From assembly GCF_012272835.1 (NCBI RefSeq), contig NZ_JAAWWK010000001.1:372001-436000 (forward strand): 64,000 nucleotides of DNA. The letters run 5' to 3'. The translations under genes were made by a program, and so were the position numbers. The notes beneath the pieces are model-generated. The model saw only the letters and a program-made list of their open reading frames with translations. It made no database searches and was not told the DNA's origin. This DNA is from Spongiibacter thalassae (GTDB lineage: Bacteria > Pseudomonadota > Gammaproteobacteria > Pseudomonadales > Spongiibacteraceae). The first letter of the stretch is position 1, and every line of letters starts with the position of its first letter. Shown piece after piece: positions 1-64,000 of this stretch.

Positions 1-242
1 AGCCACAGCAGGAAGCCATTACCCGGTCGGTGCACGCCATGGTGGCTGAGGTTCAGCGTTATGTGCCGGGCTATAAACTGGTCAATGGGCCAGTGTTTGA
101 TGGCCAGCGGGTGTCACTGTTTCTTGAGGTTGAAGGGCTAGGGGATTTCCTGCCCAAGTATGCCGGCAATCTGGATATTATGACCGCAGCGGCTCTGCGC
201 ACGGCGGAAATGTTGGTACAGCGTGCACAGGAGGCCGTGTAA
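1..242 (+). CDS. acetaldehyde dehydrogenase (acylating), 3' end only
   Basis: This is the C-terminal part (about 80 residues) of a roughly 300-residue CoA-acylating acetaldehyde dehydrogenase; the reading frame is open through the left edge. The family oxidises acetaldehyde or propionaldehyde to the acyl-CoA and works in a channeling complex with the aldolase encoded next. The recognisable tail runs VPGYKL, VFLEVEG, then [17 protein letters not shown]. The stop TAA overlaps the ATG of the aldolase gene by one base, so the two are translationally coupled, as is usual for this enzyme pair. The catalytic Cys and Rossmann region lie outside the window. Identity is well supported; substrate chain length is not visible. 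Confidence 0.88.
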
Positions 243-1300
243 TGAGCAGCGAATCAGCAATGCAACAGTCTCGGGTAAAGCTGCACGATATGAGCCTGCG
301 CGATGGTATGCATTCCAAACAGCATCAGATTTCGATTGAGGAGATGGTCAATATTGCCACCGGCCTCGACGACGCGGGTATGCCTCTCATTGAGGTGACC
401 CACGGCGACGGCCTGGGCGGTGCTTCCGTCAACTATGGTTTTCCCGCCCATACCGACGAAGATTATTTGCGTGCGGTAGTGCCGAAAATGAAGCAAGCAA
501 AGGTTTCTGCATTGTTGCTACCGGGGATCGGCACAGTGGATCACCTGCGTATGGCGCAGGACTGTGGAGTGTCTACCATTCGTGTAGCTACCCATTGTAC
601 CGAAGCGGATGTAAGCCAGCAGCATATCCAGTATGCCGCCGGGCAGGGCCTGGACACAGTGGGCTTTCTGATGATGGCCCATATGGTGTCCGCTGAAGCC
701 CTGCTGGAACAGGCAAGTCTGATGGCCAGCTACGGTGCCAACTGTGTGTATTGCACTGACTCGGCCGGGTTTATGTTGCCCGAGGAGGTCAGTGAAAAAA
801 TTGGCCTGCTGCGTGACAAATTGCCCGCCAATGTCGAAATCGGCTTTCACGGCCATCACAACCTGGCGATGGGAGTGGCCAATTCGGTGGCCGCCATTCG
901 CGCCGGGGCCAGCCGCATCGACGGCTCGGTTGCCGGCTTGGGTGCCGGGGCGGGAAATACTCCGCTGGAGGTGTTGGTCGCGGTGATGCATCGCATGGGA
1001 ATGGCTACCGGTATCGATTTGTACAAGATCATGGACGTTGCCGAAGACCGGGTAGTGCCAATGATGGACCAGCCCATTCGCATTGATCGCGATGCCTTGA
1101 CCCTTGGCTACGCCGGTGTATACAGCTCCTTCCTGCTGTTCGCCAAGCGCGCCGAGCAGCGCTACGGTATCTCCGCACGGGATGTGCTGGTCGAACTGGG
1201 GCGCCGGGGCACTGTCGGGGGGCAGGAAGATATGATCGAAGACCTCGCGCTGACAATGGCCAGAGAGAAGGGACTGGTCGCAGCGGGAGCCGGCTCGTGA
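242..1300 (+). CDS. dmpG: 4-hydroxy-2-oxovalerate aldolase
   Basis: 352 residues, normal family length. The enzyme splits 4-hydroxy-2-oxo acids into pyruvate and an aldehyde at the end of meta-cleavage pathways. Family marks are the N-terminal [10 protein letters not shown] metal/substrate motif (about residues 14-23), the [13 protein letters not shown] histidine metal-binding segment (about 202-214) and the [11 protein letters not shown] loop (about 234-244). The start overlaps the stop of the acylating aldehyde dehydrogenase, its usual partner, and its own TGA overlaps the ATG of the next gene (TGATG), so three genes are coupled. DmpG, MhpE, BphI and HsaF type enzymes cannot be told apart by eye, so acetaldehyde or propionaldehyde could be the product. 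Confidence 0.93.
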
Positions 1301-1989
1301 TGACGCCCGGCCTTGCCGAGCAGCAGCGCAAACTGCGCATGGCCGCCCGGGCAATGGCTCGGGCAGGGCTGGCCCATGCCTTTGGTCATTGCAGTTTCCG
1401 CGAAAACGACGACTACTTTTGGGTGTGCCCGCCATTGCCGATGGGGTGTATACCCGCCGGGGCCGACAATCAGCGGGTGGCCATTCGCGAGCCCTTGCCG
1501 GAAGGGGTGCTGGGCGAGGTGAGAATTCACCAGTACCTGTATCAGCGGCGCGCTGATGTCGGTGCGATAGGCCGAATGATGCCGCCGTCGATCATGGCGC
1601 TGTCTACTCAGGGGCTTACTCCGATGTGTCGCCACGGCATCGGCGCCTACTTCGCTAATTATATTCCCCTGTGGCACGACCCCAGACTGCTGCGCAATGA
1701 TGCCGCCGCCAGTGCCCTGGCTGAATTGATGGGCGATCGGCCTGCACTGGTGATGCGCGGCAATGGCGCGGTTGTCGCCGCGGCCTCGCTGGAGGAAATG
1801 CTGACCTACAGTTGGTTTCTTGAGGACAGCGCGCGCATTGAGCTACAAATTCGCGCGGCGGCATTTGACCCCCGCGAAGGTTTGCTTAATACCGAGGAGA
1901 TTCGCGACCGCCAGGTAAGAACCCCGGATGTCTTTCGGCGAATGTGGCTGCACCTGACCCATGACGATCCTGAATCCAGCGCAGCCTAG
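1300..1989 (+). CDS. class II aldolase/adducin-fold protein, possible meta-cleavage decarboxylase
   Basis: 229 residues, from the ATG that overlaps the aldolase stop as TGATG. The fold is recognised from AFGHCSFR near residue 30, the GEVRIHQYLY segment near 73 and the LVMRGNGAVVAA plus SLEEM segment near 150-165. The three zinc-binding histidines of fuculose-type aldolases are not where expected: the HxHP region reads GRMMPPS (about 91-97) and the third-ligand HG reads NG. From memory, class II aldolase-fold proteins serve as decarboxylases in p-cumate-type (CmtD) and phthalate pathways, which fits the neighbours here. Whether the ligand changes mark that subfamily or a dead enzyme cannot be settled by reading. 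Fold confident, function inferred. Confidence 0.72.
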   Translation: MTPGLAEQQRKLRMAARAMARAGLAHAFGHCSFRENDDYFWVCPPLPMGCIPAGADNQRVAIREPLPEGVLGEVRIHQYLYQRRADVGAIGRMMPPSIMALSTQGLTPMCRHGIGAYFANYIPLWHDPRLLRNDAAASALAELMGDRPALVMRGNGAVVAAASLEEMLTYSWFLEDSARIELQIRAAAFDPREGLLNTEEIRDRQVRTPDVFRRMWLHLTHDDPESSAA

Positions 1990-2089
1990 CTGTGCTGGCA
2001 GATGGCGCTTTGGCGCCATCACAATATTTGACACGCCCACACTGGGGCAAACTGAAGCGGAACTAAAAGCATAAGAAAGAGGAAGTGTG

Positions 2090-3349
2090 ATGACTGATCC
2101 CCTGATTATTGATGACAACGATCGCGGCGTCTTCAAGGTTGCCCGGCGCAGCTTTACCAGCCAGGAAATTTTTGAGCAGGAGCGCGACCGAATCTTCCAG
2201 AATTGCTGGCTGTACCTCGGCCACGAGTCGGAGCTGCGCAATGCCAACGAATTTGTTACACGCACCGTCGCGGGACAAAACCTGATTTTTGTACGGGGCA
2301 AAGACGGCGAAGTGCGTGCCTTTTTCAATGTGTGCCCCCACCGTGGCGCAACGGTTTGCCGAGAGAAAAAAGGCAAGGCGAAGAGCTTTCAATGTATGTA
2401 CCACGGCTGGGTGTTTAAAAATAACGGTGAAATCAATCACCTCAGCGGTGAACCGGCCTACGCCAAGGACTTCAAGGAAAACGGCAACTGCAATCTGCGC
2501 GCGGTACCGCATCTGGACAGCTATGCGGGATTCTATTTCGTCAGTTTTAAGGAGGATATTGAGCCACTGCCGGATTACCTGGCTGGCGCCAAGGAATATC
2601 TGGATATCGTCGCAGACCAGTCCAGCGCGGGAATGGAGATTGTTGGCGGTACCCAGGAGTATTCCATTCGCGCCAACTGGAAACTGTTAGTAGAGAACAG
2701 TGTCGATGGCTACCATGCCGAGTCAACCCACGCCACCTACCTCGACTACCTGATGAACACCAATGGCAGTCTTACCGCGACCAAATTGGCCGGCAAGGGC
2801 TACGATCTGGGCAACGGTCATGCGGTTATTGAATACAGTGCGCCCTGGGGACGACCCATTGCCCAGTGGATTCCGATGTGGGGTGAAAAGGGCAAGGAAG
2901 AACTGGACCGGGTCTACGCCGAGTTGGTTGAGCGTCTGGGTGAGGACAAAGCCAAACAGATGGCAACGCTGAATCGCAATATGATTATTTTTCCCAACCT
3001 GGTGATTAACGACATCATGGCGATTACCGTGCGCACCTTTTATCCCACTGCGCCTGACGAAATGATGATTAACGCCTTTGCTCTCGGTGTGTGTGATGAA
3101 AGTGAATGGCGCCGTGAATATCGCCTGTCCAACTTTCTCGAATTTATCGGCCCCGGCGGGTTTGCTACACCGGACGACGTTGAGGCGCTGGAGCACTGTC
3201 AGCGAGGCTTTCAGGCCCATGCGAATGTGCCGTGGAACGATATTTCCAAGGGTATGAAAGCCTCGCAGCCGTCCTTTGATGACGAACTGCAAATGCGCGC
3301 CTTCTGGCGGGAGTGGAATCGTCGAGTTGCGACTGAAGGGGAGAAATAA
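2090..3349 (+). CDS. aromatic ring-hydroxylating dioxygenase, alpha (large) subunit
   Basis: About 419 residues from ATG 2090, preceded by GAGGAAG; an in-frame GTG three bases upstream is less likely. It carries an N-terminal Rieske 2Fe-2S domain with CPHRG (Cys about 82, His 84) and CMYHGW (Cys about 102, His 105), and a catalytic domain with the mononuclear-iron motif NSVDGYH-x4-H (Asp about 206, His 209, His 214). Such enzymes add O2 to an aromatic ring to give a cis-dihydrodiol. The beta subunit follows after 2 bp. The sequence recalls p-cumate 2,3-dioxygenase large subunits, but this is from memory. No dedicated ferredoxin or reductase gene is adjacent; the fused ferredoxin-reductase at 17450 is one candidate donor. 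Confidence 0.93.
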
Positions 3350-3351
3350 CA

Positions 3352-3861
3352 ATGAAAATTACCGCGACCCAGGAATCGCTGTTGCGTTACTTCCAGATTC
3401 AACAATTACTGTTTCACGAAGCTCAGTTACTCGATTCGTGGCGGCTGAATGAGTGGCTGGATCTGTTTACGGAAGACGGCGGTTATTTTGTGCCGCCCAC
3501 CGATGTTTCCGCCGAGGAGGCCGACCCGGCCAAGCATCTTTACTACATCGCCGATAACCGTGCCCGCCTTGAGGAACGTGTGATTCGGCTGGATAAACGT
3601 ACCTGCCATGCGGAGTTCCCCCGTTCCAAGGTGCAGCATCTGGTCAGCAATATTCTACTTGAAAGTGACAACGGCACCGAGGTTGGTGTCAGTGCAGGGT
3701 TTGTGGTCTACCGTACCAAGAATGGTCACACCGATACTTTTATTGGCCATTATCGCTACCTGCTCAGAGAGGTCGAGGGCGAACTGAAAATAGTGAAAAA
3801 GACCTGCAACCTGGCGCTGGACGGGCTTAGACCCCAGGCCAAAATCAGCATTATTCTGTAA
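3352..3861 (+). CDS. aromatic ring-hydroxylating dioxygenase, beta (small) subunit
   Basis: 169 residues, the usual length for the NTF2-like small subunit of Rieske dioxygenases. Recognisable parts are the N-terminal helix with EAQLLDSWRLNEWLDLF, YYIADNRARLEERV in the middle and the C-terminal VKKTCNLALDGLRPQAKISIIL. The small subunit is mainly structural in alpha3-beta3 hexamers. It starts 2 bp after the alpha stop, with GGGGAG as the ribosome site, so the two are co-translated. It is followed 19 bp later by the hydratase gene, placing upper and lower aromatic pathway steps on one transcript. Confidence 0.92.
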   Translation: MKITATQESLLRYFQIQQLLFHEAQLLDSWRLNEWLDLFTEDGGYFVPPTDVSAEEADPAKHLYYIADNRARLEERVIRLDKRTCHAEFPRSKVQHLVSNILLESDNGTEVGVSAGFVVYRTKNGHTDTFIGHYRYLLREVEGELKIVKKTCNLALDGLRPQAKISIIL

Positions 3862-3880
3862 CCGGAGCCGCGCACGTTTT

Positions 3881-4660
3881 ATGAATACTCAGCAGATTGA
3901 ACAGCTCAGCAATGAACTCTATACCGCCCTGCGTCAGGGCGTTGCTGTACCGCCTCTGACGGATCGACATCCCGAGCTGGATATCGACGCCGCATATGCC
4001 ATTTCCTTGGCCATGCTGGAAAAGCGTCTGGCTGATGGCGAACGACTTATCGGCAAGAAAATCGGAGTGACCAGCGAGGCGGTGCAGAATATGCTGAATG
4101 TTCGCCAGCCCGATTTCGGCTTTCTCACTGAGGCTATGCAATGCGAGGGCAGCCTGTCGCTGGCGGGAATGATCGCCCCAAGGGCTGAAGGTGAAATCGC
4201 CTTTTGCCTGCGCAGCGACCTCAAGGGTCCTGGGGTGACGGAAGCCGACGTGCTGGCGGCGACGGAATACGTCATGCCCTGTTTTGAAATTGTCGACTCC
4301 CGTATTGCCGACTGGAAAATCAAGATTCAGGACACCGTAGCTGACAATGCGTCCTGCGGCAGCTTCGTAGTCAATGAAGAAGACAAGGTTGACCCCCGAA
4401 ATCTGGATTTGCCCTCGTGCAAAATGAAGGTCTTCAAAAACGGGGCGCTGCTCAGTGAAGGCAGCGGTGCTGCGGCATTGGGCAACCCGCTGACCTGTGT
4501 CGCCTGGCTGGCCAACACCCTTGGCAAATACGATATTTCATTGTCGGCGGGAGATATTATTCTCTCTGGTTCGCTGGTGCCCCTGGAGGATGTGCGTCCG
4601 GGTGACACCATGTCACTGGAGATTTCAGGGATCGGCACAGTGGCGATCAATTTTGAATAA
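3881..4660 (+). CDS. 2-keto-4-pentenoate hydratase (2-hydroxypenta-2,4-dienoate hydratase family)
   Basis: 259 residues, a typical MhpD/DmpE/HsaE/CmtF length. The family hydrates 2-hydroxy-2,4-dienoates to 4-hydroxy-2-oxo acids, the substrate of the aldolase at 242. Visible family segments are LIGKKIGVTSEAVQ (about 47-60), the metal-site region EGEIAFCLRSDL (about 104-115), the EIVDSRIADWKIKIQDTVADN segment (about 137-157) and the closing ISGIGTVAINF. Hydratase, aldolase and aldehyde dehydrogenase are separated here by the dioxygenase genes, so the order is rearranged relative to classical operons. Exact side chain on the substrate is unknown. Confidence 0.91.
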   Translation: MNTQQIEQLSNELYTALRQGVAVPPLTDRHPELDIDAAYAISLAMLEKRLADGERLIGKKIGVTSEAVQNMLNVRQPDFGFLTEAMQCEGSLSLAGMIAPRAEGEIAFCLRSDLKGPGVTEADVLAATEYVMPCFEIVDSRIADWKIKIQDTVADNASCGSFVVNEEDKVDPRNLDLPSCKMKVFKNGALLSEGSGAAALGNPLTCVAWLANTLGKYDISLSAGDIILSGSLVPLEDVRPGDTMSLEISGIGTVAINFE

Positions 4661-4680
4661 CGCGTGAGGAGAGAATAATA

Positions 4681-6552
4681 ATGAGCATGCAGGAAAATAT
4701 TGCGCAGTGGCAGCAAGCTGCGAAGGAAATCGACTGGTTTCACAATCCCACCGTCACGCTGGATGACAGTCAGGCGCCGTTATACCGATGGTTCAGCGAC
4801 GGCCAGTGCAACACCAGTTATAACTGCCTGGATCGCCACGTTGCTGCTGGACGGGGGGAGCAAACCGCTCTGATCTACGACAGTCCGGTCACCGACACGA
4901 TCGAGCACATTAGCTACCAGACATTGCTGGAGAGAGTGGCCAAATTTGCCGGTGCCCTGAAGGCTCTGGGCGTAGGCAAGGGCGATCGGGTAGTGATCTA
5001 TATGCCAATGGTGCCCGAGGCCGCGGTGGCAATGCAGGCCTGTGCCAGAATTGGTGCGGTGCACTCGGTAGTATTCGGTGGTTTTGCCGCCAATGAGCTG
5101 GCCTCGCGCATTGATGACTGCGGTGCCAAACTCGTTATTTCCGCGTCATGCGGCATCGAGCCCGGTCGGTTGGTGGCCTACAAACCTTTGCTGGACGAGG
5201 CGATTGAACGCTGCCAGCACCCACCGGAAAAGTGCATCATCTTGCAGCGTCCACAGCTGCATGCCGAGATGGTGGTGGGGCGTGACCTGGATTGGGTCGA
5301 ATGCGAGGCAGGGGGGGCGCCCGCCGAGTGCGAAGTCATGCAGGCCACCGATCCTCTTTATATTATTTACACCTCGGGCACCACCGGAAATCCCAAGGGT
5401 GTGCTGCGGGACAACGGCGGCCACCTGGTGGCGATGAATTGGAGTCTCGGGGCGATATACGGCATCGACCCCGGCGATGTATTTTGGGCGGCCTCGGATA
5501 TCGGCTGGGTGGTGGGTCATTCCTATATCGTTTACGGGCCGCTGATTCGCGGTGCCACAGCGATAATGTTTGAGGGCAAGCCGGTGGGCACCCCCGATGC
5601 CTTCTCGTACTGGCGCTTGATCGAACGCCACAAGGTCAAGGCGATGTTTACCGCACCCACTGCCATCCGTGCCATTAAACAGCAAGATCCCGAGGGCCAT
5701 GGGCCGGAGGACTTCGATCTGTCCAGCCTGAAACACCTGTTTCTGGCCGGCGAGCGGGCCGATCCCGACACCATTCACTGGGCGGAAAAACAGCTTGGTA
5801 TTCCGGTCATCGACCATTGGTGGCAAACCGAACTGGGCTGGCCGGCGGTGGCCAATTGCGCCGGACGGGAACTGTTCCAGGTGAAGTATGGGTCGTCGGG
5901 TAAATGTGTGCCGGGCTTCGATGTCGTGGTGCTCGACGAGGAGGGCAGGGAACTCCCTCCCGGGGAAATGGGCGCGCTGGTCATACGCCTGCCGCTGCCA
6001 CCCGGAACCCTGCCCAGTCTGTGGAAAAACGATCAGGGCTTTATCGAAAAATATCTCAGTCGTCATCCGGGTTTCTACGATGCGGGTGATGCCGGGTTTA
6101 TTGACGACGAGGGCTATGTTCACATTATGAGTCGCACCGACGACGTGATTAATGTGGCGGGTCACCGGCTGTCCACCGGGCGTATGGAGGAGGTGCTGGC
6201 GGCCCATCACGACGTGGCTGAGTGTGCGGTCTTCGGGGTGAACGACCCCATGAAGGGCCAGGTGCCCTACGGTTTGCTGGTGCTCAATGCCGGGGTCGCC
6301 CGCCCGGTGGAGGAGATAGAACAGGAAACCATTGCATTGGTCCGGGAGCAGGTTGGCCCGGTTGCCTGCTTTAAACAGGCGAGGGCGGTGAAACGTTTGC
6401 CGAAGACCCGTTCGGGTAAAATTCTGCGGGCGACCTTACAAAAAATGCTGAACGGCGAGCCTTACAAGGTGCCCGCGACCATTGATGACGCGGCAATTCT
6501 CGATGAGATCAGCGAAACGCTGGGTTTGGCAGAAGCCGCGCTACAATCCTGA
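4681..6552 (+). CDS. propionyl/acetyl-CoA synthetase-type acyl-CoA synthetase (PrpE-like)
   Basis: 623 residues, the size of PrpE/AcsA enzymes that form short-chain acyl-CoA from acid, ATP and CoA. The P-loop-like adenylation motif YTSGTTGNPKGV lies near residue 229, the aromatic DHWWQTE motif near 379, the hinge region YDAGDAGF near 465, and the catalytic Lys near the C-terminus in TRSGKILR. It begins 20 bp after the hydratase with a GAGGAG-type ribosome site and is the last gene before a convergent TetR gene. In a p-cumate-type pathway the released side-chain acid is isobutyrate, so this enzyme may activate isobutyrate or propionate; that role is inferred from context. Confidence 0.9.
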   Translation: MSMQENIAQWQQAAKEIDWFHNPTVTLDDSQAPLYRWFSDGQCNTSYNCLDRHVAAGRGEQTALIYDSPVTDTIEHISYQTLLERVAKFAGALKALGVGKGDRVVIYMPMVPEAAVAMQACARIGAVHSVVFGGFAANELASRIDDCGAKLVISASCGIEPGRLVAYKPLLDEAIERCQHPPEKCIILQRPQLHAEMVVGRDLDWVECEAGGAPAECEVMQATDPLYIIYTSGTTGNPKGVLRDNGGHLVAMNWSLGAIYGIDPGDVFWAASDIGWVVGHSYIVYGPLIRGATAIMFEGKPVGTPDAFSYWRLIERHKVKAMFTAPTAIRAIKQQDPEGHGPEDFDLSSLKHLFLAGERADPDTIHWAEKQLGIPVIDHWWQTELGWPAVANCAGRELFQVKYGSSGKCVPGFDVVVLDEEGRELPPGEMGALVIRLPLPPGTLPSLWKNDQGFIEKYLSRHPGFYDAGDAGFIDDEGYVHIMSRTDDVINVAGHRLSTGRMEEVLAAHHDVAECAVFGVNDPMKGQVPYGLLVLNAGVARPVEEIEQETIALVREQVGPVACFKQARAVKRLPKTRSGKILRATLQKMLNGEPYKVPATIDDAAILDEISETLGLAEAALQS

Positions 6553-6577
6553 GCATTGTCAGCGGTTAATGACAGCG

Positions 6578-7213
6578 CTAAGCGGAGTGGGCGGGTTGAC
6601 CGCTTACTACCGCGGCGCTCACCATCTGCTTCCAGCGGGTGACCAGCCGCTGGTACTGCTTGGGGTTTTCGCTAATCAACATTTTCACCACATAGCCCCG
6701 GACGACACAAAAGCTCAGGTTTAAAATATCTTCCGCGAGTTCCTTGTCCCAGCCCAGGGCGATCAGCCGGTCGATCCACGCCTTTTCAACCTCTGAGCGG
6801 CTGGCAATGGCCAGTTTGATTTGCTGGTCGCGCAATTCCTCGTTCTTGCCGCCGGCCATCAGAATGTCCAGTGCGACCATAAAATAGTCCGACATAAAAA
6901 AGTCTTCAGCGTCTTTCATCGCCGCGTCTATCGGGTCGTCGCCGGCTTTGAAGGCCGAGATATTCCGCGAGAAAATACTGTGGGACTGCTCATAGGCGTA
7001 CTGCATTGCTGCCAGCGTCAGGTCGTTCTTGGTGGGAAAGTGATGTAGCTGGGCACCCTGGGAGACACCGGCCTTTTTGGAAACTGCCGAGGTGCGGAAG
7101 TTGGCATAGCCGACCTCCTGAATGACTTCAAAGGCTGCTTTCGACAGGCGAAACCGCATATTAGCCGTACGCTGCGCCTGGGGGACCCGTATCTTTTTAG
7201 TCTTCTCAGTCAA
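6578..7213 (-). CDS. TetR/AcrR family transcriptional regulator
   Basis: The N-terminal HTH is clear: KAAFEVIQEVGYANFRTSAVSKKAGVSQGAQLHHFPTKNDL, followed by an all-helical ligand domain with EDFFMSDYFMVALDILMAG. I chose a TTG start at 7213 because it has AAGGAT eight bases upstream and gives about 211 residues, the usual TetR length; an upstream extension to 7303 is open but has no family character. The gene converges on the catabolic operon ending at 6552 and is divergent from the LuxR gene at 7408. The shared intergenic region holds one copy of the recurring 12-bp palindrome (7367-7378), so this protein is a candidate for binding it. Effector unknown; an acyl-CoA is plausible. Confidence 0.88.
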   Translation of the reverse strand: MTEKTKKIRVPQAQRTANMRFRLSKAAFEVIQEVGYANFRTSAVSKKAGVSQGAQLHHFPTKNDLTLAAMQYAYEQSHSIFSRNISAFKAGDDPIDAAMKDAEDFFMSDYFMVALDILMAGGKNEELRDQQIKLAIASRSEVEKAWIDRLIALGWDKELAEDILNLSFCVVRGYVVKMLISENPKQYQRLVTRWKQMVSAAVVSGQPAHSA

Positions 7214-7339
7214 GCTACTATCCTTATACCGTCTACCCTGGAGTATCGTCAGCACTGTGCGCTGAATCATCAGTGACTGCTGGCTCATTATAGCCGCTTG
7301 CACCGGCTCGCTGCGACTGCGTTATGGGGATTTGTGCCG

Positions 7340-7369
7340 TTGACAAGCCCTGTGTCGGCAAAGTATCTT
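7340..7369 (+). promoter_or_regulatory. sigma-70-like promoter of the LuxR gene
   Basis: TTGACA at 7340-7345 and TATCTT at 7364-7369 are separated by 18 bp. The predicted start point near 7376 would leave a short leader before ATG 7408. The -10 hexamer overlaps the palindrome at 7367-7378, so binding there would be expected to block transcription. Confidence 0.45.
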
Positions 7370-7378
7370 GCTTGCTAA
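7367..7378. promoter_or_regulatory. recurrent 12-bp palindrome, copy 1 (CTTGCTTGCTAA)
   Basis: Matches the window-wide consensus TTCGCWWGCTAA at 10 of 12 positions. It lies in the TetR/LuxR divergent region, over the putative -10 of the LuxR gene. Confidence 0.4.
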
Positions 7379-7407
7379 TGGTTCGCGAGATAAATAAAAA
7401 TATCGCT

Positions 7408-8127
7408 ATGTACCAACTCACTGCTGATCAGCACTTAAGTGCCCAGGAAATCATGGCGCGCTCCGGCGCCAATAACTTCTGCCTGTTCCTGTTCTCTGCC
7501 CACCCTGAGCGCGCAGGGGTGCGGTTTATCTGTAATTATGGCATGAGTCGACCCGTTGCCCAGGGCTACACTCGGAGCTTGTGGCGCCAGGACCCCTTTC
7601 TGCACTGCCAACGTTGGCCGACGGACAAACCGACTCCCCTGCTGTTAGAACGGGGTCAGCTAGAAACAAAGAACGACCCCCACAGCGCCTATTGGCATTT
7701 TATCAACGGGGTTGGCTACCGGGACATTATTGCGGCGATCCACCCCTTCAGCGCCGATACCTTCCTGGTGGGAGGGCTGATGCGCCAGGAAGGCGATGGC
7801 CCATGTCGTCGCATTGTATCCGACGATACGCTTGACGCGATGAACACCTTCACCGCAGCCGCGGCCAACGCCATTATGGCAAATTGGCTGTCGCCATTGA
7901 TTTGCACAACACCGGAGAAGGATAATGGGGACAGACCCCCGGCGCTGACACCTCGGGAACAACAGGTGGTGAATGCACTGGCGAGGGGGTACAGTAATAA
8001 GCAAATCGCAGCGCAGTTATCCCTGTCTGAATACACCATTGAAAATCACTTTAAACGACTGTTTAAAAAATTCGGGGTGAATAACCGTACCGCTTTGTTA
8101 TCGGCGACGGGCGTGATCGCGCTGTGA
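7408..8127 (+). CDS. LuxR family transcriptional regulator (solo)
   Basis: 239 residues from ATG 7408. The C-terminal third is a GerE/LuxR HTH: LTPREQQVVNALARGYSNKQIAAQLSLSEYTIENHFKRLFKKFGV. The N-terminal half resembles an autoinducer-binding-like domain (SLWRQDPFL). The start was chosen because MYQLTADQHL aligns with MHLTAAQEF at the start of the second LuxR protein (42300). Upstream in-frame starts at 7324 and 7378 lack a ribosome site and lie in the promoter. No luxI-type gene is in the window. The linker before the HTH (7927-7939) is encoded by the same 13-mer that is repeated at 52019-52057, an odd insertion. Target genes unknown. Confidence 0.87.
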   Translation: MYQLTADQHLSAQEIMARSGANNFCLFLFSAHPERAGVRFICNYGMSRPVAQGYTRSLWRQDPFLHCQRWPTDKPTPLLLERGQLETKNDPHSAYWHFINGVGYRDIIAAIHPFSADTFLVGGLMRQEGDGPCRRIVSDDTLDAMNTFTAAAANAIMANWLSPLICTTPEKDNGDRPPALTPREQQVVNALARGYSNKQIAAQLSLSEYTIENHFKRLFKKFGVNNRTALLSATGVIAL

Positions 8128-8163
8128 AGTGTTAGTTCATGTCGTTTTACAGGAGTACGCCCA

Positions 8164-8598
8164 TTGTCCGATCACACACAGTCTGCGCTTGCTATCCCCG
8201 AAGGCTTCCGCCCCATCCGCTCTGGCTCGCCCTTTGATGAGCGTTTTGGCGGCGTGTATTGCAAGGAAGATGGAAACCGGTTTTTGTTGGGCTTTCGTGT
8301 TCAGCCCCACCACCTGAATGACGGTGGCACCTTGCACGGTGGCGTAATGGCGACCCTGGCCGACTGGCAACTGGAAGGAGTCAGGCCACAGCTGGGTATT
8401 TCCGCCGAGGTGATTACGCCGACGATAAGTCTTTCGGTGGAGTATCTTGCCCCCTCCACGGTGGGCACCTGGCTGGAGTGTCGGGCAGAGTTGCAAAAGC
8501 GCACCGGCCGTATGGCCTTCACTCGGGCCGAGCTCTATGCCGATGAGACATTGGTGGCGAGATCGTCGGCGATCTATCATCTGCCTCGAGGCGCCTGA
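8164..8598 (+). CDS. PaaI/YdiI-type hotdog-fold acyl-CoA thioesterase
   Basis: 144 residues with a TTG start at 8164; AGGAG lies at 8151-8155. The hotdog signature NDGGTLHGGVMATLAD (about residues 48-63) and the SVEYLAPSTVGTWLECRAEL strand segment place it in the PaaI thioesterase group, which hydrolyses acyl- or aryl-CoA esters and can rescue trapped CoA. It lies 36 bp after the LuxR gene in the same direction and could be co-transcribed with it. Substrate cannot be read from sequence. Confidence 0.87.
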   Translation: MSDHTQSALAIPEGFRPIRSGSPFDERFGGVYCKEDGNRFLLGFRVQPHHLNDGGTLHGGVMATLADWQLEGVRPQLGISAEVITPTISLSVEYLAPSTVGTWLECRAELQKRTGRMAFTRAELYADETLVARSSAIYHLPRGA

Positions 8599-8611
8599 AT
8601 TACAATACATA

Positions 8612-8623
8612 TTAGCTTGCGAA
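8612..8623. promoter_or_regulatory. recurrent 12-bp palindrome, copy 2 (TTAGCTTGCGAA)
   Basis: A near-perfect dyad (TTAGC and GCGAA half-sites around TT) in the 112-bp gap between the thioesterase gene and the membrane protein gene at 8711. It matches the consensus of the other copies in half-site sequence and spacing. Confidence 0.45.
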
Positions 8624-8710
8624 CGGAAATTATAAGAGATATTGTGGTGCTGGCCGCGCGCTGGTAATAGCGTCGGTGTTGGTGAAATTGATAACAATAT
8701 TGGAGACACC

Positions 8711-9064
8711 ATGACCGCACAGAATATCAAACATATAATTTTCGTTATCCTGGGTATTGCCGCACTGATACTCACTTGGCCCCACGCTTTTGACTGGATG
8801 CGCAATGGCGGGAATATTCTCGACCCGCTGTCTTTCTTTACCGATGCCATCGACGCGGGCGAGACGGCGGCCTTTCTCAGTCTGGATATGATGATTGCCT
8901 GGGTAGTGTTTATGATCTGGGTGGTGTTCGATACTGCCAGGATAGGCATGGGCATGAAATGGGGTTGGTTCTTTGTGGCCCTGTCGTATATTGGTGTGTC
9001 CTTCACCTTTCCTGTCTATCTCGTGGTGCGTGAGCGTTATATCGACCGGCATCGCACCGAGTAA
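8711..9064 (+). CDS. DUF2834-like small membrane protein
   Basis: 117 residues from ATG 8711 (GGAGACACC just upstream). Three hydrophobic segments are visible: about residues 8-25, 55-73 and 85-104, with a basic C-terminal tail (RERYIDRHRTE). The pattern of an N-terminal TM, a loop with FFTDAIDAGETAAFLSLDM and two more TMs matches the DUF2834 family of unknown function. An upstream in-frame start at 8642 would add residues without a ribosome site. It stands alone, followed by a hairpin. Confidence 0.72.
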   Translation: MTAQNIKHIIFVILGIAALILTWPHAFDWMRNGGNILDPLSFFTDAIDAGETAAFLSLDMMIAWVVFMIWVVFDTARIGMGMKWGWFFVALSYIGVSFTFPVYLVVRERYIDRHRTE

Positions 9065-9071
9065 ATCAGCA

Positions 9072-9094
9072 GGGCGGCGGTGCTAATGCCGCCC
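9072..9094 (+). terminator. hairpin after the DUF2834-like gene
   Basis: GGGCGGC (9072-9078) pairs with GCCGCCC (9088-9094) across a 9-nt loop and is followed by TTTCCT, a weak T-run. It lies directly after the stop at 9064. Confidence 0.55.
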
Positions 9095-9157
9095 TTTCCT
9101 CCTGTCACTGCCCGTTTTCGTGAATTGATACTGCCCCGATAGACTGAAATTGGTCTA

Positions 9158-9186
9158 TTGCCTCAAGTAGTTCGCTTGCTAATACT
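9158..9186 (+). promoter_or_regulatory. promoter with embedded 12-bp palindrome (copy 3)
   Basis: TTGCCT (9158-9163), a 17-bp spacer and AATACT (9181-9186) form a sigma-70-like promoter. The palindrome TTCGCTTGCTAA occupies 9171-9182, the spacer and first bases of the -10. This is the clearest case of the motif placed where a repressor would block RNA polymerase. It serves the three-gene operon starting at 9226. Confidence 0.55.
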
Positions 9187-9225
9187 GTTGCCCATAACGA
9201 TTTAAATAACAGGGAGCAGCCAATC

Positions 9226-10167
9226 ATGAAGCGAAAATACACCACAGATATTAAAGCCCTTGACCCAATACACGACAATCGTCATCAGTTGGGCAGCGGT
9301 CCGCTTGCGCGGGAGTCTCTTGCGTATGTACTGCAGCTGCCCGAGGAGGGCATTGCCGGGATTATCTACACCTGGGTGAATGGCGAAGGCAAGGCCGGCT
9401 GTGCCGTGACTCTGTACGGGCCAGGGGTGGGGCCGGAACCTCTGGTAGATATGCTTGACGGAGTGGCGGTGCCCGCTGATATGGACTTTTACGACTGGCG
9501 GGTTGAGCGTTTGCAGCTGCGTATTGGCGAGTTACTGGACACCGCGCATATTCAATATCAGTCGGAACACTTCGAAATCGATTATCACTTTACCGCCGCC
9601 CAACCCGCCTACGCTTATAGCTCTCACGCGGGAGGCTGTCCCCAGTGGATTGCCCACGATCGCTTTGAACAGCAGGGCACTCAGTCCGGTTGGATTCGTT
9701 TTAATGGCCGCGAGATTCCCCTGCGCGGCTATACCCAGCGCGATCACTCATGGGGCACTCGTGACTGGGGTGTCAATCAGCATTGGAAGTGGATACACGC
9801 TCAGGCCGGGCCGGAACTCAGTGTGCATTTCTGGAAACTGGAGTCGATGGGACAGACGCTGACCCGTGGCTATGTCGATAAAAACGGCCATATCGCTCAG
9901 GTGGTGAATGTGGATATCGAATTTGCCATGAATGAGGATATGACTACGCGCTCTGTAAACGCCGATATACGGGATTCGGCGGGGCGGCTTACGCGCTTTC
10001 AGGGCATCCCCTACGCGACGTTCTACCTCAGCCCCGACCCGATGATAACCCTGTTTGAATCGCCGATTACCGCCCACATCGACGGGGTTCCCGGCGGCGG
10101 CTGCTGCGAGGTGATGTGGACCAACAGCCTGATCGAATACGTGAAAGCCAAGCGGGAGGCGGCGTGA
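9226..10167 (+). CDS. DUF7064/CrtC-like beta-barrel domain protein
   Basis: 313 residues with no catalytic family I can name securely. The RDHSWGTRDWG segment (about residues 172-182) and the surrounding FNGREIPLRGYTQ and HWKWIHAQ strands resemble the lipocalin-like barrel of hydroxyneurosporene-synthase relatives now split into DUF7064/7065. Such proteins occur in fatty-acid and terpenoid degradation clusters but lack an assigned reaction. The TGA overlaps the ATG of the phosphotransferase gene by one base, so the products are probably made together. A ribosome site AGGGAG precedes the ATG. Confidence 0.65.
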   Translation: MKRKYTTDIKALDPIHDNRHQLGSGPLARESLAYVLQLPEEGIAGIIYTWVNGEGKAGCAVTLYGPGVGPEPLVDMLDGVAVPADMDFYDWRVERLQLRIGELLDTAHIQYQSEHFEIDYHFTAAQPAYAYSSHAGGCPQWIAHDRFEQQGTQSGWIRFNGREIPLRGYTQRDHSWGTRDWGVNQHWKWIHAQAGPELSVHFWKLESMGQTLTRGYVDKNGHIAQVVNVDIEFAMNEDMTTRSVNADIRDSAGRLTRFQGIPYATFYLSPDPMITLFESPITAHIDGVPGGGCCEVMWTNSLIEYVKAKREAA

Positions 10168-11324
10168 TGACAACACTATCGGTTGCTTCAAACTATGTGG
10201 CGGGCCGCGATATCGAACCCGGCGTGGTCGCGATGCTTGAACAGGCTGCTCGCAACAAGGGCGAGCCGGCGTACCGCTCGGTGACAGCGGCGGAAATGGG
10301 GCCAAAACTGGAGGCATTTCTCGCCCGTAACGGGGTAGCGCAGCCCAGGGTAGAGGGGCTACGCCGTATGGGCGGCGGCGCATCAAAAGAGCAGTTTGTT
10401 TTCGATTTGCACGCGGCAGGCCAGCCGACCCAACGCTGTGTGCTGCGTATGGACCCGTTGGAAAGCGCCGTCGTCTCCGACCGCCGCAAGGAGGTCAGTG
10501 TGTTGCGACGGATGGAGTCCGTGCTGCCGGTGCCGCCGGCCCTGTGGGCTGATGTCGACGGCAGCGAGTTGGGCCGCCCGGCCCTTATTGCCGGGTTTAT
10601 TGGTGGTGTGACGAAGCCCTCGGGGGACAGCGGCAATGTCTCCGGTCTCGGCACCCTGGTGCCGGAAGCCTTTCGCGAGAAATTGTCGGCGCAATTCATC
10701 GACTATCTGGCGGCGATGCACGGGGTGCCGGTGGATTTCGACCCCGAAGTATTTCATGTGCCCGATGCCGACCCTAAGCAGGCCGCCAGGTGGCAAGTTA
10801 ACTGGTGGAGCAGTGTGTGGCGCGATGACGCCATTGAAGGCAGTCCGCTAATGGGGCTGGCCGAGCGGTGGCTTCGGGATCATTTGCCCGACACCGATGA
10901 GCTGGTGGTAGTTCACGCGGATTTTCGTACCGGCAATTATCTGTTCGATGAAGACAGCCAGGAAATTACTACCATTCTCGACTGGGAACTGGCCCATATC
11001 GGTGACTATCACGAGGATCTTGCCTGGATAATCTGCCACAAAGGTGTCACTGCCGAGGGAGAGATCATGGCTTCGGGCCTGCTCACCCCGGAGCAGCTGT
11101 GCGACTGCTACCACCGTGCTACCGGACGGCGGGTCAACCCCGCCCATCTGCATTTTTACAAGGTGCTGAGCGTGTACAAGTGTGTGGCGATTTGTCTGGC
11201 GACCTCCGCGCAAACAGCAAAGCGTCAGCACAGCCATCAGGACATTCTGCTGAGCTGGCTGACCGCCGCCGGGCACGCCTTTTCCGACGAATTACTCTCG
11301 CTGCTGGAGGAGTCTCCCCTATGA
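10167..11324 (+). CDS. phosphotransferase family protein (APH/ACAD10-like kinase)
   Basis: 385 residues from the ATG in TGATG, overlapping the previous stop. It has a protein-kinase-like fold of the aminoglycoside phosphotransferase superfamily: glycine-rich loop RRMGGGASKEQFVF (about 69-82), catalytic loop VVHADFRTGNYLF (about 248-260) and metal-binding TTILDWELAHIGD (about 268-280). Bacterial relatives next to acyl-CoA genes phosphorylate the hydroxyl of hydroxyacyl-CoAs, as LvaA does in levulinate catabolism. It overlaps the next gene by 4 bp (ATGA). The small-partner arrangement supports a hydroxyacyl-CoA kinase, though the substrate is inferred. Confidence 0.86.
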   Translation: MTTLSVASNYVAGRDIEPGVVAMLEQAARNKGEPAYRSVTAAEMGPKLEAFLARNGVAQPRVEGLRRMGGGASKEQFVFDLHAAGQPTQRCVLRMDPLESAVVSDRRKEVSVLRRMESVLPVPPALWADVDGSELGRPALIAGFIGGVTKPSGDSGNVSGLGTLVPEAFREKLSAQFIDYLAAMHGVPVDFDPEVFHVPDADPKQAARWQVNWWSSVWRDDAIEGSPLMGLAERWLRDHLPDTDELVVVHADFRTGNYLFDEDSQEITTILDWELAHIGDYHEDLAWIICHKGVTAEGEIMASGLLTPEQLCDCYHRATGRRVNPAHLHFYKVLSVYKCVAICLATSAQTAKRQHSHQDILLSWLTAAGHAFSDELLSLLEESPL

Positions 11325-11833
11325 ATCCATCACAATCCCTGCGTGTATCCACAATGATGCGTGCACTACAGGACAGTATTATGCCCGCCATCGGCGACGA
11401 TCAGCCACTGGCCAGGGAGCAGGCTGGCCTGCTGCTGGGGCATCTTGCCGCGCTGCAGCAGCAGGACGGTCAGGAGAAGGCCGTCGACAATTATTGCGAT
11501 ACGCTGCTGGAGAATCTGTGTGAGTCGCTGCTGGCTTTGAGTCGCAACGAGCAGGATGCAGAGGTCCGCGCACTGCGTGAACAACTGGAATCGGCCTGTG
11601 GTGATGGCGATCTGCATGCTGCTGGTTTTTACTGCGAGCGGCTGTTGGCACTGACCGATGTTAGCGACGATTTTAAAACACAGAGCGCGGTAGCACTGTA
11701 CCGCTATGCCAAGGCGCATACGCAAATGGGGCGAGCCTGGTGTTTGCCGATGGGCTTTGACAGCAATGCCGGGGAATTACCCGCTGTGGGTGATATTCTG
11801 AAAGCAGGGGCGAAGGCCAACGAGCTGAGCTGA
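11321..11833 (+). CDS. hypothetical protein coupled to the phosphotransferase (possible LvaB-like partner)
   Basis: 170 residues from the ATG that overlaps the kinase stop as ATGA; the preceding CTGGAGGAG gives a ribosome site. The protein is helical and polar with no signal peptide or TM segment; segments such as MMRALQDSIMPAIGDD and QAGLLLGHLAALQQQ suggest a small helical bundle. I do not recognise a domain with certainty. In levulinate operons the kinase LvaA needs a small co-encoded protein LvaB, and this gene sits in the equivalent place, but it is longer and the link is by context only. Confidence 0.7.
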   Translation: MNPSQSLRVSTMMRALQDSIMPAIGDDQPLAREQAGLLLGHLAALQQQDGQEKAVDNYCDTLLENLCESLLALSRNEQDAEVRALREQLESACGDGDLHAAGFYCERLLALTDVSDDFKTQSAVALYRYAKAHTQMGRAWCLPMGFDSNAGELPAVGDILKAGAKANELS

Positions 11834-11859
11834 GGCCGGGAAATGTGGCAGGGGAAAGA

Positions 11860-11885
11860 GCGCACCGGCAGCTTTGCCGGTGCGC
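11860..11885. terminator. strong hairpin between convergent operons
   Basis: GCGCACCGGCA (11860-11870) and TGCCGGTGCGC (11875-11885) form a perfect 11-bp stem with a GCTT loop, between the stops of the plus-strand operon (11833) and the minus-strand thiolase (11894). No clear T-run flanks it on the plus side; a CTTT stretch flanks it on the minus side. A shared bidirectional terminator is likely. Confidence 0.6.
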
Positions 11886-11893
11886 CAGGAGGC

Positions 11894-13126
11894 TTACGCC
11901 TCGGGGTTTTCCAGCAGCAGGGCGCTACCCTGGCCGCCGCCGACACAGGCAGAGGCGATGCCGTACTTGATGCCACGGCGTTTCATTTCCTTGGCGAGGG
12001 TGGTGGTGCAGCGCACGCCCGTTGCGGCCAGGGGGTGGCCATAGGCGGTGGCACCACCATTAACGTTAAGTTTGTCGAGGCTGATGTCAAGATCCCTTGC
12101 TACGGCCAGGCACTGGGCGGAGAAGGCTTCATTGATTTCGAACAAACCAATATCACTCAGCGCTAAGCCGGTGCTGGCGAGAATGTCCTTGATCGCCGGT
12201 ACGGGACCTATGCCCATATAGTGGGGGTCAACAGCCGCGGCGGCGGACGCCTTGATCTGCGCCAGTGGTTTTACGCCGGTGCGCTCGGCATAGGCGGCGC
12301 TGGCCACCAGCGCGGCGGCGGCACCGTCAACGATACCGGAGCTGTTGGCGCCGGTTTGCACACCGTCTTTAGCAAACGAGGGCCGCAATTTGGCGAGAGT
12401 TTCACGGCTCGTCGGACGCACGTGCTCATCAGTGGCAAAACTGTCAACTCCCCGGGGCAATTTGAATTGCTTGGTTTTCAAACCTTCACACTCAAAGGTC
12501 TGGTTGGTCAGGGTCAGAATTTCGTCGTTCAGTACGCCGGATTTCTGCGCCGCCAATGCCCGCTCAAAGCTGTTGAAGGCAAATTCATCGACCTCTTCCC
12601 GGCTCAGATTAAATTGCTTGGCCAGGTTTTCTGCGGTGCAACCCATTGGAATATCAGCAGCGGCGTCGTAGAGCAGTTCCAGCAAATAGTCGCGAAAATC
12701 CACCTGCCCCAGTTTGAAGCCGCCACGGCTGGTAAAGCTGGCTACCGGCATCCGCGACATGGATTCACTGCCGACGCACAGCATGACTTCGGCCTTGTTC
12801 AATTGCCGGTAGTCGGCGGCTGCGGCGATCAGTTCAAAGCCAGACCCACACAGCCGTTGCAGCATCAAGGCCGGTGCGCTTTGCTTCATACCGGAGTACA
12901 GGCCGATATGGCGGGGCAGGTAGCCGGCGTCGAAGTCCGATGGCGCCAGGTTGGCGGCAAACAGGCAGTCGACATCCTGCGGGTTAATATTGGCTTGTGT
13001 AAAAAGCCCTTTGACGACGGCGATGCCGAGGTCGGTGGCAGAAAGGTGGGCGATGGTGCCGTTGACTTCGCCGAAGCCACTGCGGCGACCGTCGATCAAC
13101 CATGCGTCATTGTAGGTTGTTGCCAT
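11894..13126 (-). CDS. acetyl-CoA C-acyltransferase (thiolase)
   Basis: 410 residues, full thiolase length. The acyl-accepting Cys is in LQRLCGSGFEL (about residue 89-94), the catalytic His in TAYGHPLAATG (about 362), the second active-site Cys in SACVGGGQGSA (about 394), with NEAFSAQ near 331 and ANSSGIVDGAAA near 263. It cleaves 3-ketoacyl-CoA with CoA in the last beta-oxidation step. It is the distal gene of a minus-strand operon (SDR, crotonase, CoA ligase, thiolase), 96 bp after the ligase. Chain or ring substrate unknown. Confidence 0.93.
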   Translation of the reverse strand: MATTYNDAWLIDGRRSGFGEVNGTIAHLSATDLGIAVVKGLFTQANINPQDVDCLFAANLAPSDFDAGYLPRHIGLYSGMKQSAPALMLQRLCGSGFELIAAAADYRQLNKAEVMLCVGSESMSRMPVASFTSRGGFKLGQVDFRDYLLELLYDAAADIPMGCTAENLAKQFNLSREEVDEFAFNSFERALAAQKSGVLNDEILTLTNQTFECEGLKTKQFKLPRGVDSFATDEHVRPTSRETLAKLRPSFAKDGVQTGANSSGIVDGAAAALVASAAYAERTGVKPLAQIKASAAAAVDPHYMGIGPVPAIKDILASTGLALSDIGLFEINEAFSAQCLAVARDLDISLDKLNVNGGATAYGHPLAATGVRCTTTLAKEMKRRGIKYGIASACVGGGQGSALLLENPEA

Positions 13127-13222
13127 AGTTAAAGTGCCTCTTCCGGTTCATTAATAATTGCGGTGGCGCGGCAAGGTTTGTGCCCGCCAACGCGTGGTGT
13201 TTTGTGTGCGTTACTGGGCTGG

Positions 13223-14794
13223 TTAGCCAATGCCACGTTGCTGTCCTTCCCAGTAGGGCGCGCGCAGGTCTTTTTTCGATACCTTGCCCGCGCCGGTGCG
13301 GGGAAAGTCCTCGACAAACTCGACGGATTTCGGACATTTGTAGTTTGCCAGATTCTCCTTGCAGTAATTGATAATCTCATCAGCGCTCGGGGTGCTGCCC
13401 GGGCGTGGTATTACCAGCGCCTTGACCTCTTCACCCCATTTTTCACTGGGTACGCCGATAACCGCTGAGGCGGCAATGTCGGGGTGCAGAGACAGGCAAT
13501 TCTCCACTTCTGTGGAGTAGACGTTTTCGCCACCGGTGACAATCATATCCTTGGCGCGATCGACAATATAAAAATAGCCATCTTCGTCGAAGTAACCCAC
13601 GTCGCCGGATTTATACCAGCCGTCGCTATACACCTCGTCCCAGGCTTTTGCCTTGCGCCAGTAGCTCTTGGCAATGGAGGGCAGCTTTATCAGCATTTCG
13701 CCAGGCTGGTTCGCGCCGAGGACATTGCCGTCGCCATCCACTATGCGAATGTCAATCAGCGGCAGCGGCTTACCGCAGGAGGTTAGCCGCTTTTCGTTGC
13801 TCAGGTCGTGGTCGTCGGGGCGGAGCAGGGTGATTGCACCACCCGACTCGGTTGAGCCATAGAACTGCATAAACTTGCAGGGGATTTTTTCCATGGCACG
13901 TTTCAACAGGCCCATTGAAATCGGTGAGCCGGCGTACATGATTTCGCGCACGCAACTGAAATCGGTGTTGTCGGTTTCCGGGTGGTCGAGCAGAAACTGC
14001 AGCATCACCGGTGCAACCCCGGCGAGGGTGGGTTTCTGCTCGTTAATCAGTTGCAGCACCTCGGTGGGGTCAAATTGAGTCGCGATGACAATGGCCGCAC
14101 CGTTATACATTGCCTGCATGGACAAGCCGAGGCCGAGCAGGTGAAAACTGGGTACACAGAAGAGGTAGCGATCCTCCGGGCCCCAGGTATAGGCGGGCTC
14201 GAGGTGTTCACACAGGCGCATATTCATAATACCGCCGTGAACCATTTCGACGCCCTTGGGGACACCGGTTGTACCCGAGGTATAAATTTGCCAGGCGGTA
14301 TCATCAGGCTGGCAGTAAGCGCGGGGGTCGCTGCTGTCGGCGTCGGCAAACCACTGCCACAGCGGATTGCTGTCCTGCTTGCCGGCCTGCATGGCCACTA
14401 CGGGTATATTGCGACTGTTGGACTGGCTGGCCTTTTCCCAGAGCGAAGCAAAGCTGTCTTGTACAATGGCCAGAGCGGGCTCGGCGTCGTCTAGAATCAC
14501 CGCCGCTTCTGCTGCGGCAAGCCGCCAGTTCATGGGAATAAACGCCGCATTGAGCTTGGCGCAGGCGTATATGGTAATAAAATAATCGTCGGAATTGCCG
14601 CCGTAGAATAATACACGGTCGCGGGCGACAACCCCGGCCGCGCGCATGGCATTGGCCAGTTTACTCGACTTTTCATCCATTTCCGCCCAACTGATGGAAT
14701 AGCCCATAAACTGAGTGGCTGGGCGGTCGGCGTAGTGCTTGGCATTATAGCGAACAATGTCGGCAACGGTTTTGACTTCGGGGAAGGCCCACAT
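13223..14794 (-). CDS. AMP-dependent acyl-CoA synthetase (ANL superfamily)
   Basis: 523 residues. Adenylation motif QIYTSGTTGVPKGVEM (about 166-181), QFYGSTESGGA (about 314-324), YKSGDVGYFDEDGYFYIVDRAKDMI (about 391-415) and C-terminal PRTGAGKVSKKDLR with the catalytic Lys. It activates a carboxylic acid to its CoA ester, the entry step for the SDR, crotonase and thiolase in the same operon. The start has GAGGATC upstream; the crotonase stop is only 15 bp before it. The substrate is not predictable by eye; alicyclic or branched acids fit the context. Confidence 0.92.
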   Translation of the reverse strand: MWAFPEVKTVADIVRYNAKHYADRPATQFMGYSISWAEMDEKSSKLANAMRAAGVVARDRVLFYGGNSDDYFITIYACAKLNAAFIPMNWRLAAAEAAVILDDAEPALAIVQDSFASLWEKASQSNSRNIPVVAMQAGKQDSNPLWQWFADADSSDPRAYCQPDDTAWQIYTSGTTGVPKGVEMVHGGIMNMRLCEHLEPAYTWGPEDRYLFCVPSFHLLGLGLSMQAMYNGAAIVIATQFDPTEVLQLINEQKPTLAGVAPVMLQFLLDHPETDNTDFSCVREIMYAGSPISMGLLKRAMEKIPCKFMQFYGSTESGGAITLLRPDDHDLSNEKRLTSCGKPLPLIDIRIVDGDGNVLGANQPGEMLIKLPSIAKSYWRKAKAWDEVYSDGWYKSGDVGYFDEDGYFYIVDRAKDMIVTGGENVYSTEVENCLSLHPDIAASAVIGVPSEKWGEEVKALVIPRPGSTPSADEIINYCKENLANYKCPKSVEFVEDFPRTGAGKVSKKDLRAPYWEGQQRGIG

Positions 14795-14809
14795 GGTGTC
14801 GATCCTCTT

Positions 14810-15601
14810 TTATTTGTATTTGAAGGTAACAGGTTCTTTACGGGCAACGGCGAGCACCGCGTTCCAGGTGTCGTCAGTACGGGTGCAGTCTGCCAGAGTT
14901 CTCGCCTCGGCTTCCATTTGCGTTTCCAGGGTATTGCTAAAACTGCTCAGGAACAGGTTCTTGTACTTACCTATAGTAAATGTCGGTCCTTTCGCCAGTT
15001 CTTCCGCGAGGTTTTTTGCGGCGTCGGCCAGTGTCTCGGCGGGATGCAGCTCGCTGGCCAACCCGTAATCCACCGCTTGCTGCGCGGTCCAGTTTTCGTT
15101 GCGGGCGAAAAAGGAAAAGGCTTTGCGACTGCCCACTCGCCGCGGCAGGAAATAGGAAGAGCCGCAGTCGCAGGAGAAGCCGATGCCGGCGAAAGCGGCG
15201 TAAAACCGCGCCTCCGGGCCGACGAGTACAAAGTCGGCGGCGGCTGCCATCGCGACGCCGCCTCCGGCAATCAGGGTGTTGGCGGCCAATATCACCGGGG
15301 CGTCCATGCGCGCCATGCGCGACAATCCCATATGAATATTGGCGGTGGCGTCTTTTATAAATCGCGGCAGAGCGTCGCGCTCGCCATTGGCGAAGGTTTT
15401 AAGGTCTCCACCCACGCTGAAGTAGGGGCCCTCTGCGTCGATTAATACAGCGCGGATATCCCGGCGCTCGTCGCATTCGATGGCGATGCGCTTGAATTCC
15501 TCGCAAAACGTGGCATCGAAGGGATTGCCCCGCTTGGGCTGGGCGAGAGTGATATGAGCGACCCCGTCGCTGACTGAAAATGTAAAGGCTGATAGTTCCA
15601 T
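14810..15601 (-). CDS. enoyl-CoA hydratase/isomerase family protein
   Basis: 263 residues, crotonase fold. The oxyanion-hole glycines are in SVGGDLKTF (about 62-70) and IAGGGVAMAAAAD (about 111-123). The first catalytic Glu of classical hydratases (GGGLELA) is replaced by Ala (GGGVAMA), and the second region reads AGIGFSCDCGSSYFLPRRVG, with Asp near residue 146 but no PE motif. That pattern is more like isomerases or other crotonase reactions than hydratase. It is in the minus-strand operon between SDR and CoA ligase. A double-bond isomerase or hydrolase is possible; the reaction is not assigned. Confidence 0.85.
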   Translation of the reverse strand: MELSAFTFSVSDGVAHITLAQPKRGNPFDATFCEEFKRIAIECDERRDIRAVLIDAEGPYFSVGGDLKTFANGERDALPRFIKDATANIHMGLSRMARMDAPVILAANTLIAGGGVAMAAAADFVLVGPEARFYAAFAGIGFSCDCGSSYFLPRRVGSRKAFSFFARNENWTAQQAVDYGLASELHPAETLADAAKNLAEELAKGPTFTIGKYKNLFLSSFSNTLETQMEAEARTLADCTRTDDTWNAVLAVARKEPVTFKYK

Positions 15602-15642
15602 AACTGTTTTTTAACCCCTTTTTATTGGATAGCTCCGCGCCT

Positions 15643-16524
15643 TTAGCCGGTGCTGCGCTGGCTTTTCTCTTTTTCCGCCGAAGCCTTGATGCTGTCTCGT
15701 ATTTCCTGCCAGTCATCGTCGTTCAGGTCTGCGAGGCTGGCAAAGGTACTGGGCGCCGCAAGGTGGTGTCCGCCGTCGATGGCAATGGTTTGCCCGGTCA
15801 AATACTCGCAGCCATCGGCCTGTAAAAAGGTCATTAAATTGGCCAGCTCGGGCATTTTGCCGTAGCGGCGCATGGGGACACTCTCGGAGTCAGTCGCGCC
15901 GGTGGACTTGCCCGTGGGGTTGAGCTTGTCCCAAGCGCCCTCGGTGGGAAAGGGGCCGGGGGCAACCGCATTCACGCGAATGCCGTAGCGGCCCCACTCA
16001 ACGGCGAGGGATTTGGTCATGGAGTCAATCGCGGTTTTAGCCATCGCCGAGGGCACAACAAAGGCCGAGCCGGTCCAAACCCAGGTCACCAGATTGCTGA
16101 CAATGCTGCCGGGAATCTGCTGTTTGATCCAGCGCTTGCCAACTGACAATACGGTATAAAAGGAACCGTCCATCACGGTCGAGCGAATGGCTTGGTAGCC
16201 GCGGGGGGACAGGTCTTTGGTCGGCGCAATAAAATTGGCGGCGGCGTTGTTGATAAGGCCGGTCAATGGGCCTTCCTGAAAGATGGAGTCCACCATGGCT
16301 TCGATGGAGTCGGGGTCGCGGATATCGCAAATGCGGTAGTGAATTTTGCCGCCGGTGTCGGCGCTCAATTCCTCACAGCATTCCTGCAATACGGACTCCC
16401 TGCGACCGCAGATATAAACCTCTGCTCCGCACTGTAGCAGGCCCCGGCTGATTTCCTTGCCAAGACCGGTGCCGCCACCGGTAATAAGAATGCGTTTTTG
16501 AGTGAGCGTATTGTGACTAAACAT
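15643..16524 (-). CDS. SDR family oxidoreductase (2,4-dienoyl-CoA reductase-like)
   Basis: 293 residues. Cofactor motif ITGGGTGLGKEI (about 14-25), NNAAANF (about 91-97) and the C-terminal LTGQTIAIDGGHHL. The usual YxxxK is not obvious; the region reads WVWTGSAFVVPSAMAKTAID, as in 2,4-dienoyl-CoA reductase-like SDRs where Tyr is replaced and the Lys is retained in the MAK step. NAD(P)-dependent reduction of an unsaturated or keto acyl-CoA is likely. It is the first gene of the minus-strand operon, with promoter-like elements and palindromes upstream at 16604-16647. Confidence 0.87.
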   Translation of the reverse strand: MFSHNTLTQKRILITGGGTGLGKEISRGLLQCGAEVYICGRRESVLQECCEELSADTGGKIHYRICDIRDPDSIEAMVDSIFQEGPLTGLINNAAANFIAPTKDLSPRGYQAIRSTVMDGSFYTVLSVGKRWIKQQIPGSIVSNLVTWVWTGSAFVVPSAMAKTAIDSMTKSLAVEWGRYGIRVNAVAPGPFPTEGAWDKLNPTGKSTGATDSESVPMRRYGKMPELANLMTFLQADGCEYLTGQTIAIDGGHHLAAPSTFASLADLNDDDWQEIRDSIKASAEKEKSQRSTG

Positions 16525-16603
16525 CCGGGACTCCCGTCGAATAGGTTTGTGCTTATCAGTTATAGGCCTGATGCTTGAACTGGGTCAGTCGCCAGGCGCC
16601 AAT

Positions 16604-16647
16604 TTAGTACTAATATTAATAGTACGCGTACGAATAAAGTTCGTAAA
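16604..16647 (-). promoter_or_regulatory. promoter with stacked palindromes for the 16524-11894 operon
   Basis: On the minus strand TTTACG (16647-16642), a 17-bp spacer and TACTAT (16624-16619) form a sigma-70-like promoter. Three dyads crowd it: TTAGTACTAA (16604-16613), GTACGCGTAC (16622-16631), and TACGAA with TTCGTA (16629-16645, 5-nt gap). The concentration suggests operator sites. Confidence 0.45.
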
Positions 16648-16761
16648 CCTATTTTATTGCCCTTCTATCCATTCATCGAAAAATTTTTATTTTCAGGCCC
16701 GTCGGCGCAGGCGGTGAGCGGCGTGCGTGCCGCCCCATCCGTGTTGAACTGATGAAAAGAG

Positions 16762-16773
16762 TTCGCTTGCTTA
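16762..16773. promoter_or_regulatory. recurrent 12-bp palindrome, copy 4 (TTCGCTTGCTTA)
   Basis: Differs from copy 3 (TTCGCTTGCTAA) at one base. It lies in the long intergenic region between divergent operons, about 240 bp upstream of the SDR start at 16524. Confidence 0.4.
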
Positions 16774-17219
16774 AAATAAAGTCGCTGTTTTCGCGATCGG
16801 GCAGAACGGCTTGCGGTGTTTTGAGCTGCTGGGCGGATGGGGTCTGGGTGGCCCCAGAGGCCCGATTGGCGGAGGGTGAGCGAGGATTATCCACGTTAGT
16901 GCAGATAGCTGTTGACAAGGTTGTATTGTTTAAATACAGTTCGTCTACACGGTATGTTACTTAATTCGCTGATGGTTGGGTGATGGTAGTTGTGAGGGCG
17001 GCATTCGGGCTTTTGCCAGAACGCTTTGGTGCGTCGAGGGATGGGTGAGGCGCAGTCGTCCGATAGGAATTGTCAGTCGCAAGTAGCCAGTAACGGTGCG
17101 ATACCGTCGGACTAAAAGGCTTGCAGGTGGCTTGGGGTAGTCTTCGTGGGTAGTTCGGAGCGTTACCCGGGGTGGGAAGTGTTCGGAGAGTATTTCCGTT
17201 AATTTACGATGGGTAACAA

Positions 17220-17231
17220 TAAGTAAGCGAA
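17220..17231. promoter_or_regulatory. recurrent 12-bp palindrome, copy 5 (TAAGTAAGCGAA)
   Basis: A weaker match with a good GCGAA half-site, about 130 bp upstream of the promoter of the 17450 operon. Confidence 0.28.
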
Positions 17232-17350
17232 ATAAAATAAGAAGGACGCCGATGAGGCGGGGGCAGGGTGGTAGGACTACGGTCGTTTTATAGTCGGTTT
17301 TAGCAGGTCGTTGCCCTATTGAGCATTGTGATAATTATAAATCTGGATGC

Positions 17351-17379
17351 TTGACATAAAAGGTTCGCATACTTAAGAT
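17351..17379 (+). promoter_or_regulatory. promoter with embedded palindrome-like motif (copy 6)
   Basis: TTGACA (17351-17356), a 17-bp spacer and TAAGAT (17374-17379). TTCGCATACTTA at 17364-17375 sits in the spacer, in the same position relative to the -10 as copy 3 at 9171. It drives the ferredoxin-reductase, aldehyde dehydrogenase and alcohol dehydrogenase operon. Confidence 0.55.
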
Positions 17380-17449
17380 TATTTGCATTAACTAATAATG
17401 AATTGCCGTTGCCGCGTTGGTTTCGGTTCACCCCGGGTAAGGAGTCGTT

Positions 17450-18517
17450 GTGTCGATATTCTCTTTTCTTAAGCCTTCACCAAAGAAGGTCACTGTGATG
17501 CCAGCGGGGGTCAGTTTTGAGGTCCAGCCGGGTCAGTCGATTCTTGAAGCTGGGTTGGCAGCGGGCTATGCCATGCCCCATAGCTGCACTGTGGGTACCT
17601 GCGGTACGTGCAAGTGCAAGTTGTCTGAGGGTAAGGTGCGTGAGTTAACAAATTTTGCCTATGTGCTGGAGGCGGAGGAGCTGCAGAGTAATGTGATTCT
17701 GACCTGTCAGGCGGCTCTGAAGGCCGATGCGGTCATCAATATTCCTCATTTCGAACTGAAGCAGCTCACACCGCCAGAGGACTTTCAGGGCGAAATCGTC
17801 GCTCAGGAAGAGCTGACCCACGACACTCGCCGAGTGACGATTCGTCTCGATCGGCCGATGAAATTTGATGCGGGACAGTATGTGCAAGTGCATCACGAGG
17901 ACATTTACGGTATTCGCTCCTATTCCTTTGCCATGGCGCCTGCCGAAGGCGGTAATCAGGACGTAGAGCTGTTTATTCGGCTGGTTCCAGGCGGTGAATT
18001 CACTGGTAAGTTGTTTGCCGGCGAGCTGGATGGTGCCAAGGTGAAAATCCACGGTCCCGCTGGCAACTTCTGGTTGCGCGAGGGCAAGGGCCCCATTATT
18101 TGTGTGGGTGGGGGAAGTGGATTGGCACCGATTGTAAGCCTGCTTGAGCAGGCGGCAAAAGCACCTCATGGCCGACCCTGTGTGATGTTTTTCGGGGCGC
18201 GCAGCCAGGCAGATCTGTACTGCCTTGATCGTATCAAACAGATAGAGGAAGCCTGGGATGGTGCCTTCCAGTTCGTGCCGGTGTTGTCTGACGAGCCTGA
18301 AGACAGCGATTGGCAGGGCTTGCGCGGCTTTGTGAATACCGCCATCGACACTGTGGCAGGTAAATATATCGGTGAGGACGCCCAGGTGTATTTATGTGGC
18401 CCACCGCCCATGATCGACGCGGTCACTGCAACCGTATTGGAACTGGGTATCGACGAAGCCAATATCCATGCAGACAAATTTCTGGACGCCAGCCACGGTT
18501 TGTCCAGGCAGGATTAA
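17450..18517 (+). CDS. 2Fe-2S ferredoxin / FAD-NAD(P)H oxidoreductase fusion
   Basis: 355 residues from a GTG start with TAAGGAG upstream. The N-terminus is a plant-type 2Fe-2S domain with Cys 46, 51, 54 and 86 (CTVGTCGTC then C). The FAD-binding region includes IRSYSFAMAP (about 161-170), the nucleotide-binding region VGGGSGLAPIVSLL (about 221-234), and the C-terminus YLCGPPPMIDA. It is an electron-transfer reductase of the kind serving Rieske oxygenases, monooxygenases or desaturases. No oxygenase gene is adjacent; the dioxygenase at 2090 lacks its own reductase and is one candidate partner. It heads an operon with two dehydrogenases. Confidence 0.92.
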   Translation: MSIFSFLKPSPKKVTVMPAGVSFEVQPGQSILEAGLAAGYAMPHSCTVGTCGTCKCKLSEGKVRELTNFAYVLEAEELQSNVILTCQAALKADAVINIPHFELKQLTPPEDFQGEIVAQEELTHDTRRVTIRLDRPMKFDAGQYVQVHHEDIYGIRSYSFAMAPAEGGNQDVELFIRLVPGGEFTGKLFAGELDGAKVKIHGPAGNFWLREGKGPIICVGGGSGLAPIVSLLEQAAKAPHGRPCVMFFGARSQADLYCLDRIKQIEEAWDGAFQFVPVLSDEPEDSDWQGLRGFVNTAIDTVAGKYIGEDAQVYLCGPPPMIDAVTATVLELGIDEANIHADKFLDASHGLSRQD

Positions 18518-18569
18518 ACATAACGACGCGGCACGCTGTATACCCCATAACAAAAGTTGGAGCCAAGCC

Positions 18570-20042
18570 ATGAACTCTATCAGTGATCTCAAAATTCCGT
18601 CGGGCAAAATGTTAATCGGTCAGGATTGGTGCGACGCCCAGTCCGGCGAGCGACTGGATGTAGAAAACCCCGCCAACGGCGAGATTTTCGCGTCGATCGC
18701 GGCGGGTGGTGCTGCGGAAATAGATGCGGCGGTAAAGGTCGCACGCAAAGCCTTTGAGTCGGCGGAATGGGCGAAAATGCGTCCCATCGACCGCAGCCGT
18801 TTGCTGGAGCAAGTGGCGCTGAAAATTGAAGCCCACGCCGATGAGCTGGCGCTGCTGGAAAGCTACGACAATGGTAAGCCCAAACATCTGGCGATGATGG
18901 TGGATGTACCCGCGGCGGTGGAAGTGTTCCGGTATATGGCGGGCTGGTGTACCAAAATTTACGGTAAAACCCTGCCTGTTTCCGGTGATGGACGCCAGTA
19001 TCATGCCTACACCCTGCGCCAGCCTATCGGTGTGGTCGGCGCGATAGTGCCGTGGAACTACCCCTTGTCTATGGCTGCCTGGAAAATCGCGTCGGCACTG
19101 GCGGCGGGTTGCACCGTGGTGCTTAAACCCTCGGAGGTGACTTCGCTGACCACCCTGCGTTTAGCCGAGTTGATGCTGGAGGCGGGTGTTCCACCGGGGG
19201 TGCTGAATATTGTGACCGGTGTTGGTGAAAAAGCAGGCGAAGCACTGATTACCCATCCCGATGTCGACAAGATTGCGTTCACCGGTTCAACCCCCGTCGG
19301 TAAGCACATACTCCGCAGCTCCGCCAATGACCTGCGCCGAGTGAGCCTTGAGCTTGGAGGCAAGTCGCCTACCATCATCATGCCTGATGCGGATCTCGAC
19401 AAGGCGATCCCCGACGCGGCCATGGCGATTTTCTTTAACTCAGGACAAACCTGTTTTGCCGGTTCTCGGCTGCTGTGCCACGAGTCGATCTACGACGATG
19501 TGATTGCCGGTATTAACGAAGTCGCCCGAAACCTGCCCATCGGTCCGGGGCAGGATGCCAACACCATGATCGGCCCGGTGGTGAATAAGAAGCAGCGCGA
19601 GCGTATTGAAAGTTATATCAAAATAGGCCAGGAAGAGGGCGCCGAAGCTATCAGCCCGGATGCTGAATTACCCGGCCAAGGCTACTTCGTCAAGCCGACG
19701 ATACTGTCGGGTGCGACTGAGCAGTCACGGGTATTCAACGAAGAAATTTTCGGCCCTGTGCTGGCGGCAACCAAATTCAGCACCGAAGAAGAAGCCATCA
19801 GGCTGGCGAACAAGTCGCGCTTTGGTTTGGGTGCCAACCTCTACTGTAAAAACGTGAAAACCGCTCACAAAATGGCGGCGGCGATTCATGCCGGAACTGT
19901 GTGGATCAATACCTACTTTGTTGTTGATTCTGCGATGCCCTTCGGCGGATTCAAGGAGTCGGGTATTGGGCGTGAGGTCGGTGACGAGGGCGTTCTGATG
20001 TTTACCGAATCCAAGTCAGTCTGTGCCCTGTTGGACGACTAA
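18570..20042 (+). CDS. NAD(P)-dependent aldehyde dehydrogenase
   Basis: 490 residues from ATG 18570; an upstream extension to 18468 overlaps the previous gene and is not needed. Active-site residues are Asn 163 in PWNYP, Glu 261 in LELGGKSP and the nucleophile Cys 295 in SGQTCFAGSR; the coenzyme motif FTGSTPVG is near 237-244. It oxidises an aldehyde to the acid. The next gene encodes a zinc alcohol dehydrogenase, so together they can take an alcohol to a carboxylic acid for CoA activation. Aromatic or terpenoid aldehydes would fit the region. Confidence 0.93.
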   Translation: MNSISDLKIPSGKMLIGQDWCDAQSGERLDVENPANGEIFASIAAGGAAEIDAAVKVARKAFESAEWAKMRPIDRSRLLEQVALKIEAHADELALLESYDNGKPKHLAMMVDVPAAVEVFRYMAGWCTKIYGKTLPVSGDGRQYHAYTLRQPIGVVGAIVPWNYPLSMAAWKIASALAAGCTVVLKPSEVTSLTTLRLAELMLEAGVPPGVLNIVTGVGEKAGEALITHPDVDKIAFTGSTPVGKHILRSSANDLRRVSLELGGKSPTIIMPDADLDKAIPDAAMAIFFNSGQTCFAGSRLLCHESIYDDVIAGINEVARNLPIGPGQDANTMIGPVVNKKQRERIESYIKIGQEEGAEAISPDAELPGQGYFVKPTILSGATEQSRVFNEEIFGPVLAATKFSTEEEAIRLANKSRFGLGANLYCKNVKTAHKMAAAIHAGTVWINTYFVVDSAMPFGGFKESGIGREVGDEGVLMFTESKSVCALLDD

Positions 20043-20079
20043 GCAAATAAATCTGATAACACAATAACGGGATTGAAGC

Positions 20080-21183
20080 ATGGAAATTACAGCAGCAGTG
20101 AGCCGTACCGCCGGCAGCGATTTTTCGATAGAGCAACTGCAACTCGAAGACCCCCGCGACAATGAAGTGTTGGTCAAGATTGTGGGTGTGGGAGTGTGTC
20201 ATACGGATATTGCTGCCCGGGACCAGGCTATTCCCGCCGAAATGCCGATTGTATTGGGGCACGAGGGCGCAGGAATCGTCGAAAAGGTCGGTTCGGCAGT
20301 GACCTCGGTCAAACCCGGCGATCACGTCGTGTTGTCCTATACCTTCTGTGAACAATGTGCTCCCTGCGGGCACGATCACCACAACTACTGTCAGCAATTT
20401 GCGCCGTTGAATTTTGTCGGCTTGCGTGCCGATGGCAGCAAGGCCTTGAAAGACAGTCAGGGCCCGGTCAGTAGCCACTTCTTTGGTCAGTCGTCCTTTG
20501 CGAGCTACGCACTGGCTTATGAAAACAATGTTGTGAAAGTGCGCGACGATGCGCCGCTGGAACTCCTCGGGCCGCTGGGCTGCGGAATTCAAACAGGCGC
20601 AGGCACTTTTATGCGCGCCTTTTCCTGTGAGCCTGGTTCAGCCGTTGCCGTAACCGGTGGCGGGGCGGTGGGGCTTGCCGCTGTATTGGGCGCCGTCGCC
20701 CAGGGCTGCAAAACGATTATCGTGGTTGAACCCCACGAGAATCGCCGTCAGTTGGCGCTGGAAGTTGGGGCGACCCATGTGATAGACCCGATGTCGGTGA
20801 ATATGACAGAAGCGATCCGCGAAATTGAACCCAATGGTTTGAACTACGCACTGGATACCACCGGAAAAGGGGTTGTGTTCCAGGGGCTGGTTGCAGCAAT
20901 GGGCGCTGGTGGCGAGATTGGCATTGTGGGTGTTCCCAGCACTGAAGACGACGCCATGCTCAAGCTGGATGTGCTGAATATGCTGTTGTGCGGTATTAAA
21001 GTGAAGGGGATTTGCGAGGGCGACGCTCACCCCGCTGAGTTTATACCGGTGATGGTGGACTTGTTTATGGAAGGCAAATTCCCCTTCGACAAGCTTTGTG
21101 ATTTCTATCAATTCGATCAGATTAATCAGGCAGTTGCAGACCAGCACAGCGGCAAGTCGGTGAAGGCAATACTCAAACTATAG
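20080..21183 (+). CDS. zinc-dependent alcohol dehydrogenase (aryl-alcohol type, class III-like fold)
   Basis: 367 residues, MDR superfamily. Catalytic zinc ligands Cys 40 and His 61 (GVCHTD and GHEGAG), structural zinc cysteines 90, 93, 96 and 104 (CEQCAPCG then C), and the Rossmann motif VTGGGAVGLAAV near 187-198. Resembles aryl-alcohol dehydrogenases such as XylB/TerPD types. It follows the aldehyde dehydrogenase by 37 bp in the operon beginning at 17450 and would supply its aldehyde. Substrate inferred only. Confidence 0.92.
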   Translation: MEITAAVSRTAGSDFSIEQLQLEDPRDNEVLVKIVGVGVCHTDIAARDQAIPAEMPIVLGHEGAGIVEKVGSAVTSVKPGDHVVLSYTFCEQCAPCGHDHHNYCQQFAPLNFVGLRADGSKALKDSQGPVSSHFFGQSSFASYALAYENNVVKVRDDAPLELLGPLGCGIQTGAGTFMRAFSCEPGSAVAVTGGGAVGLAAVLGAVAQGCKTIIVVEPHENRRQLALEVGATHVIDPMSVNMTEAIREIEPNGLNYALDTTGKGVVFQGLVAAMGAGGEIGIVGVPSTEDDAMLKLDVLNMLLCGIKVKGICEGDAHPAEFIPVMVDLFMEGKFPFDKLCDFYQFDQINQAVADQHSGKSVKAILKL

Positions 21184-21322
21184 CCACTCTTTTGCCACAT
21201 CGACGAGGGTTGTTGTGGCAAAAGTAAGCTCAAAGTCCATCGGGCGAAGAGCTGGATCGTTGCGCTTGTGATGCCGTTATTGCGATGCAAGTCAATAAAC
21301 GGCAGATCTCATGGACAAATGT

Positions 21323-21361
21323 TTGACAAAAACGTTCGCACATGAATAAATAGCAAGCATA
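21323..21361 (+). promoter_or_regulatory. TonB-receptor promoter with two palindrome-like copies (7 and 8)
   Basis: TTGACA (21323-21328), a 17-bp spacer and ATAAAT (21346-21351). TTCGCACATGAA (21335-21346) occupies the spacer as at 9171 and 17364, and a second copy, ATAGCAAGCATA (21350-21361), overlaps the -10 and start point. The same ATAGCAAGCATA occurs at 40433-40444. Confidence 0.52.
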
Positions 21362-21444
21362 AATAAAATATTGTTAACGACGTACTGACGCGTAAATTTT
21401 TGCATTGAACTAAAAATTAAAATTGTACTATGCAGGGTGAAAAT

Positions 21445-23856
21445 ATGAAAAAGACCATACTGGCTGCGGCGGTTCTTGCCGCACCAATATTTGCCAGCCA
21501 CTCACACGCTCAAAGTGACGAGCCTGCGACTAAAAAGCGTAGCGCCAACCGGTTGCTTGAAGAGGTTACGGTAACGGCTCAGAAGCGTGAGCAGGACTCG
21601 CAAGACGTACCCATTGCAATACAGGCTTTTTCAGGAGAAAAACTCGACGCCTTCAATATTGAAGACACCGCCGATTTGCAGAAAATAACCCCGGGGCTGA
21701 CTTTTACCTACACCTACGGCTACACCCTGATCTATCTGCGCGGTGTGGGGAGCGAGGCCTTTTTGCCTAACGCAGACCCCAGTGTTGCCACCTATATCGA
21801 TGGAATAAACATTCCTGCCAGCCAGGGTAAGCAGGACTCCCTCGGGCCGGTTAAGCGGGTAGAGGTTCTGAAGGGGCCACAGGGCACGCTGTTTGGTCGA
21901 AATGCCACCGCGGGTGCGATCAGCATTGTCACCGAAGATCCACCGGTGGACGAAATTGTCGGCAATATCAAATACACGGCGGGTAACTATGATACCGCTG
22001 AATATCAGGCCTACACCGGCTTTGGTATTCCCGGTGTCGAAGGCCTGGGCATGACCCTGGCGGGCTTTAAGGACACCCACGAAAACTACGGCACCAACTT
22101 TAATAACGGTGAACCGATGCCCTGGCGGGAAGACTTCTCTGAGGGTGGTCGCGTCAAGGTTCGTTGGGACTTCCTCGACGACTACAGCCTCACGCTGATT
22201 GGCTCCTACGTTAACCAGTTCAATGGTAACTCCCTTGTGCAGGAAAACACCCGGCCCTCGCCGTTTTTTGGCAACGGTGCAGAACCCGACGAGCCCGATC
22301 GCGATACCCACACCAACTACGAGGGTGGTAACGCTACGATCAACACCATGTATGGCGCGATCTTCGAGTGGCGCCCCGGCCCGGTAGACGTCAAACTGAT
22401 TTACTCCGACCAGCTCGCCGATGTTGACTGGGGGCAGTATGACTACGACTCAACCGACGAAGACCGTTCCGGCTTCTTTACCTACGACCAGTACAACGAG
22501 CAGGAAACTATCGAACTACAGATTCTGTCGAACGAAGATACACCCTGGTCTGACAAGCTGGAGTGGGTTGTAGGTTACTACGGCTTGAAAGCTGAAGGTG
22601 GCTTTGGTCGATTGTTCTTCTTCCTCAACAATGGCTTCGCGACCGCATTGCTACCTCCCACGGTTGGTGCCGGGGCTGCAGACCAGCAAAAGGTCACCCT
22701 GGAGTCGGCGGGGATACTCACCACAGAGGCCGACGCGTTCTTCGCCCAGGGCACCTGGATGTTCAACGAAGAGTGGCAGCTGACCTTGGGGGCAAGACAT
22801 CAGGAAGAAACGCGATCGATTGGTAGCACGTATCTGGACTACGTGGACAACCAGTCCCCGGGCTTCGATGATTCCTACTACGAAAGCAACGATTATTCGC
22901 GTAACACTCGCCTGTCGACCTTTAGTGCGCCGCCTCTGGAAGAGGAAACCTTTTCTCCCAAGATCTCATTGCAATGGTTCCCGACGATTACTACCCAGGT
23001 TTATGCATCGCTACAGCGCGGTTATAAAAGCCCGACATACAACATCGTAAACTTCTTTGGTAACCCCGATGCGGTGGAGGCAGAAGAAACCACAGCGGCC
23101 GAGCTCGGTGTGAAATCCGAGTGGCTCGATGGTTCGCTGCGTTTGAATGGTGCGATCTTCGCATCACGGACAAAGAACCAGCTTACCGGTCTGGTATCGT
23201 TTACCTCTGGCGCGATTGTGCGTTATGCCAATGCCGAAGAGGCAGAGGTAGAAGGTGCCGAGATCGACTTCCAGTGGCAGCCCATGCCTAACTGGAACCC
23301 CGGTCTGGCGATTACCGGCGGTGCGACCTATGTCGAGTCCATCTTTAGCGAATATAAAGAAGGTGAAGGTTTCGACGACGAGTCGGGTCTGTACTTCGGC
23401 CCCGGTGCGCCGGAAGACATTCCTTTCGACGTTCTGGGTTTACCCAGTTTGCCGGTATCCACCACCGATGGCGCCAATGGCCCTCGAGACTTCACCGGCA
23501 ACGACGTGCCTCGGTCGCCGAACTTTACCTCAACCGTATCGCTCAACCAGTTTGTCAATGTGGGTGACTTTGGCGCACTGGAATTCGGTGTGGACTATTC
23601 CTACAAATCGGAATACTTCACCACGGCACAGAACTCCCCGCACTACGTGCAAGACCAGTATGAGCTGTGGTCAGCCCGTGCCAGCTACTTCTATGACCCC
23701 TGGGGTCTGCAGCTCACGGCATTCGTAGACAACGCCAAAGACAAAGACTACTACGCCAGTATTCTGCAACAGGACTTCGGTCGCTCAGTAACCCTGGCAC
23801 CACCCCGGTTATACGGTTTGAAATTGAAGTGGGACTTCGACGTATTCCTGAACTAA
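21445..23856 (+). CDS. TonB-dependent outer-membrane receptor
   Basis: 803 residues from ATG 21445, with AGGGTGA just upstream; a start at 21430 would place the ribosome site inside the gene. Signal peptide MKKTILAAAVLAAPIFASHSHA, then a TonB-box-like LLEEVTVTAQKRE, plug domain with DVPIAIQAFSG, PDPSVATYIDG-type loop and VEVLKGPQGTLFGRNATAGAISI, followed by a 22-strand-barrel pattern. It belongs to the large group of receptors seen near catabolic genes in sphingomonads and marine gammaproteobacteria; the ligand is unknown. It has its own promoter and a strong terminator, so it is probably a single-gene unit. Confidence 0.93.
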   Translation: MKKTILAAAVLAAPIFASHSHAQSDEPATKKRSANRLLEEVTVTAQKREQDSQDVPIAIQAFSGEKLDAFNIEDTADLQKITPGLTFTYTYGYTLIYLRGVGSEAFLPNADPSVATYIDGINIPASQGKQDSLGPVKRVEVLKGPQGTLFGRNATAGAISIVTEDPPVDEIVGNIKYTAGNYDTAEYQAYTGFGIPGVEGLGMTLAGFKDTHENYGTNFNNGEPMPWREDFSEGGRVKVRWDFLDDYSLTLIGSYVNQFNGNSLVQENTRPSPFFGNGAEPDEPDRDTHTNYEGGNATINTMYGAIFEWRPGPVDVKLIYSDQLADVDWGQYDYDSTDEDRSGFFTYDQYNEQETIELQILSNEDTPWSDKLEWVVGYYGLKAEGGFGRLFFFLNNGFATALLPPTVGAGAADQQKVTLESAGILTTEADAFFAQGTWMFNEEWQLTLGARHQEETRSIGSTYLDYVDNQSPGFDDSYYESNDYSRNTRLSTFSAPPLEEETFSPKISLQWFPTITTQVYASLQRGYKSPTYNIVNFFGNPDAVEAEETTAAELGVKSEWLDGSLRLNGAIFASRTKNQLTGLVSFTSGAIVRYANAEEAEVEGAEIDFQWQPMPNWNPGLAITGGATYVESIFSEYKEGEGFDDESGLYFGPGAPEDIPFDVLGLPSLPVSTTDGANGPRDFTGNDVPRSPNFTSTVSLNQFVNVGDFGALEFGVDYSYKSEYFTTAQNSPHYVQDQYELWSARASYFYDPWGLQLTAFVDNAKDKDYYASILQQDFGRSVTLAPPRLYGLKLKWDFDVFLN

Positions 23857-23880
23857 ACGCAACCCGGATCATGCCTCTTT

Positions 23881-23908
23881 GCCGCCTTACCTAAGGCGGC
23901 TTTTTTTT
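23881..23908 (+). terminator. intrinsic terminator of the TonB-receptor gene
   Basis: GCCGCCTTA and TAAGGCGGC form a 9-bp stem (23881-23900) followed by eight T residues (23901-23908), 24 bp after the stop. Confidence 0.9.
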
Positions 23909-23919
23909 AACCGCAAAAG

Positions 23920-24055
23920 CTCGCTTGCAAGGCAAGCTCCTACAAAACACCGATCACCAATCCTCCCGATAGCCAATTCAATTCCCCGGCCTGTGGGAGC
24001 GTGCCCTGCACGCGAACCCTCAGTCTCACCCGCAGGAACTTGCCCTGCTCGCGAG
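23920..24055. repeat. three REP-like 25-bp elements
   Basis: Units at 23920-23944 (inverted), 23992-24016 and 24031-24055 share the pattern GGAgCkTGCCcTGCacGCGA and each can fold into a short hairpin around TGCC-TGCA. They resemble the GTGGGAGC-type REP sequences of pseudomonads in sequence and in occurring as opposed copies. They lie between a terminator and a gene remnant, a usual place for REPs. Confidence 0.65.
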
Positions 24056-24116
24056 CTCTCAGGCTTTACCGATTTTAGTGCCTATGGAAAATGGTGAGCG
24101 TTCAAATGCACTTTAA

Positions 24117-24476
24117 AATTACAGCGCAGCAGCAGAGGGTAAGGCCGGTCTTTACGTCTATAGATCGTCTGGATTGGGAGCTGCGCTAAAAAGGGATATT
24201 CGGGTCGATGACGAGTGCCTGGGGAGTCGGCGCCGAATGTATTTTTTACAACGAGGTGTGGCCGGAAATACCCAGCATAAGGTGTCTACGGCGTCTGAGT
24301 TTTCGCCTGATGACCTCATGGTAGAGACCAAAGCGGGGGAAAACTACTTTATAGAACAATACATGAAAATGGGCGTGTTTGTCGGAGGCGCTAACCTGAG
24401 ATTACAATCTGAGGAAGAAGGAAAGAAAGACGTCGCTAAGTTGAAGCTGGCTCTGTCGGGGCAATGCAGCAAGTAG
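24117..24476 (+). pseudogene. DUF2846-like protein lacking its N-terminal signal region
   Basis: The open frame 24117-24476 encodes about 119 residues beginning with SAAAEGKAGLYVYRSSG (from 24123) and ending in KLALSGQCSK. The core, with VYRSSGLGAALKRDIRVDDE, the GENYFIEQYMKMGVFVG segment and LQSEEEGKKDV, matches the DUF2846 family of small secreted or lipoproteins. Upstream in the same frame is a stop (24114-24116) with no ATG or signal peptide between; a TTG at 24174 is the only start and would cut into the domain. The gene has therefore lost its start, consistent with decay next to REP elements. Confidence 0.6.
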
Positions 24477-24488
24477 TTGAACAGCCCT

Positions 24489-24506
24489 GGCGTAAACGCC
24501 TTTTTT
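24489..24506 (+). terminator. terminator after the DUF2846 remnant
   Basis: GGCGT and ACGCC form a 5-bp stem (24489-24500) followed by six T residues, 13 bp after the stop at 24476. Confidence 0.6.
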
Positions 24507-24519
24507 GGTAGTATCCCTG

Positions 24520-24562
24520 GCGGGCAAGTCTTCGCCCGCTAGACCCCCGCTTTTAGCGGGGG
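24520..24562. other. two consecutive GC-rich hairpins
   Basis: GCGGGC with GCCCGC (24520-24525 and 24534-24539), then CCCCCGC with GCGGGGG (24544-24550 and 24556-24562). They lie just past the stop of the minus-strand SDR gene (24578) and could end its transcript; neither has a T-run. Confidence 0.45.
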
Positions 24563-24577
24563 TAGTGCATGCAAGCC

Positions 24578-25474
24578 TTATCCTTCCCTGCGGCCTGTTT
24601 TTTTCACTCCCTCGGTCAACAACCTGGGTGGCTCGTCCCGGTGAAATCCTTCAAAGGTGGGGGAGTTGTTGTGGGGTGTCGGTGGGTTCCAGCACAGGCG
24701 CGCGTTGGGGGCGCCGCCGTCTACCCGTATACATGAGCCGGTGATAAAGGCAGATCCGGGGGAGAGCAAGTAGACAATAGCCGACGATACTTCGGCGACA
24801 TTGCCGTAGCGTTGCATGGGAATGGTTTTGGGGAATTTGAGAATTTCCTTTTGTGCAGAGGGTTCGTAGGTGTCGAAGCCGCTACTGGCCACACCCCCTA
24901 CGGCGACGCTGTTGGCACGCACGCCACTGGGTGCCCATTCAGACGCGGCGCTTTCGGTCAGGGTAAGCATGCCGCCACGGGAGGCGCCGGAGTGGGCGTA
25001 GTTGGGCCAGCCGTTCCAGATGTCGGCAATAATATTCACAATGCTGCCGCCGTTGTCGGCCATCCAGCGGTTGTAGACCTCGCGCATCACCATAAAGCCG
25101 CCAAACAGATTGAGTCGCACCACTGACTCAAAGCCTTTACTGCTGATTTCATGCAGGGGTTGGCGGTATTGCCCGCCGGCGTTATTGACCAGCCCGTCGA
25201 TGCGGCCGTGGTTTTCAAGCACGCCCTCAACCATGCTGATCACCTGTTCTTCCACGCGAATATCGCAGGCGTATACCGCGCTGCGGCCACCGTCTTCTTC
25301 AATTTCCTGGCGCACGCTTTCCAGTTTGTCGGCACTGCGACCCACCAGCGCAACGGTTGCGCCCAGGGCGGCAAGTTCGTGGGCAGTGCAGCGCCCAATA
25401 CCGCTGCCGCCTCCGGTCACGATGATCACCTGGTTATCAAAAAGGCCGGGCTTGAATACAGATTGATATGTCAT
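24578..25474 (-). CDS. SDR family oxidoreductase
   Basis: 298 residues. VTGGGSGIGRCTAHEL (about 19-34) binds NAD(P); NNAGGQYRQPL (about 97-107) and the C-terminal ITGSCIRVDGGAPNARLCW are family segments. The usual Tyr-x3-Lys reads HSGASRGGML, i.e. the Tyr and Lys are not in place, as in peroxisomal 2-enoyl-CoA reductase and 2,4-dienoyl-CoA reductase-like SDRs. It follows the acyl-CoA dehydrogenase gene by 57 bp on the same strand, suggesting reduction or oxidation of an acyl-CoA produced by that enzyme. The exact step is open. Confidence 0.87.
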   Translation of the reverse strand: MTYQSVFKPGLFDNQVIIVTGGGSGIGRCTAHELAALGATVALVGRSADKLESVRQEIEEDGGRSAVYACDIRVEEQVISMVEGVLENHGRIDGLVNNAGGQYRQPLHEISSKGFESVVRLNLFGGFMVMREVYNRWMADNGGSIVNIIADIWNGWPNYAHSGASRGGMLTLTESAASEWAPSGVRANSVAVGGVASSGFDTYEPSAQKEILKFPKTIPMQRYGNVAEVSSAIVYLLSPGSAFITGSCIRVDGGAPNARLCWNPPTPHNNSPTFEGFHRDEPPRLLTEGVKKTGRREG

Positions 25475-25531
25475 GTTCCACCTTTGCTATGTCTGTCGTT
25501 GTAGGTATTGGTATTGTGTTGGCCGCCAGGT

Positions 25532-26668
25532 TTATATCGAGCGGCTGATAAGGTCTTTCATGATTTCCGAGGTGCCGCCGTAGAGTCGCATTACTCGAGC
25601 GTCGCGCCACAATCTGGCGATTTCGTACTCCTCAATATAGCCGTAGCCGCCAAACAATTGCAGGCAGTCGTCCACCACCTTGCAGCGCAGTTCACTGTGC
25701 CAGAGCTTTGCTGCGGCGGCTTCGTCGGTGCTCAATTGCTTGTTAACCAGTGCCTGAATGCAGGCGTCCAGGTGCTGCCAGCCGACCTGTAGTTGGGTTT
25801 TGATATTGGCCAATACAAAGCGCGTGTTCTGAAAGTCGAATACCGCTTTGCCAAAGGCCTGCCGTTCTTTCACGTAGGCCACAGCAATGTCGTAGGCGTG
25901 CTGGGCGGCGGCCTGACAGGAAATGGCGATAGACAGGCGCTCCTGGGGCAGTTCCTTCATCATGTAGATAAAGCCTTCGCCCTGTTTTCCCAGCAAATTT
26001 TCGGTGGGAATGAACAGGTCCTCGAAAAACAGTTCGGCGGTGTCTGAGGAGCGGTTGCCCACCTTGTCGAGTTTGCGTCCCTTGGTAAAGCCTGGTTGAT
26101 CGCAGCCGCATACAAATAGCGAGATTGACCGCGCGCCGCTGTCGTCACCGACCCGCGCTGCAATCACTGCAACATCGGCATTGATGCCGTTGGTGATAAA
26201 GGTTTTGGAACCGTTGAGCACATAGCCACCGTCTACCGGGGTGGCGCGGGTACGAATGTTTTTCAGGTCGCTACCGGTGCCGGGTTCGCTCATGCAGATT
26301 GCGCCGATGGCTTCGCCTGTGGCCATACGTGGCAACCAGTGCTGTTTAACGGCCTCGCTGCCATAGTTGTTAATGTAGTGGGCGACGATGTCGTTGTGCA
26401 CGCCAAAGGCGGGGCCGGTGGTGCCGGCGAGGGCGGTTTCTTCAAGGATAATGGCGTTGAATTTGAAGTCGAGGCCACAGCCGCCGTATTGCTCGGGAAT
26501 GTCGGGCAGCAACATGCCGTTGTCGCCGCAGGCACGCCAGAAGTCGCGGCTGACAATGCCTTCGGTTTCCCACTGTTCAACATAGGGTTGGAGTTCCCGA
26601 GCGTACATGCGCTGTACACTCTCGCGAAATTGGTGGTGTTCCTCGGTGTAAATTGACCTTGTCAGCAT
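25532..26668 (-). CDS. acyl-CoA dehydrogenase family protein
   Basis: 378 residues from ATG 26668; a longer frame to 27109 runs antisense through the LysR gene and is not credible. FAD/substrate segments AICMSEPGTGSDLKNIRT (about 128-145) and NGSKTFITNG are typical. The MCAD-type catalytic Glu in YEGT is Gly here (YGGTSEI), while QERLSIAIS near 246 places a Glu where IVD/LCAD enzymes have their base. FAD-dependent alpha,beta-dehydrogenation of an acyl-CoA is expected. Divergent from the LysR gene across a 106-bp region with a 9-bp inverted repeat, which suggests LysR control. Confidence 0.93.
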   Translation of the reverse strand: MLTRSIYTEEHHQFRESVQRMYARELQPYVEQWETEGIVSRDFWRACGDNGMLLPDIPEQYGGCGLDFKFNAIILEETALAGTTGPAFGVHNDIVAHYINNYGSEAVKQHWLPRMATGEAIGAICMSEPGTGSDLKNIRTRATPVDGGYVLNGSKTFITNGINADVAVIAARVGDDSGARSISLFVCGCDQPGFTKGRKLDKVGNRSSDTAELFFEDLFIPTENLLGKQGEGFIYMMKELPQERLSIAISCQAAAQHAYDIAVAYVKERQAFGKAVFDFQNTRFVLANIKTQLQVGWQHLDACIQALVNKQLSTDEAAAAKLWHSELRCKVVDDCLQLFGGYGYIEEYEIARLWRDARVMRLYGGTSEIMKDLISRSI

Positions 26669-26710
26669 GGTGGTAGCTCTCTGGTGATTCCGGGTAAATA
26701 CCCCCTGAGC

Positions 26711-26774
26711 TTGACAATAATGAGATATTCCGTCTAATGATAAATATTCACTAATAGTCGTAATTGGAATATCT
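26711..26774. promoter_or_regulatory. LysR/acyl-CoA dehydrogenase divergent control region with inverted repeat
   Basis: AGATATTCC (26723-26731) and GGAATATCT (26766-26774) are perfect inverted arms 34 bp apart; the right arm abuts the LysR ATG at 26775. TTGACA at 26711-26716 with TAATGA at 26735-26740 (18 bp) is a possible LysR-gene promoter. The arms may be autoregulatory and activating LysR sites. Confidence 0.5.
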
Positions 26775-27683
26775 ATGAATTCCAACAAACTCAAGTATGT
26801 GGTGGCGGTTGACCGCTTCGGGTCACTCACCGCGGCGGCGGAAGTGGTGCATATCACCCAGTCGGCGTTGACCAAGGCCATTGCCGACATTGAAGAAACC
26901 GTGGGCTTTGCGCTGTTTGAACGGCGATCACGCGGGGTGGTGGCCACCGCTGAGGGGCGGGCCTTTCTCGATCGCGCGGCGCGGGTGGTGGAAGACCTCG
27001 AGCAACTGGTGGCTGACGCCCGCAGTGCCAAGGGTTTGCATGACCTGAAAATGCGCATTGGGGTCTGTCCCCCGTCGCTGGTGTCGTTGTTGAATATAGC
27101 CCTGCCCAAGGTGTTGAACCTCCACCCCGGGGTGTGTATTGAGCAAACCGCCGGATGGATCGAGCAGAGTATTCACCACCTGGCTAACCGCGATATCGAC
27201 CTGTTGGTAGGGCCAATGCCGCATATACAGCGCTATGGTGACCAGTTCACGTTGCATCCTTTGCCGCCATTGGAGATCTGCTTTTTTGTGCGCAAGGGTC
27301 ACCCGCTGTGCGGTAAAAGCGAAATAGAAGTTGCGCACCTGAGCGACTATCCGATGGCCCTGGCCGACCGCAGTGTGGCGTCGCCAGAGCTGATTTATCA
27401 GTTGTTCGGCAGCAGAGAGGTGCCGCCGGACAAACAATTGCACATTATTAATCACTTCTCTTCGGCCTGCCGCATTGTGGCCAGCTCCGACACCATTGGT
27501 ACGGTTGCAGCTTCCTACCGCAACAACGCGGCGTTTTTACGGAAATTCACCCCACTGGATACCGTCGACACCGTTTCTCCAGTGCCCTTGGTGGCAGCAT
27601 ATCATTCGCGCTTTTTACCCAGCCCTCCTATTCGCACCCTTGTGGGCTTGCTGGAGTCCGAGGCCCATTGGGCCGAAGGCTAG
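26775..27683 (+). CDS. LysR family transcriptional regulator
   Basis: 302 residues. The N-terminal winged HTH is clear: YVVAVDRFGSLTAAAEVVHITQSALTKAIADIEETVGFALFERRSRGV; the C-terminal two-lobed effector domain includes MRIGVCPPSL and LVGPMPHI. It is divergent from the acyl-CoA dehydrogenase and SDR genes and is likely to regulate them, as is usual for the family, probably with an acid or acyl-CoA coinducer. No ribosome site stands out; the ATG is fixed by the HTH start. Confidence 0.93.
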   Translation: MNSNKLKYVVAVDRFGSLTAAAEVVHITQSALTKAIADIEETVGFALFERRSRGVVATAEGRAFLDRAARVVEDLEQLVADARSAKGLHDLKMRIGVCPPSLVSLLNIALPKVLNLHPGVCIEQTAGWIEQSIHHLANRDIDLLVGPMPHIQRYGDQFTLHPLPPLEICFFVRKGHPLCGKSEIEVAHLSDYPMALADRSVASPELIYQLFGSREVPPDKQLHIINHFSSACRIVASSDTIGTVAASYRNNAAFLRKFTPLDTVDTVSPVPLVAAYHSRFLPSPPIRTLVGLLESEAHWAEG

Positions 27684-27742
27684 TATCTTTGGCAATGGCG
27701 AAAACGCCCTGAAACGGTTGACTGGGCTTTTCAAAATAAAAG

Positions 27743-27783
27743 ATAGCTAGCGAACTTTACTTTTGCAAACGAATAGCTATACT
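27743..27783 (+). promoter_or_regulatory. promoter with two palindrome-like copies (9 and 10)
   Basis: TTTACT (27756-27761), a 16-bp spacer and TATACT (27778-27783). ATAGCTAGCGAA (27743-27754) lies just upstream of the -35 and TTTGCAAACGAA (27762-27773) fills the spacer. A half-site GTTCGCTAA also lies immediately before the ATG at 27892. Serves the FadB-like gene. Confidence 0.5.
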
Positions 27784-27891
27784 GTTGATAATCAAGGCCC
27801 ATTCGCACGCCAATAAACGGCGAAATGCTGCTTTATCCCCCTTGGGGCGAGCGTGCTGGGATTGGCTCGTCGTGTTTGCAGAGTTCGCTAA

Positions 27892-29625
27892 ATGAAAAAT
27901 ATTACGGTTACTAACGATGCTCAGGGGCTAATGTTGGCCACGTTGGATATGCCTGATCGGCCCTTCAATGTGTTTTCGGAAGATATGATGGCTGACCTGG
28001 CCGAGTTGATTGACTCGGTGAATGACGCGTTTGCAAAGGGCAATGCGCCAACGGGATTGGTAATCACCTCGGGCAAGGGCAGTTTTGTAGCCGGTGCCGA
28101 TCTCGGCATGATTCAGGATTTCGGCGCCATGCGCTTTCACGCAAGCTGGCAGGAAATGCGCGACCGCTACAGCTATTTAGGCAAGCTGTTCCGTCGTCTT
28201 GAGCGTTTGCCGGTGCCGGTGGTGGCTGCAGTGAACGGTCTGGCCCTGGGTGGCGGGCTGGAATTGGCGATGGCCTGTCATGGCCGGGTCTGTGCCGATG
28301 CCCGTCATGTGCAACTGGGCTTGCCCGAAATTCTGCTCGGGTTGTTGCCCGGGGCGGGCGGCACCCAACGGCTGCCGCGCTATGTTGGCCTGGAGAGCGG
28401 TACTCGAATGCTGCTGGACGGCAAGCCGGTATCGCCGGCGGCGGCTCTTGAGCTGGGGCTGGTCGATCGCGTGGCAGCACCAGACCAACTTATTGAGCAG
28501 GCCAAGGCATTGGCCCTGACATTGGCCCCCGGTGCTCTCTGGGATCGGCCTGATTTCAACATGCCCGCGGCCAGCCCCGATCCCACAGACGACGAGTTTG
28601 CCCGCTGGGCCTGCGAGCAGGCGGGAATCAGCGCGGGGGAACTCGCGCTGTACCCGGCGGTGTCTGCGATTATCAATTGCATCAAGGGCGGCTATGGCAA
28701 GGATATAGATAGTGCCTGCGATGTTGAGTGGGATGTATTTGTCGACCTGATGAGCGACCCGGTGTCCTCCAATATGGTTACGACCTGCTTCCTTGCTAAA
28801 ACCGCTGCAACCAAACAGTCATTGGCGGATTTGCCCACAGTCGAACCTGTGTCGAGTTTTGCGCTTGGCGAAGGGCTGGATCTGGGAGAGCGTCCGTTCA
28901 GGCGTTTATCCCAGCTGCCTCCTGGTGAGGCTCAATTTATCCTCGCGGCGGCGGGCCGGGAGCCCGGTGTGGCAGACCTGAGGGTTGTCTCGGCCCTGGA
29001 ATGCAATACCGAGGGCGGCACGGCAGAGCCGGTGTTGCGACTGGTGCAGCCATTTGAACAAAGCGAAGTGCTGGAGCTGGCTGCCAGTGGCAGTGATGAG
29101 GCCGATGCCCGCGCGCTGGCGGTGCTGGAAAACAGTGGCAAGACCATTGTACTGACGCGAACTGAAAACAGTGTAAACGGGGTGCTGGCGAAAGCGCTTC
29201 GGGATGCCAGTGCGGGCAGCGGCGCGTCGCCGGAACAGTTTTTTGCCCAGTGCGCAGCGTTGGGTCTGGATCGCTTGCACAGTCTGACGCTGGATCACCC
29301 AGAGGGGGCCACGGGAGGCGTGGAGCCGGATAAAGAGGCGGCATACCGCCTGTTACTCAACCTGTCGCTAGCGGTCGCGGAATGGCTGAGCAATGAGCCG
29401 AGTGTTGAGCTGACCCCTGGCGCTAAGGGCGTTGATGCGCTGCTGGCGGGTGTCGATTTGCTGGCGGTCTACGGAGTGGGCTTTCCCAAGTGGACGGGCG
29501 GGCCGTTGTCTTGCCTGACCATGTTCCAGCGGGGCGAGTTGAATTGTCCCGGCGCAGCAGAGCTGCTGTCCCGCTGTGCCTGGCGCTTTAAAAATGAATG
29601 GGGTTATCACCTGCAAGCGGTATAG
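27892..29625 (+). CDS. FadB/FadJ-like protein: intact enoyl-CoA hydratase half, degenerate dehydrogenase half
   Basis: 577 residues, shorter than the roughly 710 of FadB/FadJ. The N-terminal crotonase part is complete: VAGADLGMI oxyanion segment (about 64-72), ALGGGLELAMAC with the first catalytic Glu (about 116-127) and GLPEILLGLLPGAGGTQRLPR with the second (about 144-164). The C-terminal half keeps only echoes of the 3-hydroxyacyl-CoA dehydrogenase: GKTIVLTRTENSVNGVLAKAL and VYGVGFPKWTGGPL. There is no GxGxxG dinucleotide motif and no catalytic His (the GTHFFNP region reads LRLVQPF). It probably hydrates an enoyl-CoA, with the C-terminal part structural. It is followed by an acyl-CoA dehydrogenase gene. 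Confidence 0.82.
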   Translation: MKNITVTNDAQGLMLATLDMPDRPFNVFSEDMMADLAELIDSVNDAFAKGNAPTGLVITSGKGSFVAGADLGMIQDFGAMRFHASWQEMRDRYSYLGKLFRRLERLPVPVVAAVNGLALGGGLELAMACHGRVCADARHVQLGLPEILLGLLPGAGGTQRLPRYVGLESGTRMLLDGKPVSPAAALELGLVDRVAAPDQLIEQAKALALTLAPGALWDRPDFNMPAASPDPTDDEFARWACEQAGISAGELALYPAVSAIINCIKGGYGKDIDSACDVEWDVFVDLMSDPVSSNMVTTCFLAKTAATKQSLADLPTVEPVSSFALGEGLDLGERPFRRLSQLPPGEAQFILAAAGREPGVADLRVVSALECNTEGGTAEPVLRLVQPFEQSEVLELAASGSDEADARALAVLENSGKTIVLTRTENSVNGVLAKALRDASAGSGASPEQFFAQCAALGLDRLHSLTLDHPEGATGGVEPDKEAAYRLLLNLSLAVAEWLSNEPSVELTPGAKGVDALLAGVDLLAVYGVGFPKWTGGPLSCLTMFQRGELNCPGAAELLSRCAWRFKNEWGYHLQAV

Positions 29626-29647
29626 CACCCGCAGCGGGTAAAAATTT

Positions 29648-29663
29648 ATCGAATTAATTCGAT
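29648..29663. promoter_or_regulatory. perfect 16-bp palindrome upstream of the acyl-CoA dehydrogenase gene
   Basis: ATCGAATT followed by AATTCGAT in the 77-bp gap before 29703. It shares the TCGAA core with other local sites but not the GC-rich half-sites of the recurrent motif. An operator is possible. Confidence 0.35.
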
Positions 29664-29702
29664 TGCGAAAATTACGAATGTGCATTAATAGGGTTGCGGC
29701 TA

Positions 29703-30848
29703 ATGATTGAACGAACGCTTTTCAACGAAGAACACGATATGTTCCGCGATATGGTCAGGCGATTTATCGACAAGGAAATCGCCCCATACCATGAGCAGTG
29801 GGAAAAAGACGGCATTGTCCCTCGGGAGCTTTGGCTCAAAGCCGGTGAAATGGGCCTGTTGTGCTGCACAATCTCTGAGGAATATGGCGGCGTTGGCGCA
29901 GACTACCTCTACGACGTGATCGTGTTTGAAGAACTGTTCCGCTCGGGCTTTTCCGGCCCCGGCTTTTTGATTCACACCGACCTCGTCGCCACCTATATCA
30001 ACTCCTTTGGCACCGACGAGCAAAAGGCGCGGATTCTGCCGAAAATGGTATCCGGTGAGTGGATTGGTTCGCTGGGTATGACCGAGCCCCACGCGGGCAG
30101 CGATTTGAAAAATATACGCACCAAGGCAGTTCGCGACGGTGATGACTATGTCATTAACGGCCAGAAAGTGTTTATTTCCAATGGTCAGAACTGCGACATA
30201 CTGGTCTGCGCGACCAAGACCGACTCAGCGGCCGGTGCTAACGGGGTAACCCTGTTTATTGTTGAGGGCGACCGCGAGGGATTTGTCCGTGGAAAAAACC
30301 TCGACAAGCTGGGTATGAAGGCCCAGGACACTTCCGAGCTGTTCTTTGAAAACGTGCGGGTGCCGGCCAGCAATATGCTGGGCGAGGAGGGCAAGGGCTT
30401 CAAAATAATGATGCAGAAGCTCGCCCAGGAGCGACTGGCCCAGGCTATTCGCAGCGCCACAGTAACGGAAACCGTTATCGAGTGGACACGTGACTATGTC
30501 TCTCAGCGCGAAGCCTTTGGCGGCACGATTGCCGATTTTCAGAACACTCAATTCAAACTTGCTGAATTGCAGGCCGAGGCCGTTGTGGGCCGTGTGTTCA
30601 CCGACAAATGCATAGAAATGTTTATGCAGGGCAAGCTGGATTCCGTCACCGCGGCTATCGCCAAAATGCAATTGAGCAACCTTCACTGCAAGGCGGTAGA
30701 TGAGTGTCTGCAATTGTTTGGCGGCTGGGGTTATATGTGGGAATACCCGATCTGCCGCGCCTATGCCGACGCCCGAATTGTCAAAATCGCAGGTGGTTCC
30801 ATCGAAATTATGAAGACGATTATTGCGAAAGACATGTTTAAAAAGTGA
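29703..30848 (+). CDS. acyl-CoA dehydrogenase family protein
   Basis: 381 residues from ATG 29703; a TTG nine bases upstream is the only alternative. Segments LGMTEPHAGSDLKNIRTKAV (about 124-143) and INGQKVFISNGQ mark the FAD/substrate domain. The MCAD-type catalytic Glu position reads GGSIEI, while AQERLAQAI near 242 supplies the IVD/LCAD-type Glu. It is in line with the FadB-like hydratase gene, so together they can carry out dehydrogenation and hydration of one acyl-CoA. Close in sequence to the proteins at 25532 and 54518, suggesting paralogues for different substrates. Confidence 0.93.
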   Translation: MIERTLFNEEHDMFRDMVRRFIDKEIAPYHEQWEKDGIVPRELWLKAGEMGLLCCTISEEYGGVGADYLYDVIVFEELFRSGFSGPGFLIHTDLVATYINSFGTDEQKARILPKMVSGEWIGSLGMTEPHAGSDLKNIRTKAVRDGDDYVINGQKVFISNGQNCDILVCATKTDSAAGANGVTLFIVEGDREGFVRGKNLDKLGMKAQDTSELFFENVRVPASNMLGEEGKGFKIMMQKLAQERLAQAIRSATVTETVIEWTRDYVSQREAFGGTIADFQNTQFKLAELQAEAVVGRVFTDKCIEMFMQGKLDSVTAAIAKMQLSNLHCKAVDECLQLFGGWGYMWEYPICRAYADARIVKIAGGSIEIMKTIIAKDMFKK

Positions 30849-30850
30849 GT

Positions 30851-30879
30851 CTTGGGGTTGCCGGATCGGTAACCCCAAG
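30851..30879 (+). terminator. hairpin after the acyl-CoA dehydrogenase gene
   Basis: CTTGGGGTT (30851-30859) pairs with AACCCCAAG (30871-30879), with an inner CCG/CGG pairing. There is no T-run, so termination may be partial. Confidence 0.45.
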
Positions 30880-30918
30880 GCATGCCGTGAATAAAATTAA
30901 TAACAGGAGTGCAATATT

Positions 30919-31647
30919 ATGGTGAGTGTTCAGGAAGATACCTTGTTTCAAAGGTCAATGCTTTGCTGCGCCTGGGCGGGCTTTCTGGCAATAGTCTTTT
31001 TTATAATAGGCGGAATGCTGCTCGGGGGAATGCTGCCGCCATTGCTGAATGCCAGTGATCCCGCAGCGGTATTTGTCGAGAAGGTATCCGGTCAGCTTTT
31101 TGAAATTCGTATCGGCTCCATTGTGCTGATGATGTCCTTCGCCCTTTTTGGCGCGTTTGGCGCCGGTATTGCCGCTCAAACCCGGCGTGGGGAGCAGCGA
31201 CCGGTATTCTCATACATTCAACTGATGTTTACCGCCTGCGGCACAATGGTTGCGTTGTTGGTGGCCTTTGCCTGGGCGCTTATGGTGTTCAGGCCAGTAG
31301 AATATCACCCCTCGCTGGTGCAGATGTTCGCCGACGCGGCGTATTTTCTGGCGGTATTTTCGGTTCCTGTGTTTGGCGGATGGTGCGTGACTATCGCGCT
31401 GCCTATCCTGTTCGCGCAGGAGGGGCGCGAGCCATTCCCCCGTTGGGTGGCTTACGTAAACCTCTGGGCGGTTTTGCTCTTTGCGCCGGGACAGATGATA
31501 ATCTTTTTCAAGGACGGCCCATTCTCCTGGCATGGCATTGTCGCGTTGTGGATTCCCTTTGTGGCTTTCTTTCTGTGGATAGCAATTATGTCCTATGAAA
31601 TGTTTAAAATTTCAAAGCTGCAGTGGACTAACACTGCGCTCGATTGA
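30919..31647 (+). CDS. six-TM membrane protein of unknown function
   Basis: 242 residues with six hydrophobic segments at about 16-43, 67-87, 98-124, 139-164, 177-198 and 204-229. No haem or metal motif is evident and I do not recognise a family. Its TGA overlaps the ATG of a cytochrome-oxidase-subunit-III-like gene by one base, and that gene overlaps a subunit-IV-like gene, so all three membrane proteins are co-translated and may form one complex. The ribosome site is AACAGGAG upstream of ATG 30919. Confidence 0.7.
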   Translation: MVSVQEDTLFQRSMLCCAWAGFLAIVFFIIGGMLLGGMLPPLLNASDPAAVFVEKVSGQLFEIRIGSIVLMMSFALFGAFGAGIAAQTRRGEQRPVFSYIQLMFTACGTMVALLVAFAWALMVFRPVEYHPSLVQMFADAAYFLAVFSVPVFGGWCVTIALPILFAQEGREPFPRWVAYVNLWAVLLFAPGQMIIFFKDGPFSWHGIVALWIPFVAFFLWIAIMSYEMFKISKLQWTNTALD

Positions 31648-32258
31648 TGGCGGCTAATCAAGGGTTGCCGCTGTCCAGCGAGACCGTTTCGGGCGAGCAG
31701 GAACCGACATCTAGGGTTCCCGGTGAAATAGGCATATGGTTTTTTATCGCTGGGGATCTGCTGGTTTTTGGTGTGTTCTTTGTGCTAATCGCCATGGGGC
31801 AGCACCAGAATACTGAGTTGTTCAATGAGTCCCGTGCACAGCTGGATCAGTGGCTGGGTGTGGTCAACACGCTTATTTTGCTGACCGGGTCGTGGTGCGT
31901 CGCCCTGGGCGTTGAGCGGTGCAGATCAGCGCATTCTGCGCGAACCAGTCGTCTGTTCAGTTTGGGCATGCTCTGTGGTCTGGCATTTGTGTTGAATAAA
32001 GTCCTTGAATGGGGACTGAAGCTCAATATGGGTGTGACGCCTGCGACCAACGAATTCTTTATGTACTTTTTTGTGTTTACCGGTATTCATCTTATACATG
32101 TGCTGGTCGGTGTCGGTGTGCTTGCCATAGCCCGGCATGCGAGTCGTCGCGATAACATGAGTTCCGGTGATATTCGAACCATAGAGAACGGTGCGCTGTT
32201 CTGGCATCTGGTCGATTTACTGTGGGTTGTACTGTTCGCGTTGTTGTATTTGTTATGA
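31647..32258 (+). CDS. cytochrome c oxidase subunit III-like protein (NorE-like)
   Basis: 203 residues, short COX3 type with five TM segments. Family marks are PGEIGIWFFIAGDLLVFGVFF near the start, ENRMF-like NEFFMYFFVFTGIHLIHVLVG (about 134-154) and the C-terminal ENGALFWHLVDLLWVVLFALLYLL. NorE-type proteins accompany nitric-oxide reductase or oxidase operons. Here no subunit I or II gene is present, so it is an orphan. The start ATG overlaps the previous stop (TGATG), and its stop overlaps the following ATG (ATGA). Function in this setting is unknown. Confidence 0.83.
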   Translation: MAANQGLPLSSETVSGEQEPTSRVPGEIGIWFFIAGDLLVFGVFFVLIAMGQHQNTELFNESRAQLDQWLGVVNTLILLTGSWCVALGVERCRSAHSARTSRLFSLGMLCGLAFVLNKVLEWGLKLNMGVTPATNEFFMYFFVFTGIHLIHVLVGVGVLAIARHASRRDNMSSGDIRTIENGALFWHLVDLLWVVLFALLYLL

Positions 32259-32533
32259 GCATATCCGGTCTTCAATCTCTGTTCACGCAGCACCGGGGGA
32301 TGACCCTGGCATGGCTGGTATTGGTCGGCACTACATGTGTTGCCTGGAGTCTTGGCGGAACCGGCGACGCGGCCTCGTTGGCGATGTACGGTGTGGTGAT
32401 TTCCGCGTTTGTTAAAACCTGGGTGATCGGGTTTCAGTTTATGGAACTGAAACACGCACCGAAATGGCTGCGCCATGGGTTTGACGCATGGAATATCATT
32501 ATGTGCTCGGTGTTGATTGCTGTCCTGCATTAG
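32255..32533 (+). CDS. cytochrome c oxidase subunit IV-like protein (NorF-like)
   Basis: 92 residues from the ATG that overlaps the COX3-like stop. Three TM segments (about 18-35, 43-61, 73-91) and the motif KTWVIGFQFMELKHAPKWLR are typical of prokaryotic COX4/NorF proteins. It completes a three-gene membrane set with no catalytic oxidase subunit. A longer frame from 32222 would overlap the COX3-like gene further and is not needed. Confidence 0.8.
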   Translation: MSISGLQSLFTQHRGMTLAWLVLVGTTCVAWSLGGTGDAASLAMYGVVISAFVKTWVIGFQFMELKHAPKWLRHGFDAWNIIMCSVLIAVLH

Positions 32534-32540
32534 GCTTGGG

Positions 32541-32577
32541 CCCGGCACTGACCCCTTCGGGTGGGGTTGCCGGGTTT
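32541..32577. terminator. hairpin between convergent operons
   Basis: CCCGGCA (32541-32547) pairs with TGCCGGG (32568-32574), and inside it ACCCC (32551-32555) pairs with GGGGT (32563-32567); TTT follows. It lies between the COX4-like stop (32533) and the plsB stop (32593). Confidence 0.6.
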
Positions 32578-32592
32578 CGCCGTTGTGTCTTC

Positions 32593-34947
32593 TCAGGAAT
32601 ATGCCATTGTGTCTTCCAGTTGAGTGCGTTCCGCCAGACGGCGAGATTCACTGATCGACGCCAGAAAGCGGATATTGGCGGTAAGTGCGCGCAGCTCATC
32701 CAGCCATTGTTGTCGCAGCTCGGGAGCCGATTCACTGGCCTGCAAGAGCTTGAGACTGTCGGCGATTTTTACCGCGTTTTCAAAGTAGACCGACGACACC
32801 GATTCCTCGCAATGAATGCGCTGCTGTAACACCCGCTGTTTGCCCAGAGTGAGTGCCCGATCAATCAGGGTTTTGGTTTGCACGTCTTGCACGCCGGTAT
32901 CCATACGCAGGGAGCGCGCCACCACAAGATAGGCTTCGATAAAGGCGCGCAGGGTGCCGTGGCCGATCAGGGTGTCGAGCTCGGTGAGCAGGCCGCGGGC
33001 AGCTTCGCTACCCCGGGTAATCACCTGTTGCCAGCCGGGCATGCGCAGATCCATTTCCTGTTCCAGGGTTACAAGGAAATTTTCAGACCCCTCAAAGAAG
33101 AACTCGTGTTTCAGCAGGTCGCGAATGCGCAGGGCTTCGGCGTGGAACTCCTCAAGTGCGGCCTCGCCCTCACTACGCACCGCAAGCAGGGCCAGCTCGG
33201 CAATCGCACTGGTGGTGAAAAAATGAAGCATGCCATTGCGGTAGTAAGCTGCCATTCGCCCACTGTCGTGGGGGATCATATAAACGGTCTCGATACCGTC
33301 GTTGATGATTTTGATAACCCCGGTGCCACCCAGCTGGGTCAGGCGTTTGCGCAGGCAGTCTTCAGTAATTTCCCTGGCCTCGTCACTGAGGTGAACATCA
33401 AGTAATTTTGCCAGTCGCCAGAGGGCGTACACGCCGCCGGACAATTCCTTGAAATTGATCGCGCGGTGGCCGTTTTCCAACAGCACATAGCACAGCAGCC
33501 CGTTGATGGTGACAGGGGTCGCCCGGTTGACATCCACCGCGAGGTCGAAGGCCAGCTTCTGAACCGCTCGCTTGTCCACACGGGGGTTCGACTGGTCGAT
33601 ATAACGGCTGATGGGTACACCCTCGCCGAAGCGTACGTGGATTTTGCCGTGGGGGTTTTTCAAGCCGCTGATGTATTCCATAAACCACGAGGCGGATTCC
33701 GGCCGCTTGCTGCCCCCGGCCTGCAAGGCATCGTAGTCGGCGATTTCCGGTACCTGGTCGTAGCAAATGGAAATCGGCATCATCATCAGGTCCTGGGCGT
33801 CGTCCCGGGCATAGGCGCTGGCAACATAGTTTATCAAGCCGTAGCGTGGCGGCATCAGCTTGCCGGTGCGACTACGGGTGCCCTCCATCGCCCACATAAC
33901 CGGAAAGCGCTTTTCTCCCAGATAGTCGATGTAGTTGCGAAACACCGCTTTGTAGACTTCGTCGTTGCCGAAGCTGCGGCGAATAAAAATGGCGCCGGAG
34001 CTGCGCAGCAATTGTCCCAGCCCGGGCAGGCTCATATTGATTCCGCCGAAGATATGCGCCGGGGTCAGGTTGTATTGGTGAAACAGCCAGATCAACAAAA
34101 AGCCGTCGATATGGGATTTATGGGTGAACAAAAACGCGACGGGCTTTTCTTTCAGTAGTTGTTGTATGCGGGCGATGTCGTTTTCGTCGATGTCGATGTC
34201 CGGGTCGAAACCCCGTTCAAACATAAAGCGGCCCAGTGCTGCGGCGATATCGTTGCCAATGGGGGAGGGGGTCGCCGCCATTTCATGAAGGCATTTGCGC
34301 GCGTATTTTTCCAGTGACTCAAGGTTTTTGCCGCAAGACTCTGCGATGTGTTCCAGAGCCTCGCGCATGGCGGGGCGTTGAATAACTTCGTTGTCGATCA
34401 GCCGGGGTACCCGGTAGCGCGCGCCGCTCAGGTCGCGGTGGGCCTTTTCCAGCGCCAGCAGGGCCGATCGTTCGATAAAGGCGGCGAGGTCGGGGTATTC
34501 AAAGCCCTTGCTTTTCTTGCGCTCGAAATTCTCACGCAGTTCATCAGCGGTGGCGCCGGGGCCGACAATCACTCCGGTGTCCAGGCCGCCAGCGACGCTG
34601 GATACCAGCTGCTGAAGTGCGTTGGGATTGGCGGTGTGGCCGGCGACGAGATCGCGAAAGGTCACCCCTTCGTCCTTTTGTTTGCGGGGAATCCAGTTCA
34701 AGCGTATCGGGCTGAGGTAGCAGTTGTCGAAGCGCTCGATGGCGGCCATCAAATCGCCTTTGCTCAGCCGCCGCCGGCTCGCGGTGCGCAGCGGTCGGTA
34801 GACAATGTCGTATATGCGGTTCGCCGGGCGGTGGGCGTCGATAAACTGTTTAAGCAGTTTCATCTCCCGCTTGCTGGAACAGTCGGCGATAAAAATCACT
34901 GGCAAGTCGGTATCGGTTGGCCAGGGGTTTTTATTGATTTGGCTCAT
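32593..34947 (-). CDS. plsB: glycerol-3-phosphate 1-O-acyltransferase, PlsB type
   Basis: 784 residues, close to E. coli PlsB (about 800). The acyltransferase signature runs THKSHIDGFLLIWLF (His 276, Asp 281), GAIFIRRSFGND (about 319-330) and WAMEGTRSRTGKL (about 354-366). It acylates glycerol-3-phosphate at sn-1 at the inner membrane, starting phospholipid and triacylglycerol synthesis. Here it is the last gene of a five-gene operon with a PlsC-fusion, a wax ester/diacylglycerol acyltransferase and two lipases, which points to storage-lipid metabolism rather than only membrane synthesis. ATG 34947 lies 22 bp downstream of the previous stop. Confidence 0.93.
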   Translation of the reverse strand: MSQINKNPWPTDTDLPVIFIADCSSKREMKLLKQFIDAHRPANRIYDIVYRPLRTASRRRLSKGDLMAAIERFDNCYLSPIRLNWIPRKQKDEGVTFRDLVAGHTANPNALQQLVSSVAGGLDTGVIVGPGATADELRENFERKKSKGFEYPDLAAFIERSALLALEKAHRDLSGARYRVPRLIDNEVIQRPAMREALEHIAESCGKNLESLEKYARKCLHEMAATPSPIGNDIAAALGRFMFERGFDPDIDIDENDIARIQQLLKEKPVAFLFTHKSHIDGFLLIWLFHQYNLTPAHIFGGINMSLPGLGQLLRSSGAIFIRRSFGNDEVYKAVFRNYIDYLGEKRFPVMWAMEGTRSRTGKLMPPRYGLINYVASAYARDDAQDLMMMPISICYDQVPEIADYDALQAGGSKRPESASWFMEYISGLKNPHGKIHVRFGEGVPISRYIDQSNPRVDKRAVQKLAFDLAVDVNRATPVTINGLLCYVLLENGHRAINFKELSGGVYALWRLAKLLDVHLSDEAREITEDCLRKRLTQLGGTGVIKIINDGIETVYMIPHDSGRMAAYYRNGMLHFFTTSAIAELALLAVRSEGEAALEEFHAEALRIRDLLKHEFFFEGSENFLVTLEQEMDLRMPGWQQVITRGSEAARGLLTELDTLIGHGTLRAFIEAYLVVARSLRMDTGVQDVQTKTLIDRALTLGKQRVLQQRIHCEESVSSVYFENAVKIADSLKLLQASESAPELRQQWLDELRALTANIRFLASISESRRLAERTQLEDTMAYS

Positions 34948-34968
34948 AATGGGGGTTACCTGTAGTGA

Positions 34969-35811
34969 CTAATTCGGTGGCGATAAATGCTGATCCAGCC
35001 AGTCGCCCAGCTCGGTGAAAATGTCCTGTCGGCACGGCTCATTGAAAATTTCATGGTAGAGGTCGGGATAAATCACCAGGTCTTTGTCGGTGCTGGCGAT
35101 GGCGTCGTGCATGCGCACAGAACCATTGGGGTGGGCGAGGGCGTCGGCGCCGCCATGCATAAACAACATGGGAATGCGGATAGCATCGGCGCGCTCCAGG
35201 GCACGCCCGGCGGCGTTGAGGATTTCGGTAATCAGTTTTACGCAGCCCTTGCCCTGCAGTACCAGCGGGTCGTTACGATAGGCCGCTACCGTGGCCGGGT
35301 CACTGCTGACCAGTGTGGGGTCAACACTGAATACCCTGGCTTTGGGCAACAGGACGGCGAGCCCCTTCAGCAAGCGTCGCTGCAGGGGGCCGATGGCATC
35401 GTCAGTGGCCAGGGCCGGGCCGGACAGGGCGCAAATATCGACCAGCCCGGGGTGGTCAATCAACAGATTGCTGGCGATGACGCCGCCCATGCTGTGGCCA
35501 ATCATAATGCAGGGAAGGTCGGGAGCCTGGGCTTTGACCCGTTCGATAAAATCCGCTGCGGTATCAACAAATATTGCAAAGCTTTCGATAAAACCCGGCT
35601 CGCCCTCTGATTTGCCGTGGCCCTGGTGGTCGAGTGCGTAACAGCTGTAACCCCGTTGGTTCAATGAGCTTGCCAACTCACTGTAGCGGCCGCCGTGTTC
35701 ACCCAGTCCGTGCACAATAACTACCTGGGCCTTGGCTTGGGTAACGGGCCAACTGTGGGTGTGTATTTTCTTGCCGTAGGCATTAATAAAGCCTTGAGCG
35801 GTATTAGTCAT
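34969..35811 (-). CDS. alpha/beta hydrolase, monoacylglycerol-lipase-like
   Basis: 280 residues from ATG 35811, which overlaps the patatin stop by 8 bp; a longer frame reads into that gene. Oxyanion motif VHGLGEHGGRY (about 33-43), nucleophile Ser 107 in IGHSMGGV, acid region HGGADALAHPNG and His in YHEIFNEP. The pattern with HGxGEHxxRY is that of monoglyceride lipases and lysophospholipases. It probably hydrolyses monoacylglycerols or lysolipids from the storage-lipid cycle encoded by the same operon. Confidence 0.9.
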   Translation of the reverse strand: MTNTAQGFINAYGKKIHTHSWPVTQAKAQVVIVHGLGEHGGRYSELASSLNQRGYSCYALDHQGHGKSEGEPGFIESFAIFVDTAADFIERVKAQAPDLPCIMIGHSMGGVIASNLLIDHPGLVDICALSGPALATDDAIGPLQRRLLKGLAVLLPKARVFSVDPTLVSSDPATVAAYRNDPLVLQGKGCVKLITEILNAAGRALERADAIRIPMLFMHGGADALAHPNGSVRMHDAIASTDKDLVIYPDLYHEIFNEPCRQDIFTELGDWLDQHLSPPN

Positions 35812-37315
35812 GGGCCGGTGGTCTCGCGCTAGGGGGCGTTGATGTGTGTGGGCGGCGCTGGGGCGCGAGGGCATCGCGCTGCCGCAGAATATTGTCGAGC
35901 ACCCGACTGATGTGGGTTTGTATGCGTATGCGCTCTATATGGGGCCAACTGGCGCGCTCACCGGCATGAATCAGGGCGAGGGCCTCTTCACTGCTGCGAC
36001 CCGAGAGCAGGCTCATGGGATTGTGCAGCATGGATGGCGGAAAAATATTGATGTCGCCGGTATAGGTTTGTGACAGCACGCGCCCCAGCATGGTGGCGGC
36101 CACGTGCAGCGGTGACTGGCTGGCGGCGGGGTGGCTGATGAGTTTATTGCCGGCCACCAGCCATTCCCGTGTGGTGTTTTTCATCGCCTTTTTCAGCACC
36201 GCGAGGCCCACCGGGTCTTTTTCCCGATTGATAAAGGGCAGCGCGGCGGGGTTGGTCTGGCTGACAATAAAGTGGTTCACCCCATACAGGCGAGTAATTC
36301 GACGAATTGGCATGTCGTCGGAAATCGAGCCGTCCATCCAGCGCCGGTCTTCCAGATAGGGGCGGATATTGCCGTATTCGTCTTTGGCGCGAAGGCCCAC
36401 AGCGGGGAAAAAACCCGGAAAGGCGCAGGAGGCCATCACCGCGTCGCGCACCATGACATTGGGTGAGGCGATCGAGTTCAGCAGTCTGGACGACTGGTGG
36501 GTTTCCACTGGTGCGACCGACACATTGAGGTCGAAGCCGGTGGCCTGCTGGGCCTCTTGAAAGGTCATTTCCGGAATCAGCCGATGGTAGAGTTCCTTGA
36601 CGCCATCCACCGAGATCGGTTTGCGGCGAAGCAGGCCAATATTGCCGAGAATGCCGTTTTCCTTTTCGACCTCAAAGCGGATGTATTCGGGGTCGAAGAT
36701 ACCTTCGAGTTCGGTGTGGGAGTGGGTGCCTACCAGCGAGCCAATCAGTGCACCACCACTGGAGCCACAGATAATGCGCGGAAGCAGGTTTTGCTCCCAC
36801 AGACTTTTGACGACGCCGAGGTGAAAGTAAAACAGGGTGCCGGAACCGCTGAGCATCAGTGCTGATCGGCCAAAGCAATGACTGGCTCGCTGAAAGAAAT
36901 CGAGTTTTTCGGCTTCGCTGATCGCGTTGGCCTCGTCGCTGGCCAGGTACTCCAGGGCATCGCCGATTTCGGTGACATATTCCTCAATGAGCGCCTTGGT
37001 GCCAAAGGCCGCCCGCTGATACAGCAGGTCGTTGCCCATGCCCGCCATATTGCCGTGAATGCCTTCATTCAGAACGAACAGCAGCCCCTTGCTGTCGCCG
37101 CTGGTGCGCTTGTCGCGGAGTTTGGTCAGTCGGTTGCGAATTGAGCGATAATCGTAAAGGCGGCTGCTTTCGGCCCGTTTCCATGCCTCCATGCCGGTTT
37201 TCTGGTCGCGAATCATGGCGGCCTCACACCACTGGGCATAGCTTTTTGCCTGGGCCATTGCCCGGCTGGGCGTGGGCTGATGCCGTGGGCGGCGCCGTGT
37301 GCGAAGGGCGGTCAT
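35804..37315 (-). CDS. patatin-like phospholipase with N-terminal DUF3336 domain
   Basis: 503 residues from ATG 37315, which overlaps the previous stop as TGATG. The N-terminal about 140 residues fit DUF3336 seen in fungal and bacterial triacylglycerol lipases (Tgl3/4/5-like). The patatin core has GSGTLFYFHLGVV (oxyanion region, about 157-169), nucleophile Ser about 186 in CGSSGGALIG, and the dyad Asp in WMDGSISDDMP (DGS instead of DGG). It hydrolyses acyl esters of neutral lipids or phospholipids. The neighbouring DGAT and PlsB suggest storage-lipid turnover. Confidence 0.9.
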   Translation of the reverse strand: MTALRTRRRPRHQPTPSRAMAQAKSYAQWCEAAMIRDQKTGMEAWKRAESSRLYDYRSIRNRLTKLRDKRTSGDSKGLLFVLNEGIHGNMAGMGNDLLYQRAAFGTKALIEEYVTEIGDALEYLASDEANAISEAEKLDFFQRASHCFGRSALMLSGSGTLFYFHLGVVKSLWEQNLLPRIICGSSGGALIGSLVGTHSHTELEGIFDPEYIRFEVEKENGILGNIGLLRRKPISVDGVKELYHRLIPEMTFQEAQQATGFDLNVSVAPVETHQSSRLLNSIASPNVMVRDAVMASCAFPGFFPAVGLRAKDEYGNIRPYLEDRRWMDGSISDDMPIRRITRLYGVNHFIVSQTNPAALPFINREKDPVGLAVLKKAMKNTTREWLVAGNKLISHPAASQSPLHVAATMLGRVLSQTYTGDINIFPPSMLHNPMSLLSGRSSEEALALIHAGERASWPHIERIRIQTHISRVLDNILRQRDALAPQRRPHTSTPPSARPPAHD

Positions 37316-38724
37316 CAGGCTGGTTGTCCGAGTTGTTGGCACAGCCACTGGAATTCGCTGTGCAGGGCGTCGATCAAGGTGTCGTGGTCGGGCAGGATGT
37401 CTTCGGTAGAGGTAATGCTCAGGCTCAGGCGACCGTTATAGCTCATGACTACGAAGAACAAACCCATGCGGTCGGCCAGTGGCACCATACCGAATTGCTC
37501 GCGACACTCGGCGCCGGCCAGGTAAAGCGCTTGCTGTGGTCCGGGCACATTTGATACCGCGAGATTGCACAGCTTACCGGTGGTGTTCGACGCCAACAGT
37601 AACTGGGTAAAGGCCGCCATGCCGGTGCTGGGCAGATGCTGAGTGAGGTCAGTCACCATACGGGCGGCGAGCCCTGACCTGGCTTCCTTGGCGTCGCGGG
37701 TGGCGGCGACAATGCGCTTGAGCCGCTCCATCGGATCGCGAATCTGGCTGGCCAAAGCGATGGCGGTGGCACTGATGTTATTGCCATCGGCGTCGGCATT
37801 GCCTGGCTGCCGCGCATTGATCGGCACCCAGGCTACCAGCGGAATATTGGGCAGAGCCTTGTGACCGCTGAGATAGCGATGGAGCCCGCCACTGCTTATC
37901 GCCAGAATAATATCGTTGAGGGTGGCGCCGGGGTGTAGTTGCCGCAGGGCCTTGAGCTGATCCAGTGGAAAGAAGGTGGTTGCCAGCTTTTTCTCTGGCC
38001 CTACCGGCTGATTAAAACGGGTTTTGGGAACCGGGTGTTTTTTGTCGCCTGCGGTGCCGTCATCGCTTGATGCCTTGCGCAGGGCTCCAAGCTGTTTGGC
38101 AATACGGCTTACTGCCGAGGCGGGGGCATTCAGGTAATTACGTCTGGCATTGTGTAACAGGTGCTTGCGCGTTGGCAGATTATAAGCCGTGTCATCAAAT
38201 GGGGTATCAGTGGATGTTTCGGCGGTCGGGCTGTTGTCGTGCAGGCCCAGAAAAAGTTTCATCGCGGCAACGCCGTCAATGGCGGCGTGATGAATTTTGA
38301 TTAACACTGCAAAGCTGTTAGTGGGCAGTCCCTCCAGATGATTCAGTCCGGTGACTACCACCGCCTCCCAGGGAGGGCGTCGCAGATCCAGTGGTCGGGA
38401 GTGGAATTGGGCGGTAATGCGGTTCAGTGTCGCGCGGTCGCCGGGGGCCGGCGCGGCAACGTTGCTGATGTGATTATCGAGATTGAAGTGCGGCGCCTTC
38501 TCCCAATAGGGATAGTCCAGGTTGAAGGGCAGTGTTTTGATCCGGTGACGGAAAATACTGCTGAGATGCAGCCGCTGTTCAAATTGCTGGCGCACCGCGC
38601 GTGCGGCAGAAAACGTATTGTCAGTCGGTGGCGCGTAGACGCAAACCATGGTGGCGTTAGACAGATTGTTCTCTGTCTCCATATACAGAAACTGGGCGTC
38701 CTGGGGCTTAAGCTGTCTTATCAT
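37315..38724 (-). CDS. wax ester synthase / diacylglycerol acyltransferase (WS/DGAT)
   Basis: 469 residues from ATG 38724 (MIRQLKPQDAQFLYMETENN); upstream codons lie inside the preceding gene. The catalytic HHxxxDG motif is IHHAAIDGVAAM (His 145-146, Asp 150, Gly 151). The C-terminal segments NLAVSNVPGPQQALYLAGA and SYNGRLSLSITSTED are typical. The enzyme joins acyl-CoA to diacylglycerol or a fatty alcohol, making triacylglycerol or wax ester. It overlaps the HAD-PlsC gene by 17 bp and the patatin gene by 1 bp. Confidence 0.94.
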   Translation of the reverse strand: MIRQLKPQDAQFLYMETENNLSNATMVCVYAPPTDNTFSAARAVRQQFEQRLHLSSIFRHRIKTLPFNLDYPYWEKAPHFNLDNHISNVAAPAPGDRATLNRITAQFHSRPLDLRRPPWEAVVVTGLNHLEGLPTNSFAVLIKIHHAAIDGVAAMKLFLGLHDNSPTAETSTDTPFDDTAYNLPTRKHLLHNARRNYLNAPASAVSRIAKQLGALRKASSDDGTAGDKKHPVPKTRFNQPVGPEKKLATTFFPLDQLKALRQLHPGATLNDIILAISSGGLHRYLSGHKALPNIPLVAWVPINARQPGNADADGNNISATAIALASQIRDPMERLKRIVAATRDAKEARSGLAARMVTDLTQHLPSTGMAAFTQLLLASNTTGKLCNLAVSNVPGPQQALYLAGAECREQFGMVPLADRMGLFFVVMSYNGRLSLSITSTEDILPDHDTLIDALHSEFQWLCQQLGQPA

Positions 38725-40228
38725 TGCGGGCCTTTGCGGGTTTTGCCGGCGTGCTGTCGGACTTGATGGAGGCGGTCTTGCGCGGACGTCTGGGGGGCTT
38801 TTCGCGGGGGTAGCCCAGCGCCTCAAGGTAGAGGTTGCGCACGTCGTGAATGTGGCGGTCCAGGGTGTCGCGCTGCCAGCGACGGGTATCGACTGGCGGC
38901 AGTATTTCAACGGTGACGGTGGCGGGGTGGAAAAATTTATCGCCCTTGCCCTGCACATCCATCGAGTTGTGAATCACCACTGGAATGATGTTCGCGCCCG
39001 CGTCGAGGGCGAGATGAAAAGCGCCTTTTTTAAACGGCCCGGGTTTGCGCGATTGGCTGCGGGTGCCCTCCGGGGCGATGGCGACACTGCGGCCTTCCAG
39101 TTTAATGGCGTCAACAAGGGGAGCCATGCTGTTGATGGCCGATGCGCTGTCGCTGCGGTCGATGGGAATGACGCCGGCAAATTCATAGGCGTCGGACAGC
39201 AGTGGAATGCGGCCAAAGGCCCGTTTGCCAATTCCTGCGTAATTTTCCTTGAGCAGCTTGAGAATAATAAAACCGTCGGCGGTGCTCTGATGGTTAAAGA
39301 TCACGACGCCCGCCGGACTGTCATTGAGGTAGTGCTCGTTCACCACCTTAAGTTTCATGCCGGTCAGCGCGCTGACACTGTCGGTGAAAGCGTTCAGCAT
39401 AAAACTGCGGCCCTTGTCCCGGTCGCCCTGCAAACGGGCAACTCCGAGCCCACCGAGATAGGTGGCAACCAGCGAGGCGTAAACCCCGGCGGTGCCGCCC
39501 AGCTCGCGCAGTCGCCACTTGCGCGGGGCGAAGTCGAAACAGTGCCAATCCTGCTGCTCTGCGCGCTGGCGCAGCCCGGTATTGGGGTTGACCGCTACGG
39601 GGCAGCCGACAACCTCCAGTAGTGGCAGGTCTTCGTCGCTGTCGGAATAAAAAAAGGCGTTGTCGAGGGAGCACTGCAGCGACTCGGCGAGGTCTTCGGC
39701 GGCGCTGCGCTTGCCATAGCCCCAGCACACTGGCTGGCTGACCTTGCCGTTAAAGACGCCGTTCTCAAGGAGATAGACGGAGCTGGCAATATGCTCGATT
39801 TGCAGCTCTGCCGCGGTAGCAGCAATGGCCTGTCGGGGAGCTGAGGAGGCGATGGCAACGGTGTGTCCCTTGGCTCTGTGGGCGGCAATCAGCGCCCGCG
39901 CTTCCGGGTAAATGCGTTTGTATAGCTGCTTTTCAAAGACAGCCTGGCACAGCTCGGCAAACTCTTCCTCGCTGCGACCCGCGATAAACGACGCGCCCAC
40001 TTCCATTAGCCCCTGATCGTCCAATAGGCCAAGCCGGTGGTTCAGCGCACTGAGAAAAGTGTTGGCAAAGGCGGTTTTGGATATGTCGCCACGACGAAGC
40101 TGTTCCAGTAGAACGAATATCGAGGAGTAGCCTGCGATCAGAGTGCCGTCGAAATCAAACAGTGCGAGGGTGTCCGGTCCCTCGGGGGTGTCGGCAATTT
40201 CGGCGTAAAGTTCTTCAAGGCTCGACAT
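38708..40228 (-). CDS. HAD-IB phosphatase fused to 1-acylglycerol-3-phosphate acyltransferase (PlsC)
   Basis: 506 residues. The HAD part has the nucleophile motif LFDFDGTL (Asp 25, Asp 27), IASSAPRQ (motif II) and FFYSDSDEDLPLL (motif III/IV, about 192-204). The acyltransferase part has FNHQSTADGF (NHx4D, about 311-320) and APEGTRSQSRK (about 385-395). PlsC makes phosphatidate; the HAD domain could dephosphorylate it to diacylglycerol for the WS/DGAT encoded next. That phosphatase substrate is inferred. The C-terminus is Lys/Pro-rich. First gene of the five-gene lipid operon. Confidence 0.91.
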   Translation of the reverse strand: MSSLEELYAEIADTPEGPDTLALFDFDGTLIAGYSSIFVLLEQLRRGDISKTAFANTFLSALNHRLGLLDDQGLMEVGASFIAGRSEEEFAELCQAVFEKQLYKRIYPEARALIAAHRAKGHTVAIASSAPRQAIAATAAELQIEHIASSVYLLENGVFNGKVSQPVCWGYGKRSAAEDLAESLQCSLDNAFFYSDSDEDLPLLEVVGCPVAVNPNTGLRQRAEQQDWHCFDFAPRKWRLRELGGTAGVYASLVATYLGGLGVARLQGDRDKGRSFMLNAFTDSVSALTGMKLKVVNEHYLNDSPAGVVIFNHQSTADGFIILKLLKENYAGIGKRAFGRIPLLSDAYEFAGVIPIDRSDSASAINSMAPLVDAIKLEGRSVAIAPEGTRSQSRKPGPFKKGAFHLALDAGANIIPVVIHNSMDVQGKGDKFFHPATVTVEILPPVDTRRWQRDTLDRHIHDVRNLYLEALGYPREKPPRRPRKTASIKSDSTPAKPAKARNDKTA

Positions 40229-40417
40229 TGTTAGTATCCATTAATATTCTATAGCGTAGTAATTTCTACGAATGCCCCGAGACTGTCAACGATAACTGTC
40301 CGGACAAGGATTCGCCCTGTGCGATAGTATGGGTTATCGTGCAAATATCGGGCCTAGTGCTGGTTTTAGCGGGCCTTCGGCCGAGATGATGAAATTTATG
40401 ATGGGTTGTGATAATAA

Positions 40418-40429
40418 TAAGCAAGCGAA
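40418..40429. promoter_or_regulatory. recurrent 12-bp palindrome, copy 11 (TAAGCAAGCGAA)
   Basis: On the minus strand this reads TTCGCTTGCTTA, identical to copy 4 at 16762. It starts 15 bp before the next copy at 40433, i.e. about one and a half helical turns. Confidence 0.5.
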
Positions 40430-40432
40430 ATA

Positions 40433-40444
40433 ATAGCAAGCATA
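40433..40444. promoter_or_regulatory. recurrent 12-bp palindrome, copy 12 (ATAGCAAGCATA)
   Basis: Identical to copy 8 at 21350-21361 and immediately upstream of the -35 at 40445. Confidence 0.45.
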
Positions 40445-40474
40445 TTGTGCGTATGCTAAATCTGTGTCTATAAT
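40445..40474 (+). promoter_or_regulatory. promoter of the badH/badI-like pair
   Basis: TTGTGC (40445-40450), 18-bp spacer, TATAAT (40469-40474). The perfect -10 hexamer compensates for a poor -35. Two palindromes abut it upstream. Confidence 0.5.
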
Positions 40475-40591
40475 GATTTCCGACAGGGTGGCCCATAGTC
40501 GTAAAGGGGTGCTCGATAGATTAACCACTCTGATATTGCCGCCCTCCGGTGGCGGTCATATTGGACTCAAATTGCAGCAGAGAGGTGTATT

Positions 40592-41362
40592 TTGAAAGGC
40601 TTGACGGGAAAGGTCGCAATAGTAACCGGCGGTGGCAGTGGTATTGGCGAGGCCATCGTGCTGCGTTTGGCAGAAGAGGGCTGCAAGGTCGCCCTGTTTG
40701 ATATCAATAGTGACGCCGCTGCAGCGGTTGCCGAGAAGTCAAGGGCGGCTGGTGCCGCTGGCTCGGTGTCGCCTTACGTTGCCGATATCACTAACCTGGA
40801 AGCGGTCGAAGCGGCGGTGGAAAAGGTGGAGTCTGAATTGGGGCCGGTGTGGATGCTGGTGAACAATGCCGGTTGGGATCAGCCCGCGCCCTTCCTCAGT
40901 ACCGGCCCCGAGCTGTGGCAGAAAATCGTTAACCTGAATTTATTTGGTCCTATTAACCTGCACGCTGCGGTGTGCAAACGTATGGCAGAGCGAAACGAGG
41001 GACGCGTTGTTAATGTGGCGTCGGATGCCGGTCGTGTCGGCACCAGCAACGAGGCGGTTTACTCGGCCTGTAAAGGTGGCACGATTGCCTTCAGCAAGTC
41101 GATGGCGCGGGAATTGGCGCGAAATAATATTCTGGTGAACGCCGTGTGCCCCGGGCCAACGGATACTCCCGCTATGGCGGCGGTTGCTGGCACCGGGCCG
41201 GAAGCGGAAAAATGGAAGCAGTCGATGGCGCGGGGAATTCCGTTGCGCCGTATGGCCCAGCCCGAGGACTACCCAGGAATGATCGCCTTTCTCGGCAGCG
41301 ACGATGCCGGGTATATCACCGGGCAAGCGATTTCGATTTCCGGTGGGCTGACAATGAGCTGA
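40592..41362 (+). CDS. badH: SDR dehydrogenase, 2-hydroxycyclohexanecarboxyl-CoA dehydrogenase (BadH)-like
   Basis: 256 residues with a TTG start at 40592; GCAGAGAGG lies upstream. Classical SDR: VTGGGSGIGEAI (about 11-22), NNAGWDQPAPF (about 91-101), catalytic Ser in VASDAGR and YSACK with Tyr and Lys (about 155-159). The C-terminal GYITGQAISISGGLTMS is close to BadH of Rhodopseudomonas as I remember it. BadH oxidises 2-hydroxycyclohexanecarboxyl-CoA to the 2-keto form, the substrate of BadI encoded next. The pairing with a BadI-type gene is the main support for the symbol. Confidence 0.75.
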   Translation: MKGLTGKVAIVTGGGSGIGEAIVLRLAEEGCKVALFDINSDAAAAVAEKSRAAGAAGSVSPYVADITNLEAVEAAVEKVESELGPVWMLVNNAGWDQPAPFLSTGPELWQKIVNLNLFGPINLHAAVCKRMAERNEGRVVNVASDAGRVGTSNEAVYSACKGGTIAFSKSMARELARNNILVNAVCPGPTDTPAMAAVAGTGPEAEKWKQSMARGIPLRRMAQPEDYPGMIAFLGSDDAGYITGQAISISGGLTMS

Positions 41363-41413
41363 GGCTCATTGCACTCTGAATAAACATCACTAGCAGCAGG
41401 TAAGGACAGGATT

Positions 41414-42208
41414 ATGTTTGCTTCTACCCCCTATGAAGACATTATCTACGAAAACCGCAATGGCGCGGCCTGGATTATCATCAACCGACCCAAGGTGTAC
41501 AACGCCTTTCGCGGCAAAACCATCGAGGAATTGATTCACGCTTTTCTGACCGCCGCGAGCGACAAGGAAGTGGGTGTGGTGGTATTGACCGGTGCCGGCG
41601 ACAAGGCGTTTTGTACCGGCGGTGACCAGTCCAACCACGACGGTGACTATGATGGTCGCGGTGTTGTGGGGCTGCCGATTGACGAACTGCAGTCGGCGAT
41701 TCGCGACATTCCCAAACCGGTTATCGCGGCGGTGAATGGTTTTGCGATTGGTGGCGGCAACGTGCTGGCGACAATCTGTGATCTGACCATTGCCGCCGAC
41801 ACAGCGCAAATGGGCCAGGTGGGGCCGAAGGTCGGCTCTGTAGACGCAGGCTGGGGCACCGCCTATCTTGCGCGCATTGTCGGCGAGAAAAAGGCTCGTG
41901 AAATCTGGTATATGTGCAAGCGTTATACCGCCCAGGAAATGGCTGATATGGGCTTGGTGAACAAAGTCGTGCCCGCCGCTGAATTGGAGGCCGAGGTCAC
42001 CAGCTGGTGCGAAACCATGTTGCAGCACAGCCCCACCGCCATGGCTCTGGCCAAACGCTCCTTTAACTGCGATACCGAGTCTATTCGCGGCACCAGCATG
42101 ATGGCGCTGAATGCGGTGAAAATGTATTACGACACGGCAGAGTCGAAAGAGGGCGTGAACGCCTTCAATGAAAAGCGCAAGCCGGATTTCAGAAAGTTTA
42201 TTGACTGA
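41414..42208 (+). CDS. badI: 2-ketocyclohexanecarboxyl-CoA hydrolase (BadI)-like crotonase
   Basis: 264 residues. Segments FCTGGDQSNHDGDYDGRG, AIRDIPKPVIAAVNG, IGGGNVLATICDLTIAAD, MGQVGPKVGSVDAGWGTAYLARIVGEKKAREIWYMCKRY and the C-terminal EKRKPDFRKFI closely follow BadI from memory. MenB (naphthoate synthase) is a sister with similar motifs, but the GGDQ loop and lack of any menaquinone genes favour BadI. BadI opens the ring of 2-ketocyclohexanecarboxyl-CoA to pimelyl-CoA by a reverse Dieckmann reaction. With the SDR 51 bp upstream it forms an alicyclic ring-opening module. Confidence 0.82.
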   Translation: MFASTPYEDIIYENRNGAAWIIINRPKVYNAFRGKTIEELIHAFLTAASDKEVGVVVLTGAGDKAFCTGGDQSNHDGDYDGRGVVGLPIDELQSAIRDIPKPVIAAVNGFAIGGGNVLATICDLTIAADTAQMGQVGPKVGSVDAGWGTAYLARIVGEKKAREIWYMCKRYTAQEMADMGLVNKVVPAAELEAEVTSWCETMLQHSPTAMALAKRSFNCDTESIRGTSMMALNAVKMYYDTAESKEGVNAFNEKRKPDFRKFID

Positions 42209-42231
42209 TCGCCGACGCGCGCGCGGCTAAG

Positions 42232-42263
42232 GCAGCCCCTGTGCAAATGGATGCAGGGGCTGC
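42232..42263 (+). terminator. hairpin after the badI-like gene
   Basis: GCAGCCCCTG (42232-42241) pairs perfectly with CAGGGGCTGC (42254-42263), 12-nt loop; no T-run follows. It lies 23 bp after the stop and just before the LuxR gene, so it may attenuate read-through. Confidence 0.5.
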
Positions 42264-42299
42264 AACATAATAATTATCCAGTCTGCGGGAGGTTTGCCC

Positions 42300-43043
42300 A
42301 TGCACCTGACAGCAGCGCAGGAATTTCACGAGCTGAATACCCGCTATGGTGGCGAAGTCGCCAGTGCAAGCCGAGCCTCCGGTCTGGCGCTGATGCTGTA
42401 CGACACCTCCGCCGCCTCTCCGGCAATACACTTTCTGCACAACAGCGGCATCCCCGAGTCGGTAGTGACCTCTTACTCGTCCCAATGGTTTACCTGTGAC
42501 CCCTTGTTGCCTGATGCCGGTTGCCACGACGAAGTGATGCGCCATAGTTCTATCGTGGCCCCGGCCAATAGTGTTGCCGAGACGAACGAGGTGTATTTTT
42601 CCCGCCTGGGCCGGGCGGGCTTTGTCGAGGCCGCGGCATTGTCGCGCCCCCTGGGGCGCAGTTTTCATCTGGTGGTGGGCTTGTTGGCCCACCGCCAACA
42701 ATTTCGCGGCAGTCTGTCGGTAGATAGCGTTACTGGTCAGGTGGATCAATGGCTGGCTCAGGGCAGTGACTATCTTGTCGATGCCTGTTTGCATATCGCA
42801 CTGTATCGCCCGGCGGCGCCCCCCGCCGCGCCTGTTGCGCCAGTATCGATGACCCGCCGGGAGCAGCAATTGGTCAACGAGCTGCTGCGGGGGAGTAGTA
42901 ATAAGCAGATCGCCGCTGACCTCCATTTGTCGATTTACACCATTGAAAACTACCTCAGCCGCTTGTATCGCAAGTTTGCTGTGCACAGCCGTACGGCCCT
43001 GCTTGCGGCGCTGCGCCAGTCAGCGGCGGCGCGCGGAGGGTAA
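42300..43043 (+). CDS. LuxR family transcriptional regulator (second solo)
   Basis: 247 residues from ATG 42300, with GCGGGAGG 7 bp upstream. C-terminal GerE HTH: MTRREQQLVNELLRGSSNKQIAADLHLSIYTIENYLSRLYRKFAV. The N-terminal domain has SSQWFTCDPLLPDAG, reminiscent of autoinducer-binding domains but without a nearby luxI. Clearly paralogous to the protein at 7408 (shared N-terminal LTA-Q and near-identical HTH recognition helix). It lies between the badHI-like pair and a TonB receptor gene, a natural place for a pathway-specific activator. Confidence 0.87.
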   Translation: MHLTAAQEFHELNTRYGGEVASASRASGLALMLYDTSAASPAIHFLHNSGIPESVVTSYSSQWFTCDPLLPDAGCHDEVMRHSSIVAPANSVAETNEVYFSRLGRAGFVEAAALSRPLGRSFHLVVGLLAHRQQFRGSLSVDSVTGQVDQWLAQGSDYLVDACLHIALYRPAAPPAAPVAPVSMTRREQQLVNELLRGSSNKQIAADLHLSIYTIENYLSRLYRKFAVHSRTALLAALRQSAAARGG

Positions 43044-43101
43044 GTTCGAGTCGCTGGTCTCGCATTGTTAAGTAGTAGGCGTAAAAAACGTAAACGAAAG
43101 A

Positions 43102-43113
43102 ATCGCAAGCAAA
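43102..43113. promoter_or_regulatory. recurrent 12-bp palindrome, copy 13 (ATCGCAAGCAAA)
   Basis: On the minus strand TTTGCTTGCGAT. It lies 64 bp upstream of the TonB-receptor ATG, as do copies 7 and 8 for the other receptor. A GATAAC -10-like hexamer follows at 43124. Confidence 0.42.
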
Positions 43114-43176
43114 CAAAAAATCTGATAACTTGGATTGGCGTGTTCTTATAGCCATAACAATCAAAAAGGAATCAGT

Positions 43177-45282
43177 ATGCGTAAATTCGTGAAGTATTCG
43201 CCTATTGTTTGGAGCCTGCCTCTGTTCGTCGGACCCCTAACCACCCATGCCTTGCTCGAAGAGGTAGTGGTGACGGCCCAAAAGCGGGCGGAAAATGTGC
43301 AGGATGTGCCCATCGCGATCACTGCCGCCACGGCGGAGTTGTTGGAAAAAACCGGTATCACCGGCTCAGATGAGCTAACCCAGGTGGTGCCAAACCTCCA
43401 GTTCAGCCGCCAGGTGGGTTCGGCTACGCCGTTTATTCGCGGGGTGGGTACCAAGAACTCGTCAGTGGGTGACGAGAGTAGCGTGTCGACCTATGTCGAT
43501 GGGGTGTATTACTCGTCGATGGCCGGCTCTGTTATGGACTTTAATAATATCGAGCGGGTGGAAGTGTTGCGCGGGCCGCAGGGCACGCTGTTTGGCCGCA
43601 ACGCCACCGGCGGTTTGATCCACGTGATTACCAAGGACCCGGTTTTCGATACCACCGGTATGCTGGGTGTGGGCTACGGCACCTATAACGAGGCTCAGCT
43701 GAACGGTTACTTCAGCACTGGCCTGTCCGAGTCGGTTGCGGTGGATGTGTCGGCGTTTTACCTGAATCGCGATAAGGGTTATGGCGACAATCTCACCCGT
43801 GGCGAAGAGCGCCCCGGAGAGGAGAGCAGCTCACTGCGCAGCAAGCTGCTTTACGATATCGACGATAAAAGCAGCGTGATTTTCAGCGCCCTGAGAACCA
43901 ATCGACGCAGTGACGTCGGTGTGGCCCGGCAGCCCGCCGAGGGCACAACCGCCACCGGCGGTGGCACCAATACCGGTGATTTTCAGGATGTGAACACCAA
44001 CCAAGAGCCTCTGGCCGATACAGACACCGACTCCTACAGCGCGAAATATCGTCGCGACTTTGAGCACTTTGAGTTGATCTCGACGACGGCGCGCACAGTG
44101 ACCCACCTCGACTATCTGCTGGATCAGGACTCGGGGCCAGCACAAATTGTTAACTTTTACATTCGCCAGTATACCAAGCAGCTGACCCAGGAATTTCAGT
44201 TTAACTCAGTGGGTGATGGGCCATTGCAGTGGACCGCCGGTTTGTATTACCTGAATGCTGATGCGGCCTACGACAATACCGTGGTGACCACGCCCAATGC
44301 GGATATCGGAGTGGATTCCGTGCAGGAAACCACCTCCTATGCGGTCTACGCTCAGGGGAGTTACGACATCACCTCAGCGACCAAGCTGACCCTCGGTGCA
44401 CGCCATACCCAGGACGACCGTGAGCTGAGTGGCACGACTACGGTGGGAACAAACGTTTCGCCCTTCGCGGCTGATGAAAGCTGGTCATCGCCAAGTTGGC
44501 GCTTGGCGGTGGATCACCAGCTGGACGACAATGTGCTGCTTTACGGTAGTTACAGTCGCGGTTTCAAAAGCGGGGTGTACAACACCCTGGTCGTAACGGG
44601 CAACGCGCCGCAACCGGTCGACCCGGAAGAACTGGACGCCTACGAAGTGGGCTTCAAGGGCGATTTCCTCGACCGAAGCCTGAGGGTCAATGCCGCGGCG
44701 TTCTACTACGACTTCCAGAATTTGCAGCTGCAACAGATTTTGGGTGGCGCGGTATTCCTGTTCAACGTGGGTGACTCGGAGATGTACGGTGCCGAAATTG
44801 AAACCCAGTACTATGTCACGGAAAACCTAGACCTGACGGCATCGTTGGCACTGTTGGATACGGAGTACACCAATTTTGACAATGGACCGGTAATTTCACC
44901 GAATCAGAATGGCTCGGGGAATACTCAGACCTTTGCCGATCTGGCCGGAAACGAAATGACACGAGCGCCAAAAACGACTGCAAGTGTAAGCGCCAACTAT
45001 CGTCAGGACACCAGTTTGGGTGAGGTGAACTATAACGTGTCCTACTACTATAACGACGGCTTTTACTGGGAGCCCGACAACCGCACCGAACAGGACAGCT
45101 ACGACGTGTTGAATGCCGAAGTGGCGCTGACTACCAAGGACGAGACCTGGCGCTTCCGTCTGTATGGCCGCAATATGCTCGACAGCGAGTACTCCTATTA
45201 CTCGCAGCAAAGCACCTTTGGTGATTTCGTCTCGTCGGCGCCGCCAGCTACCTTCGGGGTAGAGGCTGAGTATCGGTTCTGA
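43177..45282 (+). CDS. TonB-dependent outer-membrane receptor
   Basis: 701 residues from ATG 43177 (AAGGA at 43166-43170). Signal peptide MRKFVKYSPIVWSLPLFVGPLTTHA, TonB-box region LLEEVVVTAQKRAENVQDVPIAI, plug motif VEVLRGPQGTLFGRNATGGLIHV and a C-terminal Phe (VEAEYRF) as required for outer-membrane insertion. Same receptor group as the protein at 21445. The ligand is unknown; its position after the badHI-like pair and a LuxR regulator suggests uptake of the compound those genes degrade. Confidence 0.93.
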   Translation: MRKFVKYSPIVWSLPLFVGPLTTHALLEEVVVTAQKRAENVQDVPIAITAATAELLEKTGITGSDELTQVVPNLQFSRQVGSATPFIRGVGTKNSSVGDESSVSTYVDGVYYSSMAGSVMDFNNIERVEVLRGPQGTLFGRNATGGLIHVITKDPVFDTTGMLGVGYGTYNEAQLNGYFSTGLSESVAVDVSAFYLNRDKGYGDNLTRGEERPGEESSSLRSKLLYDIDDKSSVIFSALRTNRRSDVGVARQPAEGTTATGGGTNTGDFQDVNTNQEPLADTDTDSYSAKYRRDFEHFELISTTARTVTHLDYLLDQDSGPAQIVNFYIRQYTKQLTQEFQFNSVGDGPLQWTAGLYYLNADAAYDNTVVTTPNADIGVDSVQETTSYAVYAQGSYDITSATKLTLGARHTQDDRELSGTTTVGTNVSPFAADESWSSPSWRLAVDHQLDDNVLLYGSYSRGFKSGVYNTLVVTGNAPQPVDPEELDAYEVGFKGDFLDRSLRVNAAAFYYDFQNLQLQQILGGAVFLFNVGDSEMYGAEIETQYYVTENLDLTASLALLDTEYTNFDNGPVISPNQNGSGNTQTFADLAGNEMTRAPKTTASVSANYRQDTSLGEVNYNVSYYYNDGFYWEPDNRTEQDSYDVLNAEVALTTKDETWRFRLYGRNMLDSEYSYYSQQSTFGDFVSSAPPATFGVEAEYRF

Positions 45283-45289
45283 CCACTCC

Positions 45290-45311
45290 CGGGGCCTGTC
45301 AATAGGCCCCG
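45290..45311 (+). terminator. hairpin after the second TonB-receptor gene
   Basis: CGGGGCCT (45290-45297) pairs with AGGCCCCG (45304-45311) over a 6-nt loop, 8 bp past the stop; no T-run. Confidence 0.55.
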
Positions 45312-45340
45312 ATATGCGCCTTCATGCATGTTGATTCGCC

Positions 45341-45443
45341 TATAACATGGCCGCACTACATCCTCAACGCCGTGTTTTGGGGCGCCGGAGCGTCAGCGGA
45401 GGCGTCCCAGCAGCACACGTCCCTCACGACAAAATTGTTATGT
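45341..45443 (-). repeat. attC-like recombination site 1 (left end of cassette array)
   Basis: On the minus strand the site begins CATAACAA (45442-45435), contains an imperfect stem (CGTGT..GGGGCGCC against GGCGTCCC..ACACG) and ends in GTTATA (45346-45341). It overlaps the 3' end of the cassette gene at 45438, the usual relation between a cassette gene and its attC. Longer and less regular than the other sites. Confidence 0.5.
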
Positions 45444-45884
45444 TAATTTTTCCGCCTCCCGCGTTCTTGCATTTTTTATCGATGCTATTCCAATCCCAAA
45501 GAATAGAGACAATATTAAAATTAAACCCAGTAGAGCATTAATAAATGATTCTCTTTCAGTAAACACAGGATACTCATCTACAATAAGCTCTTCCACACCG
45601 TTATTGAATACTCTTTGCTTCAAGCTTACGGTTCGGCCAACTTCCACAACCGACAACCTGCCGCAAGAGATAGAGCCAATTGAAAAACTCTTCGATTCTC
45701 CGTTATCGAGAGCAAGTGACATATCAAAATCATACCCATGCATTCTTTCTTTACAACTTACATCTACAACAACACCATTGAATGATTTTGTTTCACTTCT
45801 AAATATACTATTGAATAAATAGAGACATACGATTAACGCACCTATAGCTATAAAAACTCTTCCAATATCAATTTGAATTTTCAT
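45438..45884 (-). CDS. hypothetical membrane protein (cassette gene)
   Basis: 148 residues, AT-rich relative to the flanking chromosome. N-terminal TM (about 10-27), a beta-rich middle with paired Cys in SCKERMHGYDF and SISCGRLSVVEVG, and a second TM (about 113-132) before a basic tail. I do not recognise a family; the layout resembles small DUF3592-type membrane proteins but without a firm match. It is the leftmost ORF of the cassette array and is followed by an attC-like site. Confidence 0.62.
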   Translation of the reverse strand: MKIQIDIGRVFIAIGALIVCLYLFNSIFRSETKSFNGVVVDVSCKERMHGYDFDMSLALDNGESKSFSIGSISCGRLSVVEVGRTVSLKQRVFNNGVEELIVDEYPVFTERESFINALLGLILILSLFFGIGIASIKNARTREAEKLT

Positions 45885-45907
45885 CTCATATTTCGTTTAA
45901 TTCGGTT

Positions 45908-46012
45908 TGGTCTGCCCCACAAAAATTAGACACCATAACTAAGCTGCCAAAGCAGTCTCCTCAAACTCGATAGGACTGAGGTTGTCGTTAGCAGAGTGTC
46001 TCCTTTGAATAT
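45908..46012 (-). mobile_element. remnant of an IS3-family insertion sequence
   Basis: On the minus strand 46012-45939 encodes the tail IQRRHSANDNLSPIEFEETALAA and stop, the standard C-terminus of IS3-family OrfB (DDE integrase) transposases. It is followed by an IS-end-like TGTCTAATTTTTGTGGGGCA (45932-45913). Everything upstream of the RRHS motif is missing: the frame breaks near 46012, so only about 105 bp of the element remains. It lies between two cassettes. Confidence 0.8.
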
Positions 46013-46040
46013 CTTGACCTTGCTTGGTTAATACCGCACG

Positions 46041-46128
46041 CATAACGTCGACCGCACCGGCGAGCAAAGGCGACAGCCTTTGCGAGTCCAGCGCAGCTTA
46101 CTGCGCGAGGGTGCCGGCCCTTGTTAGA
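46041..46128 (-). repeat. attC-like recombination site 2
   Basis: Minus strand: CTAACAAGGGCCGGC (46128-46114) to GTTATG (46046-46041). Arms GGTGC and GCACC pair, and the middle holds GCGCAG/CTGCGC and AAAGGC/GCCTTT hairpins. It lies 3' of the gene at 46144, as expected for its cassette. Confidence 0.72.
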
Positions 46129-46143
46129 GAGACAATACACCTT

Positions 46144-46488
46144 CTATACTCGCCGCATAACTAGGTACCGGTTTTTAACACCCATACTCTTTGGTAGCGC
46201 AAACACTGCCAAAAGTAAAACCAAAATTCCAAGCCACGTGGCCACCTCGTTGTCCCAAAATTCAATAAACGAGTGAACCAGATAAAATGTAAGAATCATT
46301 AGCGCTGAGCGGACAAACAGTCCCGGCAAACGACAGCTGGGAGGATATTGAAGCTTCACACCACATCTTGGACATTCAAATACCGCGTCTGTGCGCCACT
46401 TGCTTGTCGTTTTCGCAGAATAATTCTCAAATTTTTTGTCACAGCATTCACATTGCAGGCCATGTATTGGCGGTGGAACGTAGACCAT
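46144..46488 (-). CDS. hypothetical zinc-ribbon membrane protein (cassette gene)
   Basis: 114 residues. Four Cys in two pairs, CECCDKKF (about 13-20) and CPRCGV (about 39-44), form a zinc-ribbon-like N-terminus, followed by two TM segments (about 59-76 and 85-103) and a basic tail. Function unknown. It lies between attC-like sites 2 and 3 on the same strand, so it is a complete cassette. No promoter is evident; cassette genes often depend on outside promoters. Confidence 0.65.
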   Translation of the reverse strand: MVYVPPPIHGLQCECCDKKFENYSAKTTSKWRTDAVFECPRCGVKLQYPPSCRLPGLFVRSALMILTFYLVHSFIEFWDNEVATWLGILVLLLAVFALPKSMGVKNRYLVMRRV

Positions 46489-46494
46489 GGCTCT

Positions 46495-46547
46495 CTAACG
46501 CCTCAATCAGCCGCCGCCGGAGGCGTCGGCTGCATTGACTTGTTATG
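46495..46547 (-). repeat. attC-like recombination site 3
   Basis: Minus strand: CATAACAAGTCAATGCAGCC (46547-46528) through to GGCGTTAG (46502-46495). The arms TCAATGCAGCCGACGCC and GGCGGCGGCTGATTGA are imperfectly complementary with unpaired extra bases, the classic attC design. The preceding cassette gene ends inside it, encoding the tail NKSMQPTPPAAAD, a C-terminus often seen when cassette genes run into attC. Confidence 0.85.
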
Positions 46548-47057
46548 TGCGCCTAAATTTTCTACCTGCATTTTCAACTCAGAAACGGCGCTTTCAACTC
46601 CTTGAATTTGACCATTTATGGATTTACGCTCTAGCTCGATAGTCGCTAAAACCTTATGCACTTGAAACTCATCTATTTGCGTAGGTCTTTCCAGTTGAAG
46701 TCTCGAAAAATATATAGATGCGCCTGTTGAAACGGTAGAAATTATTATTGCGATAGCAGCAAACAATGTTGCCTGAGTTGCAGATCGTCTTGCCTCAATC
46801 AGTTCTTCATACTCAAGTAAATTAAAGTAACCCTCGTGCTCAAGAAAAAATTCACCCTCGTTACGTAGCTGCCCAGGCTTGTTTCCTCTCGGAAGGCCTT
46901 TATCTACAAATAGGTCTGAAAAGAACTGCTCTGCAGCGAAATCATCAAATTCATAACCTTCGCTTTCAAGATGACTTTTCAACTCATCAAACGTGATTGG
47001 CTCACCTATTTTACTGCGGCCATATCTTAGAATTTCGATGTATACATCATGCTTCAT
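46503..47057 (-). CDS. hypothetical protein with TM and coiled-coil (cassette gene)
   Basis: 184 residues from ATG 47057 (MKHDVYIEILRYGRSKIGEP); a start at 47093 would overlap attC site 4. The N-terminal half is soluble and charged and recalls a winged-helix-like layout (FDELKSHLESEGYEF). One TM lies at about 96-118, followed by a helical, probably coiled-coil segment (ATIELERKSINGQIQGVESAVSELKMQVENL). The stop is inside attC site 3. No family recognised. Confidence 0.62.
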   Translation of the reverse strand: MKHDVYIEILRYGRSKIGEPITFDELKSHLESEGYEFDDFAAEQFFSDLFVDKGLPRGNKPGQLRNEGEFFLEHEGYFNLLEYEELIEARRSATQATLFAAIAIIISTVSTGASIYFSRLQLERPTQIDEFQVHKVLATIELERKSINGQIQGVESAVSELKMQVENLGAHNKSMQPTPPAAAD

Positions 47058-47079
47058 GCTTGAGAACCATTTGTTTTCA

Positions 47080-47146
47080 CATAACGCCGCCATAAATTGC
47101 CGCTTGAAGCGCAGCGTAAAGCGGTCAATTTGATGGCCTTGTTATG
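47080..47146 (-). repeat. attC-like recombination site 4
   Basis: Minus strand: CATAACAAGGCCATC (47146-47132) to GGCGTTATG (47088-47080). The inner arms GCCATCAAATTGACCGCTT and AAGCGGCAATTTATGGC pair with unpaired extrahelical bases, as in typical attC sites. It overlaps the 3' end of the gene at 47125. Confidence 0.85.
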
Positions 47147-47544
47147 AGCCAGTTGCTAATTGATGGCACGGTGTACCGTTTACTTTTAGCCAAGCTGCCT
47201 TGCGAACATATGTAATCTATAAATACGCCCATGGTGTGGCTTTTATTAATGTAGTAACCCAATGCCTCTGGTTGCTCTTGTGAAGGTGGAAGTTCAGTAA
47301 TGTGAACCATAAGCTCCTGACCTTCGGCATCAAGTAAGAATGTCCCGCTTCTTGATGCGGGACAGGAATCAATGTTCTTTGCTGGCCCTTTTAGCTGTAC
47401 TTGGGTAGAGAGACCTTCGAGTTTGGTTGCAACGGTAAAACCCAATTCATTTGCTGATGAATGAGTTAACTCCACAATTTCAGGGCCACCAGTAGCCAAT
47501 GCATGGGCCGAAAGAAATAACATTGATAGCGCAAAATTCTTCAT
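47125..47544 (-). CDS. hypothetical secreted protein (cassette gene)
   Basis: 139 residues with a likely signal peptide (MKNFALSMLFLSAHALA, cleavage near residue 17) and a mature domain with two Cys (CPASRSG and YICSQG) that could form a disulphide. No domain recognised. The stop lies within attC site 4. It is the rightmost cassette ORF seen; no attI site or integrase gene is found to its right. Confidence 0.62.
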   Translation of the reverse strand: MKNFALSMLFLSAHALATGGPEIVELTHSSANELGFTVATKLEGLSTQVQLKGPAKNIDSCPASRSGTFLLDAEGQELMVHITELPPSQEQPEALGYYINKSHTMGVFIDYICSQGSLAKSKRYTVPSISNWLITRPSN

Positions 47545-48053
47545 TCTTGGTAGCTCATAACTGTTTTATTATGAAGACAGGGGCCTTATATCACTGAGGC
47601 TCCTTATCTCGGGGGCTAAAATTGGAATGGAACCAGGAATCCTGAAGATTTCAAAGGCTTGGATGAATTTCGTCGAGTTAGTGATTGATGATAGCAAGAC
47701 CAGTTCCCTCTATCTGCTTTAGCTCCTTTTCCCCTGATCATATACCCACTCATATAAAAATCAATTAGTTAGCACCGGCAAAAAGGTGATAGTGAGCTCG
47801 TGGCTCCTGAAAAAGGGGAAAGTGCCGATTTGGGGCAGCTTTTTTAAGCTGAGTGGCTGTTTTCCCCGAAAGGACGCTGGTGACTGTCCGCTTCTGACCA
47901 GCAGCCGACCTGACTTGCGCCACTTGTGAAGTGATTTACCATATGCTGGCCGTTGCAGATATTTACCCTAAGATGGCCAAGGGGGCCAACTTAGGGGTGA
48001 ATCGACAAACAGGGCTTGTGCGAGGATTGTTTGGTTAGGTAGGAATAAGCAGG
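47545..48053. other. 509-bp stretch without a convincing gene
   Basis: No ORF with family character and no clear attC core is visible. Composition is lower in GC than the flanking catabolic genes, like the cassette array, so it may be cassette or flanking debris. It ends at a tandem heptamer repeat. Confidence 0.45.
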
Positions 48054-48115
48054 ACGCGAGACGCGAGACGCGAGACGCACGAACGCTGCACAGCGTCTCC
48101 CGTACAGCGTCTCCC
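48054..48115. repeat. tandem heptamer ACGCGAG and adjoining GCGTCTCCC repeats
   Basis: ACGCGAG is repeated three and a half times (48054-48078). Two copies of CAGCGTCTCCC follow (48091-48101 and 48105-48115), and GAGACGC can pair with GCGTCTC across the interval. It lies immediately after the stop of the minus-strand kinase-like gene (48118) and may act as its terminator as well as being a slippage-prone repeat. Confidence 0.6.
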
Positions 48116-48117
48116 AA

Positions 48118-49260
48118 TCAGAAACTATCCAGGGCGTCGGTATCGTCGATGGCGTGGGTCATGCGGCTGATAAACTCCAGGCTGGTGTCCCGGGGCTGCA
48201 TGTCTGGCACGTCTGGGTTGGGACTGAGCACGGGCGTCCACCAGGCCAGTGCGCCGAACAGGTTCTGGCGGTAGTAGGTCCAGGCGTCGTCGAAGGTGGT
48301 CTCCGCGCCGCCGCTGGCTTTTAATTCCGCGAGATAGTACTGGATCAGGTCTTTTTCCCAGGCGCGGCGATCGGCGGTGGTCAGGCTGGTTGAAATTACA
48401 TAGGCGAGGTCGCGCCCCCAGTGCCCGCGACACATGCACTGCCAGTCGCTCAGGCCCATATGCTGGTCGGCAGTGATATACCAGTTTTTCAGATGAACGT
48501 CGGAGTGCACTACCGTATGGGGCAAGGACTCGTGGCGGGCGACACTGGCGAGGGTGGCGGGCCAGATCTTATCGGCCTTCTTGAACAGTCGATCCGGTAT
48601 CACTGCCTGCGCTTCGCGGAAGCCGATGTCGGCCTGGGGGCCAAAGCCCGCCTCATTGGCGGTAATGGTAAAAAAATCGCTCCAGGTATTCAGATAAGAC
48701 AGTGAGCGGGTCAGTTCGGGGCTTTGATAATACTTGCCGTGAAGGGTGGCGAGGATGCTCAATTGCTCCTTGGCCTGCTGTTCTGAAATGGCAGTGCGAT
48801 GGTCGCTGAAGCTAACCTGGCCGGTCATATCATCCAGCAAAATAATCGAGTTCAGGGTGTCTGGGTTGAAGTTTGCGAACCGCGCGGTGGGCGCTTCGAT
48901 ATTCAGCTGTGGTCGCAATTCATTATAAAACCGGACTTCGGCCTCAATGGCGCCATTCATACCCAGTAGGCAGCGGCTGGGCAGGGTGAAGGTGGCTTTG
49001 GCAAACAAGCTGGAGGGGAGGTGGGTCGCGTCGCCGTCAAGCGTCAGTTCAATGCGCCGGCGACTGGAGGTGCCCTCATCTTCAGGCCCCAGGGTAAAGC
49101 CAGTAATGTCACCGTGTTGCTTGTCGCCCACGGTGTTGTTCAGCCATTCCAGGGTGATGTCTTCAAAGGCCAGGGGGATTTGCTCGCGCTGCTGAACCGG
49201 CGCGCGCCGGGCGACTTCCCGCTCGTAGGCCGCCTTGATCTGGTCGAAACTCAATTTCAT
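48118..49260 (-). CDS. phosphotransferase family protein (ecdysteroid-kinase/APH-like)
   Basis: 380 residues. Kinase-like fold with DEGTSSRRRIELTL (nucleotide loop, about 61-74), catalytic loop VVHSDVHLKNWYI (about 251-263) and GLSDWQCMCRGHWGRDLAYVI (about 269-289) with the metal-binding Asp. The pattern is closest to the CHK/EcKinase-like branch of APH proteins, distinct from the kinase at 10167. It faces away from an AtuA-type cluster across a shared control region with a 20-bp palindrome (49321-49340). It may phosphorylate a hydroxylated acyl or terpenoid compound; inferred only. Confidence 0.85.
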   Translation of the reverse strand: MKLSFDQIKAAYEREVARRAPVQQREQIPLAFEDITLEWLNNTVGDKQHGDITGFTLGPEDEGTSSRRRIELTLDGDATHLPSSLFAKATFTLPSRCLLGMNGAIEAEVRFYNELRPQLNIEAPTARFANFNPDTLNSIILLDDMTGQVSFSDHRTAISEQQAKEQLSILATLHGKYYQSPELTRSLSYLNTWSDFFTITANEAGFGPQADIGFREAQAVIPDRLFKKADKIWPATLASVARHESLPHTVVHSDVHLKNWYITADQHMGLSDWQCMCRGHWGRDLAYVISTSLTTADRRAWEKDLIQYYLAELKASGGAETTFDDAWTYYRQNLFGALAWWTPVLSPNPDVPDMQPRDTSLEFISRMTHAIDDTDALDSF

Positions 49261-49320
49261 ATTGTGACTCCTCTTTATTGTTTATAGGCGAAATATTAGC
49301 AGGATATTAAAGCCACCTCG

Positions 49321-49382
49321 ATAGACGGATACCCGTCTATTATAAACGATAGCTTGCTAACAATACGTATGGCTAGTATATT
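49321..49382. promoter_or_regulatory. divergent control region: 20-bp palindrome, motif copy 14 and promoter
   Basis: ATAGACGG (49321-49328) and CCGTCTAT (49333-49340) form a perfect dyad. ATAGCTTGCTAA (49349-49360) is a recurrent-motif copy that overlaps TTGCTA (49354-49359), a -35-like hexamer 17 bp from TATATT (49377-49382). This promoter faces the crotonase gene at 49423. Confidence 0.52.
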
Positions 49383-49422
49383 GCTCGGTATGAAGTTTGC
49401 CGAGAGGTATAAGGAGCAGTTT

Positions 49423-50214
49423 ATGGCTGATGCCGCAATAAAGTACGAAGTTGATGCCCGTGGCGTGGCGACGGTGACCCTGAGCCGGCCGGACATCCAC
49501 AACGCCTTTGACGACACGGTTGTCGCCGCGCTGAGTGAAGCCTTTGCCGCGGCGGCGGAAGACGCCAGCGTGCGTGCGCTGGTGCTCGCGTCTACCGGAA
49601 AAAGCTTTTGTGCCGGTGGTGACTTGAACTGGATGCGCCGCATGGCGCAATACGGCTATGAGGAAAATCTGCGCGACTCCAATCTGCTGGCAGAGATGCT
49701 GCGCCGGCTGAACACCCTGCCCAAGCTGACTATTGCCCGAGTGCAGGGAGCGGCCTACGGCGGTGGTGTGGGCTTGGTGAGTTGTTGTGATATTGCGATT
49801 GCCGCGCCGGAAGCCGCCTTTTGTTTGAGCGAAGTCAAGGTGGGCATGATCCCGGCAACGATCAGCCCCTATGTGATTAATGCTATTGGTGAGCGGGCGT
49901 CGCGTCGCTATTTCACCACGGCTGAACTTATCAGTGCCGAGAAGGCAAGGGAGCTGGGTCTGGTGACCGAGCTGGTGCCTTCGGCAGAGGAATTGGACAG
50001 CGCTATTGACGGCATTTTACGCAGTGTGCTGCGCAACGGCCCCCGCGGTGTCGGCGAAGCCAAGCGCCTGATTCTGGATTACGCCAACCGTGAAATCGAT
50101 GCGGAGCTAATCGCAGACAGCAGCCGCCGAATTGCAGAAACCCGCGGCAGCGCCGAGGGGCAGGAAGGGCTGACCGCCTTCCTTGAAAAACGAAAACCTG
50201 ACTGGATTGGATAG
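49423..50214 (+). CDS. enoyl-CoA hydratase/isomerase family protein (methylglutaconyl-CoA hydratase-like)
   Basis: 263 residues from ATG 49423, with AAGGAG at 49411-49416. Crotonase motifs: FCAGGDLNWMRRMAQYG (about 61-77), GAAYGGGVGLVSCCDIAIA (about 110-128) and FCLSEVKVGMIPATISPYVINAIG (about 134-157). The Glu in SEVKVG fits the second catalytic Glu; the first region has Gly-Val in place of Leu-Glu, as in AtuE/LiuC-type 3-methylglutaconyl-CoA hydratases. It precedes an AtuA-type gene, in keeping with branched or terpenoid acyl-CoA catabolism. Confidence 0.88.
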   Translation: MADAAIKYEVDARGVATVTLSRPDIHNAFDDTVVAALSEAFAAAAEDASVRALVLASTGKSFCAGGDLNWMRRMAQYGYEENLRDSNLLAEMLRRLNTLPKLTIARVQGAAYGGGVGLVSCCDIAIAAPEAAFCLSEVKVGMIPATISPYVINAIGERASRRYFTTAELISAEKARELGLVTELVPSAEELDSAIDGILRSVLRNGPRGVGEAKRLILDYANREIDAELIADSSRRIAETRGSAEGQEGLTAFLEKRKPDWIG

Positions 50215-50304
50215 TCGCTTTGGCGGCGAGGGCCTTTCGGGATGTCTCTCGTTGCCTTGCGACACTTCGATTTACCCACTGATGACTGAATCTAGGTAGC
50301 GACT

Positions 50305-51672
50305 ATGAGCGACAAAACTGTACTTATCGCCAACGGCCAGGGCTTTTGGGGCGACAGCCTGCTGGGGCCAAAGCGTTTGGTGGAAGAAGGGCCTCTGGAT
50401 TATCTGACACTGGATTATCTGGCGGAAGTGACCATGAGCATTATGCAAAAGCAGCGGCTGCGCAATCCCGAAGCGGGTTACGCCACCGACTTTGTGTCGA
50501 TGCTTAAGGAAATTCTACCCACCTGCCAGCAAAAGGGCATCAAGGTGATTGCCAATGCCGGCGGTGTTAACCCACAGGGATGCCTGAAGGCCATCAAGGC
50601 GGTGGTAAAGGAACTGGGTCTGACGGGTATCAAAATAGGCATAGTCGAGGGCGACGATATCCTCGATCAAATCCCCGAGCTGATCAAGTCGGGAGAGGCG
50701 TTTAACAATTTAGATACCGGTGAATCGGTAGACAAGATTCTCGACCGCCTGTCCAGCGCCAATGTGTATATCGGCGCCAAGCCGATTGCCGATGCGCTCG
50801 ATCAGGGGGCCGATATTGTGGTGACCGGCCGCGCTACGGATCCCTCGGTGGTACTGGCTCCGCTAATTCACGAGTTCGGCTGGTCCATGGACGACTATGA
50901 CCGTCTCGCCGCAGGTACTGTTATGGGGCACATCCTTGAGTGTGGGGCCCAGTGTACCGGTGGTAACTACTGCGACTGGAAATCGGTGCCGGATTTTGCC
51001 CGCATCGGCTATCCCATTGTCGAGGTGAAGGAAGACGGTACCTTCACCGTCACCAAACACGACAACACCGGCGGTCTGGTGAATATCGACACGGTGACCT
51101 CCCAGTTGCTGTATGAACTGGGCGACCCAAAGGGGTATCTCGGACCCGACTGCCAAACCGATTTCACCACCATCCAGCTGGCCCAGGACGGAGAGAACCG
51201 GGTCAAGGTATGGGGAATCAAGGGCAGTGCACCAACGCCGACCTACAAGGTGTCAATGTCCTATGAAAACGGCTACAAAATTGTCGGGCAGCTGACCTAT
51301 ACCGGCCCCGATGCTGTCGCCAAGGCAGAGCTGGCAGCGCAGATACTGTTCGACCGCGTAGCGCTGTACGGCACGCCTATTCCGGAAGAAGACCGCTTTG
51401 TCGAAATTTTTGGCACCAACGTCTGCTACAAGGGCATCGTTAAACAATCGGAAGAGCCCGCGGAAGTCCTGCTGCGAGTCGGCGCAAAAAGCGCGGATAA
51501 AAACCTGCTGAATCTGCTTGGCCGCGAAGTGGCACCACTGATTACCAGCGGTCCAGTGGGGGTGACAGGCTTCGCGGCGGGGCGTCCCCGTCCCACTGAA
51601 ATCGTTGGTTACTGGCCAGCATTGATCGACAAAACCAAGGTGACTACCACTGTCACTGTGGAGGAGGTGTAG
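50305..51672 (+). CDS. AtuA-family protein (acyclic terpene utilisation, DUF1446)
   Basis: 455 residues. N-terminal IANGQGFWGDSLLGPKRLVEEGPLDYLTLDYLAE, IANAGGVNPQGCL (about 92-104), GRATDPSVVLAPLIHEFGW (about 178-196) and GHILECGAQCTGGNYCDW (about 215-232) are characteristic of the AtuA/DUF1446 family. AtuA is required for citronellol/geraniol catabolism in Pseudomonas, but its reaction is unsettled and many relatives occur in other acyl-CoA pathways. Here the C-terminal ferredoxin-fold domain found in some AtuA proteins is encoded as a separate gene 2 bp downstream. Confidence 0.9.
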   Translation: MSDKTVLIANGQGFWGDSLLGPKRLVEEGPLDYLTLDYLAEVTMSIMQKQRLRNPEAGYATDFVSMLKEILPTCQQKGIKVIANAGGVNPQGCLKAIKAVVKELGLTGIKIGIVEGDDILDQIPELIKSGEAFNNLDTGESVDKILDRLSSANVYIGAKPIADALDQGADIVVTGRATDPSVVLAPLIHEFGWSMDDYDRLAAGTVMGHILECGAQCTGGNYCDWKSVPDFARIGYPIVEVKEDGTFTVTKHDNTGGLVNIDTVTSQLLYELGDPKGYLGPDCQTDFTTIQLAQDGENRVKVWGIKGSAPTPTYKVSMSYENGYKIVGQLTYTGPDAVAKAELAAQILFDRVALYGTPIPEEDRFVEIFGTNVCYKGIVKQSEEPAEVLLRVGAKSADKNLLNLLGREVAPLITSGPVGVTGFAAGRPRPTEIVGYWPALIDKTKVTTTVTVEEV

Positions 51673-51674
51673 TC

Positions 51675-52007
51675 ATGGCAAAGGTTAAATTAATGGACAT
51701 TGCAATTGCCCGCAGCGGTGACAAAGGCGATGGCAGTAACGTGGGTATCAAGGCGCGTACGCCCGAGTTGTATCAGTTTCTCAAGGAGACGCTGACTACG
51801 GAAAAGGTAAAACAACACTTTAGCGAAATCTGCTTTGGCGATGTTACCCGCTATGAGCTGGACAACCTTAACGCGCTGAACTTCATCCTCGAGGACTCCC
51901 TCGGCGGCGGGGGCACGGAAACCCTGATTATGGATGCCCAGGGTAAGGTTCACAGCCTCGCGCTGTTGTTTATGGAAGTGGACGTGCCAGACCACCTGCT
52001 GGCCTGA
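51675..52007 (+). CDS. AtuA-associated small domain protein
   Basis: 110 residues. The sequence MDIAIARSGDKGDGSNVGIKAR, VTRYELDNLNALNFILEDSLGGGGTETL and LLFMEVDVPDHLLA corresponds to the C-terminal ferredoxin-fold domain that is fused to AtuA in some bacteria. It starts 2 bp after the AtuA-type stop with a GGAGGAG ribosome site, so the two chains are surely made together and probably associate. No catalytic role is established. Confidence 0.87.
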   Translation: MAKVKLMDIAIARSGDKGDGSNVGIKARTPELYQFLKETLTTEKVKQHFSEICFGDVTRYELDNLNALNFILEDSLGGGGTETLIMDAQGKVHSLALLFMEVDVPDHLLA

Positions 52008-52018
52008 CATAGGTAAAG

Positions 52019-52057
52019 GGGGTCTGTCCCCGGGGACAGACCCCGGGGACAGACCCC
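52019..52057. repeat. GGGGACAGACCCC element, three copies
   Basis: Two direct 13-mers (52032-52044, 52045-52057) and one inverted copy (52019-52031). Copies one and two make a perfect 26-bp palindrome. The element lies between the AtuA-partner stop (52007) and the next ATG (52075). The identical 13-mer occurs once inside the LuxR gene at 7927-7939. It looks like a dispersed short repeat, and the palindrome may also stop or pause transcription. Confidence 0.7.
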
Positions 52058-52074
52058 GAATTCATGAGAGCATT

Positions 52075-53052
52075 ATGTCCGTCGATAGCGATATTATCAG
52101 TACGCTGACTCAGCGGGCGAAGCAGCGTCCGCGACGCATTATTCTGCCGGAGCACGGCGACGAACGTGTGTTGCAGGCGGTGTGCCGGCTGGCCAGCAAT
52201 GGCGCGGTGGTTCCGGTATTGCTGGATGCGCCGACGACGGACACAGCGACTATTCCCGACAATGTAGAGATTTTTTCCCGCCGCAGCGATGCTGCGCAGT
52301 GGCGCGACAGGGCGGCGGCAGAGCTGTTTGCCCGACGGGCGGCTAAGGGGACGACCGCTGAGCAGGCCAGGGCGTCTCTGGATAACCCCCTGCTATTGGC
52401 GGCGCTGCTGGTTGGTCTCGGCTATGTCGATGGAGGGGTGGCCGGCTCTGTGGCCACCACCGCTGATGTGCTGCGGGCAGGTCTTCACGGCGTCGGTTTG
52501 GCTGATGATGCCCACCAGGTGTCGAGCTTTTTTCTGATGGCGCTGGCCGATGGTCGCCTACTGAGCTATGGCGACTGCGGAGTGATCCCCGATCCCGATG
52601 CCGAGGCGCTGGCCGATATTGCCATAGCCACCGCGGCGGGTCATCAGCGTTTGACCGGTGCAGAGCCCAGAGTGGCGCTGTTGTCATTTTCCACTCGGGG
52701 TTCGGCCCAGCACAGCAAGGTGGACAAGGTGCGCGAGGCCTTTGACATCGTTCGCCGTCGCCAGCCGAGCTTGAGAGTGGATGGCGAGTTGCAGTTTGAT
52801 GCTGCCTTTGACCCCATTGTGGCTCAGAAAAAGGCGCCGAACTCTGCGGTCGCCGGTGCGGCAAATGTGTTTATCTTCCCCGACCTCGATGCGGGCAATA
52901 TCGCCTACAAAATTACCCAGCGCATCGGCGGTGCCAAGGCGCTGGGGCCGTTGCTACAGGGCTTTGCCCGACCGTGGATGGATCTTTCGCGGGGCTGCTC
53001 TGCCGACGACATTGCCGATGTGGCGGTGATCGCTTCGCTGTTGGGAGACTGA
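52075..53052 (+). CDS. phosphate acyltransferase (phosphotransacetylase family)
   Basis: 325 residues from ATG 52075, the size of single-domain Pta. Family segments: RIILPEHGDERVLQA (about 21-35), GYVDGGVAGSVATTADVLRAGL (about 119-140), VALLSFSTRGSAQHSKVDKVREA (about 201-223) and NVFIFPDLDAGNIAYKITQRIGGAKALGPLLQGF near the end. It transfers an acetyl, propionyl or butyryl group between CoA and phosphate. No acetate or butyrate kinase is adjacent. In this cluster it may release CoA from a short acyl-CoA end product; the true substrate is unknown. Confidence 0.9.
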   Translation: MSVDSDIISTLTQRAKQRPRRIILPEHGDERVLQAVCRLASNGAVVPVLLDAPTTDTATIPDNVEIFSRRSDAAQWRDRAAAELFARRAAKGTTAEQARASLDNPLLLAALLVGLGYVDGGVAGSVATTADVLRAGLHGVGLADDAHQVSSFFLMALADGRLLSYGDCGVIPDPDAEALADIAIATAAGHQRLTGAEPRVALLSFSTRGSAQHSKVDKVREAFDIVRRRQPSLRVDGELQFDAAFDPIVAQKKAPNSAVAGAANVFIFPDLDAGNIAYKITQRIGGAKALGPLLQGFARPWMDLSRGCSADDIADVAVIASLLGD

Positions 53053-53150
53053 ATCCCCTGGGCAACCGAGGTAGGCCGTTGAATTTTTAACCGGGCGGCG
53101 ATCGGGTAGTATGGGGTTTTACAGTGATAAACCGCAGGCCCACAACGGCA

Positions 53151-54104
53151 ATGAAAGACAGCAGCGAGAACGACAGCGACAGCCAATTCGATAGCGACCA
53201 CTACGATGAATTTGCAACGCTGGCTGAAGTAGCCGAGGAAGTCGGTATTTTCGGTGACTTGCCCGAGGTGACGCGTATAGGCGTTGCTGGGCCGGATCAC
53301 GGTCATATCAGTGCGATCAAGTGGGGCCATTCAGCGGCTGAACTGGTTTTTCTCCATGGCTCTGGCCAAAACGCCCACACCTGGGATGCCCTGGCCTTGG
53401 CGCTGGGTCGGCCCGCTCTGGCCATTGACTTGCCCGGCCACGGCCATTCCAGTTGGCGTGACGACCGTGACTATTCCCCCCACACCAACGCCGAAGCCCT
53501 GGCGCCAGTGATTCAACAATTTGCGCCACAGGCAAAGGTGGTGGTGGGCATGTCGTTGGGGGGCGCCACTCTAATCCGTTTGGCCTCTTGCTGGCCCGAG
53601 TTGATTAAGCGGGTGATATTGGTTGATGTTACCCCGGGTACCCGCGCTGCGGCTCAGCAAATGCAGAAGGCGGGTAGGGGATCGATGTCGCTCTACGATA
53701 AAGTTCAATGCTTCCCCAGCTTCGAGGCTATGGCTGCGGCTGCACTGGCGGCCAGCCCCAAGCGCCCGGCGGCGGCGACATTGCGCAGTGTCAGACAAAA
53801 TGCCCGGCAGCGGGAGAGCGGCGAGTGGGTGTGGCGCTACGACCGTCTCGACCTGAGTGATCCCATTGATGCCGCCCGTTACGCCAGTTTGTGGGACGAC
53901 GTCGGGAAAATCACCGCGCCGCTAATGCTGGTGAGGGGCGGGCGGTCGAGGTTTGTGCGTGACGACGACGAAGTCGAGTTGCGCCGGCGTGTGCCTGATG
54001 TAAGGGTTGAGCGTGTGCCTGAGGCGGGTCATTCTGTACAAAACTTCGCACCGTTACGCTTGGCGGAGTTTGTTCGGGACTTTGCCGGAATATCGGTGAA
54101 GTAG
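53151..54104 (+). CDS. alpha/beta hydrolase
   Basis: 317 residues from ATG 53151 (a GTG at 53124 would add nine residues; neither has a strong ribosome site). After an acidic, probably disordered N-terminus (SSENDSDSQFDSDHYDE), the fold shows FLHGSGQNAHTWD (oxyanion, about 68-80), LPGHGHSSW, the nucleophile in VVGMSLGGATL (about 133-143), Asp/acid region LMLVRGGRSRFV and His in PEAGHSVQNF. Substrate unknown; it could hydrolyse an ester, lactone or C-C bond. It stands at the end of the AtuA-type gene run. Confidence 0.83.
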   Translation: MKDSSENDSDSQFDSDHYDEFATLAEVAEEVGIFGDLPEVTRIGVAGPDHGHISAIKWGHSAAELVFLHGSGQNAHTWDALALALGRPALAIDLPGHGHSSWRDDRDYSPHTNAEALAPVIQQFAPQAKVVVGMSLGGATLIRLASCWPELIKRVILVDVTPGTRAAAQQMQKAGRGSMSLYDKVQCFPSFEAMAAAALAASPKRPAAATLRSVRQNARQRESGEWVWRYDRLDLSDPIDAARYASLWDDVGKITAPLMLVRGGRSRFVRDDDEVELRRRVPDVRVERVPEAGHSVQNFAPLRLAEFVRDFAGISVK

Positions 54105-54517
54105 CGGACAGAGAAATGTCATGTTATGTCAATCGGAGCGTGAAAACGGCTGAAAACCGGTTTCTGTCGGCTCCTTGAATAGCGAAGTTTCGTTCTACAA
54201 AATTTGTCCTCGAGTTTACCCTCTTCGGGGCCGAGGGTGCCAACGTAGCATTTTTCCTTCCTGCAAAGTCCTGATCGCCTGACTCTGGGGCGTTTCCCCG
54301 CTTTTTTAGCCTTGACGTAAATAGACAGGGCAGCCAATGCACTGTCACTTTTTATCAAATTATCTGTTCCCCACCGTCATTGTCGCTGTGCTTCGCCTGC
54401 TGGAGAATTATGCCCACTTCTGCTGTCGGCCGCTGTTGCCGCGCATCTCACTGATTATGCTGGGCGTTTTAGACCCAGGTTGGTCGAACTTCAACTCTTG
54501 TTATCAAAGGTATCTGT
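54105..54517. other. 413-bp intergenic stretch
   Basis: No gene with family character. A minus-strand open frame (54119-54358) encodes a Lys/Arg-rich 79-residue sequence without a ribosome site or recognisable domain; it could be debris of a mobile element but I cannot name one. No copy of the recurrent palindrome is seen in front of the operon at 54518. Confidence 0.45.
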
Positions 54518-55663
54518 ATGCTGCGCAGCTGTTTTACTGAAGACCAAATTATGTTCCGCGATGCCTACCGTCGCTTTCTTGAGCAGGAAGTTGCGCCCCA
54601 TCGGGAAGAATGGCGCAAGAACGGCATTGTGCCCCGGGAGCTGTTCCGCAAAATGGGTGAGCAGGGCTATTTGTTAACCTGGGCGGACGAAAAATTTGGC
54701 GGCCTGGGCATTGATGATTTCCGCTACCAGCAAATTATGATCGAAGAAGATGGCCTCTACGGTGAGCCCGGCTTTTTCCACACTCTGCACAGCCGCCTGG
54801 TTGCTCCCTATCTCAAGCATTTTGGCAACGATGAACAGCAGCAGCGGTTTATTCCGCGCTGTGTCAGCGGCGAATGTATTCTGGCGATTGCCATGACTGA
54901 GCCGGATGCGGGCAGTGATCTGGCGGGGATGAAGTCCCGGGCCGAGGACAAGGGTGACCACTGGCTGCTCAACGGCTCAAAGGTGTACATCTCCAACGGT
55001 ATTCTTGCCGACGCGGTGATCGTTGCAGCGAAGACTAACCCCGAAAAGCCCCGCGAAATGACGCTGTTTATTGTTGAGGCGGGCATGGAAGGTTTCGAGC
55101 GCGGTCGCAACCTCGATAAGCTGGGTTTGAAGGCTCAGGATACTGCCGAGCTGTTCTTCACCGATGTGAAAATCCCCAAGGAAAACGTGCTGGGAACAGT
55201 GGGCAAGGGTATGCACCAGTTGATGCAGGGCCTGGCCGAGGAGCGTTTGATTACGGCGTGTATTTCCCTCGCCGCTGCGCAAAGTGCCTTTGAATTGACC
55301 AAATCCTTCGTCGAGGAGCGCAAGGCCTTTGGCAAGCCTCTGTCGGAACAGCAAAACACCCGCTTCAAAATGGCCGCGCTGCGCACCGAAATTGATGTTG
55401 CCCAGGCGTTTATCGACCAGTGTGTGGCGCAGCATAACGATGGCAAGCTGACTGCAGTGCTGGCTTCCCAGGCCAAACTCTACTGTTCCGAGGTCGAGGG
55501 GCGCATGGTCGATGAGGGCGTTCAGCTCCACGGCGGTGCGGGTTATATGCAGGAATACGAAATTTGTAATCTCTACGCCAATGCCCGTATCAGCCGCATT
55601 CTGGCGGGCACCTCTGAAATTATGAAAGAAATCATCGCGCGCTCGATTTTCGAGAAGCGTTAA
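54518..55663 (+). CDS. acyl-CoA dehydrogenase family protein
   Basis: 381 residues; AAAGG precedes ATG 54518. AIAMTEPDAGSDLAGMKSRA (about 127-146) and LNGSKVYISNGI are the FAD/substrate segments. As in its paralogues the YEGT Glu is missing (LAGTSEIM) and AEERLITAC near 244 provides the IVD/LCAD-type Glu. It opens a seven-gene operon (dehydrogenase, SDR, crotonase, CoA transferase, crotonase, thiolase, NMO-like flavoprotein) and would perform its first oxidation. Confidence 0.93.
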   Translation: MLRSCFTEDQIMFRDAYRRFLEQEVAPHREEWRKNGIVPRELFRKMGEQGYLLTWADEKFGGLGIDDFRYQQIMIEEDGLYGEPGFFHTLHSRLVAPYLKHFGNDEQQQRFIPRCVSGECILAIAMTEPDAGSDLAGMKSRAEDKGDHWLLNGSKVYISNGILADAVIVAAKTNPEKPREMTLFIVEAGMEGFERGRNLDKLGLKAQDTAELFFTDVKIPKENVLGTVGKGMHQLMQGLAEERLITACISLAAAQSAFELTKSFVEERKAFGKPLSEQQNTRFKMAALRTEIDVAQAFIDQCVAQHNDGKLTAVLASQAKLYCSEVEGRMVDEGVQLHGGAGYMQEYEICNLYANARISRILAGTSEIMKEIIARSIFEKR

Positions 55664-55710
55664 CACTCGGCTCGATGTTGACTCAACCCAATTACTAGAG
55701 GAAAGATCAG

Positions 55711-56484
55711 ATGGATATCGCAGGTAAAGTTGCTGTTGTCACCGGTGGTGGATCAGGTTTGGGCCAGGCGATTGCCCGGCGCGTCGTCGCCGATGGCGGC
55801 AAAGTAGCGATCTTTGATATGAACGAAGCGGCTGGCCAGGCAATGGTTAGCGAGCTGGGTGACGCGGCGCTGTTCGCCAGTGTTAACGTGGCAGACGAAG
55901 CTTCTGTCGCCGCTGGTATCGCTCAGGTTATGGATCGTTTTGGCGCAATCCATGTGTGTGTGAACTGTGCCGGTATCGGCTCAGCCCACAAGACCTACAG
56001 CCCCAAGCAAGGTGCGTTTCCGCTGGCAGACTGGAATAAGACCATTGCGGTCAACCTGACTGGAACCTTCAACGTGCTGCGCCTGTGTGCTGAGCAAATG
56101 GCGAAGAACGACCCCGTTAACGACGATGGCGGTCGCGGCGTCATTATTAACACAGCCTCTGTTGCAGCCTACGAAGGTCAGATTGGCCAGGCCGCTTACA
56201 GCGCCAGTAAAGGCGGTATTGTCGGTATGACCCTGCCTATCGCCCGCGACCTGTCGGCCATTGGCGTTCGTGTTAACACCATCGTGCCGGGCTTGATTAA
56301 CACTCCACTGTTTGACTCCGTAACCCCGGAAATCCACCAGACGCTGTGCAACTCGGTGTTGTACCCCAAGCGTCTTGGCAAGCCCGAAGAAATCGCCAAG
56401 CTGGCCGCAGCGATCATTGATAATGACTACATCAATGGTGAGTGCATCCGTATGGATGGCGGCATTCGAATGCAGCCCCGCTAA
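55711..56484 (+). CDS. SDR, 3-hydroxyacyl-CoA dehydrogenase type II (HSD10)-like
   Basis: 257 residues. VTGGGSGLGQAIARR (about 10-24), NCAGIGSAHKTYSP (about 85-98), NTASVAAYEGQIGQAAYSASKGGIVGMTLPIARDL with Ser, Tyr and Lys of the catalytic triad (about 144-178) and the C-terminal INGECIRMDGGIRMQPR. The GQAAYSASKGGIVGMTLPIARDL stretch is characteristic of HSD10/3-hydroxy-2-methylbutyryl-CoA dehydrogenases. It oxidises the hydroxyl made by a crotonase in the same operon. Ribosome site AGAGGAAAG. Confidence 0.93.
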   Translation: MDIAGKVAVVTGGGSGLGQAIARRVVADGGKVAIFDMNEAAGQAMVSELGDAALFASVNVADEASVAAGIAQVMDRFGAIHVCVNCAGIGSAHKTYSPKQGAFPLADWNKTIAVNLTGTFNVLRLCAEQMAKNDPVNDDGGRGVIINTASVAAYEGQIGQAAYSASKGGIVGMTLPIARDLSAIGVRVNTIVPGLINTPLFDSVTPEIHQTLCNSVLYPKRLGKPEEIAKLAAAIIDNDYINGECIRMDGGIRMQPR

Positions 56485-56513
56485 GAGCGGGAGAGGATGA
56501 GGAGTGCGATACG

Positions 56514-57296
56514 ATGAGTGACTTTAATACGATTGACGTCAGCGTAGACGGTGGCGTTGCCACCGTTTGCCTGAACCGCCCGTCGTCGCTGAACGCCTTT
56601 AACAGCGAATTGCGTAAGGAGTTATTAGCTGGGCTACGCAGCGTGGCGGCACAGCCCGAGGTGCGGGTGATTGTGTTGGGCGCAAGAGGTCGCGGCTTCT
56701 CCTCCGGTGCAGATTTAGCAGAAGCCCCCAAGGAGGGGCAGACCGTTGAGCGGCTGTTGCTCGATGAGTATGTGCCGATCCTGAGCCTCATTGAATCGCT
56801 GGAACAACCGGTGATTGCTGCCGTGCCGGGAGTCATGGCCGGAGTCGGTGCGGCCTTTGCCCTGCACTGTGACCTTTCGGTGATGGCCGACGACGCGAAA
56901 ATGGTTATGGCATTCAGCAACGTCGGGCTGGTGCCCGATGGTGGCGCCACCTGGAATTTGTTGCGCAATCTGGGCTACCAAAGGGCCTTCAAGTTAATCG
57001 CCGAGGGCGGCAGTCTCGATGCTCAAAGTTGTCTCGACTGTGGTCTGGTGACCATGTTGGCGCCCGCCGACGAAGTGTTGAGTACCGCGCAGGCCTGGGC
57101 TAAACAGCTTGCCGAACGTGCGCCCATAGCGCTGCGGGAGGCGAAAACCCTGCTGCGTAATGCCGCGACACAATCCTATGCCACCACCGCGGCGGCAGAG
57201 GCCAAAGCGCAATTGGTGTGCGTCGCCAGTGAGGATTCCCAGGAGGCGATTCAGGCCTTTATGGAAAAACGTCCAGCGGTGTTCAAGGGCAAATAG
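56514..57296 (+). CDS. enoyl-CoA hydratase/isomerase family protein
   Basis: 260 residues from ATG 56514 (GAGGATGAGGAG upstream). Crotonase fold with FSSGADLAEAP (about 62-72), VPGVMAGVGAAFALHCDLSVMAD (about 103-125) and MAFSNVGLVPDGGATWNLLRNLG (about 130-152). The Asp in VPDGG with no Glu at the GGGLE position is the PaaG-like isomerase/hydratase pattern. It lies 29 bp after the SDR. Double-bond isomerisation or hydration within the operon; assignment between the two open. Confidence 0.88.
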   Translation: MSDFNTIDVSVDGGVATVCLNRPSSLNAFNSELRKELLAGLRSVAAQPEVRVIVLGARGRGFSSGADLAEAPKEGQTVERLLLDEYVPILSLIESLEQPVIAAVPGVMAGVGAAFALHCDLSVMADDAKMVMAFSNVGLVPDGGATWNLLRNLGYQRAFKLIAEGGSLDAQSCLDCGLVTMLAPADEVLSTAQAWAKQLAERAPIALREAKTLLRNAATQSYATTAAAEAKAQLVCVASEDSQEAIQAFMEKRPAVFKGK

Positions 57297-57374
57297 TTTG
57301 CGGTTTTTCGGCAGCAGGCTACAGTACAGGCTCTGCGGCCAGTGGCCGCACGGTCACAATAACAGGAGGTAAGT

Positions 57375-58502
<1,128 letters not shown>

Positions 58503-58558
58503 GCGATTTTCGCAGTTGAGTGTCGCTGTTTAACGTCCTAATAAAAAAGGAGAAAACC

Positions 58559-59323
58559 ATGTCTGATGAAGTGTTGGTAGAAGTAGAAGATGGCGTGATG
58601 GTGGTGACCATCAATCGCCCCAAAGCCAAGAACTCGGTAAACCGTGCAGTGGCCGAGGGCATTGCTGCGGCGATGGACGAGCTGGACAGCAACGATGAGA
58701 TTCGCGCGGCGATTCTTACCGGCGCCGACAATACGTTCTGTTCGGGCATGGATCTGAAAGCTTTTGTGACCGGAGAGTTACCGGGTATCAAGGGCCGTGG
58801 CTTTGCCGGTTTGGTTGAGGCGCTGCCAAAGAAACCATTGATCGCGGCGGTTGAGGGCTACGCCCTGGCCGGCGGCTGTGAAATTGCCATTGCCTGTGAT
58901 TTGGTGGTTGTCGCCGATAACTCGAAATTCGGTATTCCCGAGGCCAAGCGCGGTCTGGTCGCCGGCGCCGGTGGTTTGATGCGTCTGCCACGGCAGATTG
59001 CCCCGCGGGTGGCAATGGAGCTGGCGTTGACCGGCGACTTTATCGATGCCGCCCGGGCCTATGAGCTGGGTCTGGTCAACCGCGTTGTTGAGCCCGGTGC
59101 TACTCTGGCGGAGGCCAAGGCACTGGCGGCAAAAATTGCAGCCAACGGCCCACTGGCGGTGATCGCCAGCAAGCAGATTATTCACGAGTCCCAGGATTGG
59201 ACCAACGACAATATGTACGCCAATCAATCACGAATTGCCAACCCGGTTTTGGCCAGCCAGGACGCCATTGAGGGGGCAACCGCCTTCGCTGAAAAACGTG
59301 CGCCGAACTGGCAGGGCAAGTAA
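58559..59323 (+). CDS. enoyl-CoA hydratase
   Basis: 254 residues from ATG 58559 (AAGGAG upstream). FCSGMDLKAFVTGE (about 60-73), GYALAGGCEIAIACDLVVVAD (about 99-119) with the first catalytic Glu and FGIPEAKRGLVAGAGGLMRLPRQI (about 123-146) with the second. Both catalytic Glu are in place, so this is the likely true hydratase of the operon, next to the isomerase-like crotonase at 56514. Substrate unknown. Confidence 0.92.
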   Translation: MSDEVLVEVEDGVMVVTINRPKAKNSVNRAVAEGIAAAMDELDSNDEIRAAILTGADNTFCSGMDLKAFVTGELPGIKGRGFAGLVEALPKKPLIAAVEGYALAGGCEIAIACDLVVVADNSKFGIPEAKRGLVAGAGGLMRLPRQIAPRVAMELALTGDFIDAARAYELGLVNRVVEPGATLAEAKALAAKIAANGPLAVIASKQIIHESQDWTNDNMYANQSRIANPVLASQDAIEGATAFAEKRAPNWQGK

Positions 59324-59352
59324 TTTTTTAACCTAACACGAGAGTAAAGATT

Positions 59353-61588
<2,236 letters not shown>

Positions 61589-61602
61589 AAAGCGGTAGCT
61601 TT

Positions 61603-61635
61603 GCCCGTGACATGTATGTGTCACGGGCTTTTTTT
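61603..61635 (+). terminator. intrinsic terminator of the seven-gene operon
   Basis: GCCCGTGACA (61603-61612) pairs with TGTCACGGGC (61619-61628) and is followed by seven T residues. Confidence 0.9.
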
Positions 61636-61641
61636 CGTCTG

Positions 61642-62670
61642 TCAGTTTTCCGCAAGCTGCTGGCGGTAGCTTTGTGGTGGTACGCCGGTCCAGGTTTTAA
61701 AGGCCCGGGTGAAAGCGCTCGTTTCGGAAAACCCGGTGCGCAGTGCGATCTGCTCAATGGTAAAGCTGGACTTGCCGAGGAAGTAAAGCGCTGTGTCGCG
61801 ACGGCATTGGGTTTTGATGTCGTTGAAGGTGGTGCCCTCATGAGCCAGGCGACGGCGCAGGGTTTGCGGGTGCAACCCCAGGGTCTGGGCAATGTCTTCA
61901 ATTCCCGGAGTACTGGTGAGTTGCTTGTTGATGATCAATCGCACCTCCGTTGACCAGCTTTTTTGTGGGTATTGCTGAACCAGAAATACCAGGTTAGGGT
62001 GCTTGAGAAACCGCCGTAGGGAGGTTTCGTTTTGCGACAGGGGCAGTTCCGCCAGACTGCGATGAAACACCAGTTCAGTGTGGGGTTTATTGAAAAAAAT
62101 CGGCTGCCCCAGAAACAAATGCCGATATTCCGCGACATGGGCAGGGGCATCGTAGGAGAGATTTACCGCCTGCAGGGGAAGGTGCTGGCGAATCAGCCAA
62201 CTGGCAAAGCGGTGGGCATTGAACAGTATCATCTCCCAGCCATAGATGCCGTAATCCTCAACTCCGTTGCCCGCCTTGACGCGCAAGTGCGCGAACTCAC
62301 CGTCTATGATTAACTCGCTTTGAAAACCCCATTCAAACATCTGGAAAAAGCGGCAGTAGCGCGCGAGCGCATGGCCTAGTGAAGTGCAGTGGATCACCGA
62401 ATGGCACATATTGGTCCAGGTGCCGGGGAGATAGGCCTGGGGGCCGTAGCCGACGAATTCGTCGCGCATCGCCAAGATGGTTTTGGTTTGCAAGCGGCCA
62501 AATTGCACAGCGGGTATGCGCGCGTCGGGCTGGGCCAGGAGGTCGGGTGCGATACCCGCGCTGCTTAACAGACTTTCCCTGCTAATACCGGCTTTTTCGA
62601 CGTTCTCCAACACCGCCCGCGCAAAGTAGTTGGAAAGCGAAATATTGCGCATTGTACCGATGCTGCTCAT
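61642..62670 (-). CDS. AraC family transcriptional regulator
   Basis: 342 residues. C-terminal double HTH: IEDIAQTLGLHPQTLRRRLAHEGTTFNDIKTQCRRDTALYFLGKSSFTIEQIALRTGFSETSAFTRAFKTWTGVPPQSYRQQ. The N-terminal about 200 residues fit the arabinose-binding-like domain of OruR/ArgR-type AraC proteins. It converges on the seven-gene acyl-CoA operon and lies upstream of no gene on its own strand within 200 bp. It may control either flanking unit; nothing in the sequence decides. Confidence 0.93.
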   Translation of the reverse strand: MSSIGTMRNISLSNYFARAVLENVEKAGISRESLLSSAGIAPDLLAQPDARIPAVQFGRLQTKTILAMRDEFVGYGPQAYLPGTWTNMCHSVIHCTSLGHALARYCRFFQMFEWGFQSELIIDGEFAHLRVKAGNGVEDYGIYGWEMILFNAHRFASWLIRQHLPLQAVNLSYDAPAHVAEYRHLFLGQPIFFNKPHTELVFHRSLAELPLSQNETSLRRFLKHPNLVFLVQQYPQKSWSTEVRLIINKQLTSTPGIEDIAQTLGLHPQTLRRRLAHEGTTFNDIKTQCRRDTALYFLGKSSFTIEQIALRTGFSETSAFTRAFKTWTGVPPQSYRQQLAEN

Positions 62671-62900
62671 GCGTGTTTGGCCCTCCAGGTGGTGATGTAA
62701 CAGATTTTAGGTCAATGGCGCGCCGAAGATGCCCATGTTCCGGTGGGCTGAAAGGGCCGCGAAACGACAGCCGTGGTGCGCAGGCATTGTTATGAGTGCG
62801 CCTAGTTTAATGCAGAGCGGGCCGGCTTTGTATGCCTGGCTGTCCCCCGACACCATTATCGGCGGCGGGGGATCAATGGGGTCAGCTACGATTGAAGGGA

Positions 62901-64000
62901 TCAGATACTGCGTTCACGCCCAGCCCAGAAGGGTTGGCGTAGTTCCCGCTTGAGAATTTTACCGGAGGCATTTCGAGGGAGCTCGTCGGTGAATATGACC
63001 CGCTTGGGGCATTTATACGAGGCGATCTGGTCTTTTGTGTGGCTGATAAGCTCGGCTTCGGTAACGGCGCTACCTTCTTTGAGTACCACCACGGCGGTAA
63101 CCAATTCGCCCCAGTGGTCGTCGGGAATGCCGATCACCGCGGCATCGCTTACCGCCGGGTGGTTGAACACGGCATTTTCCACTTCAATCGGATAGATGTT
63201 TTCACCGCCGCTGATAATCATGTCTTTCATGCGGTCGAAGATATACAGATAGCCGTCTTCGTCGAGATAGCCGGCATCGCCGGTATGAATAAAGCCGTCG
63301 ATCAGTGTTTCGGCAGTGGCAGCAGGATTGCGCCAGTATTCGAGCATGGTGGCGGGGCTGCGGATAATAATTTCCCCTACTTCACCGGTGGCCACATCGT
63401 TGCCGGTCTGGTCGATAATACGAAGCTCGGTGGTAGGAGTGGGCAGGCCCGCTGCGCGCAAACGCGGACTGCCGGGCTGGTGATCCTCGGGGGGCAAATG
63501 CACCACGGTGCCGCACAATTCGGTCATGCCGTAGTTTTGCACAAATTTGCATTTCAGCAGGGTCAGCGCCTCGAGCAGAAGGGCCTCGGGCATGGGCGCA
63601 GCGCCGTAGATCACATGTGAGAGGGACGACCAGTCGGCGTTTGCCGCACGGCTGTCCAGCAGTACGGCGCGCAGGGCGGCGGGTACCAGAAAGGTTCGCG
63701 TAATTTTATGGGCGGGCACCAGATCAATAAATGCGGCGGGTGAGAATTCGGGCACTATCACGCTGCATGCTCCGGCACGTAGGGCCATAAACGCAAGGCC
63801 AATACCGCCTACATGGAAAAAGGGCATAGCGAGCAGAACCTTGTCCTCGGGAGCTATTCGGTTCCAGGCCATGTTGGCCACTTCGTCGTAGACCCAGGGA
63901 TCAAAAAAGGCCCGGTGGGGTAACACCACCCCTTTGGGGTTGCCGGTGGTCCCGCTGGTGTAGAGCTGCAAGGCGGGGGAATCGGCGGTAGCGGGCGTTG
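62901..64000 (-). CDS. AMP-dependent acyl-CoA synthetase, C-terminal part (cut by the window edge)
   Basis: About 366 residues visible; the frame stays open to the right edge. LQLYTSGTTGNPKGVVL (adenylation motif, near the edge), QNYGMTELCGTV, HTGDAGYLDEDGYLYIFDRMKDMIISGGENIYPIEVE and the C-terminal RNASGKILKRELR with the catalytic Lys. FadD3/FadD13-like long or alicyclic acid CoA ligase type. It is the second complete-domain ligase in the window besides 13223 and could feed the acyl-CoA operon at 54518. Full length and start lie outside. Confidence 0.92.
   Translation of the reverse strand, partial: TPATADSPALQLYTSGTTGNPKGVVLPHRAFFDPWVYDEVANMAWNRIAPEDKVLLAMPFFHVGGIGLAFMALRAGACSVIVPEFSPAAFIDLVPAHKITRTFLVPAALRAVLLDSRAANADWSSLSHVIYGAAPMPEALLLEALTLLKCKFVQNYGMTELCGTVVHLPPEDHQPGSPRLRAAGLPTPTTELRIIDQTGNDVATGEVGEIIIRSPATMLEYWRNPAATAETLIDGFIHTGDAGYLDEDGYLYIFDRMKDMIISGGENIYPIEVENAVFNHPAVSDAAVIGIPDDHWGELVTAVVVLKEGSAVTEAELISHTKDQIASYKCPKRVIFTDELPRNASGKILKRELRQPFWAGRERSI

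What the first reader, a model, noticed from the sequence alone, without database searches (positions are those of the whole stretch)
7367..49360. Recurrent 12-bp imperfect palindrome suggests one undescribed catabolic regulon
Intergenic copies with the pattern TTCGCWWGCTAA (half-sites TTMGC and GCKAA, 2-bp centre) occur at 7367, 8612, 9171, 16762, 17220, 17364, 21335, 21350, 27743, 27762, 40418, 40433, 43102 and 49349. At 9171, 17364, 21335 and 27762 they lie in the 16-17-bp spacer between recognisable -35 and -10 hexamers, and others overlap or abut promoter elements. The genes served encode oxidoreductases, two TonB receptors, a hydroxyacyl-kinase-like set, a FadB-like protein and a BadHI-like pair. 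The size and symmetry fit a TetR-family operator, and the TetR gene at 6578-7213 has a copy in its own divergent region. I know of no published operator with this sequence.
Basis: partly seen in the sequence, partly recalled or inferred. Interest (0 to 1): 0.78.

Follow-up and report, generated by a model that had tools for sequence, protein, structure and literature searches.

The report
SlyA-type operator regulon for ring catabolism
Genes of a marine bacterium that probably break down ring-shaped carbon compounds share a short DNA switch that matches the known binding site of SlyA/MarR repressors, and the likely switch protein is a SlyA-like gene just outside the stretch examined rather than the TetR gene first suspected.

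Summary
The genome belongs to the Zhongshania group. Of the 14 sites, 11 have counterparts at the same promoters in relatives (some degenerate); 9171 is not conserved, and 8612 and 16762 could not be compared. Tandem sites 15 bp apart recur: 14 pairs, none in one shuffled copy. The operator is not undescribed: the published SlyA box TTAGCAAGCTAA scores 17.3 of a possible 17.4 under the refined matrix. The likely binder is a SlyA-like MarR gene 4 kb left of the window. Its close orthologues occur in the same 8 of 18 Zhongshania as TetR and the LuxR set. In another family its relative stands beside homologous genes, and that locus carries the same paired sites. The TetR assignment is not supported. 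A second, 18-bp palindrome (core GACGGAWWTCCGTC) accompanies the LuxR-type regulators. New member of a known kind; binding and repression are untested.

The parts
7367..7393 (.). tandem pair of dyads (7367-7378 and 7382-7393, 15 bp apart) before LuxR1
   Evidence: degenerate pair kept in G010 and G015; 17 of 24 columns identical; 7367 below 12.3 bits
17220..17231 (.). dyad in the SDR1/FNR divergent region, upstream copy
   Evidence: 14.0 bits; counterparts in G010, G015, G014
17364..17375 (.). dyad between -35 TTGACA (17351-17356) and -10 TAAGAT (17374-17379) of FNR-AldDH-ADH
   Evidence: 13.9 bits; position; a site of 12.3 bits or more lies upstream of FNR in 8 of 8 carrier genomes
21335..21361 (.). 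tandem pair (21335, 21350; 15 bp) before TonB1; first dyad fills the -35/-10 spacer
   Evidence: 21350 13.1 bits, 21335 below 12.3
27743..27773 (.). pair of dyads (27743, 27762; 19 bp apart) around the -35 TTTACT of the FadB-like/ACAD2 genes
   Evidence: 22 of 24 columns identical in G000/G010/G015; similar block in G014
40418..40459 (.). two dyads (40418, 40433) and a weaker third (40448), 15 bp apart, before BadH-like/BadI-like/LuxR2
   Evidence: 40433 ends at the base before TTGTGC 40445
43087..43113 (.). tandem pair (43087, 43102; 15 bp) before TonB2
   Evidence: 43102 14.1 bits; pair; pair also in G010 (42901/42916)
49349..49360 (.). dyad in the EcKL/ECH4 divergent region
   Evidence: 15.4 bits; site at the matching region of G010 (46437); only 5 columns could be aligned
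6578..7213 (-). (The proposed binder, a SlyA-like MarR gene, lies outside the window at C1:367397-367912, that is 4.1-4.6 kb left of base 1, + strand; a second SlyA-like MarR lies at C1:356280-356822, - strand.)
   Evidence: Pfam TetR_N; orthologues of 64-83% in 7 of 17 congeners; not supported as binder. MarR genes:
7408..8127 (+). LuxR1 (GerE HTH); start inferred from relatives
42294..43043 (+). LuxR2 (GerE HTH) after BadH-like/BadI-like
40592..42208 (+). BadH-like (40592-41362) and BadI-like (41414-42208) genes, central targets
   Evidence: best NCBIfam hits BadH 323.9 bits (cut-off 431.2) and BadI 449.8 (467.6)
9140..9157 (.). 18-bp palindrome, proposed LuxR box, just before the -35 of DUF7064
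   Evidence: 3 mismatches to the consensus; related block in relatives
49322..49339 (.). 18-bp palindrome, proposed LuxR box, EcKL/ECH4

Best explanation
The dyad TTMGCWWGCKAA is a SlyA-type operator. A SlyA-like MarR-family dimer, most likely the protein encoded 4 kb left of the window (C1:367397-367912), binds it as a repressor and shuts the promoters of a ring-catabolism cluster: SDR1, FNR-AldDH-ADH, TonB1, FadB-like/acyl-CoA dehydrogenase, BadH-like/BadI-like/LuxR2, TonB2, EcKL/ECH4 and LuxR1. Bound in the -35/-10 spacer, against the -35, or just after the -10, it would exclude RNA polymerase. Tandem dyads 15 bp apart would hold two or three dimers. A pathway metabolite, by analogy with BadR a CoA thioester, would release it. 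Shown by sequence: the sites, their conservation, spacing and promoter positions, the match to the SlyA consensus, and the MarR gene's distribution and its linkage in G610. Inferred: binding, repression, effector, substrate, and which of two SlyA-like paralogues acts.
For: Conservation at orthologous promoters and at FNR in 8 of 8 carrier genomes. 15-bp tandem spacing: 14 pairs, 0 in one Markov copy. The SlyA consensus TTAGCAAGCTAA (PMC5797941) scores 17.3 of 17.4; 0 of 200,000 random 12-mers reach it. The MarR is nearest SlyA in NCBIfam and the PDB. Close MarR orthologues (66-81%) in the same 8 of 18 genomes as TetR and the LuxR set. In G610 (another family of the class) the 56% MarR sits among homologues of AMP ligase, ECH1, ACAD2, FadB-like, ACAD1 and BadI; the only two high-scoring 15-bp pairs of that 20 kb (sums 21.8 and 21.3, next -0.0) lie in the MarR/ACAD1 divergent region and the ACAD2 promoter.
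Against: TetR, LuxR and MarR share one distribution in the genus, so co-occurrence does not decide. The MarR has no good site upstream in the own genome (best 9.2 bits) and weak ones in G010 and G015 (9.9 and 10.2); G011 has 17.1, while the 14-bit sites of G002, G016 and G017 lie 417-428 bp away, close to a divergent gene; G014 was not shown (script error). The BadH promoters of G002, G016 and G017 lack the dyad. G489 has a 53% MarR but only weak dyads (8.4, 9.4). G610 also has a 40% TetR relative on the same contig, 31 kb away. The MarR is below the SlyA equivalog cut-off. The exact pattern is not in excess genome-wide. The refined matrix was trained on many of the sites later counted.
Confidence: 0.72

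Rival explanations
1. The window's TetR protein (6578-7213) binds the dyad and represses the same genes.
For: Same 8 of 18 genomes; its HTH stretch QGAQLHH is identical in all 8; a degenerate conserved pair lies in its divergent region in 3 genomes; G610 has a 40% relative. TetR operators with a 2-bp centre exist (KstR, recalled).
Against: The dyad is a SlyA-box match. No TetR gene of the 8 has a site of 12.3 bits or more upstream. No site near the G610 TetR relative. G489, with MarR and weak dyads, has no TetR match better than E 7e-5.
Confidence: 0.12
2. The LuxR-type paralogues bind the 12-bp dyad.
For: LuxR1 and LuxR2 lie behind promoters with sites, and a site lies in the LuxR3/TonB region in G000, G010 and G015; same distribution.
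Against: A different 18-bp palindrome follows the LuxR genes, including in the Alteromonadaceae MAG whose genome shows no TetR match and whose LuxR locus has no dyad of 12.5 bits or more. Spacer positions suit a repressor. G610 has only HTH-level LuxR matches yet has the dyad pairs.
Confidence: 0.06
3. The binder is the second SlyA-like MarR (C1:356280-356822), or both paralogues share the sites.
For: It is also SlyA-like (80 bits) and has a 14.8-bit dyad about 60 bp upstream.
Against: Relatives of 65-68% were seen only in G011 and G014, and the genus search for the first MarR lists only G000, G011 and G014 for this type, while sites occur in all 8 carriers.
Confidence: 0.08
4. Chance or compositional artefact of AT-rich promoters.
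For: No excess of the degenerate pattern in the window; 9 against 9 control genome-wide.
Against:: held-out genomes, shuffled and reversed controls, spacing, conservation.
Confidence: 0.02

Closest known systems
SlyA box and SlyA/RovA branch of the MarR family (Salmonella, E. coli)
   Same: Operator: TTAGCAAGCTAA is an exact instance of TTMGCWWGCKAA. The proposed protein is nearest SlyA. SlyA can repress and is inhibited by small aromatic carboxylates (PMC6401476 passages).
   Different: Protein below the SlyA equivalog cut-off. Best-kept positions here are the inner GC (60 and 52 of 62), whereas mutational work on SlyA stressed TTA-N6-TAA. Targets are catabolic genes; sites come in 15-bp tandems.
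BadR (MarR family; Rhodopseudomonas palustris, Aromatoleum sp. CIB)
   Same: MarR repressor of bad-ali genes including badHI, short dyad with 2-bp centre overlapping promoter elements; effector CHC-CoA (PMC9795900 abstract and passages).
   Different: Operator CAAT-nn-ATTG: 0 in the window; the CAA-N4-TTG form in 1 of 7 site-bearing intergenic regions. In the own genome the MarR is 45 kb from the BadHI-like pair; sequence kinship to BadR not tested.
CymR and KstR (TetR-family repressors of p-cymene and steroid catabolism; recalled, no call)
   Same: Local repressors of catabolic clusters; KstR's operator also has a 2-bp centre.
   Different: Other half-sites; no evidence that the TetR here binds this dyad.

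Membership tests
SlyA-type operator | 12-bp dyad close to TTAGCAAGCTAA | tested here: met
   17.3 of 17.4 under the matrix; consensus from PMC5797941 passages
SlyA-type operator | bound by a SlyA-family protein | not testable with these tools
   needs binding assay
SlyA (NCBIfam PRK03573 equivalog) | score at or above the curated cut-off | tested here: not met
   67.4 bits against 120; paralogue 80; G610 protein 64.5: SlyA-like, not SlyA
MarR family | MarR wHTH domain above the Pfam gathering score | tested here: met
   PF12802 53.9 against 27, PF01047 49.4 against 24.6 for ORF L011:15268-15912
MarR family | autoregulatory site at its own promoter | tested here: inconclusive
   G610 pair in the divergent region, G011 17.1 bits; own genome 9.2
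BadR | operator CAAT-nn-ATTG | tested here: not met
BadR | gene beside bad genes | tested here: inconclusive
   beside ACAD1 and 2.3 kb from the BadI-like gene in G610; 45 kb from the pair in the own genome
TetR operator of 6578-7213 | sites linked to the TetR gene across genomes | tested here: not met
   0 of 8 with 12.3 bits or more upstream; degenerate pair in 3; none at the G610 relative

The most novel reading that the evidence does not exclude
A two-layer catabolic circuit: one SlyA-like repressor, reading tandem SlyA boxes at a fixed 15-bp spacing, controls the enzymes, the uptake receptors and all three paralogous LuxR-type regulators, which act through their own 18-bp box (core GACGGAWWTCCGTC) that accompanies LuxR/TonB-receptor loci from Zhongshania to sphingomonads and Hydrocarboniphaga and for which no description was found.
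Probability: 0.5. Interest if true: 0.55.

Novelty: new member of a known kind. Interest (0 to 1): 0.42.

Why it matters
It places a SlyA-type operator, best known from enterobacterial virulence regulation, in the role of a dedicated catabolic switch beside genes resembling those for alicyclic or p-menthane-type compounds. It gives a list of target promoters and a likely sensor protein that can be tested directly, and it redirects the experiment: deleting the TetR gene would probably miss the regulator.

Tried and rejected
Degenerate pattern counting in the window showed no excess. LysR (26775) as binder: seen in the fetched clusters of G000, G010 and G015 but not of G014, where the FadB-promoter block remains. 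BadR operator: absent. Co-occurrence across the genus does not separate TetR, LuxR and MarR. TetR relatives of 25-37%: of nine loci scanned, only two had a 12-mer of 12 bits or more (L173 12.9; L038 12.9 and 12.1), not followed further. Literature: (degenerate motif strings) found no paper, (Zhongshania with other terms) nothing useful, one search found six papers with the exact SlyA string; only PMC9795900, PMC5797941 and PMC6401476 were opened (abstract or passages).

Mishaps: one search used a pattern one base too long for the 18-bp palindrome, so its result says nothing. One search printed wrong TetR frames; one search replaced them, but its row G000_2 came from the wrong strand and was not used (alignment A1, uses the right frame). 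Searches stopped with script errors after part of their output. One search did not pick up the G610 and G489 MarR rows. In one search the two controls are the same test.
Full report
What was checked. The 14 sequences exist at the stated places. Exact matches to TTMGCWWGCKAA in the window number two against 0.06 expected; TTMGCNNGCKAA with up to two mismatches is not enriched (78 found, 89 expected). In the 4.40-Mb genome the near-exact pattern TWMGCWWGCKWA has 9 places, as many as its read-backwards control, but 4 of the 9 fall in this 64-kb window (p 5e-6).

Held-out test. At 13 bits it gave 28 intergenic and 20 coding hits where 11.7% of the sequence is intergenic by a simple ORF caller: 10.6-fold density, p 1e-14. 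Markov-shuffled intergenic DNA gave 4.95 on average (maximum 8 in 20 runs) and reversed intergenic DNA 1. At 12 bits the figures are 36 and 32 (shuffled 11.25, reversed 4), at 14 bits 16 and 14 (2.3, 0). In 11 other stretches of the own genome, 212 kb in all, three of them chosen around exact hits, there were 6 hits at 13 bits against 9 in the 64-kb window. The relatives' stretches were chosen around the cluster, so this tests intergenic preference, not genome-wide excess.

Conservation. Orthologous promoters were aligned. Sites have counterparts at SDR1/FNR, TonB1, FadB-like, BadH-like, TonB2 and TetR/LuxR1, and partly at EcKL/ECH4. Over 12 sites, columns are identical in 106 of 137 cases and other promoter columns in 628 of 1460 (Fisher p 5e-15). 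The DUF7064 site (9171), left out of the pool, has 5 of 12; 8612 and 16762 were not tested. Alignments of noncoding DNA are imperfect. The region upstream of FNR carries at least one site of 12.3 bits or more in 8 of 8 carrier genomes. The BadH promoter carries sites in G000, G010, G015, G014 and G011 but not in G002, G016 and G017. G010 and G015 have a site before the thiolase gene, which this genome lacks. On contig C9 of the own genome a site lies in the LuxR3/TonB divergent region, with sites in the same region of G010 and G015.

Anatomy. Dyads lie in the -35/-10 spacer (21335, 27762, and 17364 with a small overlap of the -10), abut the -35 (40433), or follow the -10 (BadH promoter of G014 and G011). 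Dyads of 8.5 bits or more are most often 15 bp apart: 14 pairs, triples counted as two, in the 13 stretches and G610; next are 19 and 30 bp with 5 each. One Markov copy of the 13 stretches (0.94 Mb) gave none at 15 bp. The matrix had been trained on several of these sites. The positions are those of a repressor (inference).

Which protein. TetR, LuxR paralogues and a MarR are found as close orthologues in the same 8 Zhongshania genomes, so distribution cannot decide. The MarR gene lies outside the window, at C1:367397-367912. Three results favour it. First, the published SlyA consensus is an exact instance of the motif and scores 17.3 of 17.4, and the MarR is nearest SlyA in NCBIfam and the PDB, though below the SlyA cut-off. 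Second, in G610, one of 3 genomes besides the own among 369 of the class that matched the MarR query, the 56% MarR stands among homologues of AMP ligase, ECH1, ACAD2, FadB-like, ACAD1 and BadI, and the only two high-scoring 15-bp pairs of the 20 kb lie in the MarR/ACAD1 divergent region and the ACAD2 promoter. Third, the 3.6 kb around G610's TetR relative have no site above 2.9 bits, and none of the 8 Zhongshania TetR genes has a site of 12.3 bits or more upstream. Against: no good site before the MarR in the own genome; G489, with a 53% MarR, shows only dyads of 8.4 and 9.4 bits; and a second SlyA-like MarR (C1:356280-356822) has a 14.8-bit site beside it.

LuxR and the second palindrome. TAGACGGAWWTCCGTCTA with at most 3 mismatches occurs 10 times in the 13 fetched Zhongshania stretches, 10 of 10 intergenic, and its reversed control 0 times: at EcKL (6 genomes), LuxR3/TonB (2), DUF7064 (1) and one further place in G002. 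The LuxR3/TonB copy aligns, with variation, in all 8 Zhongshania and in the Alteromonadaceae MAG locus L114, whose genome gave no TetR match (completeness not stated). Cores with at most one mismatch occur in 6 of 29 loci of LuxR relatives examined (L114, L123, L124, L125, L127, L130); L132, L134 and L137, also matched over most of the protein, have none. In L125 and L127 copies lie about 65-75 bp before a TonB-receptor gene. At 9140 the palindrome lies just before the -35 of DUF7064, as for an activator (inference). Exact-string searches for four forms of the core found one paper, unrelated by its title and abstract.

Function. NCBIfam's best hits for 40592-41362 and 41414-42208 are BadH (323.9 bits, cut-off 431.2) and BadI (449.8, cut-off 467.6). 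With FNR-AldDH-ADH, TonB receptors and acyl-CoA enzymes and, to the left, an extradiol/Rieske/DmpE/DmpG set, this fits alicyclic or p-menthane-type ring catabolism; the substrate is inferred and the comparison with p-cymene and limonene pathways is recalled. Organism: the search left the own record out; several congeners' contigs have the lengths of records titled Zhongshania, among them Z. aliphaticivorans and Z. marina.

Literature seen. PMC9795900: abstract and passages. PMC5797941: passages. PMC6401476: passages. All others only as search listings. KstR, CymR and the E. coli MarR consensus are recalled.

Noticed in passing
window 9140-9157 and 49322-49339; C9:403239; L114 5792; L123 10853; L124 10128; L125 10122; L127 9196; L130 6214: A second palindrome, core GACGGAWWTCCGTC, accompanies LuxR-type regulator/TonB-receptor loci in Zhongshania, an Alteromonadaceae MAG, Hydrocarboniphaga and sphingomonads: probably a LuxR-type box for which no description was found.
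   Followed up: partly
window 7408-8127, 42294-43043; C9:403388-404095: Three LuxR-type paralogues in the own genome; LuxR1 and LuxR2 are only 41-51% identical to their counterparts in G010 and G015 although ECH3 and ACAD2 nearby are 92-96%. Each LuxR gene lies at or behind a promoter region with the dyad.
   Followed up: partly
L066, L067, L065: BadH promoter of G002, G017, G016: These promoters lack the 12-bp dyad but share a wider inverted repeat TTTGCAT-N9-ATGCGAA, perhaps the same half-sites one helical turn further apart.
   Followed up: no
3.7 kb left of the window to window 6552: Operon with extradiol dioxygenase, SDR, Rieske components, hydrolase, DmpG, class II aldolase, DmpE and acyl-CoA synthetase genes next to TetR, resembling a p-cumate (cmt) pathway (resemblance recalled); the TetR may serve this operon.
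   Followed up: no
window 8137-9006: ORF without a Pfam or NCBIfam match, in a segment absent between LuxR1 and DUF7064 in G010; its first 99 residues match a place in the G015 cluster at 73%.
   Followed up: no
   Followed up: partly
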